Source: Asterochloris sp. CNOR1
Lineage: Eukaryota > Chlorophyta > Trebouxiophyceae > Trebouxiales > Trebouxiaceae
Length of the DNA: 64,000 nucleotides
NCBI GenBank assembly: GCA_963969365.1
Contig: OZ017748.1
Span: 1,798,001 to 1,862,000, forward strand
Direction: 5' to 3'
In this document: piece after piece, positions 1-64,000 of the stretch
Position numbering within the stretch: the first letter of the stretch is position 1
Layout: every line of letters begins with the position of its first letter
Position numbers and translations under genes: made by a program
The notes under the pieces: generated by a model
The model's input: only the letters and a program-made list of their open reading frames with translations
Databases searched by the model: none
What the model was told of the DNA's origin: nothing

Positions 1-3000
1 TGCCAGAGATTATGAGGCGCATGCTGCGGGCTTACTGTGGCACCCTGACTGTGGAGCTGAGCCATGTCAACTCCCTGTGAGTGGTGCGCTGCTCACGTGC
101 TGCTTCATATCAGGATGCAACTCTGAGACCCTGCCTTGCTTTGTCATGCAGTTTCTGCACCATCAATAAGGTGGCTCAATCTGACTTCAGGGCCACACGG
201 CAGCTGACCACTGAGACTTCACATGAATGTGTGTGTGTTTCCAACCCTTGATCCTTGTACCTCTTGCACCTCTGCTCATCCACAAAACCCCCGCCTGCAG
301 TCAATATCTGTGTTGGCTGGGTCAAGGATGCTGCTCTGCCATTCAGCAAACATCAACAGCTGCACCTTGCTCACGCGAAATGCTTTGCTGCAGTCAGCAG
401 CGCACTTGGCTGGCCAGGCAGGTGGAGGAGCGGGCTTCTCTGCAGCCTGATGAGCAAGCCAACATCCTGCACTCCTTGGTGAACACAGATGCGCTTGAGG
501 CCTTCCTGGCAAAGCACTTTCCCCGGTCCAAGGTGACCTCCTGCAGTGTAAGACTGCCCTGCAGAATCTTTGCCAGCAGTCAAACCACCCTCGACGAGGG
601 CGTCTGTGGTCGTACATGCTTGTTCAGCAATCCCTTGTCAAGGCACCCAGACAGCACGACAGATGTGTGCGCCCGCCTGCACCTGTTACAAGAGGCTGCC
701 AGGCAGCACGCCTGCACCCTGGTCAAGGCACAGCAGGGCCAGGCACCAGCACGTCCAGCACAGCTCTCCTGCCTGCAGCGCTTCGGAGTGGAGGGCTCAG
801 AGGCCCTGCTGCCAGGGCTGCAGGAGGTGGTGCAGCGCTGCGCTCAGCATGGCATCAAGCGCATCGAAGTGGGCATGCCCCACCGGGGGCGCCTGAATGT
901 GCTGTGCAACCTGCTGCACAAGCCGCCTGCAGCCCTTTTTCAGGTGACCACTGCCCCTTGGTTGCCCAAACAAGTGCGTACACTTGCCTAAAAAGCAGTG
1001 CTTGGCCAGTGCAATGTGGGCACAGCCTATGGTTGGCCTCGACATTCGGTGGAATTGGACGCACAAGCGGCACGCAGCCTCATTCCTGCTGTGTGCAGGC
1101 TGCTGACAGCCATGCAACCACCTGCCTGAACAGTGCAGAGGGCTTATGACCAGCCAGCGGCCTCTTGCTCTCAAGAGGATAGCGCACAGGAGAGGATCAA
1201 ATGTTGCATTCAATGCTGCCCTCCAGGGCAGCCTCCTCTTTACTAAGTCCTGCCCTTCAGGCAAGATGCCCGGCCAAGACAGGACATCACCAGCTGTACT
1301 CATCTTGCGAAAGCAACAGGGGGTTGTTACTGGGATGCTGGGAAGATGGTGGTTCTGGAATTCTCGAGACCCATGCAGCAGCTGGAAAGCTCAGACTGGC
1401 TCTCTCTGGCTTCTTTGCAGCCCCCTGCTGAGCAGCACACCTGCTCACAGTCCTCAATGTCATGCTGGATGGGCCCATATGCTCTGCTGCAGGAAATGGA
1501 GGGCGGCCAGAGCGCCTTCCATGTCGGGGATGTGAAGTACCACCAGGGTCAGAGTGCAAGCATCCAGGTCCCGCCCCCTCCAGTGAGCTCCTGCTTGGTG
1601 CCAGTTTCAGAACTGCTGTCAGGAGTGCAGGTGTGGCTCTCTACTTGATTGCCACACGCCAGGCGGCCTTGACGGCTGAAGGGCTGTCCCCCTCAAACTC
1701 GTAGACATGTCTGGCAGCTTCAAGCTGCGTGGCAGCACCCTGGTGCACATGCTGCATGCGTGCTTAGTGCAGTCGATGAAGTGCCCTGACCCGCTGTTGA
1801 CTGCATAGCTGTCAGCTCAGCAATTCCTCACACCACCCTTCAGGCTGCCCCTCGGGCCTGCTCTGTTCCCCCACAGGCCCCTCATACCCTGCAGGGGAAG
1901 GTGGTTTCACAGTCAAAACCCCCCGTTGATGCCTGCAAGAGAAGTCTGCTGCTCGTGGTCTGGTTGGTCCTCTGCACCATGCAGGAGAACACCACTACTG
2001 CACGCAGCTCAGAAACCCACATGCCCTGCAGGAGGGAATGCTCCACGTTGCTCAGTCCCCAACGAGCCCTGCCAGGTGGCACTATTGTGCGACTGCAAGC
2101 ACACCCTGAGAGCCCGTTCATACCCTGCAGGGCAAGGCTGCGCCGCATCTTCCGCAGCCCCCACCTGCATTCCAGCTCACAGCCTCGCCTGTCCTGCAGG
2201 GTGAGACTAGTCCACGTGAGGTCCGGGTGTCCATTGCGCCCAACCCCAGCCACCTGGAAGCCGTTGATCCGGTTGTTCTGGGAATGGTGCGGGCAGAGCA
2301 GAGCCGCATCCAGGACACAAGCGCTAGCCAGATCATGGGCCTCCTGATTCATGGAGATGCAGCCTTTGCCGGGCTGGGAATTGTGGCAGAGTGCCTGCAG
2401 ATGGCCAACGCACCAGGTCGGCTGCAGATTCTCCAAGGCGCACACACCCGCACTCATATCAAAAGATGAAGCGAACACGTGCACATTCGCCCAACAGCGC
2501 AAGTGTAGGGCACATGCACGGTTAGCGATCCAGGCAGACAAGCTGCCAAGCAGGCTGCCCAGGCTGCATGATGCTGTCTTGCTGATCCATATACAGTGGC
2601 CCGCGATACCTCAGTCTGCAGGCTGTGGAAGCCACGCAAGCTGAGGCTGAGGCATGCCTGTCTCCTCCAGGGCAGTGCTTGGGGTTGATGGTGCTGCTGC
2701 CCTGGGTCAGTTGCGCTGCTGCTGCATGCTCAAAATACTGTTCGTCCCCATTCGGCGGGCCAGTGAAGCCAGGCCTGCTGATAGTGCTTGCATCCTGCCT
2801 CACAGGGTACAGGGTCGGGGGCACCATCCACGTGGTGATCAACAACCAGATCGGCTTCACCACTGTCCCTACAGACGCCCGCACCTCCCGGCACTGCACC
2901 GATGTGGTCAAGGTGTGTGGCCCAGGCATGCAGGGCCCCAGCAGCAGCAGGAGCAGCCCTGTGTGTTACAACACACCCCTGACCAGCAAATGACAGTGCC

Positions 3001-6000
3001 TGACTTGCTTTGCCTGCCAAGCATCCAGTATCTGCATAAACGCCCAGGTCTGCAGCCTGTACACACATAAAGGATGCTCCACTGCTAGCTGCCCCAGATA
3101 TCAGTCAGATTGGCATGGATGGTCAGGTATCCCTTGAGATGCCTTTCAGCAGCCAATGCATGTGCTCCCTGATGCAGACAGTGGGGGTGCCTGTCCTCCA
3201 CGCCAATGCAGATGACCCAGAGGCAGTGGTGCACGCCTGCCGCATCGCGTCTGACTGGCGGGCATGCTTCAAGACAGACATTGTGGTGGACATCATGGGA
3301 TACAGGAGGTGAGCAGCATCTGATGGGCTGCCTCTTTGGGGCTCAAGGAGCCCAATTCAGCATGCATACAGGATTGTGGATCCTGTTGGACACAAGGTTC
3401 GGAGCAGGCTGCTGTCCTGCCTGTACAAGACGGCTTTCATGCTCACCCATGTGGTGAGTGCCAGCTTGCCCAGTTTGGAAGGTGTGATTGTCCATCACAC
3501 AAGGCCTTCCAGCACAGCTCCAAGCAGACATGCATGGAGCCAGGAACCGCCCTGGTTCTTTCCAGTGCTTCCCAGCAGCTGCTGTCTGTGATCGGCTACA
3601 CCACAACATGCGCGCTGGCAGCCTGCAGGCCCACCCAGCTTGTGCTTCCTGCTGCATCAGAGTCCTCAGACCTACTGGCTGCATGCAGGAATGGCCACAA
3701 TGAGCTCGAGGACCCCAGCGTCACCCTGCCTCTGACCTACCAGGCAGTGGCTACCCACCCTCCCGTGGCCCAGCTGTACAGCAGCCACCTCCTGCAGCAG
3801 GGGGTGGTTACTGAGGCTGATGTCAAAGGGTGGCAGGTAGTCGCCCTGAGCCCTTGCTGATGAGTTGCCAGTCTGCTCCAAGCTGAGTCTTTCTGGTCCT
3901 GGCATCTCATGAGAAGTGGGGCCAAAAGGGCTTCTTATGCGATGTCTGACAGCATGATAAAGGTGGCCTGTCTCCTGCAGGCAGAGGCTGACCAGCAGCT
4001 GGACAATGCCTTTCAAGCGTTCAAGCAGGGGAAGTTCAAGGAGACTCCGCAAAATTGGCTGCTCAATTCATGGCAGGGGGATGCACTTCAGGTGACGGCC
4101 GGCGTCTCATACGGCTGGACAGTGTTGCGGCTGCATTTATCTGCTTGGCAGCTGCCCCTCTAGCTTGTATCTCTCACCTACAGCAGAAAGTCATCTTTGT
4201 GTATGTGCAGTCAAGCTCAATGTCCAGTATTTATGTATGGCTTCTGCAGGCTGTTGTGGGATCGGCAGCAAATTTGCAGGAGCCTACAGGGCTGCCAGTG
4301 GAGACCCTGCAGGTAACGCGTCCACCAATCTTGTACGAGCTCCGGCTTGGGGCTTCATTCAACGTTTGCTTTGCACCAAACACTGGGATGTTGACTGCTG
4401 GAACAACAACTGATCGATGGCAGCAACACCTGTCCATTCACGTGTTTCACTGCTGTTTGCAGTGGGTAGGCAGGTCCATCTGCAAGGTGCCGAGGGGTTT
4501 TGCAACACACAAGACCATTGACAGTCTTCTGGAGGGGCGTAGGTGAGCACCAGTCAGTGGGGCGGGCCGGTCTTGTATAGCTGGCCAGTACATAGTCAGC
4601 TGTCCACGAAGGGCATTGCGCAAAGCTTGCTGGCCGTGCAGCCAGCCGTCCTCATCAATTGCCAAGCCAGCAAGCAAGACATCGCGGCTTGATTGGTGGC
4701 TGCTCAGACAGCTGCACCCGCAGGCGCCTGTGTGCAGGGAGCAAGGCTGGCAGCGCGCTGTGTTGGCCTGTAGCATCTGATGCTAAACCCAGCTGCTGCA
4801 CCCTGCAGGCAGTCGAGCTGCTAGGCAGCAGGGCTGCCGTGGGAGAGCAGTTCCTCCTACATGCCGAGTACAGCTGATGCACCCTGCAGATAGATGGTCA
4901 ACGCCAGGCAGTGATGTGGCTTAGTGTAGAGTATCGCTTGCCTCCTGGCCGGTGCCCCATGTAGCTGCTGCACCCTGCAGGCAGATGATCAGGACGCCCG
5001 GCAGCAGGGTCGACTTTGCGATGGCAGAGGCCCTGGCCTTTGGCTGCCTCGCCCTGAGCCAGGATGCTCACCCACCCAACAGCCTGGGCCCCCTGGAGAG
5101 CTCTGCAGACCCTGCCAGTGGCCTCAACAGGGGTCAGTATGCAGTGCGGCTGTCAGGGCAAGACTCGGAGCGAGGCACCTTTGCTCAACGTCACAGCGTG
5201 CTCTATGACCAGACTGATGGAAAGCGGTAAGCGATGTGGCTACTGTGCCTGCGGTCAAGCCGAATGCATTCATCAGGCAGCCAAGAGACTGCTCAGAAGT
5301 CATCTGCGCCGTGACATCGCAGGCCGTGCTGGCGCAGCATGCTGTGCGACCAGAGCAGCGGCAAGTGGCATGGCTCCATGCCTGCATCATCTGCTTGGGG
5401 CAGCTCTTGACCGTCCCCTGCGCCAGACAGGTGCTTTGACATGTGAGCACACAAGACGTGTGCGCACACCGCTGTTGCACCTCTCCACATGTGCTGCAGA
5501 CTCGTGCTGCTCAACAGCATCTTTGGAGGGGCAGCAAGGCAGCAGGAGCCTGTGGAGGTCTGGAACAGCCCCCTAAATGAGGCTGCAGTGCTTGGCTTTG
5601 AGTATGGACACAGCCTTGGCTCTCGTGGTACCGCACTGACCTGCTGGGAGGCTCAGTTCGGAGATTTTGCCAACAATGCCCAGGCAAGTGCTGCTGGTCT
5701 GACCATCTGCCAGTGTGCGGCATGGGCGACTCAGATGCCCTGCACTGATTGACTGCTGCCAGCGGCACTGTTTCACCCTGCAGGTCATGATTGACGTCAT
5801 GGTGGCTGCCGGGGAGGAGAGGTGGGGTCAGCAGAGCGGGCTGGTCATGCTTCTGCCGCATGGCTATGATGGGCAGGTGTGGAGGCTTCTTTGCAGCAAG
5901 TCCCTCAGGCTCAGCTGCATGCCTGTCATGGGTTAAGATTGATGTGGCCCGCAACTTGCACTCACAAGCATGGTATCTCTGGCAGTGCTGGCCTGTGGCT

Positions 6001-9000
6001 GCCGTGCCAGAGATTCAGACTCTACATCGAGCCATCAATTGGCAGACAGAGGCTTGCAGGCAGCAGTCAACACAAACTGGCACCTGCCACACACCGTGCG
6101 CTCCAGATGCAGGGCCAAGATCGCAGCGATACCTCTGGAGAGCACGTCCTTGCAATCTGCCATGCTGCTGCCATCAAGCCAACCCTGAGAGCCATGCAGA
6201 GCCAGGCCTACACCAGTGCTGGCGTGTGCTTCCTTACCCTCCTCAAGGCTGCTGCCGTCAAACAGCCGTCCATACAACCCTGCCATTTGACCCTGCACAC
6301 TGTCAAGGACCTCTCGTCGCCTGTGCTGTGCATGCAGGGCCCAGACCACAGCAGTGCCCGCGTTGAACGGTTCCTTGCACTGTGCAACGACAACGCTGAC
6401 CACCTTCCTGGGAATGGCCCTGGCATCCGGCGCCAGATCGAAAAGGCTTTCAATGCTCTGGTGCCGCCTGGTGAGGCTGCGGCATAGCAGCAGCACTCTG
6501 CCTAGTTGACAGGCAGGCCTGTGCAACTTTGGGTATCACTGCTTGCGGCATGCATGGCTGCTTGCCTGATGCCTCAGGCTCAGACCAGAGAGAGTCCTAG
6601 GTCACCTGCAGGCGGCAAGCTCGACAGAGCCCAGACCGTGGAGCTTCTCAACTCCATGAACTGGACGGGGGACGGCAATGGCCACCCCAGCAGTGCAGGC
6701 AGCCGCCAGCCCAGTGAGGCTGCAGAGGTGCTGTGGACAGAGATGGGACTGCATCCCGATGCACACATAACCCAGGCAAGTTGAAGCGCTCAGCTGGGTG
6801 CAAGTGTGCAGAATCTGCAGTTGACAGAGCAGGCGCTGCACACCACCCCTGTGGGCCCTGGTGCAGAGAGGTGCTGCAGTCATGCACAGGTGCTTGTGCA
6901 GCACAGCTCTGCAGATTGGCAGGCATGCGAGGTGCAGTTTGGATGCAGCTGCCTTGCCGCAGAGAGCTGGTGCTGGCAACCTTGCCTGCTGACCGTTGCA
7001 GCGGCATTGGAGGGGCCTGCCTGCTCCCCTGCGCAATGCTGCAGATGCCTGCCCCCCAACAGGTACCTTCCTCAACGCACCATGGCAGGAGGGTCCCTCT
7101 GCAATGGAGCCTTGCCTGTTGCTGGCCATGCAGGCTGCCGCACATCACTGTGCTGCCCACAGCCTGCACTTGTTGTGGCTTGAGGACGACCTGGCCCCCT
7201 GCCTCATGTTGGCCATGCTGCAGGCTGGTGGTCTGCTGTGGCAAGAGGACGCCCTGCCTAGGCATCCACCATCCATGCTGCAGGCTGAGTGGCGGCACGT
7301 CATGGTGCAATACATGAGGCGCAATGCAGAGCGCTCCGCAAATCTGTTTGTTGTCAATGCAACCAGCCCCGCCCAGCTCTTTCATGTTCTGCGGCGACAA
7401 ATGAACCAGTGAGCTGCCTTGCACATGCTTGTCAGCAGCGAGTTTGGCCAACACCCCTGCCACACGCAACTTGCCTGTCACAGCGTACCCTGCTGACTAA
7501 CAACGATGATGCACTCACATGTACTGGGTTTTGCAGCGCATGCAGAGGTTGGGTGTTGACCCCTAGCTGCTCGCTGCAGGCCCTTCCACAAACCCTTGAT
7601 CCTCCTGACCCCCAAGTACTTGCTGCACCACCGCCCTGCTACCTCTGCCCTCTCTGATTTTGCAACTGGCACGTTTTTTAGTCGAGTGATAGATGACAGC
7701 AAGGTGAGGCCCTTGTGGTGTGATTGGCAGGCCAGCAGCTGCCACATCAGGCTGTGCTCAAAGGCGTCTGCTGCATGTTGCTCAAAGACATCTGCTGAGA
7801 TGCATCTGCCTGATGCACTCAAGACGGCCCCACCAGGCGTGCAGCCGGAGGTAGACTGTGCAAGGCCTCACCATAAGCTCTGGGGCTTTCCTGCAGTTCT
7901 CAGACAACACCCGCCACCTGGCCTACCACCCTCGCACTGGCGAGCCCTACCTGCTGCCTCCAGAGCAGATCCGCAGAGTCATTCTGTGCTCTGGACAGAT
8001 CTACTACCAGCTGTCCAAAATGAGACGGGCCAAGAAGATTCGCGACATAGTCCTGGTGCGCCTGGAGCAGGTTGCTCCTTTCCCTTATGATCTCGTCACC
8101 CAGGTGAGCCTGAGTCAGCACTGCACTGTAAAGTACTTCAGCACCTATGCCCTTCTGGTCTGGTGGGTGTGAGCCAGCACTGCGCTGGGGCTTATGTGAT
8201 CACCCTTTCTGCTGTGTGACTGTCACTCCAGTGAGTTCGGGACAGCATGGCGCTGGAAGCTGTGTCAGCATCAGCTCGGTCGCCAAGGAGACTCAGGCAG
8301 CGCCTTTGCATCATCTGTACAACCAGTCTTTGCAGTTTTCAGGGAGTTAATGCAAGCCAGTACAGTCCACTCCTCAACAACGCACCAGCAGCTTCCAACA
8401 CCTCAACACATGCCGGAGCTCTGCACACTGCTGCAGGTCATCTTGCGCTACATGAAGCACACACAAGTGCCTGGTGCTGCTGTGGTCTGGTGCCAGGAGG
8501 AGCCCAAGAACATGGGGGCTTGGAACTACGTCAGGTGGGTTCCTCATTCACTTCCAGTCCACATGCAAAGCTTGGTGAGCTCACTTCAACTTGCAACATC
8601 TTTGACCTTGTACTTGTGCAGGCCTCGCATGGACACTGCCATGAGGGAACTGGGCGACAGCAAGAGTCTGAGAGCGCTGCGCTTGTGCTATGTGGGGAGA
8701 CCAGCTGCGGCCAGCCCAGGTAGGCAAAGTGCTGCCTCACTGCGCGGCCAAGGTGCGTGGCATGCAGGATGGTGTCCTGCGCCTCTATCATCGTTGGGAA
8801 ACCAGCTACCACTGACCGAGGGGGGTTCCAGGGCAGCAGATTGCGGAAGCACTGCTGGTGCGCCCAGCACTTACACAAGAGCTATGCATCTGGTGAAGGA
8901 ACCACATCTGGCAGAGCACATCTGGCAGAGGGAGCCCCTCCATTAGAGGTGTTGCTCAGCCTGTGCCAGGAGAGCCTCCAGGTGTTGCATTCTGCAGCAC

Positions 9001-9161
9001 TGCCTAGTTCCAAGTGCTCACTGCTGACGTGTCCTGCATGCACTGCAGCCACCGCATCTGCCGACATCCACAGAGAAGAGCAAGCCGAGATTTTGAGCAC
9101 TGCACTGTCTGATTCATTGACCCCCATTGGGTCTGAGGACACCCAGCAGTGTGCTGTCTGA
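1..9161 (+). CDS. OGDH: 2-oxoglutarate dehydrogenase E1 component (5'-truncated by window edge)
   Basis: E1 of the mitochondrial 2-oxoglutarate dehydrogenase complex: thiamine-diphosphate-dependent decarboxylation of 2-oxoglutarate in the TCA cycle. Exons: 1-76, 394-532, 779-943, 1493-1567, 2200-2416, 2806-2912, 3178-3308, 3689-3836, 3981-4091, 4250-4312, 4463-4542, 4981-5226, 5500-5683, 5784-5876, 6338-6470, 6612-6775, 7284-7408, 7580-7703, 7897-8103, 8437-8534, 8622-8719, 9049-9161; phases agree throughout, giving about 965 residues. Family motifs in order: [118 protein letters not shown]. Two insertions relative to the usual family spacing lie before RLSGQD and before NLFVVN. Introns after 5683 and 6775 use GC donors. 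The N-terminus and targeting peptide lie left of the window. The last exon follows the canonical SPATAS-type C-terminus. Identity is very secure; a few small exon edges (1567/2200) are less so. Confidence 0.96.
4794..5025 (+). repeat. Splice-acceptor echoes before OGDH exon 4981-5226
   Basis: Three serial copies of an acceptor-plus-exon-start block. The functional one (about 4964-5025) reads through GCTGCTGCACCCTGCAG into the exon with GGCAGCAGGG inside. A copy at about 4794-4850 repeats the same TGCTGCACCCTGCAGGCAG start and the GGCAGCAGGG core; a third at about 4873-4925 keeps TGCACCCTGCAG and CCAGGCAG. The outer copies are not in the OGDH reading. Confidence 0.75.
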
Positions 9162-9415
9162 AGTCAAAGAGCACCCAGCAGTCATGCAGGTGCTGGAAGG
9201 GTACTCACATGCGGATGTGCGGGCACAGTATCCCCAAGCAGCACCCCTCGCAGCATGCAGGTCCTGTGGTGCTATTGCTGCATTGTTCACAGGCAACTGG
9301 AACACCTGTGGCTGCTCGACTCAAGCAAATACTCTGTTCAGTTGATCTCTTGAGGGCACTCTTGCATTTTCTGGTCGTCAGTCATGGAGACTCGAAGGAC
9401 AATGTACTGGCATTT

Positions 9416-12400
9416 TCAACTATCTGTGCTGAGCGCGTTCACGGCAGATATGGCTCCTGGAGCCAGCTGTTTGCAAGTCTCCGGCCGTGTGCTGGTGGAA
9501 GGCCTGCTGCTGTTGCCAATTAGCCGTGAGCGTGCCTGCATGAACTTGCTGCTCTGAGACTCGGCTGCAGGATATGAATGAAAGCAGCATAGCTTGCCAG
9601 TGAGGAGCATGAATGCCTGTAGAAGTTGCCACTCCTCAGAACATTCAGCACAGGCCCACAGGCAGGAACCCAGTGCTATTCTGGAGGCCAAGGCAAACCC
9701 TGCAGCTCACCTGCCGCGCCACTGCATGTTGCCAAGCAAAGTCTGAGGCTACAGTGCTTTTCTGCGGGCAGAAGCTGAGTGCAGCAAGCATCGCAGCCCA
9801 CCTGACATTGCAGCTCACCTCTGGCACACTGCAAAGCAGCTGCAACAGTGCCCCAGGCAGCTCACGCTGCGCATGAAGCAGCTCACCGTTGCTGGCAGGA
9901 TCTGCGGTGCTTCAGCTGACCAGATCCCAAAGACAATGCAAGCCACACAGCTGACGCATAGCACAGCAGACCTGGCTACCGTGACAGGTGCATTGCATGC
10001 AGTGAACAAGCAAAAGACCCAGCAGCTCACCTGGCACTGGGCACCGTCTGCCGCATCGTCCAGCAGAGCGGCCACACTGTGCAGCTCATGTAGCATGCAA
10101 AGTTTGCGGTTGCAAACAGACAGTGGACCAGGCCGCGCACCTGGCGCAGGGCCTCATCTGCAGCGTTGCGCACATCTCCCACAGTCATGCGGCTCTGCGC
10201 CATAAGCATGGCGGGTGCCTGCCGCAGCGCAGGCATGTTGTGTACAGGGTTGCGCAGCACCGATGCGCTGGTGGACGGGCGCATCAGGGGGCCATCCCGC
10301 AGAGTCGGCGCCCCGCACCCTGGGTCCAGCCCAGCCCCAAACAGGTGCAGAGCCTCAGGCGGCGGCTTCTGCCTGGAGGGCGGCCGGTGGCCCTGCACAT
10401 AGCGCTGCTGCCCTCAGGACAACCTAAACAAAGGCACCAGAGGCAGCAGGGGCATAACAACGCTCATTGGAAGAAATCAGCACCCAGGGGGCCTGCAGAA
10501 GCCCCACGGCTTTTGGTCTGCACTGTGGCTGACAGCAACACCGGCGGCCCTTCACAGCTCCTCAGGCAAGACACCAGGCGCCAACCAGATTGCGGGGCAG
10601 GTGACCCCACCTCGCTGACAGTGCGTGCGCTCTGCACCTTGCGACCGTGCCTGGCCCCGATGATGGGGCTGGGGGTCATGAACAGCGTGCTGGCCTGCTC
10701 TGCCGAGGCGCTGCCAGGACGGCTGCCTGGTCGCTGCACTGCAGCCTGGCTGCTGCGCGGCCTGCTTGCTGCACTGCCTGCATGCAGGGACGGGCCTGCA
10801 ATTTGCAGAACCCCCGGCATTGCAGCTCAGTGCTGCAGCGAGTGCTTTGCAATGTTGCCGTCAGCTTCCCAGCTCTGCCAAGGCCGTGAGGTGTTTGAGA
10901 GCCCCCAGTCCAAGGCATGCAACCGCAGAAGCAGGGTACCACCTGTGCGCTCAAGTTATCAGTTCAACGAGGCCCAGGGTGCAGCATGCCCTCTCAGCAG
11001 ACAGCACAAGGTCAGCAGCCTGACCTGCAGCCGCCCGCTGGCCAGAGGAAGGCCGCGACACGCGCCGCGAGGGCGGCCGCGACGCCGTGGCTAGCGCCTG
11101 CAGGTGGTGGCAGCATTGCGTTGCAGCAGCGCTTGACAGCACTACTCAGCAGTCTTCGTTTTGCATCACTCAGGAGTGCCCCACCCTCCTGCAGCCCTGC
11201 CTTACGCTGCAGCGGCGCCAGCCGGCCCAGCTGCTGCAGCTGAGCACACATGCAGCGCCAGCAGAGAAGCTCCAACCAGCAGCTCCATGCAGGCTGGAGG
11301 CAACCAGTGCATTGCTGCAATTTGTTGACATCAGGATAAAAGCTCCATGCTGTCAAGCGCCTGACCGTCGACTTGGGTGCAAACAGCTCGGCTGCCAGGC
11401 CCCCCAAATTGGTCTCCAGCGTGGCAGCAAGCACTGGCTGCAGACCAAGGGCCCCTGCCGTTGCAGCTGCAGAACACCAACAAGTCCTTCAACAGGCCTG
11501 ACAGAAGAATTGCCATCAGATCCATGCCCAGAGCGCTGCACGCAGGCCCAGCTGCACAACTTCGCTGAGGTGCTGGGCACCCAAAGCTGCAGCTCCATGT
11601 CAATGTACGTGGCAGATGCACATCTCCTTACAAACACATGCTCATATCTGATCCAGGCAGGTGGGTCTGGCCAAGGCGTCCACCTGCACCGCCTTCACCA
11701 ACCCCAACAGCCCCCACAGCTGTGGCAGGCCTCAGGTCCAGCCCATTCCCCCGCGCGGAGTTGAGCTGTCGGTGCCTGTCCTGCGGCTCCGCATCTGCTG
11801 TCCCTGGCGGGCTGAGGGGCGAAGGCTCACTGTCATGAGCAGAGCTGGACCTGTTCTGTGCAGCTGCAGGGATGGTCTCCCAGTCCAAGTCGTCCCTGCA
11901 GGGTGCAGTGCTAGGGCTGGAACTTGCCTTGTGTCATGTTGCGATGATGGGCAGCTGCTCTGCTGATCCCCCAAATCAGACCATCCCTGCAGGGCGCAAC
12001 TAGGGATGCACTGGTTCTTGCCACAGGCCAGAGGCTGCATTGTGATGCACAGTGGCATTGAAATCCTGCTTGCACAGTGCTGGGGAGGCTGTTGCAGGAG
12101 CCAGCCCAGCAACAGGTGTGTGAGACAGCAGTTTGGATTCAGCAGACCTATGCTAAAGATCAGGTCAGGGACCCAGCCGGCTGCTCTTGTCCTTGATACT
12201 GCCCAGGCTGACGACAGCAGCAATTTAGACATGGCCACAGCATACTGCAAATCTGCAGGTCCACAACTATACTGCACCTCCAACCAGGGCTGTCATCATC
12301 CTCAATGGTGCTCAAGTCGTCCTCCAGGGCATTGGAAGGCTTCTGACAATCTGCATCCGTCAGGCTGGCAGACACTGGACGAGCCCACCTGCAGCCACAC

Positions 12401-15006
12401 GGACAACTGCCTGCCTGCTGGCGCTCAAGCCCCTCTTTGGCATGAACTGCACTATGAGGTCGCCGCCTGAGCAAAGTGCTTGTGGCAGGCACAGTCAGAG
12501 GTCGGTGCAGGTACATGAGTGGCAGGCAGCCGCTAAGTGCCTTTGAGGTGCATGGATCTGTAGAAGTAGGCGCTCTGGTGATTGGGACATCATACTGTAT
12601 TGCCCCTGCAGGCTGTGCTGATCTGCCTGCTGTACCCAGAGAGCAGTCTATCTGTTGTGTCCTGCACCTCTCTGTCGCCTCTGTCTCCTCTGTTGGCATC
12701 TGGCTGAGGTACTGGCTCAGAGTCATGCCAAATGTGGATCCTCCCTGCTCAGCGCCACCTTGCCTGGCTCCTGCAGCCATATGCACAAGCTGTCAACAGC
12801 TCTGCCTGCAGACTTTCTTGCCTCCCGACTGCCAATCCCAGTACCCCTATGTGCATAGCCTGCGTGACGGCAGCCATGTTGTGAGCTGTAGGTAGCCTAC
12901 AGTATGCTGTTCCTTGGAACTGCACCATCAACGAGTTCAAGACACTGGCCCTTCCCAGGAGGCTAGGAGCAGACATGGAGCTCACCATGGGGCTGTAGGT
13001 CCCCTGGTGCCTGCCGACTGCTGGGCCTGGAGGCATTGCGCGAGCCGGGGCGCCCCTCCACTGGCTGGCAGGGCACACTGGTCCCTGCCTCATTGCGCGG
13101 GGGCGCCTGTGCCTGGGGACGGGTCACACTTGCGCAGGTGGCTGCCCGCAGAGCCTCCCCTGCACAGCAGGGCGTATCTGACCACCACCTGCCACTCTTG
13201 CAGATCACATGCTGCGCGGCAGCAGGGCACAGATGAACACCCGGCCACACAGGATGCCTGATCGCCCGTTTGACTGCAGCGTAGAGGTGCTGCGGGCATG
13301 AGGTGCATTGTGCAGCGCAGATACCACCTGGCCAAGTAAAGCGTGACGAGGCATATGCTGTGGACCTCAAGCCTGCAGTCTTGGCTGCTTGCATGAGCAG
13401 GGCACTGCACCTCTGACTCGTACGCTGGAGGCTGTGTTGGCCCTGACAGTGGCAGCAGCAGAGTGCCCCACTGCCACTGGCGTCCACGCCCGCAAAGCCT
13501 GCGGGGCTCCCTGCATTGTTGAGAGGCTGCATCAATCCGCAGGTGCCCTCCCCCCAGCAGGAGCAGACTGCTGAAAGTGGAGGTCTGCAGGCACTCCCAG
13601 AACCAGCGGGCCTGCTGTGGGACATTTGCTTTGAGCAGCCACTTTGTTGCGCCAGCGGGAGCCTACAAGGTGTGCACAGCCCGCAGCAGTTGGTGTACCT
13701 GCCGTGAAGGCTGCCTGCCAGAGGATGGACGGCTGGACTGGTTCCCACCACTTGCAGGTGGTGCAGGCCGCATACTGCTGCTGGCAGTGCCCGAGCGGCT
13801 GGTGGCGTGCTGTCTGTGGGCTGCCTCAGACAGAGGGGCAGCACTGCCCAGGGCTGCAGCATCTGCTGCAGTAGGGCTGCGGGCGTGCTGCTGAGACAGC
13901 AGGGGGCGTTGCCCTGAGGCCAAGGCTGCCTGGAAGGGAGTCAGGCTGCCTGCACGCCCGGCAGTCCCCTCATGCACCACTGTGCTGCGCCCAAAGGACC
14001 CTGACCCAGTGTCGTCGGTGGCGTTTGGGCGCTCGCTGCCTGCTGCTGACAGGTGGCGGCTGGTGGAGCTGGAGGGCTGGAGGCGTGGGGAGGGGCTGCC
14101 ATGCAGGAACCCGCCCTGCAGGGAGAGAGGCAGTGAAGGGTGGCTTGCCCGCATGCAGCGCATCTGGGAAGGTGCCTGTCAGAGCGCCTGACAGCACCAC
14201 CTGTGCAGGCACACGCGCTGTGTATCGGTGGCGAACCAGTGAGGCCTCACCAGGTGGGTCGCTGACAGCTGTGCACTTGGGCAACCAACAATGACATGCA
14301 GTCCCACACTGCAGCCTGAGAACGCAGCAGTGTAGCCGCCTGGGCCTGGCAGTTGCCTCCAGCAACTTTGTGGGCCCAGGCTGACAGGCCAAGCTAGGGC
14401 TGCTCAGCTAGGCACTCTAAGACAGGTGGCATGCAGCCTCACCCGGGCCCCTGTGCCTGCATGGCTGCCTGTCCGGGAGAGGGGACGCCCAGCTGGCGTC
14501 GTCAGGTGGCTGCCTCCGCCTGAGCGTGAGTTGGGACGGGGGCCCCAGCCAGCTTCGCTGCGTGAGGGTGGGCGAGGCCCCTCGCCAGTGCCTGCGCGAG
14601 CGCCTGCCACAGAGTAGGGGCTATGGCCCAGGATGTTCAGGCCCACACGTGACTGCCTGCAGGGGAAGCGGAGGAGCGGTGCGACCATGGCCGCTGGACG
14701 AAGGAGCAGTGCCTGTAGTGGGACTGTCCTGCTTGGCTGTGGGATTGCTGCAGGCTGATGCCTGGCAGCAACAATGCAGCCTGGCATGTGAAGCAGTGCT
14801 AGAAGCAGCATGAGGAACTGCTCTCACCTGGGCGTCACCGAGGGGGATCGCGCCACGGGAGCAGCATATGGGGACAGCGGGCGCCCTGCCCACCCCTGCT
14901 GTCTGCTGCTGATGTCCTGTGTGCTTGTGTGACTCTGCCTAGACAAGGTGCTGCGCTCTGGACCAGCCTGCCTGTGCAGCTCAATGTCCCCCAACCCATC
15001 TTGCAT
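9416..15006 (-). CDS. Large intrinsically disordered Ser/Pro/Arg-rich protein, unrecognised
   Basis: I do not recognise a family. The start is the ATG at 15004-15006 and the first exons chain in phase: 14828-15006, 14443-14656, 13699-14115, 12986-13112, 12668-12770, then one beginning near 12400 with an acidic stretch (ALEDDLSTIEDDDSP). They encode low-complexity sequence rich in Ser, Arg, Pro, Gly and Gln (SRPSSRQ, RPGSRPGS type motifs). Further likely exons: about 11650-11900 (DDLDWETIPAAAQ), about 11345-11425 (VLAATLETNLGGLAAELF, helical), 11030-11105 (PPSRRVSRPSSGQRAA), about 10630-10790, 10150-10390 (MTVGDVRNAADEALRQ, helical), about 10035-10080 (VAALLDDAADGAQ), and a last exon ending at the stop 9416-9418 (ISAVNALSTDS). 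Junctions between about 12286 and 9500 are uncertain. Convergent with OGDH, 254 bp between stops. The pattern suggests a scaffold or phospho-regulated protein, but that is only inference. Confidence 0.6.
9660..10050 (-). repeat. Serial splice-donor-like CAG|GTGAGCTGC echoes
   Basis: On the minus strand the segment carries repeated CAGGTGAGCTGC-like words (plus strand GCAGCTCACCTG, GCAGCTCACCTCTG, GCAGCTCACG, GCAGCTCACCG, CAGCTGACG, CAGCAGCTCACCTGGCA). The best functional candidate is the rightmost, the donor after VAALLDDAADGAQ near 10032; the others lie within the following intron at irregular spacing. Confidence 0.55.
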
Positions 15007-15410
15007 GGTCAGGGCTTCCTTAAGCTGGGACTTGACCGTTGGTTAAATATGTTACCGAGCCCTGCACCAAGTCCATAACACTCAATGTTGCAGAAAGAGC
15101 ATCTTGCAGCAGGGCCAGTCAGATTGCTGTCTAATGCAAGCTCAAACCATCGACCTTCCTCGCGAACTGCTATGCCACACAGCTGCCTCTGTTCGATTAT
15201 AGGCACATATGCAACGAGCACTTACTCATCCACAAGCCGTGTTGTGCAAAAGTTCAAGTGGGCTACATTGATTCCTCAGGCCTTGGAATCATTGCTCTAC
15301 GCCAAGCTGCTCATGCCTTGAATGACTGCTGGCTTTTCACTCTGGCCGGCAGCAAGGTCCCAGTGCCAGGCTGGACGGTCAGGACGGTGTATCAACAAGC
15401 TGAATGGGCA
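15007..15410. other. Intergenic: PA-TM-RING 3' flank and promoter of the disordered-protein gene
   Basis: About 400 bp between two genes on the minus strand. It must hold the 3' end of the RING gene and the promoter of the downstream gene. I see an AT-rich GGTTAAATATG stretch near 15040 but no convincing TATA box, RNA gene or ORF. Confidence 0.5.
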
Positions 15411-18400
15411 TCATAACGCAGACGAGTGAGGGTTGTAGACATCTTGATGGGTGTCTGGCTGCCTGGCAGAGGAGCCAGCAGGAGCATCAAACTCCTGGGC
15501 GGTCTGCCTCCGGTTGGGGCGTGTGTGGTGGGCGGAGTGTGCCGAGGCGGCAGGGGCGCTTGAGCTGGGGTGGGGACCCTCCAGGCTCGAGTGCCTGCTG
15601 CGCAGGGGCTGCCGCGGCCACAAGGGCTGCCTGCCGCGCACAACCTGAGTGGGGATGGGGTCAGCTGGTGTGATCTCGCTGATGTCAGACGGACTGGCCG
15701 GGCCAGCAGTGTCATCAGAAGGGCTTGCCTGCAGACAACAGGGTCACTATCACTTGGCAGGTCAGCAGGAGGTGCAGGTGTGGACTATAAACTTCGAGCT
15801 GGCCAAGCAGCCAGTGGACAATTGCCAGCTGCCTATTGCTTGGATGACTTGTGCCTCTGCAGGGTGCATGCAGAGAGCAGCAACAGCACAGGTGAGCAAC
15901 TTGTAGACCAAACTTGATGTTGGCAACACCCTCACCTGCTCTGCAGACGGCTGAGAGGCAGCAAATCTTTCCATCTGGGGGAAGTTCCGCGGCGTCGCAG
16001 CCCTTTCCGCCTGCACAGCGGCTACAGAGCTGGAAGGGGAGGCAGGCGATGGGGGCGGGCCAGACCCTCTGGGTAGCGCATGTGTCGGCTGCTCGATGTC
16101 GCCTCGAGCGTCTGCAGGCGCCCGCGGGTAGCCCCACCGCCAGCGCCGCCACCTGCGCAGCAACTTGCGCCTGTCTCTGAGCTCTGGGAGCAGCCATGCT
16201 GAGCACATCATGGTGCTGGCAGCAGACCGCAGCCTGCTTTTGGGCTCCATGCACATGAGCTGCTGCCAGCAGGGACGCTTGACTGCAGCCCCTACAGGAT
16301 TCACTCCAGGAGTCATGGGGGCGGCATGCTGTGGACACCCAGCTCTGGCACACTGCACGCACCTCCTGATGGGGAACAGAGCGACTGCAGGGACGCCGCT
16401 GAGTGCGCCTGAAGCAGCAGGATCTGCTTCCCCTACCCCTGTTGCAGCCTCAGGGGCAGCAGCTCTCTCAGCTACCTGCACAGCGGGGCAAAGGCCTGGC
16501 ACCTGGCCTCCAGACACTGTCAATACTCTGGGGGCTGCGCAAATTGACTGGACTGCAGTTCTCACCTGCTCTGTCAAGGCACTACTGTCCTTCAGGGCAT
16601 TGTTTTTGCACACGGGGCACAGGGGCCGGCGACTGCTTAGCCACTGGTCAATGCACTCCTGCATGGGCCATATCAGTATATTGGTAGATGTATATAGCAC
16701 GCAGCAATGGGCCCCTCAGCAGGGCTGGCCATGCAACACAGGGAGGGGCATGGTCAAAAGATTGATGCAGGCAGCGTATTGACCAGCACGCAGAATGGAT
16801 CCGCTTGGAGAGGCAGCGCTGCAGGCAGCGCACCATGTGGAAGCGGTGGCGGCAGGGCAGGACCCGCAGCTTTTCCCCTTCCCTGCACAGCACAGACCGC
16901 ATTGCAACAAGGGCCTGCCGTCGAGGCACTCTGCTGCAGCACACGCAGTGCCCAAGACCGAGCAGCAGTAAGAACTGGCAGCCCCCGCTTGGGAAGCAGG
17001 GAAAGCCCTTGAGAGCAGGGGGCCACAGATCATGTATGGCATGTGCAAACGAGTCTCCTGCTCTGATGGCAAGGAGCGCAGATGGCATGATGCGCACAAG
17101 ACGAGCACCGTTCAAGCATGCTTACGAGTAGTCTTCCAGGCAGACTGCACAGGTTTTGAGGGTGCCCCCTCCCTTAGGCCCACGGGGGCTGCCCTCATCG
17201 CTGGTGCTGTCGCTGCACGCACTAGAGCCTGCAGGCAAATACCAGCAGATGAGAGTGATTGGGCAGGTGCAGGGCCAGCCTGACCTCGTGCTCCACTTCG
17301 CCAGCCCACAGGTGGGCTCTGGCATGGAGAGCCTGGCAATGCATGCGGAGTGCCACCTGCAGGACAGCCACTGGCAGGCAGATGGGCTAAGAAACCGCTG
17401 GGTTGTACTGGAAAGCTAAGACTCATCTTCATAACGTCATGCTGGGCAACAGGCAGTCTCCAGGCACATCCAAAGTGGAAGGCTCTGCATGCCACACGGG
17501 AAGCACCTAGGCCTGCGGCCAGCAAGCAAATCTACCCACTGTTATGCCTCCTGAAGCTGCTGTGCCGCTTTTCGTGCATGACCACTGGCAGGGCGCGCAT
17601 CTGAGCAGAGCTCATGCCTTCATTGCTGTCCCGCAGTGGCTCGTAGCCTAACTGCCCTGGCACTGTCTGCAACCGGTTCCTCCTGCAAGGTGGTGGTACA
17701 TGGCTTGATGCTCTGGCAGATGGGGACATGACCTGCTCTGCTGTGGAGCGTGTCAGGCCTTTGCACAGGTTGCAGTAAAAAGCAGCACTGCAGAAAGATG
17801 ATGCCTGAAGTCAGCTGCCTGGCGCATTGACTTCGCAGACCGGGCACATGGGGCCACCAGTGCCATGTCACACCTGATCCACCAAAATGCAGCGCCCACC
17901 ACAGAGACAGCCAGCATGCCAGCCAGGGCCGACATGAGCATGCTGATCCACAGCGCTGCTGCTGTCTGCAGGCAGCAGTAGCATGTCAAGTTGATGCTTG
18001 AGGCTCAGTGAGAGCATGGCACCTTCTTGACTGACCTCCCACCCAATGCACGCCTGGCACAGCAGATAGCAGGACACAAAGCATTGCTGGACTACGCAGA
18101 GCAGGTGGTGGCGGAAACTGATGCTGCAACGGCTGCACAACATGTGAGCTGCCTGGGCTCACCAGTGTGATGCGAACAACTGTGACGCCCTCAGTCATGA
18201 GGCGCTTGACAATGATGCCTGTCTTCTGGGTGACAAAGACTGCAGGGATGCCCGGGTCTGGGTGACCCAGGGGCTTGGACATGATGATCAGAGCCTCATA
18301 CTGGTCGTCATATATGATGGCTGCCATTGCACCGGCCTGCTCAGCATGGCGAACCTGCAGCAGAGACAGCCCTTGGCCAGTGCAGGGGCTGAGCAGTCCG

Positions 18401-19905
18401 TAGCGGTGCAACACCAGGCTGCGCCGCATCAGCCCTGTCTGCATCTTGACCCTGCAGTTTGGCATTGGTGAAAGCAGTCATGTGAGCTGCCATTGCACCA
18501 GCCTCCTCAGCATGGCGGACCTAGAGCACCTGGAGAGGGACCACCCACATGTGAGCCTCCAAACAGTCAAAGCAGCGGCAGCTGCACTGCCAACCCAAGG
18601 TGGCCTGAACAGCCTACCATGGCAGGCGCTACCATCATGAGAGCTTGGGCTGGTGCTGAATATGACGACTATCAGATGAGCCTGTGCTGGCCCACAGGGC
18701 GCCAGTCTTGTGCCAGGCAGCAGTCTACTCACAGGCAGCTCAAGGGCCCTGCCTAAGCCAGCATGGAGGCTTTCTAGCCCAGCCGGTGAGCATGCAAAGG
18801 TCAAGCTCTCTGCAAAGGGTGTGCAGCATGCTGTGTGCTGCCAGGCAGCGCCCTGCCAGGGAGAGCTGCAGGCTCCTGCTCCGCAAAGGCGCGAGGCGAC
18901 CTCACCTTGTCGTCAAAGGTGCAGTTGGTGTGCAGGCGCTCTGAGCGGACAATCATGGGAATCCAGGCGCAATCCTGGAGGCCCTCGGGCGTCCTCATGG
19001 CAGTGCACCCATCCTCGGGGTCAGCAATCTGCACACAGCGGGGCAGCGCCAAGTGTGCCTGCTGTTGCCATTGAACATGTTAATCACAGAAGCCCTTGGG
19101 CGGCCTTGTGGTTGGACCCACAGCCTCAGGATCGGCAATGTGTGCACAGGGGCAGCGCCCAGGGTGCCTGCTGTCAAGGTGACCCTTGTATATCACAGGG
19201 CAGTGGACTGCTCCGCGGCATTGCAGCTGTCCTCAGAGTCTACAATCTGTGCACAGCGGCAGCGGTCTGCCTGATGCAATGCAAGTGCGTCCTGGCCTCG
19301 AGTGTAGCGACAGGTGACCTTGGCACAGAGCAGCCTTCCTTTACGGTCGGCAGGGCTCAGCATGGTGAGAACACCCTGGCATTACTGGCCAGAAGGACAG
19401 CACGCAGTAAAAGCCCAGCATGTCTCCTGCCACACGTGCGGCCTGTTGTCGGCCAGGCCTGTGATCTCTGCCCTCAGGTTGGTGCCACATCACAGCCAGC
19501 ACCATGTTCCAAAAGCGTCTGCAGGTAGTTGCTCCAACACAATGAGGCGGATGAGACGGGCTTAGACTCACTACTAACACGCCCTCCACCCCTTCAGGCG
19601 GCAGACGGGGCCCGAAATCTGCAGGCATGACATGGAGCCTGTCAACATGCCACAGTGGAGGCCCAAGCTTGACTGTGAGGTTCAACACTTCTGACTGACC
19701 AGCTGGGAGGTCTTGCATGGGATCAAAGGTGACATTGCCGGTCTGCAGGCAGCAGGGAGGCTTGCTCAGCGCATGCACATGCAGGAATGCGCCATGTCAG
19801 CGCCAAGCTAGGCAACAAGCTAAGCAAGCCTGCCTTGAGGATGATGTTGCCACTGGCACATGAGCACATCAAGCCCAGGCACAAAGCCTCCACAACCGCC
19901 CTCAT
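15411..19905 (-). CDS. PA-TM-RING family E3 ubiquitin ligase (RING-H2)
   Basis: Membrane-anchored ubiquitin ligase of the RNF13/GRAIL/plant RMR class, working in endomembranes or as a vacuolar sorting receptor. Twelve exons in phase: 19834-19905, 19572-19742, 18906-19058, 18163-18354, 17874-17965, 17540-17682, 17126-17228, 16834-16882, 16566-16658, 16363-16475, 15936-16176, 15411-15728; 579 aa. Residues 1-19 form a signal peptide (MRAVVEALCLGLMCS); 20-195 a PA domain (GNIILKTGNVTF, ADFGPRLPPEGVEGVLV, AEQAGAMAAIIYDD, IPAVFVTQKTG); about 200-226 a transmembrane helix (LWISMLMSALAGMLAVSVVG); about 301-343 a complete C3H2C3 RING (CAVC, CRHRFHMEC, IDQWL, CPVC); then a Ser/Pro-rich tail ending SSAL. 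Order and spacing match the family. The first intron has a GC donor (AAG|GCAGGC). Exon edges of the tail are the least certain. Confidence 0.93.
18325..18535 (-). repeat. Acceptor echo before the PA-domain exon 18163-18354
   Basis: The exon start and acceptor (plus strand GCTGCCATTGCACCGGCCTG then CTCAGCATGGCGAACCTGCAG, about 18321-18360) recur in the upstream intron at about 18486-18530 as GCTGCCATTGCACCAGCCTC then CTCAGCATGGCGGACCTAGAG. The copy has lost its CAG acceptor and is not part of the open coding path. Confidence 0.8.
19020..19280 (-). repeat. Regularly spaced acceptor echoes before exon 18906-19058
   Basis: Three related blocks about 107-110 bp apart. The real exon start (19020-19065) contains CAATCTGCACACAGCGGGGC; copies at about 19131-19180 (CAATGTGTGCACAGGGGCAG) and about 19238-19280 (CAATCTGTGCACAGCGGCAG) are increasingly diverged. 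All three continue into GCCTGCTG or GTCTGCCTG remnants of the acceptor. Confidence 0.75.
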
Positions 19906-20267
19906 CACTTGTTGGGATGCTGCCAGCTTCAGAGATCCCACATCATATCACCTTCTGGCCACACTGGCCCGGGGAGACAGAGGCACTGAACCTCCGAGAT
20001 TACCGTAGACCGGCTGCCAAGGGTCAACTTCGATTCCCTTGGCAACTTGATTGATTTTGCAGTCCACCAAAATCTTGCAGCCCATGCGCAAGGTAGCCCT
20101 CTTCAAGCACCCCCCTTCTGCACAGCAACATTGCACCTTGTCCTTAGGCCCTCTCCTTGGCAAGAGGACCAGGGATGTGGCAGGCGCACATGGGGCTCGC
20201 AAGCAAATTTGCAACACGCATCGGCTGAGCCACCACACAGGTGAGCTGTGTGCATACATTGTGCCAA
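19906..20267. other. Divergent promoter region, PA-TM-RING / SET gene
   Basis: About 360 bp between divergent starts. I see no clear TATA box. The SET gene may have an upstream non-coding or transit-peptide exon here, since its first ATG is uncertain; no other supported feature is visible. Confidence 0.4.
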
Positions 20268-21854
20268 ATGGATAGAGAGCCGCATCCTTGTATGACACAT
20301 AGCGGTCAATGGTGTGCATGTGAGCCGCCACCGGTGCTGGCTGCTAGGATTGCTCAAGCAGATAGTGCCTCTCACCCAGCCCTCGTCTGTGCTGCAGCTG
20401 TACTTTCAGCAGCTCATACAGCCAATCCTGTGGCCAAACCTGAGAGCGTGCAGCAGTTGAGGGCCTGGATCGAGGACAATGGCGGATATGTGCACCCTGC
20501 TCTCGAGCTGGCCACCAGTCCCACCCATGGCTGCAGGTGGCACTGCTCTCAGCCATGGGGGAGCTTGTGTTGTGGGCCGTGCTGGCCCCTGACTTAAGCC
20601 AGAGCCACACTTGTCACATGCACTGAGCCTGGCTGCAGAGGCATCATTGCCACAGAGGACATTCCAGCCGAGCTGTGTGCCGAGGAGCCACTCATTCTGC
20701 TGCCCGAGCGCCTGGTTCTGAGCACAGAGGTTGCACGGAAAGAGCTTGCTGCTGTGCTGGCTTTCCATGAGCTGACACGCTTCAAGGTGGGTGCCAGCCA
20801 GTAGCTCAGTGCCAGCTTGTGCCTGCTGCAGGCGGGTGCTCGAGAAGTGTTTTCAGCCCAGCTCACGCAGTCCAACTGCTGTCTGGGACCATGCTGCACC
20901 CCTTGACTGCAGGAGAGGACTGACCCTGTGCTGCCACTGGCCTTGCTGCTGGCTCAGGAGCGTAGCAAGGGTGCAAAATCATTCTGGGCACCCTATCTGC
21001 AGCTGCTGCCAGATCAGCCAGGCAACGGCTGGAACCTGGAGGGGCCAGCACTGGCAGCAGCGATCAAGCAGGCACAGCAAGTGCTGGGTGAGCCAGGTCA
21101 AGACGCGCTGCGGGCCAAACGGTTGCATGGCCTGGATTGTGACAGCTTTTGATCCGACATGGTGCATGGTGTACCTGTGCTGCTGCAGGCTCTGCTGCAG
21201 ACGAGTTTCAGCAAGAAGCACAGCGGGCCAGCAAGCTCATCCAGGACCAGGCAGACGATCTTGCTGCAGCCATGAGCAAGGAGCTTGAGATATCGGCAGC
21301 AGACATCAGATGGGGCATGGGTCAGGCAAGCCTGTCTCCCATTTAAGTAAACAGCTGCATCGCCTGTAAAGCCAATCACTGCAATGCGCCTTGAGCTGTG
21401 CTGCGACTTGCTTTGCAGGTCTTGTCCAGGTGTTTTGGTGCAGCACCCAGCGTGGGTCTGCTGCCATTCATCGACCTGTGTAATCATGCAGAACATGGAG
21501 CGCCACCAGACAGGTCAGATCCGGGGCAGCCAATGCTGACGTGTAGCTTCCCTTCCTGCTGTGCTAGCTGACCTGTTGGCTCCCCAATGGCAGCTATGAG
21601 GGCGCTGTAGACGGCGAGCCTTTCATTTATGTGCCCCACACGCATTTTGATGAGCCTGCTGGGCTCAAAGCAGGGGAGGAGCTCTTCATATCATACCTTC
21701 CAGGAGAGACACCCCCCCTCTATGCCTTTTTGAATCTTGGTAAGGCAAGCTGTTGTGCACAGCCCTGCGATGCTAGGCCAGCAATTCAAGAGCACTCAAG
21801 ATATGCATGGCTGCAGGATTTGTGCCAGAAGAGTGTGCCCAAGAACTAGGTTGA
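20268..21854 (+). CDS. SET-domain protein methyltransferase (Rubisco-LSMT/SETD-like core, short)
   Basis: S-adenosylmethionine-dependent protein-lysine (or histidine) methyltransferase of the split-SET LSMT/SETD3-SETD6 type. Exons: 20268-20536, 20639-20786, 20913-21087, 21189-21325, 21419-21513, 21594-21739, 21817-21854; about 335 aa. SET hallmarks: RGIIATEDIPAELC (N-SET), ALLLAQERSKGAKSFWAPYL (inserted helical region), SVGLLPFIDLCNHAEHG (the catalytic NH motif; P-[IM]-D-x-x-N-H), AGEELFISYLPGE (the [GE]EL-ISY motif with the conserved Tyr), then NLGFVPEECAQEL and stop. The usual C-terminal Rubis-subs-bind domain is missing; only 156 bp separate this stop from the next gene's stop. The intron after 21325 has a GC donor (CAG|GCAAGC). 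The start at 20268 is the first in-frame ATG, but an upstream exon is possible, so targeting cannot be judged. The substrate is unknown. Confidence 0.85.
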
Positions 21855-22010
21855 TGACTGGAGATCCCACCGAGCAGGGGTCTGTACAGATTCCTCAGTA
21901 TAGCATGTGAATGGGCTATTCACGAAAAAAGTCACAAGCTTGCAATATCACAAGCAAAAATAATGAATACATGTGTCTGACTGATGCTGAGACTGGTTGT
22001 TAGCACTTGA

Positions 22011-23032
22011 TCACCCTGCGTTGAGGCCCAGGTCCCCTGCACTTCTAATCTGGACACGCCCATTGAGTTGCTGCGCAGTGCTGGCCTGAGTGACAGGCTG
22101 CTGCGTGGCAAGGCGCTCCTGGCGGTCAGCCTCCATCTGGGCCCTGATTATCTCCTTTTCTGAGTTGGTCGCCTGGGATACTGACTTGGAGTTGCGAGCC
22201 TTGAAGCGCTGCTCCTTCTTGAGCCTGTCTTTGGCGTCCTCAACAGCCCGCACCTGCACAGGAAACATCAGCTCAAGACTCAGTCTCGAGCAAGCAGAAA
22301 CCCACGGCAGCTGACGAGCCACTGAGGAGCCACACAGCTGGTCTCCACACTGGGTCAGGTTGCACATCTCAAGGGCTTTAATGCAAGCTGAGCATGAAAT
22401 ATTCGCCATTCAATGAGTGTCGGTGTCTCTGTGCTACATTTCTAATTTCAAAGCCAGGCAGTCAGGCAGCTAAGTCAGCAACTTAGTCCCTGCATGTCAA
22501 ATGAGGGGCTCCCCAAGCCTTGTAAGGGTACGCACCAGCAGCACAGCACCTGCGCATCCCCCCTTCCCCCTTCCCCCTACCCCCCCTCCCTTGCCCCCAG
22601 CATCGCAGCAAAAACTGCTCAGCTCACCTCCTTCATGGTGACTACAGTCCCTTCTGGCAGTGTGAGGATCTCCCCGTCCTCCTCCAGCACCCAGCCCATC
22701 ATTTGAAGTGTCTCCACAGCGCCTTCCTCATCCCTGATACACCGGGCAATGGTGGGGTTGGACAGCCGGATCTTCCTGTACTTGGCTTCTGCAGGCAGGG
22801 GAATGTCAACTACCCTGCCCTGAACAGGTTTGCCGACAGCTGGTGCATGGGTGTGCCTCACACCCCCTCAGCTTAGCTTGCTGCGGGGCACACCTGTTGG
22901 GCTCACAGCGGTGTTGCGCAGGAGCTTGGAAAGGACATTCAGGCTCTCCTCTGAGTTGATGCTCCACAAGGCCAGCTGCAGAGAGGTCTTTCTCTCAGCA
23001 ATCTTAGCGGGGACATAGCCCGCATACCCCAT
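22011..23032 (-). CDS. PUB-domain protein (Cdc48/p97-binding type)
   Basis: Small soluble protein of 197 aa in three exons: 22894-23032, 22628-22839, 22011-22253. Residues 1-120 form a PUB domain: helical KTSLQLALWSINSEESLNVL, then KLLRNTAV, KYRKIRLSNPTIARCI (the typical basic KYRKIRLSN segment), GAVETLQMMGWV and EDGEILTLPEGT. The tail (VRAVEDAKDRLKKEQR) is a charged helix followed by a Gln/Thr-rich end. PUB domains (PNGase, UBXN6, HOIP) bind the C-terminal tail of the Cdc48/p97 ATPase, so a role in ubiquitin-dependent extraction is inferred. No UBX or catalytic domain is present. The ATG at 23030-23032 is the first in frame after a stop. Its start lies only 87 bp from the stop of CPP1 on the same strand. 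Confidence 0.85.
22558..22598 (-). repeat. G-quadruplex-prone G-tract array in intron 2 of the PUB gene
   Basis: The plus strand is a run of C-tracts (6, 5, 5, 6, 3 and 5 C) split by TT, TA, T or TTG. The transcript therefore carries six consecutive G-runs with 1-3 nt loops, starting about 30 nt downstream of the 5' splice site at 22627. This meets the usual G3+N1-7 quadruplex pattern. Confidence 0.8.
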
Positions 23033-23119
23033 GCCAATAGGATTGCCCCCAATTTCTGCGAAGTCGGTTTCTCTTTAATTTATACTTGCTTTCTTGCACA
23101 TCACTTAACACAAAAAAGG
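23033..23119 (-). promoter_or_regulatory. Very short same-strand spacer with TATA-like box (CPP1 to PUB gene)
   Basis: Only 87 bp separate the CPP1 stop from the PUB-gene ATG on the same strand. On the minus strand it contains TATAAATTAAAG about 45 bp before the ATG and CTTTTTTGTGTTAAG. It must serve as 3' UTR/terminator of one gene and core promoter of the next, unless the two are co-transcribed. Confidence 0.45.
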
Positions 23120-24637
23120 CTATCTGAAAAAGATGGTCATGACTGCATTAGCCAGGATGGTGCCAACGGACAGCAACATGGTCTGCAGGGCACACAAACA
23201 GTCAGACTGATGCCTGATGCAAAACAACATGCGTGTGGGCAAGCAAGCTACTAACCTGTCTTTCATAAAACATGTAAGGGAGCTGCTTGCCCAACTGGCT
23301 CGCAATTGCATCAGGGAAGGTGTACAGCAGGAAGCAGCCAGCAAAGGTTGCCATCACAGCTAAGAGACATCCCCGGACAATGTTCTTCAGCCCTGCAGCA
23401 GAGCAGCAAAGCTGTGTGAGCCAAAGCAAGTTGTCCAGATTGGCTGCTGGAGCCCAAACAACTCTGCAAATCAGCAGAGAGGCACACCCACCCTTCTTCT
23501 TTTCCTCCTCAGATGCTGAGCTGCTGGTGGGAAAAATCTGATTGAGCTTGTAGCTGTTGAACACTGCTCCCATCAAAGAAGCTGTAGATGGGAAAGAGTT
23601 CACATTGGCCCCAGCCAGCTCTAGACCAAGTCAGCTGCAAATTGGGGAAAACTGACTCACATGCCACCGTGGGCTGGTTGCCAGCAGACATGGGCGTGAG
23701 AACAGCCCACGCCAGCAGCAAGGCCTGTCCAATGCCAACATACAAGGTCAGTTGCTTGTCTGCATTGTATCGCCTACAGGCAGGCCAGAGCAGCATTTGT
23801 GGTAAAGGTTTAATGCAGATGCAGGGACACTGGATATTTACTGAATCGTGGCCTGAACTCACCTTGGCCGCCATGGCAGGTACTGTGGCTTGTCTGCAAA
23901 GCGAATTTCTTTGGCCACATCTTTGCCACCTCCCTGCATGCCAGACACCCAGCATTGCCGGCAGAGAGGGGTGCCCTTCCTATGCAGGACAGTGCTGAGC
24001 CTGCATGGCGACGGACACCACATCTGCGCTGCCAGCATGCTGCAAGCCAAGCTGATTTTAGCGTGCTAAGATACATGCCACAGCAGAAGGAGGGCGCCCA
24101 ATCAAGGCCAAACACAGCGCAGAGGCCATGTTCACACCTTTGCAGGCAGCATTTGAACCTGCATGGTGACGACAATGAGGCTGCCCTTGCCTGCACACGC
24201 ATGGTGAACTGGCGCATCATGAGAGTAGAGTGCGCTTTCTCGATGCGATCCAGCAGTTCCTGGTTGTCCCGATTCTCCCGCTTTTTCTTGTTGTACACAC
24301 GCTGTATGCTCTCAGAGTCAGCATTACGAGGCAGACCCAGGACCTGCAGGGGCTGAGCGTCTGTAGCCTTGGAGCTGTGCAGCGCAAGTGGCTGCTGCTG
24401 GAGCAGTCGACAATTAGCTGTCAGGCAGCATCTTGCAGAGAGCTTGCAGAAGATTGCACCAACCTGGTAGGGGTCCTCTGCTGGTTGTGACGGGAAAGAG
24501 GCTGCTCCAGATGCAGCTGCCCTGCACAGGTGTGCACCAGAATGCCGTCTGTGCCCTCTCCTGCTAGTCTGGGGCCTAGATGTCAGATGCAGAGGGCATG
24601 GCCTCTGCAGCAGCTCTGGCATGGCCAGCCTCTGCAT
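23120..24637 (-). CDS. CPP1: CPP1-type chaperone-like protein of POR (J-like domain, DUF3353)
   Basis: Plastid membrane protein of the CPP1/CDF1 family, whose land-plant member stabilises light-dependent protochlorophyllide oxidoreductase during chlorophyll synthesis. Seven exons in phase: 24464-24637, 24191-24343, 23863-23933, 23661-23773, 23492-23581, 23256-23392, 23120-23182; 266 aa. Residues 1-58 are a Ser/Arg-rich transit peptide; 59-109 the degenerate J-like domain (VLGLPRNADSESIQRVYNKK, no HPD motif, as usual in the family); then FADKPQYLPWRPRRY, and three hydrophobic segments (LTLYVGIGQALLLAWAVL, CLLAVMATFAGCFLLYTF, MLLSVGTILANAVMTIFF). The intron after exon 2 has a GC donor (CAG|GCAAGG). 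Divergent from Rubisco activase with 225 bp between the start codons. Start chosen at the first in-frame ATG; family assignment is strong. Confidence 0.92.
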
Positions 24638-24862
24638 GAGTAGAGTCTGTGTCTGCTGGAGCTCGACCGACGCTGCCAGGTCGCACTGCAATGCGCTTCT
24701 ACAGCGGCACTTCGCAGACCTGCTGAGGGAGGCTATGAAAGCTCATCTGACAGCTGCAGGCGGGCGGGACAAAGCATAGGTTAAGCAATTCCCACCTGCA
24801 GTTTGGCTCAGATCCCGTCGCTGGTGCCACAGCCTTCTTTGAAACAAGACACTCTTGTCAAG
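24638..24862. promoter_or_regulatory. Bidirectional promoter, CPP1 (-) / Rubisco activase (+)
   Basis: 225 bp separate the two start codons. The segment contains GC-rich GCGGGCGGGAC near 24764 and the AT-poor leader GAAACAAGACACTCTTGTCAAG just before the activase ATG. No TATA box is evident. Both products are nuclear-encoded plastid proteins linked to light use, so joint control is plausible but inferred. Confidence 0.55.
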
Positions 24863-27800
24863 ATGATGGGCAGCATGGTGAGTGCACATGGGTTAGCCGA
24901 AAAGCACTTTTGCGCTGCCGCCTCCTCCCGGCCCTCAAATGCAGCCCTGTCCTGCAGGTCGGCTCTGGGGCAGCTCTGATCCCCGATGTGCGGTGAGTTC
25001 ACGGTGCCCTAGCTGCCACAAACCAGATGAAGCAGCTGCCCACCTGTAAGCCTTCTCTTTGCCTGCAGCAGTCATGCGCGGGCACCCGCAACATCCAGGG
25101 CTGTCAGAGGGGGCCAGAGGCTCAACACGCAGGTCAGATAAACGGCTTGTGGCCCTGTGGTCATCGGCCCACATGCAGGTCACACATTTGGTCATCTAAA
25201 AACGTTTCCCCCCTTTGCAGGTCTGCAATGGCAGCCGCGTCTTTGCCGCCGCCGAGACACCCAAGGTTAACCCAAGGGTCATCCCCAAGAAGAGCCAGAA
25301 GGGCAGGTGGAAGGGCATGGACGAGGATATCTCTGACGACCAGGTACAGTGCTGCTTCAGCTGGTGCTCTGAAGCACTCCTGCCTGTGTGACAGCAGCCT
25401 GCCAGCCAGATAGCGCAATCCAGCAGCGCTGCAAAACGTCTGGACTGGCTGCTGGGCTCTCCAGATCTAGGGCCCTCTAGAAGCTTCCTCAGGCATGCCA
25501 AGCTCAGCTTGCAGCAAGCTGCTGTGATCTAGCAGCAGAACTCAGCGCGGCTGTTCAGGTTGACAGCAGAGTACTCAGATATGCACTCCTGGTGCTGTGC
25601 AGCAAGACATCCAGCGCGGCTCTGGCATGGTCGACTCCCTGTTCCAGACTGGTGGCCAGAGCATGGGCACCCACAAGGCCATTCTGAGCTCTGCAGAATA
25701 CCTCAACACTGCTGCTCGCAGCCTGGGCAACATTGAGGACGGCTTTTACATGTGAGACAATGCCATGCAGCCCTGTTACCCCAGCTTGCATTGATCACTT
25801 TGTACATGCTGACGTGCCAGGCAATTGTGATCACTCAGTGGCGCTGCTCTGCCATGATCAAGCGCCACTAGGGAGGCACAAGAGTATGTTCGCCATGTGC
25901 CTGATGGCAGTCTGAATCGTGCATTTTTGGACGTACTTCTGGTGGTGCTACCTGCACTGTCTCACTTCAGGCCCTTGTGCACTAAAAGCTGTGCCCTTCT
26001 CTGTCAACAAAGAAGGCTGATGCCCCTTCTTATGTATCTTGGTGCCCACCTTCAGTACTGCTGCCCTGCAATTTCTCTGTTTGCTGCGTTTCATCAAACA
26101 GCTGCTCGCCAGCATCAGACCTCATCCTGGAAGCTGTTGCCCACTGCCTGCATGCCAGCAAATCGCTGCTTTCCTTGCAGCGTCTCAGCTTCCACCCCAG
26201 TTGTGTTGCTGTGCACCTTCTGCGTGAATGGCATCAATGGCTGCTCTCATCGGGGATGTCTCAGCTAACCCCTCTGCTGTTGCTGTGCAGCTCCCCCGCG
26301 TTCCTGGACAAGATGTCCATCCACGTGGCTAAGAACTTCCTGGACCTGCCCAAGATCAAGATTCCTCTGATTCTGGGCATCTGGGGTAAGCGCTTCACAC
26401 CCTCTGCCTGCCAGGCTTGTGCTGGAGCTGCACATCCCTTGCCTGAAGATGTTTCTGTGCCAAGGTGGAGCCAGTATAGGAGCTGCTGAAGCTGGTCTGC
26501 CAAGCACAACAAACTTATCCAAATCTGCCTGTGAGGCACTGCACCCCTACAGGTCTGCTGCTGCCAGTCTGCTTTGCCTACATCCAGCATGCTGAGCCTC
26601 CTGGCCGCAGTGGTCTGACACAGTCCTGCTAAGAGGGCTGCTTGGGCATCATGGCAGCCTGTGGTGGGTCCTCAGGCAAATATCGGTGGCTGCAGGTGGC
26701 AAGGGTCAGGGTAAGACCTTCCAGTGCTCTCTGGCTTACAAGAAGCTCGGCATTGCACCCATTGTCATGTCTGCTGGTGAGCTGGAGTCTGGAAACGCTG
26801 GCGAGCCCGCCAAGCTGATCAGGCAGCGGTACAGGTGAGGACCTGCCCGTGCTTGGTGTAGCATTGCTGCTTGCGACTGCACTACATGTCATCTGAACAT
26901 ATTCACTTGAGGAAATGTCCTGAGCACCAACAGCCTGCCACCGCCTAGCCAGGCTGCACCTGTAATTGCTTGGCTGCATACTGCATACGCTGCGTGCACA
27001 TCGTCAGATTACAGGCTCACGTCTTGTGCACCTGTGCTGCAGGGAGGCGTCTGACGTGATCAAGAAGGGAAAGATGTGCAGCCTGTTCATCAATGACCTG
27101 GACGCTGGAGCAGGTCGCATGGGTGCCGGCACCCAGTACACAGTCAACAACCAGATGGTCAATGCCACTCTGATGAACATCGCCGACAACCCCACCAATG
27201 TGCAGCTGCCCGGCGTTTACAAGAATGAGGACATCCCCCGTGTGCCCATCATCTGCACAGGTGGGCAGCTGCCTGCCACCAGCATTCTGGTGCAGGCCTT
27301 CTGACATTATGTACATATGACGGCTGCTGCCTTCCAACTGAAGGTGCAGGGTTTGCTGCATAGGAATGCACCTCATCATGTAGTGTGGACTGCCTGCCAC
27401 TCTACTATCATTATGGTGTGCATCCCTGTGCTGTTGGCTGCTTTGTGCAGAGTTGTGCTGTGGCTGTGGGATCAGCCATCCTGTACTGCTCTGGTTAAAC
27501 ACTGCCTTGCCACTGCATATGGAAAACTTCTGTTCACGGCTGTGTGGCTGGGCTACACGACAGACATTCTGCTCACTTGTGCCTGCCAGGTGTGGCTCCT
27601 GTCCTCCTGCAGGGACCTCTACTGCCGAGGGCCTTAACAGCCTTTTCTGTGTTTTCAAACCTGTTCTTGTATGTACCGTATGATGTGGCTGCCATTGTCC
27701 TTGAGTATGGAACTCCGCCGCTCTTTGCACGTGGAGCACTGCCGGGCTCTGCTGGAATGCTGACGTAGCTGCCCCTCCCTGCCGTGCAGGTAATGACTTC

Positions 27801-29057
27801 AGCACCCTGTACGCGCCACTGATTCGTGATGGCCGCATGGAAAAGTTCTACTGGGCCCCCAGCCGCTCGGACCGCATCGGTGTCTGCATGGGCATCTTCC
27901 AGCACGACGGCGTGGACAAGTGAGCTGCTGGGATGCCTGCGTCTGTCTGCCGTGCAACAGCCTGCACTTCAGGAGGCTTGCGGGACTGGCTTGAGCGTGA
28001 TGCGGCACGCCAGCACGGAGCAGTGAGCAGGCCTTGTGCTGCGCGGAGGCATCTCGCCTGTGCGCTGGCTGCGCTTCTCTGCTGTGCGCCTGTCTCCCTG
28101 TGCACCTGTCTCCCGTCACTGCCTTGCAATCTGTTCAGAGGCTCCCCGTGCTAGGCTGCCACATCATGCCTTGCCCGCAACCCCTTGGTGCTCAGTCGTG
28201 TAGAGTCAGGCCTCCGGCTTGCTGCTCCAAGCTGTGGTCTTAGGGACGTGATGGGCGCCTCTTGAGTGCTGTCTGCTGCAGGGTCAAGGTGGATGCAACT
28301 TGCCACCTGAGGCAGCTGTCCAGGCACTGCCTTTGTTGTTGTGACCAACCCTGCTGTGGTGCAGGACTGAGGTGGAGACCCTGGTGGACACCTTCCCTGG
28401 CCAGTCCATTGACTTCTTTGGCGCCCTCCGAGCTCGCGTGTATGACGACAAGGTCCGTGAGTTCGTGAAGGACCTCGGCGTGGAGAACATCGGCAAGAGG
28501 CTGGTCAACTCTCGCGAGGGCAAGGTGGGTTGCTGCAGTGTTTCCGCTGAGCCTTTGTACTGTTCCTGCCAGCCAAGATGTGTGGCTTGCCCGGGTCTTT
28601 TTCTTGAGCCTGCCTGTGGAGCAGCTTGCCATGCCCTTGAGCAGCCTGCTGCCGCCACTGGGCAGGCTGCAAAGCTTGCCTAATCCCTGACAGCAGTCTG
28701 CGCAGGGTGGCCTGCGCAGCTGTATGCAAGCCTCGTGACCAAAGCTCCTCTCAAGGCAGTCACCCAGCCCTGAGTGTTCCAAATTGACCCCTTGACAGCA
28801 GCTACCCTCTTCGTGCGCAGGTTGAGTTTGAGAAGCCCAACATGACCCTGGACGCCCTGTTGGGCTACGGCAAGCTGCTGGTGCGTGAGCAGGAGAATGT
28901 GCGCCGCGTGCAGCTGGCTGAGTCCTACATGAGCGGTGCCGAGCTGGCTGGCACTGACGGCAAGTCCATCCCTGATGAGCTCATGGAGGAGATTTATGAG
29001 CGGAAGAAGGAGGAGGAACAGAAGCAGACCAAGGCGGGCGGCAGCCTCCTGGGCTGA
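24863..29057 (+). CDS. RCA: Rubisco activase, short (beta-like) form, chloroplast precursor
   Basis: AAA+ ATPase that frees inhibitory sugar phosphates from Rubisco in the stroma. Eleven exons: 24863-24877, 24959-24993, 25072-25132, 25221-25343, 25603-25751, 26291-26385, 26696-26834, 27043-27260, 27790-27919, 28365-28524, 28821-29057; exactly 454 codons, 453 aa. The basic transit peptide spans exons 1-4 ([20 protein letters not shown]). Then [18 protein letters not shown], the FYISPAFLDK segment, Walker A GGKGQGKT (about 159-166), Walker [14 protein letters not shown] (about 217-228), the pore-loop GAGRMG region, [10 protein letters not shown] (arginine finger/sensor) and SMSGAELAG-type C-terminal helices. 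It ends KAGGSLLG without the Cys-containing redox extension of alpha forms. Exon 3 has a tandem NAGNAG acceptor (25069 or 25072), both in frame. Poly(A) signal not certain; a TGTAA lies at 29651. Confidence 0.97.
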
Positions 29058-29737
29058 GTGCACGGCCCCCAACCCCAAGAGATCAACCCTGCGTGTGCCT
29101 GCCCCAACAGCGTGTCAGTGCAAACCCAAACGAATGTTGATCTTGAGCAGATACCTTTCCCATGCACCACCTGCGGCAGCGTGTCCTGACACAACCTGAC
29201 ACAACCATGTGCAGTTTTTCTGGTCTGGACGCTTTTGAATGGTTGCTGATTCGTTCTGGCGGAGGATCTCTGCATTTTTGACATTGCCGTTTTTGTCACC
29301 CCGGAATTATGAAGGCGTTGACCTCTTCAGGGGATCCCTGTCAGGCGCAGCCCACGTGCCGTCAGCCGCTTCAGCAAGGTGGTTTGCAGATGTTCCACTG
29401 CTTTGGCGGCACAGCAAGCGTTGATGGTGTCAGCAGAATGCTGGCAAGATGCGTTTTACAGGCGGGCATAAAGCTGACAGCTCAGTGACCCGGGCCCGAG
29501 CTTGAAGAGCCACTGCTGGGGCACGTCTCGTGTTTGGTCCACAGGTACGGCAGGCTGCTACCATGGCAGCATTGTCTGGACATGACCAGCTCAGGTGCAG
29601 CTGTGCAACTCACAATGCGGCAGGAATACGCCTTTGACCCGCTCTGGAATTGTAACATGTGCAGGCACCAGTTCTGCCTGTCTGGGAGGATACAGCAGGC
29701 TGAGAGGCTGCCTCCATCTTGCCAGTGACGGGCCAAG
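29058..29737 (+). other. Intergenic: RCA 3' region and promoter of the ankyrin kinase
   Basis: 680 bp with no supported coding region. It holds the RCA 3' UTR and the promoter/5' UTR of the next gene in the same direction. A TGTAA at 29651-29655 could be the RCA poly(A) signal, which would imply a 3' UTR of about 600 nt, or it may be chance. No repeat or RNA gene seen. Confidence 0.4.
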
Positions 29738-32700
29738 ATGGAGGCGGACAATAACGCTGCCATACAGAATGGGGGGTCGCCAAACCAGACTGCCAGCGAC
29801 ATGCTCAACATAGGTCAGTCTCGCTCTTGAAAGTTGGCACGCAGCTTCGTTACTTGGGCTGACAAGCCTCCCGTCCATGCTGCAGCGCCTTCAAGGACCT
29901 TGTCGGAAAACAAGGCCAGTTCTGAGAAGATATACCATGACATACAGTCCATTCATGGTGCGTTTGTCTCTTATGCATTGCAAGGGGCGCAGCTTGCAGA
30001 CGTCAAGCTTCCCCCACACCTTGCAGGTGACACGGCAGCCCGTAGACGGGCCATCACAGAGCTCCTGTTTTTTGCCAGCACTGGAGATCTGGCGAGATGC
30101 CAACGCATAGTGCGTCTCTGGAATCTAAAGGTCAGGCGCCTGGCTGAGGCTGCATGCTGTCTGCAGGTTGCAGCTGCATTGGTCTCTGTGCAGGCCCCTG
30201 CTGCTGAAACAGTTTTGTCTGTCATGGGACATGACTTACCTTGGTGCGTGCAGGTGTCAGAGCAGGACTGCTGCGATTATGATAAGCGAACGCCACTGTG
30301 AGCCGCCGGGAACTCTGGCTGGCACGGGCTGCCAGTCAATTCTGGTGCTGGCTGAGGCGCTTCGTCCGCGGGCCATGGCTGCCAAGCATTGCACAGAGGC
30401 TGGCTGCTGGCGTGTCCTGAGGGCTGGCTGCCCAGCGCTGCTTAGGTGCTTCTGGTGGACGGCTGGTGCCTCCTGCAGGCACCTGGCATCGAGCGAGGGG
30501 TCGTACAAGGTGTCAGAGTGGCTGCTTTTTGAGGAGGGCGCTGACGTCAATGCACTAGATCGATTCAAGCGCACCCCTCTGGAGGTACTGCTCTGCTGCT
30601 ATTTGAGAAGCACACCCGTAGCTGAGTGTCACTACTGCAGCTCACAATTTGTGCCTGCAGCCAGCTAGGGTTGGCACTCTCCTGCATGCTTGCAGCAGCA
30701 TAAGCCTCAATTAGTACCCTGATGCTGTGCAGGATGCAGTGCGGGGCGACTTCAATGAGCTTTGCAAATTGCTCATTGACAATGGGGGCAAAGTCTGGCA
30801 TGACGGCCAGGTGAGCACCCTATCAGAGCTTTACGCCGGCTGCCTTCACAGCAGCAGCGGCTTGTGGGATTCAGCGGCAGCGGCCTGTGAGGAAGATGCA
30901 GGACTGCTATCAGAGACTCTTTGCTGCATGCGTGAGGTGCAGCGGCTGGTGAGGGAGCTGCAAATTGGCTTTGAGAGAGAGGGGCTTCATTGCATGCTCT
31001 TGCATCAGGGGGCCCGGCAGGAGCAGCCAGCACTTCTCAGCTCAGAGAGACGTTCTCAGCTCAGAGGGACGAGACGTGACTGCCTGACTGTGTCACGCTG
31101 CAGCTTGTCAGGCTGGAGGACTCTCCGCTGTCAGGTGCCATCGCCCGCATCCCTGATGATATCACAGACCTGGAGCCTGACTGGGAGATCGACCCTGCCA
31201 CGCTCATCATCATGGACAAGCTTGGTAAGGCATGTCTACAAGGCAGGAGCTGCACTGTAGCACCTGCTGGTGAGCCTGCCTGGCTGCTTGGGGATGAGCT
31301 TGTGCACTCACAGGGTAGGTCTGACAAGGGCCTGGAAGTTTCTTCTACAGTGGTTGTTGTAGCGATAGTGCAGTCTTGTCAGGTTGTTTGCAATCTCAAA
31401 CCTGCTTGGCCCCAGGGGTCTATGGCACCTGCATGGGCTCTCCTACAGCTCAGCCACAGTGATGGTGCGATATTTCCTGCACGCATCCTGCCAGATGGCC
31501 TCTCACCTGCAGCCTGCAGTGACCAGGCTTGCACAGGCACCCAAAGATTGACCCAACGCTTCCTTCTGGCGGCAGGCGAGGGCGAATTTGGCATTGTGCA
31601 CAAGGCCATGTGGCATGGCACCCTGGTGGCAGCCAAAATCCTCAAAGTCTCTAGCGCCATCGCTCTGGGGGACTTCCGTTCTGAGCTGGAGGTGCTGCGC
31701 AAGGTGCACCACCCCAACGCTGTGCAGTTCCTGGGCGCCTGCACGCGGCAGGAGCCCTATGTGCTGGTCACAGGTGGGTTCTCATCAGCCATGTCGAGAG
31801 GCATGTCGAAAGCAAGAGGCATTCCAGCTGCTTGCACAGGTCCTGGGTGCCTGCATGCAGCAGGAGCCCTAGGTGCTTGTTTGTAGGTGAGCACTCCTTT
31901 GAGCTTTGCTTCTTGTACATTGCGGTCAACATTGGAGCCAATCCATCTCTGGATGCCAAGCGTGCTTGGCACAGGTAAGCTGTGACATCACAGGTAAGCT
32001 GCAATATCAGCTGTTCACCTGCTGCATACCTGCATGCAGCAGACGTAGTACCTCCTGGTAGCAGGTGAGCTGGTCTTAGCCTTTTACTTGCTCCGCTGTG
32101 CTTTGTGCGGAAAAGTTCCACAATGCTGGTTGCTGATTCAAGGTAGAAAGCTGTCTGCTTGGCAGAGCCAGGGGTGGATCGCTTGTCACCGTAAGCCCTG
32201 CAAAGCTTTTTATCCACTCCCTGGGCCAGTTGTCTGCCCCACCCCAACTTGCAGCAAGCAGCCCAGCTCCAGGCCAAGCATCTCAGCTGCCATCACTGCC
32301 CCTGCAGAGCTGATGACCGGTGGTGCCCTGTCTGACGCAATGCGGATGCAGCGCCCTTTCACGCTGCGGCGGGCAATGGAGGTGGCCATTGACACTGCGC
32401 GGGGCCTGGCCTACATGCACAACCGCAAGCCAGGGGCCATCATCCACAGGGACCTAAAGCCAGGCAACCTCATGATCAGCGGCTCCCAGTACCACAGCAG
32501 GTGGGGCAGCACAGTGCAGCTTGAGGTGTATCTGAAGGGTGGGCAGCTCAGGCATCTCAGGCTTTACAAGCTGGCTCAACACTTGCTGCTCCCAGTGCCA
32601 CAGCAGGGTGGGGCAGCTGTCTGCGGGTAGAGGTGTGCTGTAAGGTGTGCGGGTCAAACTTGAAGGGGGCCTCAGCAAATGCACCTAAACCTGTGCGACT

Positions 32701-34643
32701 CCAGGTGTGCCTGACGGTGTGCAGCTTGACATGCTGGGCCTCAAGCACAGGCATCATCCTGAGCTGGATGCTGACCAGCAGTCCTCAGTACCGCAGCAGC
32801 TGAAGAGCATGGCTGCTAGGTGCTTGGGCTGTGAGGCGTTGAGGCGTGCAGCAAGGGATTTACAGCAGGCCAGCTTTAATCAGCTGCGTCCAGTCTCACA
32901 ATGCTGTTTGCTGAGAACCGTGCCTGTTTGGTACCACAGCAGCTTGCTGCACTTTTCAAAGGGCTCCCAGACTCACAATGGGCACATCAGCTCTGTGCCC
33001 AGGTCGCTGAGCCAGCAATGGACCTGCAAGCCACGCCCATGCCTGTTGTCCTGCACATTCTGGGACTAGGAGGGGGAGCTGCATGTGCCAGCAAGCCATC
33101 AAGTGACGTCCTTGCTCATGCTGCCCTGCTGGCTGCAGGGAGAGCCTCATATATGACACTGGCTCGCTGAAGCTGGCAGACTTTGGCCTGTCCAAGTCAC
33201 TGCCTGTCAACAAGCATGCCAGCTATGACCTTGAAAGCAAATTCAGGCTGACAGGGGAGACAGGGTCCTATCGCTACATGGCCCCTGAGGTCTTCAGGTG
33301 GGCTGCCCTGCACCTGGGCATGGCGTTTCAGAAGGCTGCATGTGAGGCCGGCCGCCAGGCTAAGGCATGGGAAGTACCACGTGAGACATGTGAGAGCAGT
33401 CATCTGTACCCCCTCAATGGCTGTTCAATTTGAGCCCTTGCTTGGGATGCCACCATGAGCGGCCACCTGATCAAAGCTCAATTGCAGCCTCGACGCTGCT
33501 GTTTGGTGCTCTTTCAGTTGGCTTTCAGACGCTCATTAGCATGCATAGTGTCTCTGGTAAGGGTGGTGCCGTCATGTAACTCTGGCCAGCTGGAGGTGGA
33601 GGGCGGGTGGGGGTTTGCAGGCTGGCCCAGTTTTATGTGTACCACCCCTTCACATTTGTAGCTATCTTTGCTGAATCAGCAACTAGGCTTTCTTGACTTG
33701 CGCTGCAGGCACGAGCCCTACAACTTCAAGGTGGATGTGTACTCCTTCAGCATGATTGCGTACCAGCTGTTCGAGTATTGCCCCCCTTTTGCGGGGATGG
33801 ACCCTGTGGAGGCAGCCCGCCAGGCAGCCTTGCATAACAAGCGCCCAGAGTTCAACAAGCTCAACGAGAAATCGCCAGTCATGCAGGTAGGGTGCAGTGT
33901 TGCTTGGTCTGTGACTGGAGCCGGGGTGGGTGCCCTTTAGCAGCAAATGCTGTGGAGAGTGCTTGTTTTGCCAATAGGGTGGTGGGGCCCTGGTAAGCGA
34001 TGGTGCTGTGGAGGTCGTTGTGGCTCTCACTTTAGGCAGGCAGCCATGATGGCGTTGGTGTGGTGGTGCATGAAGTGGCTGCAATCGTCCTTTGTGGGTT
34101 GCCAGTGCTCTACAGCTGCTCTCAGGTGGCCAACGGCACAGCTTCCCCCTTGTTGTGCAGTGCTGATGCAGGGTGCTTGCATGTGGCTCTATCTCACTCT
34201 GCCTTTTATGTGCTGCTGTGCACCTGTCAGAGGTCATATATGATGACACTGCAAGTCTCAACAGCATGTAGAATGCTGCTGCCAACAAGCACTTCTGTCA
34301 TGCAACCAGCAGCCCCTGACAGGCCTTTGCCAGTGCGCACGTCTGAAGCACAACCGCTGCTTTTGAACCCCATCAACATCATGGTGGGGAGCTGCCAGCA
34401 GCCTGTGCACTCAGGGTGGCAGACTTCACCCGTGTGTACATCTCACTGTTGTCACTACAGATCCTTAAGGTCATGGTGGAGCGCTGTTGGCACCCAGACC
34501 CCGAAAAGCGCCCTAGCTTCACGGAGGTGGTATCTATTCTAGATAGCCAGTTGCAGAAAGTCATTCGCCAGCAGGGGAGGGGGGGAGGTGGCGGCGGCAC
34601 TGGTGGCCAGGCTTCCTCAGGTGGCTGCTGCAGCGTTCAATGA
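29738..34643 (+). CDS. Ankyrin-repeat Raf-like (ILK-type) protein kinase with CaaX-like C-terminus
   Basis: Serine/threonine (MAPKKK Raf group C, integrin-linked-kinase-like) kinase. Exons: 29738-29813, 29886-30130, 30254-30297, 30479-30584, 30733-30810, 31104-31224, 31576-31773, 32308-32500, 33139-33297, 33710-33896, 34461-34643; 529 aa. Residues about 65-183 carry ankyrin-type repeats (AITELLFFASTGDL, RTPLHLASSEG, GADVNALDRFKRTPLEDAV). Kinase domain about 215-505: glycine loop LGEGEFGIV, VAAKIL (ATP lysine), HRDLKPGN (catalytic Asp), ADFGLS (DFG), MAPEV, VDVYSFSMI and RCWHPDPEKRPSF, so all catalytic residues are present. The tail is a Gly-rich tract (GGGGGGTGG) ending GGCCSVQ. Land-plant relatives act in pathogen, osmotic and potassium signalling; the algal role is unknown. 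Exon 2 may contain an unrecognised in-frame intron. Confidence 0.93.
31720..32072 (+). repeat. Donor-side splice-junction echoes, kinase exon 31576-31773
   Basis: The exon end and donor (about 31725-31778: CTGGGCGCCTGCACGCGGCA, GGAGCCCTATGTGCTGGTCA, then CAG|GTGGG) recurs at about 31843-31893 (CTGGGTGCCTGCATGCAGCA, GGAGCCCTAGGTGCTTGTTT, GTAGGTGAG), and more weakly at about 32028-32072 (CCTGCATGCAGCAGACGTAG, CTCCTGGTAGCAGGTGAG). The second copy has an in-frame stop, the third is more decayed. Confidence 0.82.
32478..32955 (+). repeat. Donor-side splice-junction echoes, kinase exon 32308-32500
   Basis: The exon end and donor (GGCTCCCAGTACCACAGCAG then GTGGGGCAGC, 32481-32510) is echoed at about 32588-32620 (GCTCCCAGTGCCACAGCAGG then GTGGGGCAGC), about 32777-32803 (GTCCTCAGTACCGCAGCAGC) and about 32928-32946 (TTTGGTACCACAGCAGC). 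All lie in the following 638-bp intron. Confidence 0.75.
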
Positions 34644-34994
34644 TGGCCGCTGCTGGCAGGACATTGCGGCAGTGCCAGGTGGCTGCAGCAGCATGGCTAT
34701 GAGCTGCAGCGCAATCCCTTAGACTTCAGCCTGCACCGTGCTAGGACGCTCCCCCTTCCCTCTTCAGACAATTCTTCGACATCATGCACATAGGAACTGA
34801 TTGCCCAGCGCCCTGCTGCAGTGTGGCACCCTCATATTGACAAGGTGCCAATTATGAGGCATGCCTTTAGACTCTTATGCATGTTCCCGATTTCTGCTTG
34901 ATCATATGAGTGAGCACTGAGTGATTGATGCGCGGCATGGACTTTCTGCCAGGCACCTGAGTAGTTCAAGACTCCGAAAGGTGCTCAGAGCGAC
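34644..34994 (+). other. Intergenic between kinase and PI-PLC-X genes
   Basis: About 350 bp of unremarkable sequence, tandem gene arrangement. I see no TGTAA poly(A) word, repeat, RNA gene or clear promoter motif. Confidence 0.4.
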
Positions 34995-37900
34995 ATGCTC
35001 TTTGCGTGCGTACTGCTTGCTGCCTGGTGCTGCAGGCGAGCAGCCTGCCACCTGCAGCAGGCTCTCTTGCAAAATCCACAAGTTGCACAGCGTAGGCCAG
35101 CATACTCAGGAGACCGTTCATGTGCACCTCTCGATCAGATACCAATACAGGGCGCAAATCTGACTGTAGAGGAGCTGCAGCTACTGCCTGACATTTGCTG
35201 GCCCCTCAATCAAGAGCTGCCCACGCCTGTCCCTGACTCTGGCGCCAGAGGGGTACCTGCTGGAGTGCAGTGCGATGTAGTCCCCTGGTGAGCAACAGCA
35301 AACATCTTTGGCTGAGTGCCATGACGTGGCATCCTCTTTGAACAATGTGCTTGAACAGGCACTCTTCAGTGCATTCAGCTTGCAATGCCGCGCTGCATTC
35401 TGCATCTCTGCTGATGCATTTGCTGTTCAGGTGTGATGAGGGAGGGCATTGCACAGATGTATGCAAGCGGGGCTCGGTCCAGGTTGACGAGTGGCTCCAG
35501 CACAGCATTCAAACACAGGTCTGCCCAGTCAGTGCTGCAATGTCCAGCTCAGGCCAGTGCGTCCTGCTTGAGTGGCAATCACAAAGATGTGCAAGCCAGC
35601 CTGAGAGTGGCCGCTGCAGACGTTTGCCTGCACCATGCTGCGATGCAGCCTGAGCAGACTTGAGAGGCATGCCAGCCTGGGAGTAGTGGCTGCAGCTGTA
35701 CTGCCTTTCCGGTGCTTTAGCAGCAGCAAACAAATCTTCAGCCTGGGCACTGCTGCTGCAGCTGGGCCTGTCGAGGCGTCTGCCATTTTGCTATGCCCCA
35801 TTGCTGGGCACCCACAACAGTGGTATCACCCTGGCAGACGGCTATGGCAACCTGGACCCCCAGTTTGGTGACTACTTTCAATGGATCAAGTGGGTGGTGA
35901 GTGCCTGGCCTGCTCTGCTTTCATCACTGCGTCTGGACATGGTGGGCCCCACTGCCTAGGCAGTGCCCTTCGTGACAATTTCTGCTTGCATGTGTGTCAG
36001 ACTGGCCAGGCTGCCTGCCAAACCTGTTTGCTGCCTCAATGGGTGCTCGTCATGCATTGGGCAACCCGCCTGGTGCTGCCCTGTGGGGCTTGATTGTGCT
36101 GTGAACCCCCCGGGGTGGCTGCTGCAGGCCACAGACCCTGGTACCCTCAGAACAAACGACCAGTGGTTCAGCCTGACTGACCAGATGCAGCTTGGCGTCA
36201 GAGTACTTGAGCTCGACACGCACTGGTTTGCGGTGAGTGCCCCGAACCTCCTACAATTTGCATGCTAGCTTGAGACTTGCATTCTGGGCCTCTACACAGT
36301 CGAGCTCAGTGAGGGGCTAAAGCTGCCAGCTGAAACGCCTAGGTTGGCTGTGAGTTTCAAATCCTGCAGTGCTCAAGTGGTGCAGCTGGCAGGGGCCGCC
36401 ATGTTGTCGTTGCGCCTGCCTGGCAGTAGCCTGCAGTACTGCACACCTTGATTGCCTGACTGGGTGCTGCAGGGGGACCTTAGAATTGCGCACTGCGGAG
36501 GGTACCACTCAGATTTTGACACGCTGATCAAGGCCATCAACGTGATAGCCAAGCTGCTGCACCTGGACATCAGGTGGGTCTGGTCAGAGATATGCTTGGC
36601 ATAGGCAGCCATGTGGCCAGGGTCTCAGGATGGCAAGGGGGCGCCAAGCCCTGCTGCTGGATGAGTGACTCGACGTCTGAGAGCAGTCCTGCCAAGTGTG
36701 CCAGCCAGCATGCTGCAAGGCTCTGCCTGAGCCAGACGTGCAGCTGAGCTAGGCTGTGGCAGAAAGTCTCCTTTGGCCATGAGCCCCACAGCTACAGGAG
36801 ACCTGCCTGCTGCCACAGCCGGGGCAAAGAGTGTGTGACCAGCCTGAGTATCTGGGGGTGCAGGGGCCCATGTGCACCTGGGATGCTGCTGCAGGTGAGG
36901 CGGTGAGACCATCTGGTGCGGTTTCAGCGCCAGGAGCATATCCAGCAACAGGCAGCTGCAGCCTGGTCGGTGGTCGCTGCTCACGAGGGAGTGTCTCTGC
37001 TGCCGTAGGTGGGACAGCGAAACCATTGGGTGCGAGCCCAGCCTGAGCAGCATCCCTGTCAAGGACCAGAGGACCCTGACCTCAGCACTGGAGGAGGTGC
37101 GGGACTGGCTGGACCGCCCGGGCAACGAGCGCGAGTTTGTGGTCATGTTCTTCGATGATCAAGAGGATCTGCAGGCCTGGGTGAGCACGCAACGGGTGCC
37201 TATGACAACGGCGTGACCACAGATTGGGGCTTGGTTTGTTGCAGCACCAGCATAATTGGGAAAGGGGCTGACTACAGCCGTGACCCAGGTGAGGTGAGCA
37301 GAGCCCCGCTGGCCTAGATGAGCTTTCAGTGGCCTGCTTTGAAGGGCTGGGTACCTGTGATGATGCCCGCACAATGTGTGCGTGCAGTGATCTGCCCAGC
37401 TGAGCTTAGCAGGCTCTTCAGCGGCTGGCGCGCAGGGTTGTGCACAGGAGCTGTGCTTTCGCCGGCTGCCGTGAGCAGTCTGCAGCAATTAGCCTTGACC
37501 AGCTTGGCTGTCTGCAACCTCTCTGAAGACGAATCTGCAGAGATGAGCTTGTGGAGACAGCACCAAATCTGCTGAGCATGCACTAATCTGGTCGGGTGCA
37601 TCCCTCGCAGCCCATCTGAGCGCAGGGCCAGGCCTTGTTCTGAGTCTGCCGTCACCTCTTCTCAAGCACTGCAGGAGGACGGTGTTCAAGCTGCCGAGCC
37701 AGGACGTATCGCTCTCCTGAAGTATGGTCTGAGAACCTGCTGAGACCACTTCAATGCGCCAACCTGCAGGAGAGAGAGCCAGATTCCTCACCAGCTTTGC
37801 TTTTAGCAGAAAGCATTTGCTCCAGGCCTTGGCCCCCCACCTCCACCAGGGGGTGGTGCCCAACCTGCTGAGCCGTGTGCAGGAGGTGATTCCTCTGGAG

Positions 37901-39778
37901 CACCTGTGGGGCCCTGCTGAGGCAGTCTTCTGAGCGAACCCTGCCTCAAACCCCTGCAGGAGATGGTGCCCAACCTGCTGAGCCGCGTCCAGGAGGTCTT
38001 TCCCCTGGAGCAGATCTGGACCCCACCTGACATGGAAGTTGTGCAGTGGACCTGGCCCTCCATAGATGAGCTGGTGGACGTGCACAAGAAACGAGTCATG
38101 TTCCTCAGCGGTGTCGACTACGGTCGCGAGATGAACGGTGTCGTCTTCAGCAAGTGAGCATTGAGCGGACTAGCAGCACCATGAAGACAGCGCTCTGCGG
38201 GGCCACAGCAAGTCCAGGCAGCCTGGCTGGGGTCTGTATCTGTGTGCCATCACGTTGCAGCAAGAAGACTGTCTGTGCTGCGCTGTTGCCCCGACCTGTG
38301 CCCTATGCGACCAAACAGCACATGTGCCAAACTGTGGAGTGCTAACCACTTCTTTTGTCTGCCTGAATTAAGCCTGCTGCTGTCCACAGGGGCGCTCAGA
38401 TCTGTGACTGGGCTGAACCTGGATTGAAGCTGTGGGGCCCAGGGTGTCAGGTCAACTGGGGAGGGGGCAGCCATACAGGCACCATGCAAGGCCAGATCCT
38501 GCGTGTGATCAGCTGTGAGCTGACCTACGGACCCATGAACTGCGACTTTGCCTGGGGCCTGACAAATGAGTGAGTTCAAAGATATACACTGCTGCTTTGC
38601 CTGGGGCCCGCTGAGGCAGGGCTTGCCATGGGAGTGACCAACCAGTCGTCTGGAACATCCTGCACCCCCTTTGATGCCAGCTTGAGGCGTCGCTGGGCTG
38701 ATGCATGCAAAGGTTCCTGAAGGCACCGCCTGCAAAAGATACTTTGCTGTAGGGGAGCTGGCTCCTCCTGTGCTGCTGCCTTTGGCCACAGGTCAGTGCC
38801 TCTGCTGACCACTCCAGGCAATACCAATGCCTGCAGCCCCATTGATGTGCAGTAGCACTGCAGGCTGGGCCTCATGGTGCTCTTATAAGCGGCATCTGCT
38901 TGCCAGCCGCTGCTGTATGATACCACTGCCAGACGAGTCGTGCTGCGCCTTGATCACCTCTTCTTGTTTCATCCCCGCCTCATGTTGCTGCAGGCCTCTA
39001 CTCGATGAGGCGACCCTACCTGATATATCGCTCTGCGCCTTGAACATGCCATCCCCTGACCTGCTGACTCCATCCAAGGTGGCTGCCACCATCTGGAGCT
39101 GGGCGCCTGGGCACCCCATGAAGCCCTACGCAGCGCAGTGGTGGCTGCACAGTGCAGTCTTGAGGCTGCGGGATGCGGTTAAGGGCGCCTGGCGGGGCCA
39201 GGAGACTTTGGTGAGTCGAGCTGCACTTGGAGTGCAGTTGTGGCTGAGACACAGGCCTGAATGTGTTGCCCACACTCTGGCCCAGGCACCCTTTGTCTGC
39301 CGCCCTTGGGCAGCTATAAGGGTAGGGTTTCCTGACAGTCAATCAAAGGATGACATGCCAAAGCTGACGTCCCTGATCCCCTGCTGTGCAGCCCCAATGC
39401 ACTGCCATTAGTGCTGCTGATGGGCGGTGGCGGGCTCGCGACTGCAAGGCGTCGCTGCCTACAGCCTGCAGAGCCCAGGATGGCTCCTCGTGGCAGCTTG
39501 GTGCTGGCAGCAGGGGCAAGTGCCCTGCTGGCTTTGCACATGAGGCGCCCCACCATGCCAAAGAGAACACCATGCTGCAGAGTGCAGTGCAGCAGAGCCA
39601 GGCAGAGGAGGCATGGCTTCCAATACAAGGTCAGCAGCCGCTGCCATTGATGTCTGACAATGCTTCTGACACCAAGCAGATTGACCAACATTTGTACCCT
39701 GCTGCAGGGCCAAAGTGGCAAATCCCATCCATGGCCATGCTGCAAGGCAATGGCTCCTCTTCCCATCACCTTTTGTAA
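34995..39778 (+). CDS. Secreted PI-PLC X-domain-containing phosphodiesterase
   Basis: Member of the plant/algal PLC-like phosphodiesterase family (TIM-barrel X domain without the Y, PH and C2 domains). Exons: 34995-35287, 35431-35518, 35762-35896, 36128-36232, 36473-36573, 37009-37180, 37960-38153, 38390-38569, 38994-39210, 39392-39778; 623 aa, or 597 aa if an in-frame 78-nt intron (39630-39707) is also removed. Residues 1-18 form a signal peptide (LFACVLLAAWCC). The X domain begins LLGTHNSGITLADGYGNLDP (catalytic His145), then QLGVRVLELDTHWF, RIAHCGG (second His, about 214), REFVVMFFDDQ, KKRVMFLSGVDYG. The C-terminal portion (CTAISAADGRWRARDC, SLPTACRAQDGSSW) is the Trp/Cys-containing module seen after the barrel in this family. 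Substrate is unknown; the secretory route is inferred. TGTAA at 39828-39832 fits a poly(A) signal. Confidence 0.88.
37671..38025 (+). repeat. Three-step decay series of an exon start (PI-PLC exon 37960-38153)
   Basis: The functional acceptor/exon start at 37955-38022 (GGTGCCCAACCTGCTGAGCC, GTCCAGGAGGT, CCCCTGGAGCA) is copied at 37852-37917 with GGTGCCCAACCTGCTGAGCC intact, GTGCAGGAGGT and TCTGGAGCACC. A third, more decayed copy lies at 37671-37740 (GCAGGAGGACGGTGTTCAAG, CTGCCGAGCCAGGACGTATC). The middle copy still reads VVPNLLSRVQEVIPLEHLWG in frame but is followed by a stop, so it looks like a dead or alternative exon. Confidence 0.85.
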
Positions 39779-39827
39779 AATCCATTGGCGTGATTTACAT
39801 GTTGGCACTGCTCAGATTTTGCAAAAC

Positions 39828-39832
39828 TGTAA
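39828..39832 (+). terminator. TGTAA poly(A) signal, PI-PLC gene
   Basis: TGTAA, the chlorophyte polyadenylation word, lies 50 nt after the stop codon at 39776-39778. Confidence 0.6.
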
Positions 39833-39959
39833 ATGAGTACTGACACAGCTGGTCAAGTAGATGAAGGCAACAGGACAACAACGCATGTAAGAAAGGGATG
39901 AAGCCAGAAGTACGTGCCAGTCATACATTGGGTTAAGCAAATGCTAAGGGAGGGAAGGT

Positions 39960-39964
39960 ATTAC
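39960..39964 (-). terminator. TGTAA poly(A) signal, bZIP gene
   Basis: TGTAA on the minus strand, 36 nt downstream of the bZIP stop codon (40000-40002). The two convergent genes thus have signals about 130 bp apart. Confidence 0.55.
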
Positions 39965-39999
39965 ACAGGCTCAGTATGCAGTGCCACGGGCATGCTGAT

Positions 40000-42900
40000 C
40001 TATTTTGCCATTTCAAGGAAACAGCTCTGCCCAGGAGGGCAGTTAGCTCTGATGGAATCACACAGCTCCACAAAGCTGTCGCGCCTAGAGCACAGGGTCT
40101 GGCAGTCAGGCTCGCCGGCCAGCACTGCCACAGCATCAGCGAGGCCCACCATGTCCATTGCACGAGGGTATGCCAGGACCTGTGCCTCGGCAACCTGTAG
40201 CAGCACATGTTTGACCTGAGCACAGGTTGGGTGCAAGACCTCTACCCCAAGTGCAGCAGTGGCACTCTGAAGACATGATGGTTCCAGGGTGGACCTACAG
40301 ACCCTTCATGGCAACGGACCAGGAACTTTGAACAGCGGCACATGTCAACAAATGCCCACCTGCATGGGGGTGAGGCAACGACAGTACATGTCGCCCTTGA
40401 AGTTTTTCCATTCCGCCTGCACAACAAACAGAGCAGGAGCGCAGGTGAGCTTGATGTCTAGGGCTGGGCAGATGAGTGAGCCAAGGATCAAGGGTTTGGC
40501 AAGGCCGACAGCAGGGCTGAGATTTCACACATCTCTCTCAAGGTTTGACTTGGGACGTATGCACGATCCTGCAAGCAATACCTCTTACCATTTCCTGTGT
40601 TAACAACTCCTGCATGAGCTGCGACGCCTTGGCAGCAGCCACAAAGCTCAGGGCAGCGTCCTCGGCACTCTGTGTCTGCTCCTGCGCCACCTGCAGCAGA
40701 TGAGAATCACTAGGCATTGAGCGACCAGGAGCAACCAGCAGGAGTCAGCATTGGATATAGCAGCACAGAGCATTCAGGGGGAGCAACCAGGAGGACTGAT
40801 CAGGGGTACTGAGCAAACAGAAGGAGCCACCAGGGGGAAGCCTCAGCAATCAGTACAGCACCAGGGTGGTCGCCATTTCCGAGCAGGCAGTGTGAGACTG
40901 CGCCCTGCTGCAACTCGCGTGGCAGGCAGATGCAGGGGTGCAGACTGGAAGGCTCTGTAGCAGGGTGGGCAAGGAAGCCTGGGGCGCACCTGATTCAGCA
41001 GGCTGCAGATGCGCCTCCGCTCACTCAGCATCGGGTTGACCGCCCTCAGGTACCGCCGCCGCGCTGCTAGTATCATGGCTCGCTGCTCCTGGGTGAAATG
41101 CAGGTGGGCCTGCAGAATGCAACGCGCAGGCTGAGCGGCACAGCCTCTTTAGGGGTGCAGCTCTGCTGATGCTGAGGTAACTCTTGTGGCAGCCCACAAA
41201 CAATGTGCCCATGCATGAGGCAGGTCTTCAGGGATACCGCCATGGGCTGCTGGCAGCGCCCCTGCCAACCAGCACGGCGGTATCTGTTGAAGCTGGCAGC
41301 ATGGGAAAGTGATGCGGCATGTGTGAACCGGGGTGTGGACAGCAGGCATTAAGAGGCACACCACCCCACTGGGTCAGAGCTTCAGAGGTTGCAGGACAGC
41401 ACAATGGCTGGGTAAGTGATCTGGGACTGTTGAAACTGCCAATATATAGCTTCCAGCATGCAGGGAGCCACATACCTGGCCAGTGCGGTCGCAGTTCAGC
41501 GCCACAGCATGCAGGCAGGCTCATGCGGGGGGAGCAATCAGCTGCGCAGCCGACCTCTTGCAAAGCAAGAGGCACAGGATGGCTCACCGCCAGCTGGGTC
41601 AAGGGCGCGCTGTCTTTGGCACCCTCCTCCAGCTTTCCATACAGCAGCTGCCTCATCTTGATGCTGTTGCTGTCATAGGTTGCAGCTGCGGCCCACACAG
41701 CAAACTGGGTCACTGTGCCCTCGATCTCCCGGCCCGCAGGGGAGCGCTCCTGTCCATTGGCCTCAGCAAGGAGCTCCGCGAAGCGATTGACGAAGGCCTG
41801 AGGGACACGGGGTGCACTTCTGACCAGAGGGTTCTCTTGTGCTTCTGGCGTTGGATCTTGCTAGGTTTTCAGGAAAATCCTGGTGTTGGAGGCCTGGTGC
41901 TGGAGGCCTGTTTGTTCGCAAGGCTGGCAAGAAGATCTGGGATGCATCTGCAGGCCCTGGAGATGGCGCCCTCCAAATGGGGGCCCTCACATAGTAGGCC
42001 TGCTTGCGCTATTGCAGGGACCAAGCAAGATTGGCAGCAATCTTTTCCAAGGTAGTCCTTGTCATCTCTCACCAGCTTGGTCCTGGTGACCCTAGCACAT
42101 GACAGCCTCAGCAAGCGCTCGTACCTTATAGGTCTGCTTGTGCTCCTCAATACTCATGTCAGCCAGCTCCCCCAGAGTCCACAGCTGGGGCTTGGGCCCC
42201 ATGACTGTCACAGTGATGAAGGCATTCGGGTTCCAGCCCATGCCTGGGGAAAACGCCACCATCTCCCTGCCACTGTTCAAAGGCGCCTTGGGCGGCTGTG
42301 GCAACAAGGATCAGACTCTCTCAGTGTGGCCTTAGCAGGTGTTTGGTGGGTGCAGTGAGTGCAGGTGGGCGGCCTCAAGTGTTGTCCAGATGCGCTACAC
42401 GCAGCATGCTGGTGCGCCCAGGGTCAGCAGACTGGCCTGGTATGCAGCAGGGCAGACAGGGCGGGCTCTCAGGCTGCAGGCGCACCAGGCAGTAACACTA
42501 CAGACATGGGCCAGCAGAGCACTGTGCTGATGTAGCTGCCACAGTCCCCCTGGGGCTCCCAGCAGGGATGGAGCTGCTGGGTGTCAAGCGACCCTGTGCG
42601 CTGTGCTGCAGCAGCGCCGGCCCACCTCTGGATTCTTGGAGCCCCTGAGCACGAGGGCCTTCTCCAGGAGGGCAGTGCGGGAGGTCAGAGTTTCGTTCAG
42701 GCGCTGCGCCTCCTGCAGCTGCTGCTGCAGGGCCTGCATCTCCTGCTGCTGCTCCTGCTGCTTCACCTGAGCAGGCACAGGTTTGGAGCTCTGAGAAAAT
42801 CCCTGTCATGCTGTAGTGCCAGCAAGCAAGAACAGCCTGCAACTCCTGCACGTCCTGTTGCTGCATGCAAGCCAGCACAGCGATGTACTTCATGTTGTGC

Positions 42901-44209
42901 AGGCAAGAGTGTAATGAAAGACACACCAAGGCGCTTTTGAGGGCCATGACTTGTTGCACCTCTTTGCAGGCTGGGCAGATGCCACATACACATCGGGGGT
43001 GGTGGACCTTCAAGAAGTGCACATGCAGGAAGCAAGAACAATGCAGAAGCGGGGGCTACCAGGTCTGAGACTCTGGCAGGTAAACGTGCACACCTTGGCC
43101 TTGGCCCTGTGCCGCTGCTGCGCCTGGCGGTTCTGCTCCTGCTTGCGCAGTGCCTTGCTCTTCCCGTTCAGAGCCTGCAGCAGGTCCTCTGTGCGGCTAT
43201 CTTCGCTGCTGCTGGAGTGCTGGTGCACAGGCGGGGCTGCCTGGCTACCCAGGCTGCCTGCAGGCAAGGGCGCATCATGCATCTGGTCAACCTGTTTGCC
43301 AGCTCAACACGGCACCACATGACATGAATGCTGCAGACTTGCCACTGGACAGTGACGCACTAAAAGCTGCCCTGCCAGTCACGAGAGTTGTACGAGGGCT
43401 GCCTTACTGCCCAGACTGGCAAGAGGCAGAAAGTGCTCTTGCCCCCTTGACTGGCCAGCCTTGCCAGTTGCAGCAAGCACAGGCACAGCAGACCTCCAGC
43501 GAAGACCAAAAGCAGTTCAGTTGTTCAGCCTTGAAAGTTCCCTTAGATCTATCCATCTATGGGACATGGCACACGCAAGTGCAGCGTACCAAGGTTTTGC
43601 TGCCCCAGCAACGAGCCCAGCATGTCCTGCCCAAGCCAGGCACCTCCCGCCTGCTTTTCGGCGATCGCCCCAGCACCACCACCTTTTCCTGCGCTGAATG
43701 GGGACACAGGAGCCTGCTGCTGCTCCATAGGCAGGCTGACGACTGGAGGGAGGCCTGTGAGCTGCAGACCTGGCACGCCTTGCATGCTGGGCAGGGAGGC
43801 AGGATCCAATCCCAGGCCGTGGTCTGCAGGTGCAAAACGCTGTCTTCACAGCCCTGCAAGTGGCTGGGTGCTGCTTGTGCGGCTTGTGGAGGCAGGGCGC
43901 ACCAGGACCTGATGCCATGGGTCCTGTGTAGGTCTCCTTCAAATTGTTGCTGTCTGGCATCATGAAGGATCCACTGCTGAGGAAGTCCAGATCAGCATCT
44001 GTGCCCAGAAGCATATCAAGTTCTCTGCCCTGAGCTGACAAGTTGGGAAAGTCCAGTGCAGCTAGGGACTGCATTGAGGGCCCCTGTAGGCCTTGAAGGC
44101 CGCAGACAATCGAACTGGAAGTTAAGCCTCTGGCTGAAGTAATATTTGTTAGAGTCCTCACCAGCTGGAGCACTCTGAAAAAGTCAAATTCGAAGGACTG
44201 ATGCTGCAT
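40000..44209 (-). CDS. bZIP transcription factor with long C-terminal domain
   Basis: DNA-binding regulator. Eleven exons in phase: 44162-44209, 43909-44068, 43590-43823, 43094-43257, 42626-42766, 42125-42295, 41588-41797, 40990-41109, 40589-40690, 40360-40416, 40000-40215; 540 aa. The acidic/hydrophobic N-terminus (MLLGTDADLDFLSSGSF) resembles an activation region. The basic region is about residues 184-202 (KQEQNRQAQQRHRAKAK, with the N-x7-R signature), followed directly by a Gln-rich leucine-zipper coiled coil (about 203-245; MQALQQQLQEAQRLNETL). The intron at 42767-43093 falls exactly between basic region and zipper. The rest is mostly helical (FVNRFAELLAEANGQE, AILAARRRYLRAVN-like, MVGLADAVAVLAGEPD), a type seen in algal bZIPs of unknown partner. 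Divergent from the next gene with 152 bp between starts; the promoter contains a bZIP-type site. Confidence 0.88.
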
Positions 44210-44361
44210 AGCAGCGGAGAGATGACGTCTCCATCGCGGCAGAGCAGGGCGTCGAATTTGCGCAGTACTGCAGGCAGCACTCAGCCTGAGCGCTCGCTGT
44301 CCCCACTGCAGAGGCGGTCTGCGGAGGCTGGCTTCCTTGAGGTGTGTGCTACTCTGACGAC
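44210..44361. promoter_or_regulatory. Compact bidirectional promoter with GACGTC bZIP-type element
   Basis: Only 152 bp lie between the bZIP ATG (44207-44209, minus) and the next ATG (44362, plus). At about 44219-44228 is GAGATGACGTCTCC, holding the palindromic GACGTC core and a TGACGT half-site, the classic class of bZIP-bound ACGT elements. No TATA box seen. Confidence 0.6.
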
Positions 44362-45858
44362 ATGGCTCACGTTGCCAAGTTTCAGCCACCACAAAACATA
44401 TATGCTCTGCAGATTTACCCCCGCAACAGTACCAATGCGCCGCGCCTATTGACCCAGCTTAATGAGTTGCTGGCCAGCAAGCAGAGGGAGGCTGAGAAGG
44501 CTGCCTGCAGCCTCGGCCCCAGCCAGCGCTGTCAGGCAGCAGCTGCAAACCTGCAGCTTGAAGTCCACAGGCAGCTCTTTGACGCTTTCATTGCAGGCTT
44601 TGCATCCTACAGCCCCTTGCTGCTGCAGATCAAGGTGGGCACACAAGGCAGCTGCATTGTCACCATGTCAAATATGCTCAGACCCTGGATACGCATAACC
44701 CGAAATATGGACTGTTCCCGCCCGGGAAAGTCAGGGCTGCCGACGGCACCTTCTGAGCTTGGGCCTGCATGATACTTGCACCACAAACGCCGTGCTCTGT
44801 CCTTTGGGGGCGCCAGAGGGTTTCAGCCCAATTAGCGGACATTGTTCTGCCTTGCAGGATGCATATGAGGAGCGGCTAGATGCGTCCCTACAGTGTGGCC
44901 AGGACAACATGCACCTGAGGGCTGAGCTGGCCGCTGCAGCAGCAACCAAAGCCGGAGCCGTCAAGGCTGCTGGCAGGGAGGCGGCTGCTGAGATTGCTAC
45001 CTCACGAATGCAGCTGCAGCGCAGGTGTGCTCGTGACTTGCGATGTGGCATGCAGCTATGACTTCGCATGCCAGGCTCTGTTTGTGGAAATCCCGTCTCC
45101 ACAGACGGCCTCCTGCACCGAGCACAGCCCGAGCTACTGCAAGCCTGCCAGGCATGCCACCTGATGCATGGCTGGGTCAAGCCTCATTGGCTGACGTGTA
45201 ATGTTTCATCATGAAGCTGTGTCCAGCACCGTCAGCACAACGGCTTGACTGCCTGCCAAAAGCTAGCTTCGCGTGCCCTGAGATGCAGCACTCAAGCAGA
45301 TCCAAATCATCCTCCTGTGCTGACTGCTGCAGTGTCAATGTGCAGGCTTGTGGAGGAGCTTGAGAAGGCAAGCAAAGCCGAGTTGCGGGCTGGCAAGCTG
45401 GCCATGCAGGCTAAACAAAGCACGTAAGCCCGACAAGTCCAGCTTACACCCAGCAGACCCCCCACAGTATCTATGCATGCTGCCTGTGTGGCACTGCTGC
45501 TCCCTGAAGTCATTCAGTTGGCCATTGGACTGGCTGCATGCATGCTGCACACACCAGCTTGCACTGCTGCAGGGCCAACGTTACAGTGGCGCAGGCAGAG
45601 CAGGCACAACTACAGGAGCTGCTGGCTCAGCTCACTGCAGGCAAGGAAGCTGGGGCCGCTCAGCTGGCCAAATTGGAATCTTGGGGGCAGATCATGGTGG
45701 GGGGTGGTGGCCGGCCTGCAGCTGCCGCTGACACCGGCAGGCCATCAGCTGGGGCTGGCTCGGGAGACTCTGATGCTGCAGCACAGCATTCCCAATCCGG
45801 TGGTTCCCAAGCAGTGATTGGCGCATCTGGCAACAGAACCCTAGTGCCTGTTTCATAA
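44362..45858 (+). CDS. Coiled-coil protein with TSNAXIP1-like N-terminal domain
   Basis: Exons: 44362-44634, 44858-45024, 45346-45423, 45573-45858; 267 aa. The N-terminal part (QLEVHRQLFDAFIAGFASYS, PLLLQIKDAYEERLD) matches in pattern the N-terminal domain of translin-associated-factor-X-interacting protein 1, a family linked to ciliated cells and axonemes; this is pattern recognition and not verified. The rest is Ala/Glu/Gln-rich coiled coil (ELAAAAATKAGAVKAAGRE, AEQAQLQELLAQLTAGKEAG) with a low-complexity Gly/Ser/Ala tail ending LVPVS. The ATG at 44362 is the only one that keeps the exon open downstream. The 3' end is uncertain: an exon-like segment with reading DLQELRAAHVKLRRMK lies at about 46181-46228 and could belong to a longer isoform. 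TGTAA at 45968-45972 would fit the shorter form. Confidence 0.65.
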
Positions 45859-46705
45859 AAACATGTGAGCAGCCAGCCTGTGCAGCCTATGACCACCAGC
45901 ACTGACCCAGCATCAAAAAGCCCATGAGCGATGATGATCTTGCACCCAACATGGATCTGAGTGAGGCTGTAAAGTTCTGGTTGCCCCCCTGACGCACATG
46001 GCATTGATGCATCAGACAGTGCACTGCAGAGAGCCTGCCTCGCTCCTCTTGATGAATGACGTCAGATGCCCTGGCTGCATGACATGCTTAGAATGGCAGC
46101 ACTGCATACCCTCTTGCTTCGCAGCTGACTGCAGTCAGCCATGGTTCTAGGGTGTTGATCTTGCCTGTTGCTCAATCAGATTTGCAAGAGCTGCGCGCTG
46201 CCCATGTGAAACTGAGGCGGATGAAGGTCCTGTTGGTGACAAAGCCAGCCTCTGCCCTGGTTTGGCCCCCAGCAGAAATAGAGCTGAGCTAGCTGCCCTC
46301 ATGTCTCAACACACATGGAGGCAAAGCTTCTATCAAATGTCCCGCGAACCTGATGTGCAATGACGCATGAGGTTGCTGGGCTTGTACAGTGAGCACTGGT
46401 TGCTAGAGCAAGGCTATCATAATGTCGGATGCGGCAGAGATGAAGATGGCACACAATAGCCAGGACAAAGCCCCTAAAGGCTGGATTTTGCAGATTGCCT
46501 GACGTGTGCTTTCAATGCTGGGTTGTCTGCACACCTTGTAATCTTTGACAAGCGATATGAGTGTACAGCTAAAGTATGTCACAGCCATCCTTAGATGTGT
46601 CGACCTTGCAAGCATGCATGTAAGCATAGGCGAACCTGGGCCACTAAAGCGTGAATAGCTTATCATGATAAGCAAAAGTTGTGGTCAGCATGACAGACTG
46701 ATAAG
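45859..46705. other. Convergent intergenic region with a perfect palindrome
   Basis: About 850 bp between convergent genes. Contents I can support: TGTAA at 45968-45972 (plus); an exon-like coiled-coil segment at about 46181-46228 that may extend the left gene; and a perfect 16-bp palindrome at 46658-46673. Otherwise nothing recognised. Confidence 0.5.
46658..46673. repeat. Perfect 16-bp palindrome GCTTATCATGATAAGC
   Basis: Self-complementary over 16 bp, 33 bp beyond the TFIP11 stop codon, with a further GATAAGCTATC word at about 46700 overlapping the stop. Could form a hairpin in the 3' UTR or be a protein-binding site; function unknown. Confidence 0.85.
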
Positions 46706-49700
46706 CTATCTCTGGCGTGTGGCGCGCTTTTCCTTTTCTGCAACCAGCTGCTCGAGCGTCACAGGCACCCAGCGGTCTCCCAGGCGCGCCCTGATGCTGT
46801 TACTAGCATTACCCATTATGATGCTGACAGACCCAAAGGCATACACCTGCAGGCAGGATAGCAACTGAGCAGCAGCTGTCTGCACAGCATTACATGGCTC
46901 AAGAGTGGGCCTCTGTCAGTGGGGCCACGAGGCCTTGAATGCCAAGCTGCATGCATGTCATCACCTGCAGGCCCTCGTGTGTCTGCCCAGCCTTGGGCAG
47001 CAGCTGCACATCGCTCTCTGCAGCAAAGGCCTCCACCAGCTGGCGCAACGTCATGGCAGCTGCTGCAGCTTCCCCATCAGCCACAAACTTGGCCGCGGTA
47101 GGTGCCATTGGCGCAGCAGCGGGGCCCATGTGGGCTGCTGAGTTGGCATGGGCAGCCTCGGTGGCTTCATCTATGGCGGCCCAGCGTTGCCCCGCAGGGA
47201 GAGTGGAGGACTCTGCTGCGGCATTCATGAGGTTGAGGGCGGTGGTCAGCTGGGCGCGAATGCGCTGCTGATCGATGATGTCCGGCGGCAACAGACTCTG
47301 CAGCACACAGGGGCAAGGCATTGTGCTCAGAGAATGTCCACAATGTAGGCCACACAATGCACTCAGGGCCCCTTGCAGCAGTGGAGACGCTCTCTCCAAC
47401 ACTGGACTGACAATTGAAGACACCAGGATGGCGATAGCAGCCTACGCATGGTTGCCGAAAGTTACTTTGTTGAGGTAATGCAAGCTTACCTTCCAGCCCA
47501 GGTACCAGGCGGTGACCTCATCAAAATTGGGCGTGCTGGACAACCAGTGGCGCAGCACCTGCAGGGCAGCCATCGCACAGAAGTTGTATCATCTTGCAAA
47601 GGCTGAGAGACAGTCTCCTCATCTGGAAGGCACACACAAGCCCCGTTGATGATGCATGCCCAAAGACGCACAACCTCGAGACCCCTCACAGACGGTGTGT
47701 CTGATGGTAGTTGACTTGCAGGAATGCTGCAGAGGTCTGCTGGACAGCCAGCTGAAGCATGCATTCACTCACCTGGTGCCACTTGGGGAAGAAACGGAAC
47801 TCCAGTAGGTTAACCATGTGATGGGCGGGCATGACAGGGTGCCAGGCCAGAACCCAGTTGAAAGGGTCCAAATCCTGCTGAAGGGGGTTGATGTCCAGGG
47901 CATCCTGGAGGGCCCACGCCAGCTTGGGCACAATGCTGCGCAGCAGCAGAAGGTCCCAGTCCTTGGAGTCAAACACCTGCAGGGCAAGGGGATGCAGGGG
48001 TTGGAGTGCAGTGCGAGAGAGCGTGTACCACACGGGGTGGGTAGGGTGCCAGTCCAGAGCTGTAAAGGAGGTTGAGAAAGGCACTGGAGTCAAGGGAAGG
48101 CGCATGGCTGCGGGGTCGCAGAGCAGATCGGCAAGCCAGGAGAGACCTGCAGTGGCTGGCTGGTGGCAGCTTTTGTCATGGACATGTGTGCAGGCCTGGC
48201 AGGAAGAGGGCCACAGGCAGCAGAGTGGCAGCCACAACAGCCAGCCCTGCATGAGGAGCGCCTGCTGCTGCTAACATCTGCTGCTGGAGTCAAATGCACA
48301 GGCAAATTCCAATGACGCTGGGACTGTGAGGAGCCAAGGCAGTCGCAGGTGTCACAGCTGCTGACAGTGCAACAAGCAGAGTCACCCAGGCCCCACCTGG
48401 TGCCAGGGCGTGAGCAGCGCCAGCGCAGACTGGTCGCTGGGGTGCCACTGCTGCAGCGCAGTAGTTAGCTTCTGGCGGATGCCTGGGTACAGGTCCTCCA
48501 TGGCGCCGCCGACCCAGAGCAGCCAGGGATGCAGCCAGGCGTGCAGGGGCACCGTCTCAGTGCGAGGCTCCCAGGCGGCCACAGCCCGAGTCAGCTGCAG
48601 GGCAGGGCAGCAATGCTTGGCGCCCAGTGCAGCCAACCCCTCACTGGTCACAGAGTGTGGGGCTGTGGGGCATTGCAGGGACTGTTTCTGTCATCGGTCG
48701 GCTGCATGGCACAATGACAGGAAAGTACAGTGCTTCACGTATGCACTCCCTGTGTAACGCAGCAGTGAAGAGCCAAGTCTTATGAGCATGTATGTTCACC
48801 TTGGGAAGGACGAGGGTGTCCAATATGTGGCGCTGCAGCGCAGGCGGCCACACGCTCTCCCACTGCTCTACAAGCTGCACCATGGGCTCCGCGTTGCGGG
48901 GCTCCCACTCATTGGTGACCGCGGACTGGATGGCAGGCAGCAGCGCGCCACACAACAGGGCCAGGAAGGGGTCGACGCCGCTGCTGCCCAGGTCCTGCAG
49001 AGATGGGAGGCGGTCTGTAGCCAGCAGGCATGACAGGCTGCAGCAAGCCGCCAGGAGGTGGTCGGCATCACTGCTGCCCCGATCTGAGAGGCAAGGCAAA
49101 CACATTGACACCAGAGACAGCTGCATGACGAGAGCCGACAGCGCTGCTGGAATGCAGTCAGCAGTGCAGTCCAGCTGGGCATGCGCAGGAGAGGGAGGCA
49201 GCACAGCAGGCATACATGCACAAAAGGCGGCTCTGCAGATGCACAGCTCATGTGTGGTGCTCTGCAAGGAGTTTACCTGGAAAATGGCGTTCTTGCTGGC
49301 CTCCGACTCCAGAATGCCCCGCCAGCCAGCAGCTTCTGCCAGGCCTCGCCCCGGCTCCAGCAGGGGTTGCCATCCCGCCATGAGCTGCTTGAAGAAGGGC
49401 AGCGCCTGCAGGCACAGAAAGCTGTGAGAGCTAAGCAAGACAGGCAGCGGCAAGTGCCTCAGCCATGTGATGCAGGGTACGGTACACCCACCAGTGCCAA
49501 TGCCCATTGGCAGCCCAAGGTCGCCAGCTGTCTACTTGGTAATTTGGGCATCTGAGCACAGGGCTAGTCAGCAGCTGTGCCCCGCACCCAGCCATCCCAT
49601 GCTGAGGGTGCAGCTGGAGTGACATGGAGTTGCTGAGGACCTCTGCAAGGCCCCATGTGACCTGTGCAAGGGCATCTGCCCAAACTGTGTGGCCTGTGCC

Positions 49701-52700
49701 AGGGCAGCCGCACCCAGCGGGGAGATCTGCGCGATCCTAACATCCCAATAGTTGCATCTCACCTGCGAGAGAGCAGCAGCCGGGAGGTTGTAGATTAAAA
49801 ACTCCTCACGATGCTGCGCCTGCAGAGCGGCGTAGGTCTCCCGCAGCTCTGGCAGCGACATGCCTGGCCGACTTTGTATCAGCTGCACCTGCAAGCGTGA
49901 GGAGTAGCCATCAGCGAGGACGCACACAGCCCTGCGCAGAGCAGCCGACGAGTGGGTGTTGATCGGCCTGCACACAGCACGTTGCAAGGTAGCATCTGCT
50001 GCACAGGAACGCCCTCCAGAAGCCAAACAAAGCAGCTGTGCAGTGTAGGTCAGGGCAGAGCACAATCATATTACTGCTGCTTTGGGCTTGCTAGCGTTGC
50101 CTGCTGAAACACAACATCTCTTGGATGCTGCGAAAGCACCAGTTTGCTTGCCAGGACCACACAGGAACCAGCACAGGCCCTCAGGGCACCAACCTGGCGC
50201 AACACAGCCTGCACCCGCTCAGTTGCTGCAGCAGCGGCCTCGACCTCCCCATGAAGGCGCTTCTCCTCCCGCGCAAGCACCACAGCTGTGTCCTGCATGC
50301 AACAGAAACATGATCATTGAGTGGTTGGCCAAAGCTGAGCGGGCGTGCTGCGCCGGTTGTCCCCCTGCTTACTGGCATAGAGCTGGGAGAATCCGAGTTC
50401 TAGCCTTGAGTTGACTGTCCATTGGGCATGGCACATTCGGCAGGGGTCATCATGCCAGGCACTGGCCTGTACCAAAAGCTTAGCGACAGCTGCTAATTGA
50501 CCCGTGTGACGTAGACAAGGTGCTGGACATGGTGATGGCTTGTTGTCAACGTCGAGATGCCAGACGATACATGGTAGGCAGGCATCCTGACGGATGTTGC
50601 AAGTCACTGCAGTGCTGACAGGCACTCAGTGCAGCCCTGCTACTCAATGGCCAACGGTGCAACCTGGGGCACAAAGCTAGTTGCTCACCTGCTCGTGGCG
50701 CAGCCGCGCATCCAGGCGACGGATGTCTGCCTCAGCCACATCCACCAGCAGGCGCATGTTGTGCTGCAGCTCAGGCATGGGGGTCAGGTCCCCGCCCACA
50801 TCCTCCTCCTGAACCTGCAGCAATGGTGCGGGCTTGCTGTGAGCATCTGCAGCAGGCTTGGTTGTGGCTGTGTGTGGACCCCTAGCAGCAGCACTTGCAT
50901 TTAGTCACGCATGGCAGCAGGTAAGTTGCTTGAATGTCTGCAACAGAGCTGTTGCTCGCTCAGTCTTAATTCCAGGTTTTGTGGCCTTATGTGGTGCAGC
51001 AGCACAGCGGCCAAGGCCATAGCCCCAGCGCCGGCCAGATGCCCTCACACAGACCAGATGAACGTGTATGACACGCATTATCTCGTCTGATGCTCCAGGT
51101 TAGTGACCAGGCAAGCAGGCTCGCCCCACACAGCCTTGAGGCACCATTGACAGCAGCAAGGCTCAGCGCAAGTCTCTGCAGGCTCACATTGAGGTGCTCC
51201 AGGTTGGTGACCAGGCGAGCCTGCTTGCCCCGCATGTCAATGATGGTCTGCAGGGGAGCCGCCGGCTGCCCTGGCTCCCGGTCAGCTGTCTCCTGCAGCA
51301 CCTCCTGCATCGTGCGGAAGTCAGGGCGGGGCCCAGCGGCATGCCTCTTCTTCCAGGCTGCCTTGGGAGCGGGGGGCCTGCCCTCCTGCAGCGGTCATAA
51401 CGTGTTGAGCTGCTGGGAGAGGATGGGGGTGCTGAGTGCCCCCACTGGCAGGTCACTAAGGCGATACCTGGGAGAGGGGCTGCAGACCTGCCCCGCTGCA
51501 GCAAATGTGAGTGGCTTGAGGAGCATGAGCTTCAGCAGCCGCACAGCTGACTCCGCAGCAGTACTTTGGCACGGCCACAAGGGGCATGCTGTAGTGCCTC
51601 CTGCCTATAGTGTCAGGCAAGCTGGACTCTCGCCGCTGCTGCGCCTGGCCATTGTGCTGCCGATGGCTGAAGCACGGGTTACACAGAGCTTCAGGTCTGC
51701 TTTGTGCAGGGGTGCTCACCGATGCTGCGCCTGGCCGCTGTGCTGCCGGCGCATCAGGTGCAGGCTTGGCCTCATCCTGGTCCCCATGCCCGAGGCCACG
51801 GCCCCTGGGGCGCTGCTTGGCCTCAATGGGCCGCGCTATACCCTGCGCCTTGGCTCCCAAGCCCATGCCCTCCACAAATCTGCAACAAGTCATGAGATGA
51901 AGTCAAGCTCTTCACCAGGCACACACAACACACTGGACAACTCATTGTCATGAACAACAACTCAAGCTAACCAGAAGGTTCAAGCTGTGAGCTGGCGGAC
52001 AGAAGCACTTATCTTTGGGCACTACTTGGAGCTCCCCACTGAGCTCTACAAGCAAAGGCTGGCAGAAGGGCTGCTTGAATGCACATGCCATAGGTATTTG
52101 GAGCCTGTTGAAATAAACACAGTGTGCAGACTGACCCCATCTTCTGCAGCATCTTCATGCCAAAGCCCTTGGTATGGGCCTCAAACTTGCCGACGTCACC
52201 GGTGGAGCCTGCTGTGCGCGCTTTGCTGCGAGCCAGGTCGCGCCGACGAGCCTCTTCCTCCCTCTGCTTGCGCTGGGCTGCAGACTGCATGATCCTGCAT
52301 CATCACTTGATTAGATCAGTTTTGCATGCTCAGAGAATGGGCTCGACCATGCAGGAGGATGCTGCCATATGAGCCCCCAGGCCAAGCTGCAAAGGTGGTG
52401 GATGTGACTGCAAATAGGTGATTTGCAAGCTTCGCAGTTGGTGGTACTGAAACGCAGCAAGCTGTTGGTTGAGCACCCACATTGCAGCAATGTGGGGTGG
52501 GCTGATGAGACCAAGCATGACCCCATGCAGCCGGCACCCAAGAGACCGGCACCCGCAGCCAGCCAAAGCAAGCTGTGATGACTGTCAGGTGCATCCTTAG
52601 GGGTCTCAGCTGGATTTTTTTTTCCTATCAGCAACCTGCTCTGCTGGAGGATGAGCTGGGCTAGATTTTGAATGTTTCCTCCTCAGCCTACAGCAGGTAC

Positions 52701-54379
52701 GTCCTGCCGCCTTGTGTTGGGGTACCAAAACCCAGGTGAGAGTTGAAGCAAGTCAAGCTTGGCAAAGTGCACCATGCCCCTACCTCTGGCCAAAGGATGT
52801 GGGCATCAAGTTTGTAGTATCCTCCTCCTCTACACCTGTGTCCTCTGTCTTCACAAAAGAGGTGGCACCCAGGCCTGCAGGGGCATAAGAGGTGAGCAGG
52901 CAGCAAAGATATGTGCGGCAACAGAAGAAAACGAGCACGCCGCAAGCAGACATGCAGAAAGTGATTTTTGAGCAGGCACAATTCAAGCAGGCCCTCTGGG
53001 TTTGCAGTTAAGGCAGGCAAATCTGCCGCGATAAAGCTGCCAGCAGGCAGCAAGTAGCTTGTGTACAGAGGACTGTGAGCACAGCAGCAGCTGACTGCAA
53101 GTGCAGTCATTGTGGTGCTTGTTGGCCGACTTCCACATGCAGCAGCTCTCACAACCAGTGCAGGAAAGGTAGCAAGATCCTTCAGAGGTTGACTTTGCTG
53201 GCCCTGCTGTAGGAGAGATGCGACATGCCATCAACAGGCACTCGTGGCAGAGCCTCCTGGTCCCCACCTGCAGTGCCCCCCGCGCCCAGGCCGGCCGTAG
53301 TCCCCAGGCCAGCCGTGCTCCCAAGGCCAGCCGTGACTCCCAGCCCTGCTGTGGCTCCAAGTCCTGCCGTTGGACCCAGTGGCGCCTCCTGCTTGATCTC
53401 CATCTTCACCTCTGCCGCTGGTGCGGGCTTGTCTGAAGACCCCTTGGCCAGGCCGCTGCTCTGAAACGCCACAGGCCTGCAGACCATGTGCTTGCAGTTG
53501 GGCAGCATGCATATATTGCTCATTGTGCAGAGACGACTGCTCTCCAGAGCATCCATATGCAAGCGCTGCTCTCGCCTCACCGGCTGCTCTGACAACCCTG
53601 CAGTTGGCAGCTGCAAATCCCTGTGTGCAGTCCTGCAGTCCCTGCCAATGCACAGCTGATTGATCTGCTGTGGAACAGCTTCCTCCCATTTGCAGCTGCA
53701 CCTTTCAAATTGCAGATGCCTCACTGTGGCCACCGCCGCTCCAGTCAGTCAAGACCCAACCTAGTGGCTCGAGCTGCTTGTGGGCCAAGATGTGAGGCAG
53801 CACCAAGGACATCGCAGCCTCCTCAGGTCAGCCTCCTCCCATATGCAATTGCAGGGGCATGTTTGCACTGTTCACTGTGGCTGGCCCTTGCTGCTGCCTG
53901 CAGTCAGCAGGTGCACGTGCGCCACCATGCAGAACAGGCTGCTGCACAGTGGACCTGCTATAGTCTGCCTCCTCCCGCTTGCGTTTGCGGCGCGGGCCCC
54001 CGTCGCCATCCGAGTCGCTGTCAGCAAAGACACCATAAATGCGGTCCTCCTTGGTTTGTGCAGCCTTCTGGCGCTTGCCCCTGTGGAGAATGGAGAGGTC
54101 AGGCCTACCCTGATGGCAGGCAGCGGTGAGCACAGGTGACAGCAGCACTTGCATTGGGCACTTCTGTAAGAGGCAATGTCCTTTCTGGGCAGTTGTGCAG
54201 GCATGCGCGGACAATGACGCTGGCATGGCATACAGGTCCCCTGTGGCCAGCATGCACAGGGACAGCTGGTGGGGCTTTGCTCTGCAGCAGCACCTGTGGA
54301 CATACTCGCCCCCCATCCACTCCCCGCCCTCAAAGTCATTGTCCATGTCAAAGCGTTCATACTGCTGCTCCTCGTCCAT
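46706..54379 (-). CDS. TFIP11: TFIP11/NTR1 (STIP) G-patch spliceosome-disassembly factor
   Basis: Nuclear cofactor that, with the DHX15/Prp43 helicase, drives disassembly of the intron-lariat spliceosome. Seventeen exons in phase: 54294-54379, 53955-54080, 53268-53476, 52784-52874, 52136-52294, 51720-51879, 51188-51385, 50689-50814, 50194-50292, 49763-49888, 49277-49405, 48800-48994, 48397-48594, 47773-47976, 47490-47558, 46965-47297, 46706-46846; 882 aa, close to the family length. N-terminal TIP_N acidic region ([40 protein letters not shown]); a TAGLG repeat at about 104-135; G-patch at about 213-255 ([27 protein letters not shown]); then the GCFC-like helical region ([74 protein letters not shown]) and the C-terminus [15 protein letters not shown]. 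Convergent with its left neighbour, divergent from B14.5a. Confidence 0.96.
48965..49095 (-). repeat. Acceptor echo next to TFIP11 exon 48800-48994
   Basis: The plus-strand exon start (GTCGACGCCGCTGCTGCCCA then GGTCCTGCAG, 48971-48999) is echoed in the upstream intron at about 49061-49088 (GTCGGCATCACTGCTGCCCC then GATCTGAGAG). The acceptor of the copy is lost. Confidence 0.65.
51085..51245 (-). repeat. Donor echo next to TFIP11 exon 51188-51385
   Basis: The real exon end (plus strand TGCTCCAGGTTGGTGACCAG then GCGAGCCTGCTTGCCCCGCA, 51195-51235) recurs within the following intron at about 51090-51130 as TGCTCCAGGTTAGTGACCAG then GCAAGCAGGCTCGCCCCACA. Confidence 0.85.
51625..51765 (-). repeat. 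Donor echo next to TFIP11 exon 51720-51879
   Basis: The exon end (plus strand GATGCTGCGCCTGGCCGCTG then TGCTGCCGGCGCATCAGG, 51721-51759) is copied in the intron at about 51634-51672 (CGCTGCTGCGCCTGGCCATT then GTGCTGCCGATGGCTGA). Confidence 0.8.
53281..53376 (-). repeat. Coding 18-bp minisatellite (TAGLG repeat) in TFIP11
   Basis: About five to six tandem 18-bp units encode [X]-T-A-G-L-G hexapeptides (X = P, A, V, S, T) and end in a Gly-rich stretch, just before the donor at 53267. The repeat lies in the disordered segment between the TIP_N region and the G-patch. Confidence 0.9.
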
Positions 54380-54677
54380 ACTGGCGCTGGTGGGCAAGGC
54401 TCAATGAGTGCTCACACTGCAGGGTGGGCAGCTTCCATCAGCATGCAACATCTCAGGCCAGCAACTTCAAGCATCACTGTAAGACAGAGAGCTACCTTGT
54501 CAACCAGCCAAGGCCAGCCATGGCCTCCTTCTCGATCCTCCTGCTTGCAGGTCGGGGGTAGAGGACTGTGACAGCCAATTCACCCTCCCTGAGGGCCCTT
54601 GTTGCCTGTCCCCTTAAGAACAAGCCTCTGGACATCTTGCCGTTCTACTTTACCTTCCGTGCTCGTAGAGCCTAAGC
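54380..54677. promoter_or_regulatory. Bidirectional promoter, TFIP11 (-) / B14.5a (+)
   Basis: 298 bp between divergent start codons. It contains a pyrimidine-rich leader (TTCTACTTTACCTTCCGTGC) shortly before the B14.5a ATG; no TATA box or other motif identified. Confidence 0.5.
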
Positions 54678-56020
54678 ATGGCCAAAGCTCTGGAAGCTGT
54701 GAAGGGCTTCTTCAAAAGGCTGCCTCTCAAGGCTCCTTGGGAGGTGAGGCCACTGCACATATCATTCCGACCCCACACTTTACCTGTTGCATGGCCTGAC
54801 ATGCCCTGGCTGGCGGCAGGTGACCGGTGTTGCCTCCAGCTTGGAGTACAGATCACATCTGGTTCAGCCTGGGACATGGCGCAAGCATGCCCCAGGGTGA
54901 GTAGTCTGCAGCACTGACTCTGCTGATGCTGTCAGGCATCACTTTGGTTTGCATTTGCAGCATCTGAAAAACATGCAGCCAGCAAGGTGTTGCTACTGAC
55001 TGCCTGCGCCTGCAGCTCCCCACCAGTGATTCCTAGAATTCCCCAGGCAGAGACAGACAAGATCTATGACATCAAGTATTACAGTGAGTGCCACACATTG
55101 CCGCTGCTATGGTGGTTCAGAAACAGACTGGCGGGGCATGTGGTGACCTCCGCCGTGCATTGCCAGAGCCATTATTTCAACAATGTGGCATGACAAGCAG
55201 CCATATCCCCTCTGCTCTTTGCATGCTGACCCATCTGCCAGCTCAATGAGAGTGATTGAGTGTGCTCGATGGTTACTTGACATGGGGCCCCAATTGATGT
55301 TGACTGATGAAATTTTTCTGGCAAGATTTGGCAGCTGCCTAGCTGGCCTGACACCTTTGCACATGCTTCAGCAAGCAGCTGAGCTGTGCATGTGGGCGCT
55401 GACGAGGCTGGCAAAGTACTGACAACCTTGAGATGTTGTGCAGCGCGGGATACACGGCGCGAGAAGATGGTCGTGGGTGGCACCAACAAAAAGCACGATG
55501 TCACCTACAAAATAGACCCCCATGCACCCCAGGTGTGCAGCTCTCCCCGTGGCCTCTCTCTCCTCTCATGCACGCTGCACAGCCTGGGTCTGCAGCTCGG
55601 GCCCCAGACACATCTCCTCCACAAAGTGTCAAGCTGCACACTGCATGACTGCGCTGATGGTGTCACTTTTGCACCAGCCTGGATGGACACATGAGCTGCT
55701 CTGTTTGGCATCATGCAAGCTTAGACATGCTGCAGCCCTGGACACCCCTGAGAATTGCGCGTCAGCTTGCCCTCCCAGCCCCCTAGCTTTATGAGAGCTC
55801 GCCACTCTGCCTTCAGGAGTTTTCAGCTGCAGATCTGGTCCCTGGCAAGACCTGGAGGCCGTCCACAGGCTACAGGTTGAGAAAGGACCTACTAGACTAT
55901 GATAACAATGTGAGTTGCATTCTGGGTTGGCTTTATGTGAGCACAGGCCTCAACCTGAACGCTCTGGTACACAGTGGCTGACAAATGCACATTTTCAATG
56001 CGATGCAGGGCTACACATGA
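54678..56020 (+). CDS. NDUFA7: Mitochondrial complex I subunit B14.5a (NDUFA7-like)
   Basis: Accessory subunit of the membrane-bound NADH:ubiquinone oxidoreductase in the inner mitochondrial membrane. Exons: 54678-54743, 54820-54896, 55016-55083, 55444-55532, 55817-55909, 56009-56020; 134 aa, phases closing exactly. The segment YDIKYYTRDTRREKMVV matches the conserved YY-TRD-RRE block of B14.5a, preceded by the Pro-rich PPVIPRIPQAE; N-terminal helix ALEAVKGFFKRLPLKAPWE and VTGVASSLEYRSHL fit algal/plant members. The last exon codes only GYT and the stop. A slightly longer and more basic protein than animal NDUFA7. Divergent from TFIP11, convergent with the next gene, 137 bp between stop codons. 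Confidence 0.82.
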
Positions 56021-56157
56021 AGCTCTACCGGCCGGACGTGCGAATTCAAGCTGATGTTTTCTGCCAGGCACTGGCGCAATGCCAGCTGCTACAATTGAGC
56101 AACATCGTGTGTGTGTTCCATGTGGTACAAGCCAGTCCTGCCTGCCCTAAGAATGAC

Positions 56158-57275
56158 TCAGACGCAGGTGTCCAGGCACAGTTCAAGCTGCTTCGCTGTT
56201 GGTGGCTGGATAGTTGAACCTTCATAGTGCACATGCCACCTGAGGGCTGACCGCCTGGTGGCAGTCAATTTGACGTGTGGAGGCCATGCTGATGATGGGC
56301 TGAGCAACTTCACCATGGTTGTGTGCTTGCAGCCATGTGCATTCAAGTCAGGCCCAGGCTTGAAGGCAAGCCCGTCAAAGGTGCCTCGCTCCACCTCCTT
56401 GACTGCTGCCTTGACTGCCGCAGGAGAGTCTGGTGTCATGTCGCATGACACCTCCTGCTCCGTGGTTGCAAGACTGTCCTGCTGCAGCTGCATGGTGGAG
56501 CCTTGCATGTGCATGCTGATGAGGCCCCTTGCAAGGCTTTCGACTGTTGGCAGCTCTGCCAAGAGCGCCCCAGCAGCTCGCATGGCCGCCTGCCTGGCTC
56601 TCTCACAGAGCTGCGAGGGAGACCACTCATTGAGCAGGCCCTGTGTCACATCAGCTTCAGCAGGCTGAGGCGGTCGGGGTGCCAGTGGCATGGCGACTGC
56701 AGGTGCAGACTTAGCCGCGTCTCTGCAGTCCAGACTGAGGTGTAACTAGAGCCTTCACGAGCAGCAGCTTTGCTTGCAGTGCTCACCTGAACTCTGAATC
56801 TGGCACAAGGCCAAACAGGACGGCGAAGGCATCATCTTGCTCTTCTGACAGGAGGCCTGGAGCCTGCACTGGGGTCAGGGCGTCAGCTTCTGCCTCATCT
56901 GGAGCAGCAGGCTGGGCGATGAGAGCAGTCTCTGGCCAGAGCTCCCTATCCTTCCCACGACAGTGTTGTGCCACAAGTCGCAGGGCTGACACGCCCTGCT
57001 TCAGCATTGCTGCATTGTCCTCATCTGCCCATTCCTGCACGTGGACACTGTTCAGGGGTGCTGCATGTCCTGGTGCATGACTTTGAGCAGCAGACTGACT
57101 TTCTGCCTGGCCTGAGCAAGCATGGCCACCACGTAGAAGTTGTGCACCATGTCGAGGGAGAGCAGGACTGGCAGAGCGACCTGCAACACAGAATTGGGTA
57201 CTTAGCATTCATGGGCAAGACTGTGCTGCAATCAGCAGGCCGACACAGGGATGCACCTTGAAGGCATGTGTCCAT
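56158..57275 (-). CDS. Unrecognised 325-aa protein
   Basis: No family recognised. Three exons chain in phase: 57257-57275 (MDTCLQ), 56787-57180 and 56158-56722; 978 nt including the stop. The N-terminal third is low complexity (GQAESQSAAQSHAPGHAAP). The middle has an acidic helical stretch (WADEDNAAMLKQGVSALRLV, LLSEEQDDAFAVLFGLVPDS), and the C-terminal half has Ala-rich helices (QLCERARQAAMRAAGALLAE, LPTVESLARGLISMHM) followed by DSPAAVKAAVKEVERGTFDG. No signal peptide or transmembrane segment. The second exon is also open in another frame over its first 120 nt, so an alternative first part (MVHNFYVVAMLAQARQK) cannot be excluded. Confidence 0.6.
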
Positions 57276-57410
57276 TGCCCCAATGACTTAAAGGCCGCCC
57301 AACTCATTGTGCGTTGTTTGTGCATGCCATCACGAATGTTTGACCACCACAACTGAGTTGAACAGCCAGCTCAACCACAGCTTGCTCAAAGTGCTTGACA
57401 GTGATTTGGA

Positions 57411-57415
57411 TTACA
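57411..57415 (-). terminator. TGTAA poly(A) signal, LHCII gene
   Basis: TGTAA on the minus strand about 140 nt downstream of the LHCII stop (57555-57557), within the range of algal 3' UTRs. Confidence 0.5.
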
Positions 57416-57554
57416 GTTGGCCAAGTTCTCATTGAAGCAAAAGCAGCATCAATAATGCTGGTGAGATGTTCAAAATTTGGCAGGCTGGGAAAGTCTCTTC
57501 TCTTACTTTCCTGGCTGCAGGAGGCATACGACAGTGTGGTCAGCACCAGTTGTG

Positions 57555-59638
57555 TTAGCACTGCAAGGGGAGGGAAAGCAAGGAGGTACCAAGAGGCGGA
57601 GCAACAAAGAGAGGCTCCACTTACCACGAACTTGGTGGCGGCATTGAACCCGTTGATAGCAGCGGGGTCAGACAGGTGGTCGTTCAGGTTGGCAATCTGC
57701 ACAGCAGAGGAGCAAGTGGACTGATGTTGGGTGCAAACCAAGTTGGGTTCTGTACTAGCACCCACAGGCGGTACCATACAGGGCTTTGCAAGAACACACA
57801 GTCACACGCGGGAGCTGGCAAGCAAGCCCCACAAGCAGTGCAGACTCACTGGTCCCTTGCCGGTCACAATGGCCTGGATGAAGAAGCCGAGCATGGAGAA
57901 CATGGCCAGACGGCCATTCTTCAGCTCCTTGACCTGCAGGCCGAGGCCACCAATGCGCCATCACAAGGCTGCACCTTGGCATCATGGGGGCAGCAGGCTT
58001 CCGATGCGTCACTACAGAGCTGCAGCTGGACCTGATGCCGGGCCAAAAGGCAGGAAAGGGGCGGCAGAGCCCAGCACCAGCAACACACAGGCAGCCTGTC
58101 TGTACCTTCAGCTCAGCAAATGCATCTGGGTCGTCAGCCAGGCCCAGGGGGTCAAAGTAGTCGCCACCGGGGTGCAGCCTGTCCAGGCCCAGGTCACCGC
58201 TGATGCCACCGTTGATTCTGTAGCCCTCAATCAGACCCATCAGGATGACCTGGAGGGCACCAAAGCAGTGCTATCAGCTGCACAAGTACCGCTGCTGGCA
58301 GGGGGCAGCTCACAAACGAAGAGCAGCAGTTCATGACTGGGGTGGGCGGCATGCACTCTCCTTGAGAAGCCCTTCCCCAGACCACAACAGCAGCAGGCAG
58401 GTGCAGCAAAACCTGCCTGTTTGAAGTACCACACAGCCAACAATCCTCGATGCACGTAGCACCTGGCGCTGGGCCTGCATGACTGTGCATTGCCTCACCT
58501 GGACGGCCAGGGTGCCCACAATGCTCTGTGCATGCACCAGGGAGGGGTTGCCAAGGTAGTCCAGGCCCCCAGGGGTCAGGATCTGAGCGCCAGCCTTGAA
58601 CCAGATGGGCTCCTCAAACTTGACGCCGTTCTCTGCCAGCAGCTCCGGGGTGATGCAGCCCAGGGCACCCAGCATGGCCCACCGGGCGTGGATCAGCTCG
58701 ATCTCGCGGTACCTGCAGCCAGGCCACATATGTAACGCCTGTCGGCGCAGGCTCAGCTGATGTGGCACCAGAGTCAGCCACCAGACCAATCTGCAGCGTG
58801 GCACTTCCAAGCTTGAGGCATGCATCAGGTGATGGCCTGCTGTGCAGCCAGATGCTGGACTCACCTCTCAAATGTCTGAGGGTCAGCAGACAGGCCAGCT
58901 GTGTCCCAGCCATAGTCACCAGGGAACTCACCCTGCAGGCGGGTTGCAAAGTCAGCTGCAGAGCTGGCTGGCCTGGCTGACAGAGGAGAACAGCAGATAA
59001 AGCTGAGCCAGACAGGGTGTTGAACTCACATTCAGGTAGTCTGGCACGGTGCCTGCAGACAGGTGCATCATCGCAATCAACCACCCAGCACACAGGGCAA
59101 GTGCTCAGGGCGCATTGCAGTGCAAACTGCTGAAGGCTGCTCCATTTCACAGCATTGAGAAGGCAGGAGTCGGTGCATTCCAAGATGCTCACCCTCGGAG
59201 AAGGGGCCCAGCCACTTTGGCCTGTCAGGGCCGTACCAGATGGAGCTGGGCTTGGAGGCCTTCACGGTCCGGCGCATGCTGGTGACGCGCTTCTGCAGGG
59301 CAGTACACCACATTCATGCATGTCAGCCTGGAGCCCAGATCGGGTGCGATCTAATGGCTGCCCGGCCCACAAGGGCACTCAGGAGCGTTCCAGGCAGGCG
59401 CTGGGCCCTCTGTATAGGGTGCCGGCCATGCACAACGATAATGCAAGCAAGATCTTATCGCCAGCCTTTTCGGTAAATCGCTGCCTAATGGTATGTCCGA
59501 AGGGGCCTGAATGAGCCCAGGACGTGTGCAGGTCCAAGGGCACGATTGGGTGCAGATTGAGTGCCTCACCGAGCCGGTGCTGACCACATTCTTGCTCTGC
59601 AGCTGGGCGGTGTTGCCAGTGAAGGTGGTGGTCATCAT
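57555..59638 (-). CDS. LHCBM: Major light-harvesting chlorophyll a/b protein of photosystem II (LHCBM-type)
   Basis: Thylakoid antenna protein. Nine exons: 59570-59638, 59193-59292, 59030-59052, 58865-58932, 58499-58712, 58106-58249, 57850-57933, 57625-57696, 57555-57560; 780 nt, 259 aa, normal length. Transit peptide about 1-30; WYGPDR (42-47), the WYxxxR trimerisation motif of [23 protein letters not shown]; helix B with [20 protein letters not shown] (chlorophyll-ligand Glu and Arg-His pair); helix [38 protein letters not shown]; helix [21 protein letters not shown] (ENGRL-type ligands); [20 protein letters not shown]. The trimerisation motif argues for major LHCII rather than CP26/CP29. 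The final exon codes only Cys and stop (TGCTAA), which is unusual. The 208 bp upstream (59639-59846) would be the promoter. Confidence 0.95.
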
Positions 59639-59846
59639 GGCGGCTCACTGTTGCAAGCGTATGGAAAAAAGATTGGGAGGTGGCCAAACTTGCTCTCAGG
59701 TCACCAGAATAAATGTTTGACCAACTGGTGTGGGAGGTTTTTTGAATGTGCTCAGTGCTGTGGTCTCTGATCAGTGCTGCTCAGAACCAATACAGAAGGC
59801 ATGTGTTAGGAAGCTGTCAGAGAATGGGGTCCAGGGTCAGTCACTT
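59639..59846 (-). promoter_or_regulatory. LHCII promoter / 3' flank of upstream gene
   Basis: 208 bp between the stop of the upstream same-strand gene and the LHCII ATG. It contains an AT-rich stretch (plus strand GAATAAATGTTTGACC at about 59707) that on the coding strand gives GGTCAAACATTTATTC; this could be part of a TATA region, but no precise start site can be assigned. Confidence 0.4.
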
Positions 59847-62800
59847 CTAATCAGGCTGCTCCAAATCCGCATCATGGGACGGAGGGGTGGCAGCAGTACC
59901 TGTCTGCTGTGGCCGCCAGGTGGGCTGAGTGTGGGCTCGCAGGTGCCCTCCCACACCAGCAAGGGCTGGAAAATCCTCTGCTGAAAGCTGAAAGTTGGGA
60001 TGTGAGGGGCTCAGAACCGGTGCAGCGCTCTGCTGCCTGGCCCCTCCTGGCCCATGCTGCTGCGGCGGAGCAGTTGCAGCAGCCTCGAGCTGGAACTCGC
60101 CAGAGTGGTGCAGCCGTGGCCGCGACGCTCGCATGTGGCCGGCACTCAGCTGCACAGCCCCTGCCACAGGGGAGGCTCCAGGTGGGCTGCTGCCATCGCG
60201 GCTGCCCCGGTCGCCCGCCCAGCTGCTGCTGCTGCTGGCAGCGTCCGTGAAGCTGCGGATGGCAGGCTGTGGGGCTGGCTCCTCGTCCCAGGCAGTCCGA
60301 ATTGCAGGCAGGTCAGCAGGCGGGAGCGGCTGCCCTGCATCCTCAGCCAGGGGCTGCTGGTGCAGGGAGTTGGTGGCCCAGGCACCACGCAGGCCCGCCA
60401 CGCTGCTGCTGCTGCTGCCTGCAGGGGAGGGCCTATCCGACTGTCCAGGCCCAGCCTCCTGCTGGGGCACCCTGCTTGCCAGCTCCTCCTGCTCCTCTGG
60501 CTCTGTCCTCTGGGCAGCAGCTGCCTGAGGGGGCGTCTGCTGGTGAGGCTGCTGATGGTGCTGCTGTCTGCCTGGGGGGTGCGGAAGAGCCTCGCGAGAG
60601 GGCACCGCCCGAGCGCCGGCAGGGTAGCCCCCAGACCGCCGGCTCTGCAGATCGTCAGCGGAAGAGGAGCGCTGCGGCGGGCGGTGCCTGCCGCCCTGCG
60701 GGGCAGGCTGCCGGTGGTGCTGTGGCCCCTGGCCATGCCGCTGGGGCAGCTGCTGCTGCCAGGGCACGCCGCCCCTTGCGGGGTGGCCCGGCTTGTCCGG
60801 GGGCTTGTGATGGGAGCGCAGCACCTGCCCAGCAGCAGGGAAAGTTGCCTGTACTGGGCCAGGCTGCTGGTGTTGACCAGTCGGGGGTGGGCTGCCTGAA
60901 CGCTGGGGAGGGGCTGGGTGTGCAAAGTCACCAGCATATGCCCTTGACCACCTGCAGGGCAAAGTTTCAGCCACTGATGAGGGGCTCAGGGACGCATTGG
61001 AGGCAAAGGAGCTGACTGCTGAACATGCTGTGGTACGGCAGGTGCTTAAATGCCATACTGAGTGGCGGCAAGCTTCAACACTATGTGCAAGCATGAGGAT
61101 TACAGATGCTCAGGGCTTGCTGAGACCTGTCTGGTCGCTGCCACTCGCCCGCATCGCTGCCAGGACCTGGGTGGGCCTGCTGGACTGGCCACTGCTGGGA
61201 GGGCTGCTGCGGCCGTCGCTCAGCATCTCCACGCTGGGCAGCCTCAAGCTGCAAGGCCACACAAAGTATCTAACCTCAGTTTCAGCACAGGATTGGCCAG
61301 CAAAGCATTTCTATATAGGCATTCAGGTGTCAATGGCGTGCTTCAAAAAGACCACAGGCCCAGAACATCCTTTGCCTGGACGACACTGCAGTTTGCATTG
61401 CATGGCCAAAGGGGTCCCCAGTGAGCTGCTTGCCAGGGTCCCACAATCTGCTGCATGGGCGCCGCGGCAGCCACCTCACCTGTACAGAGCGGGCTCCAGT
61501 TGCGGTGGATTGCATGGCAGCAGAGGGCGGCGGGGAGGCCCCAGCAGGGCCGGCAGGGCTGACCGCAGTCAGCATGCTGGCCTTGTTCTGCTGGCAGATG
61601 CGGGCGGTCTGCAGGTGCTGGCTCAGCACCTCCAGGTCGCCCGCGAGAGTGTCCTCAGGGGCCTGCTGCCTGCCTGGGGATGCAGGGGGAGCAGGGGGCC
61701 CCTGTTGCTGCTGCTGGTGCAGCAGGGCGTGCTGCTGCTGCTGCCGCATCGACTGCTCCCAGATGGACGGCTGCCCACGGGAGTGAGTGCCATTGCCCTG
61801 CACCCAGCTGGGGCTCCCACCTGCAGACAGCATGGCTCGCGTCTCGCACAGTGCGCTGGTGAGCAGAGCAACATGATCAGACAAGCCACGAAGGAGCAGC
61901 AGGTGCAAAATACCAGCTGGGGCGCCCCTACAGCAGACAACGCAGGGACTCACGTCACACAGATGTGGTCAAGCAGCAGAGCAATGTCACAGAGCAGAAG
62001 AACTACGGGCAAGCCAGCTGTGCAGTCTGCGGGTGCAGGGCTGGCTCCAACCCTCCTGCCACAAGGGGCAGTAGCGTGCATGCTTGAGCCAGGTTGGAGA
62101 AGGACGCAAGTGTTGTTCATTGCATTGACATGCCGGAGAACGTGCAGGTGTGCACTTGAGAGGCATGCACAAGCCCACCTGACGGCTGCGCCAGAGGGAT
62201 GCCATTCAGCCCCCTGCGAGGCTGCCTGCCCCCAGACACTCCGCCGCGCTGCAGCTGCGCAATGTGCTGCTGCATGCGGTGCAGGTCACCGGCCGGGCTT
62301 GCGCCAGACATGAGCCCGGGAGGGAGCCCATACATCAGGCTTGCAGCCTGCTGGTGGCTGAAGGGCGCCTCTGGGGAGGCCAGCCTGGAGCCAGGCAGGC
62401 TGACAGAGCTCTGCAGGCGCCCACAAAGCAGCGTGAGCATGCCTGCATTGCCCAGACGACAAGCTTGCAGGCAACGGCCAAAGCACCCCACAGCTGCAGT
62501 GTGCAGACATTGCCTGCAAAATGTGGGACCAGATCTCCTGCCCTTATTGATGGCAATGGGCACTGGCTGCAGCTTGGGCCAGGGCTGAGATGGCACCCCT
62601 AACCTGCGCGGTCCACAGCGAAGACAATGGGCATGTGCAGCACCTACCAGGGTGCTGTGAGGGGGTGCCATGCCCGGTGCGCTGTAAGTTGATGCAGGCG
62701 GCGTCTGGGACCCCCGACGGAGGCTGTGCAAGCCCCGCATGAAGGGGCCACGCCTGCTGTCCTCCATTCCAGATGCGGGCGTTACAGGAGAGGCAGGCTC

Positions 62801-63759
62801 TGGCCTGAGCACCGATGCTGAATCCCCAGTTGACACACTGCTGCTGCCTGCCGCGCTGCCAGCAGCAGCAGCGCCCTGCTGCAGTCCATTGGCCATTGGC
62901 GTCACTGCTACAGGCACCTCAGCCGATGCCTGCAGAGCCCGCGAGACAGCCTGCTTCTGCCGCTGCTGCACAGAGCGTGCCGCCTGCTGCTGCTGTTGCC
63001 AGGGTGCTTGCGCAGCCAGGTTGGCAGCACTGCTGCCAGCACCAGAAGCAGCCAGAGACTCCTGTCGCTGCTGGTGCTGGTCCTCAGCGGTGTCCTGCCA
63101 GTTGCTGCTGTGCACCGATACTCTGAGACCTTCGAACTGGCCTGGCCCCAACCTGGCATGCGGCTGCTCCAGGCGAGGCTCACCGCCATTTGCCAGGCCC
63201 ATCGATCCCCTCCCTGCACATCATGACTCTACCCTCAGCATGCAATGCTAGCCGGGTCCAAGGCTCCTGACAAATGCCATGCAGAAGGCATGTGCATTGT
63301 GTGCCACCAAGCCAGCCCATTGCTCGGCCAACCTGAGGAGTGCGGCAGAAGCCCCCATGCTTGCAGCTCCTGCTCTGCCCCAAGCTGGAGCCCTGGACCT
63401 GTGTCATGCGACCCAGGTTGCAGCCCAGCAAGCTCACCGGAGCGCCTGCTCTCCAGGGACCTGCTTGCAGCAGCAGCTCGGCGTCCTGCATCCCCAGGCT
63501 CTGGCCCGGCCTGCAGCGCCCGCTCAGCAGCCAGCACGGCCGCGTCATATCTGCTGTGGAAGGCGTCTCCATCAGAAGATGCAAAGGGCTGGGAGGCCAG
63601 CTCGGGAGGCTCTGCAGCCTGAGCCTGCGCCGCCAGCCTCTGCAGGTGCTCTGGCTTGCGCGCCGGCTGGGCTGGATGGGCGGCCTCTGCGCCAGCCTGC
63701 AAGTGCGGGCCCTGCTGCTGCCCGCAGCCTTGGCGCTGCTGCTCCCCTGGTGCTCCTGC

Positions 63760-63790
<31 letters not shown>

Positions 63791-64000
63791 AACAGGAGTG
63801 CAGCGCGCTGCTGCTGGGCAGCATGCTGCTGCCCATGTAGCTGCAGGACATGGTGTTGAATCTGCTGCAGGTAAAGGAGCTGCTGAGGCGTCATACTGGC
63901 GCTGCCTGGGGGAAACATTCCAGGGAACAGGTGGGACGGGACATCCTGCAAGCAACCAGAGACCAGTCAGCACGCCCAGGACCTAGCATGGGAGACGCCC
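59847..64000 (-). CDS. Gln/Ser/Pro-rich low-complexity protein with a terminal EDFPAL motif (partial)
   Basis: Runs off the right edge, so the N-terminus is missing. Likely exons: about 63440-63947 (DVPSHLFPGMFPPGSASMTP, QLLYLQQIQHHVLQLHGQQH, then a poly-Gln run), about 62660-63182 (MEDSRRGPFMRGLHSLRRG), about 62140-62413 (LMYGLPPGLMSGASPAGDLH), about 61480-61860 (Gln-rich plus DLEVLSQHLQTARICQQNKA helix), about 61165-61249, and a last exon 59847-60951 of more than 1 kb. Near the end is NFQLSAEDFPALAG, similar in form to the [NE]DFPALPG motif of CCR4-NOT subunit NOT2 and to FPALG motifs of other RNA-related proteins. No folded domain is recognisable. The composition suggests an RNA-granule or transcription-related scaffold, as inference only. 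Confidence 0.6.
63757..63789 (-). repeat. (CAG)n coding repeat, poly-Gln tract
   Basis: CTGCTG repeated about ten times on the plus strand gives a run of about nine Gln on the minus strand (VQQQQQQQQQAG), near the visible N-terminus of the Gln-rich protein. It may be length-polymorphic. Confidence 0.85.

Follow-up and report, generated by a model that had tools for sequence, protein, structure and literature searches.

The introns of this locus raise the question of whether splice junctions leave serial, decaying copies of themselves in the adjoining intron and, if so, whether such copies reflect the growth of introns, their birth or a role in splicing. The stretch of DNA under analysis, referred to here as the window, comprises 64,000 nucleotides (positions 1,798,001-1,862,000 of contig C3) of a genome of 56.38 Mb in 21 contigs. 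Adding 24 samples of 10 kb each from elsewhere in this genome (labelled L003, L008 and so on) brings the data set to 304 kb. Genes were modelled with a purpose-written two-strand gene finder, which started from six exon pieces with Pfam support and was then trained on the same 304 kb; it predicted 655 introns, with the consensus AG|GTGAG at donors and TGCAG|G at acceptors. The genes in the window include those for rubisco activase, an OGDH-type 2-oxoglutarate dehydrogenase, a protein kinase, and PLC-like, PA/RING and TFIP11-like proteins, and one further prediction is presumably a light-harvesting protein; this gene content marks the source as a green alga. A mean of 9 introns per gene is given for Asterochloris glomerata in the available part of the relevant report (PMC6652019).

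The joined models of the PA/RING, rubisco activase, kinase and GCFC (TFIP11-like) genes are backed by Pfam, the PLC acceptor at 37959/37960 is backed by homologues, and the OGDH gene was named from Pfam PF16870, located further along the gene; outside the verified genes, junctions are ab initio. The gene finder made several errors: false micro-exons were predicted, the interval 37770-37885 (part of an echo, as the copies are called below) was called an exon, and the kinase and PLC-like genes were merged, so that these two models were separated by domain content. The best named homologue of the PLC-like protein, at 52% identity, is from Coccomyxa subellipsoidea. P0040, a 167-aa protein encoded on a 1176-bp contig from another source, agrees at 97% with the window PLC-like protein across 13% of the query; environmental data may thus include this species or a very near relative. 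Whereas kinase matches on the chromosomes were mostly partial, a nearly full-length protein kinase match was located inside an uninterrupted 713-aa frame at 10167-10916 of C19, a 43-kb contig that may be organellar, foreign or a contaminant.

For each series in the window, the best local alignment of a copy with the exon edge was compared with the best obtained from 300 two-mer shuffles. The kinase gene, on the forward strand, holds two of them. The live donor edge of exon 31513-31773 (31712-31790), at a junction (31773/31774) across which the Pfam kinase profile continues when the exons are joined, recurs at 31824-31896 (lag 112) with the homologous GT kept and an identity of 0.76 over 69 aligned nt, and again at 32010-32081 (lag ~291), where identity is 0.64 to the edge and 0.70 to the first echo; the score of this second echo, 19.0, is below its shuffle maximum of 19.5. 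The live donor edge of exon 32308-32500 (32440-32520), an exon within the Pfam kinase domain, has echoes at 32549-32645 (lag 106; score 34 in one scan and 28.5, with identity 0.71, in another), at 32772-32822 (lag 299; score 21, identity 0.84; rescored 19.0, shuffle maximum 16.5) and at 32854-32923 (score 21; rescored 21.5, shuffle maximum 15.5). Of the copies of this donor, three outscore their shuffles and one does not, and the scores of 28.5, 19.0 and 21.5 do not follow the order of distance.

On the same strand, the PLC-like gene has its live acceptor edge at 37944-38030, with the exon starting at 37960. The homologue P0001 crosses this junction with the reading FFDDQKDLLAW-EMVPTLLARI, and the window exon ends in FFDDQEDLQAW. 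Its first echo (37834-37920; lag 110, score 47, identity 0.79) was partly absorbed in the falsely called exon, and is lacking in each of the seven homologues that span this region; the second lies at 37671-37740, with an identity of 0.66 and a score of 23.5 against a shuffle maximum of 16. On the reverse strand, the live acceptor edge of PA/RING exon 18906-19028 (18960-19065), from a joined model that contains the Pfam PA and RING domains, is echoed at 19082-19174 (lag 111; AG changed to AC; score 44, identity 0.74) and at 19217-19276 (lag 218; score 28, identity 0.67).

The OGDH series, on the forward strand, had to be shortened. The live acceptor edge of exon 4981-5226 (4955-5030) gives an in-frame reading of 22 residues, and intron 4868-4980 contains an echo of it at 4871-4911 (lag 91; identity 0.83 over 40 nt). 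Region 4790-4867, which the preliminary description had taken for the outermost copy and which has an identity of 0.72, is no echo; it is the preceding live acceptor with its exon, which encodes 19 residues of in-frame protein. The two consecutive live acceptors share 22 of 22 bases (4791-4812 and 4963-4984) with the decayed copy in between, and one exon's acceptor was possibly donated to the next by duplication.

In the TFIP11-like gene, which lies on the reverse strand and carries Pfam GCFC and TIP_N domains in other parts, the live donor edge of exon 51188-51385 (51195-51234) is echoed at 51091-51130 (lag 104; score 28), the donor of exon 51720-51879 at 51629-51662 (lag 86; GT changed to GC; score 26), and the acceptor of exon 48881-48994, which falls within GCFC, at 49050-49090 (lag 90; score 21). 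The predicted TFIP11-like coding sequence also contains 18-bp and 36-bp tandem repeats at 53285-53370, which encode a repeated TAGLG motif. A weaker, CTG-rich echo (42835-42880, reverse strand; scores 20 and 16) belongs to the acceptor of exon 42626-42754, in a gene that we read as bZIP-like from its predicted protein. Apart from the second kinase copy, all copies of the PLC, kinase 31773, PA/RING and OGDH series exceeded the shuffle maximum, and the similarities first described for these four were reproduced. The pattern had been claimed for at least six genes on both strands; five are clear (OGDH, PA/RING, kinase, PLC and TFIP11-like), and the bZIP-like gene would be a weaker sixth.

Across the 304 kb, the presence of exon-edge copies inside their own introns was confirmed. 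About 1 in 11 confidently predicted exon edges has a degraded copy in the adjoining intron. The strictest test was applied to 451 junctions with an exon of at least 110 nt, a coding log-odds of at least 8 and an intron of at least 90 nt: 48 matched their own intron at a score of at least 16, and 40 of these matches started within 20 nt of the junction. When each junction was paired with one unrelated intron, three matched and none was edge-anchored (0/451). Similarity to the own flank likewise surpassed that to unrelated introns, contrary to the refuting outcome named in the preliminary description: exon flanks of up to 60 nt found a match scoring at least 18 in their own intron, with its ends trimmed, at 25/401 donors and 17/394 acceptors compared with ~0.25% in other-intron controls. 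Against the reverse complement of the own intron the rates were 0.75% (donor) and 0% (acceptor). From far-lag pairs, scaled to an equal search space, ~1.5 acceptor and 1.0 donor junctions would be expected, and 27/296 and 20/289 were seen; exon interiors 60-100 nt from the junction gave 0/244 and 4/239.

An ungapped self-comparison of the window yielded 32 direct repeats scoring at least 18 at lags of 20-3000, compared with 3.1 expected from far lags. Those scoring at least 20 numbered 19, every one at a lag of 20-250 bp and nine at 100-150, and the short-lag enrichment recurs in the 24 other samples. The idea that all this is chance or compositional likeness, or an artefact of the gene finder, draws on the GC-rich and CTGCAG-rich character of the genome, on the high background at a threshold of 15 (106 copies per control pass, with 278 observed), and on the false micro-exons and the echo partly called as an exon. 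Against it, no control junction was edge-anchored while 40 real ones were, the pattern became stronger with more confident exons, and it is present at homology-supported junctions; we give this explanation practically no credence.

The anatomy of the 40 edge-anchored copies was then considered. Their median lag is 114.5 bp, with 30 of them at 69-135; the copied exon part has a median reach of 47.5 nt and makes up 0.11-0.75 of the lag (median 0.40), and intron parts go down to 20-21 nt at donors and to 32-33 nt at acceptors. Mean identity is 0.79, with 36 of the 40 at 70-90% and none at 0.95 or above. A value of ~110 bp as an exact quantum, hinted at in the window by 7 of 41 filtered pairs at 105-115, was rejected on account of the samples, in which lags are broad over 75-125. 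Two copies standing head to tail and close by, as expected of a short tandem duplication, were found both in the lag enrichment and in two complete units: L008:6918-7154, the clearest young case, has a full tandem unit over an acceptor (period 119, 2.0 copies, 88% matches), and L003:7127-7253 has one over a donor (period 65, 1.9 copies, 87%). The argument that homology ends near the junction, and hence that the copies are not tandem, was dropped after gapped alignment, in which homology often extends into the intron side. Mean homology of the intron-side flanks is 0.209 per nt compared with 0.167 in the control, and 18% of 44 pairs exceed the control's 95th percentile; since the mean is barely above the control, the tandem structure is plain in few pairs.

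Most of these duplications appear to be old. Among 135 short-lag pairs, three have an identity of at least 0.95 and 15 of at least 0.90, and two of the latter extend over 40 nt or more. Within the 304 kb, six arrays with a period of at least 40 were detected by Tandem Repeats Finder, one of which reaches 94%. At L013:545-748, a 68-bp unit stands three times in a row (94% matches), with 15% of the sequence in predicted exon and 85% in intron; it is a rare young tandem duplication, an exception to the old cohort. Some young duplications may have been collapsed in the assembly. An intergenic minisatellite with a period of 87 bp (11.4 copies, 82%) is located ~10 kb before the window, at C3:1787069-1788071 (L020:1069-2071). 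Neutral duplication at a steady rate was rejected as a poor fit: it predicts 17% of echoes at 0.95 identity or above, compared with 2% observed, and, scaled to 96 pairs, 57 intron, 21 donor and 18 acceptor pairs (34 intergenic) where 40, 29 and 27 (13) were observed.

The reading that we favour, and consider probable, is that short tandem duplications across splice junctions, mostly belonging to an old cohort, lengthened the introns, and that the surplus copies of the splice sites decayed. A unit of mostly ~65-135 bp straddling the junction would be copied head to tail, one copy would remain the working junction and the other would end up in the intron, thereby lengthening it. Head-to-tail copying is directly visible in the two youngest cases, and for the old ones we infer it. 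Judging from the flat lag modulo three and the spread of differences described below, the copy in the intron would decay without coding constraint. Its exon-derived part would be the one mainly recognisable, the live partner of that part being under selection while both intron-derived copies drift. Survivors retain intron sequence beside the live junction, no less than ~20 nt at donors and 32 nt at acceptors, presumably as the live site needs its own signals. Repeat pairs within a single exon are depleted (1 against 5.6, sd 2.6). Growth by tandem duplication, outer copies that look dead, and a nearer copy that is usually the better kept are the parts of the original proposal that held up; the suggestion that introns are born in this way did not.

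Birth by duplication of an exonic AG|GT, or tandem genomic duplication, has in its favour that the mechanism is known elsewhere, according to the available parts of PMC3443670 and PMC2891723. The surroundings of donor and acceptor should then resemble each other at a lag equal to the intron length, and they are no more alike there (0.263) than at 30 neighbouring lags (0.253-0.268); moreover, the four of 135 pairs that do have an intron-length lag all rest on a micro-exon of 3-4 nt, probably a gene-finder error. We regard this explanation as very improbable indeed: the introns grew by junction duplication, and there is no evidence of birth by that route.

Selection might instead preserve the copies for a function, as poison exons or as alternative or regulated splice sites. 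This would account for the narrow identity range of 36 of the 40, with few young pairs, and for the 11 of 29 that retain the homologous GT or AG. The lag modulo three is nevertheless flat (37/43/39), with no reading frame kept, and differences by codon position are only mildly uneven (0.23/0.18/0.26), so that functional coding echoes were rejected as unsupported and the proposal of regulated splice sites found no support. CpG sites differ most (0.45 versus 0.15-0.25), and the codon-position spread together with this raised CpG rate fits a decaying copy. In the genome samples, the observed/expected CpG ratio is 0.32 in introns, 0.39 in intergenic DNA and 0.49 in exons, a strong depletion that suggests CpG methylation. 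The dinucleotides themselves are retained no more than others: at one setting, GT or AG was kept in 11/29 copies against 132/188 in the control (p = 0.0002-0.007 over four settings), a test that is biased by a control taken from aligned blocks, and with a fairer control of exon-terminal dinucleotides the counts were 6/20 and 69/137 (p = 0.07; 0.08-0.43 at the other four settings). Ungapped extrapolation found the dinucleotide kept in 9/40. A looser set, chance matches included, showed no dinucleotide deficit (57/102 against 60.8 expected and 81/127 against 76.6). Loss of the dead splice dinucleotides is therefore only suggestive, and the idea of decoy sites goes no further than this. With the PLC copy also absent in the seven homologues covering its place, a functional role is, in our judgement, quite improbable.

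If growth by tandem duplication is accepted, it can still be asked whether the events were aimed at junctions. A process that duplicates exon edges in preference to other genic sequence is suggested by the 48 of 135 pairs with a copy crossing a junction (62/270 when counted by copies), for which random shifts give 29.3 (sd 4.6), by 56 exon-to-own-intron pairs where random shifts give 43.5 (sd 5.4), and by a peak of coverage within ~45 nt of exon edges that rises with exon confidence. Such a preference might stem, for example, from repair or template switching set off by R-loops or splicing intermediates. Part of the edge excess is expected without it, because the copy held in an exon stays recognisable longer. 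Intron-only pairs (40) are nearly as frequent as the exon-to-own-intron pairs, and some of the 14 of 48 crossing pairs that have a predicted junction in both copies are probably gene-finder errors.

A model with uniform placement, decay and selection was run at three old-cohort settings, scaled to 96 pairs; its ages and rates were chosen by hand and not fitted, and the model is sensitive to them, since other settings fit worse, old-cohort ones among them giving an echo-to-intron ratio of 3.8 to 21.6 compared with 1.4 observed. It matched the class counts, with 31-47 intron, 28-37 donor and 21-28 acceptor pairs for the observed 40, 29 and 27, a comparison that leaves out 26 of the 135 pairs (9 exon-exon, 10 small and 7 other), while it overpredicted the intergenic pairs (18-27 versus 13); one old-cohort setting also fits the identity spectrum. 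The same model gave 26-30 junction-crossing pairs instead of 48, a coverage of 0.036-0.046 at acceptor edges instead of 0.10, and of 0.025-0.044 at 40-60 nt inside exons instead of 0.010-0.011, and the 14 double-crossing pairs are impossible under it. This shortfall in junction-crossing pairs and edge concentration weakens our favoured explanation and strengthens that of a junction preference. The class counts need no aiming at junctions, yet a modest preference may exist; a process that truly favours exon edges seems to us rather unlikely. More tentatively, and on balance doubtfully, a past burst of ~115-bp junction-favoured duplications, with surplus splice sites disabled by selection against mis-splicing, may have left dead copies stepping outward as a datable record.

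Stepped decay, in which similarity falls with distance from the real exon, stands as a trend. Among adjacent copies scoring at least 18 in the window and samples, the nearer one was the better in 15 cases and the farther one in five; at the noisy threshold of 15, no distance trend was seen (29 versus 31). Within the window, the nearer copy is closer to the edge in every series save that of the 32500 donor. Repeated events at a live junction would push older copies outward, and such an order would arise because each successive duplication puts a new dead copy beside the live one.

To our knowledge, it is not well settled how introns lengthen without transposons. Should duplications across a junction be tolerated since one junction survives, introns would grow by a simple ratchet; its products would be recognisable and, because one copy is frozen in the exon, could be aged. 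Live and dead splice sites would also come in natural pairs, on which selection against decoy sites could be tested. The available parts of the literature describe short direct repeats at splice sites as well as the gain of introns by tandem duplication; among the matches listed, drawn from the open PMC library, no description of serial, stepped dead junction copies in introns as a genome trait was seen.

Among the closest known systems is tandem genomic duplication, in which, as the accessible parts of the reports have it (PMC3443670; PMC2891723; PMC4974935), a copied exonic AGGT makes a new intron with the length of the duplication. In both, a short stretch of a gene is duplicated in tandem and the unit that is copied includes splice signals; here the intron pre-existed and grew, and the copied junction looks dead. 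Duplications from the repair of staggered double-strand breaks (compare PMC4202315, on Daphnia) are similarly local and stand head to tail, with units tens to hundreds of bp long, whereas the present ones are read as an old, decayed cohort that is recognisable mainly where exon constraint holds one copy. Direct repeats of 4-30 bp around intron borders, interpreted as insertion scars in the part of PMC11782384 available, also lie near intron/exon borders, but ours are of tens of bp, with the second copy within the intron at a median lag of 114.5 bp. Duplicated or mutually exclusive exons, in the portions of PMC5224494 and PMC7969005 available, share with our copies the presence of exon-derived sequence within an intron; here the edge alone was copied, as judged on exons of at least 110 nt, and the frame is not kept. 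Finally, introners, described in the accessible part of PMC9860276 as copies of one element in many genes, have likewise been proposed as a source of intron sequence, whereas the copies reported here match their own exon, none of the 451 exon edges having an edge-anchored match in the one unrelated intron with which each was compared.
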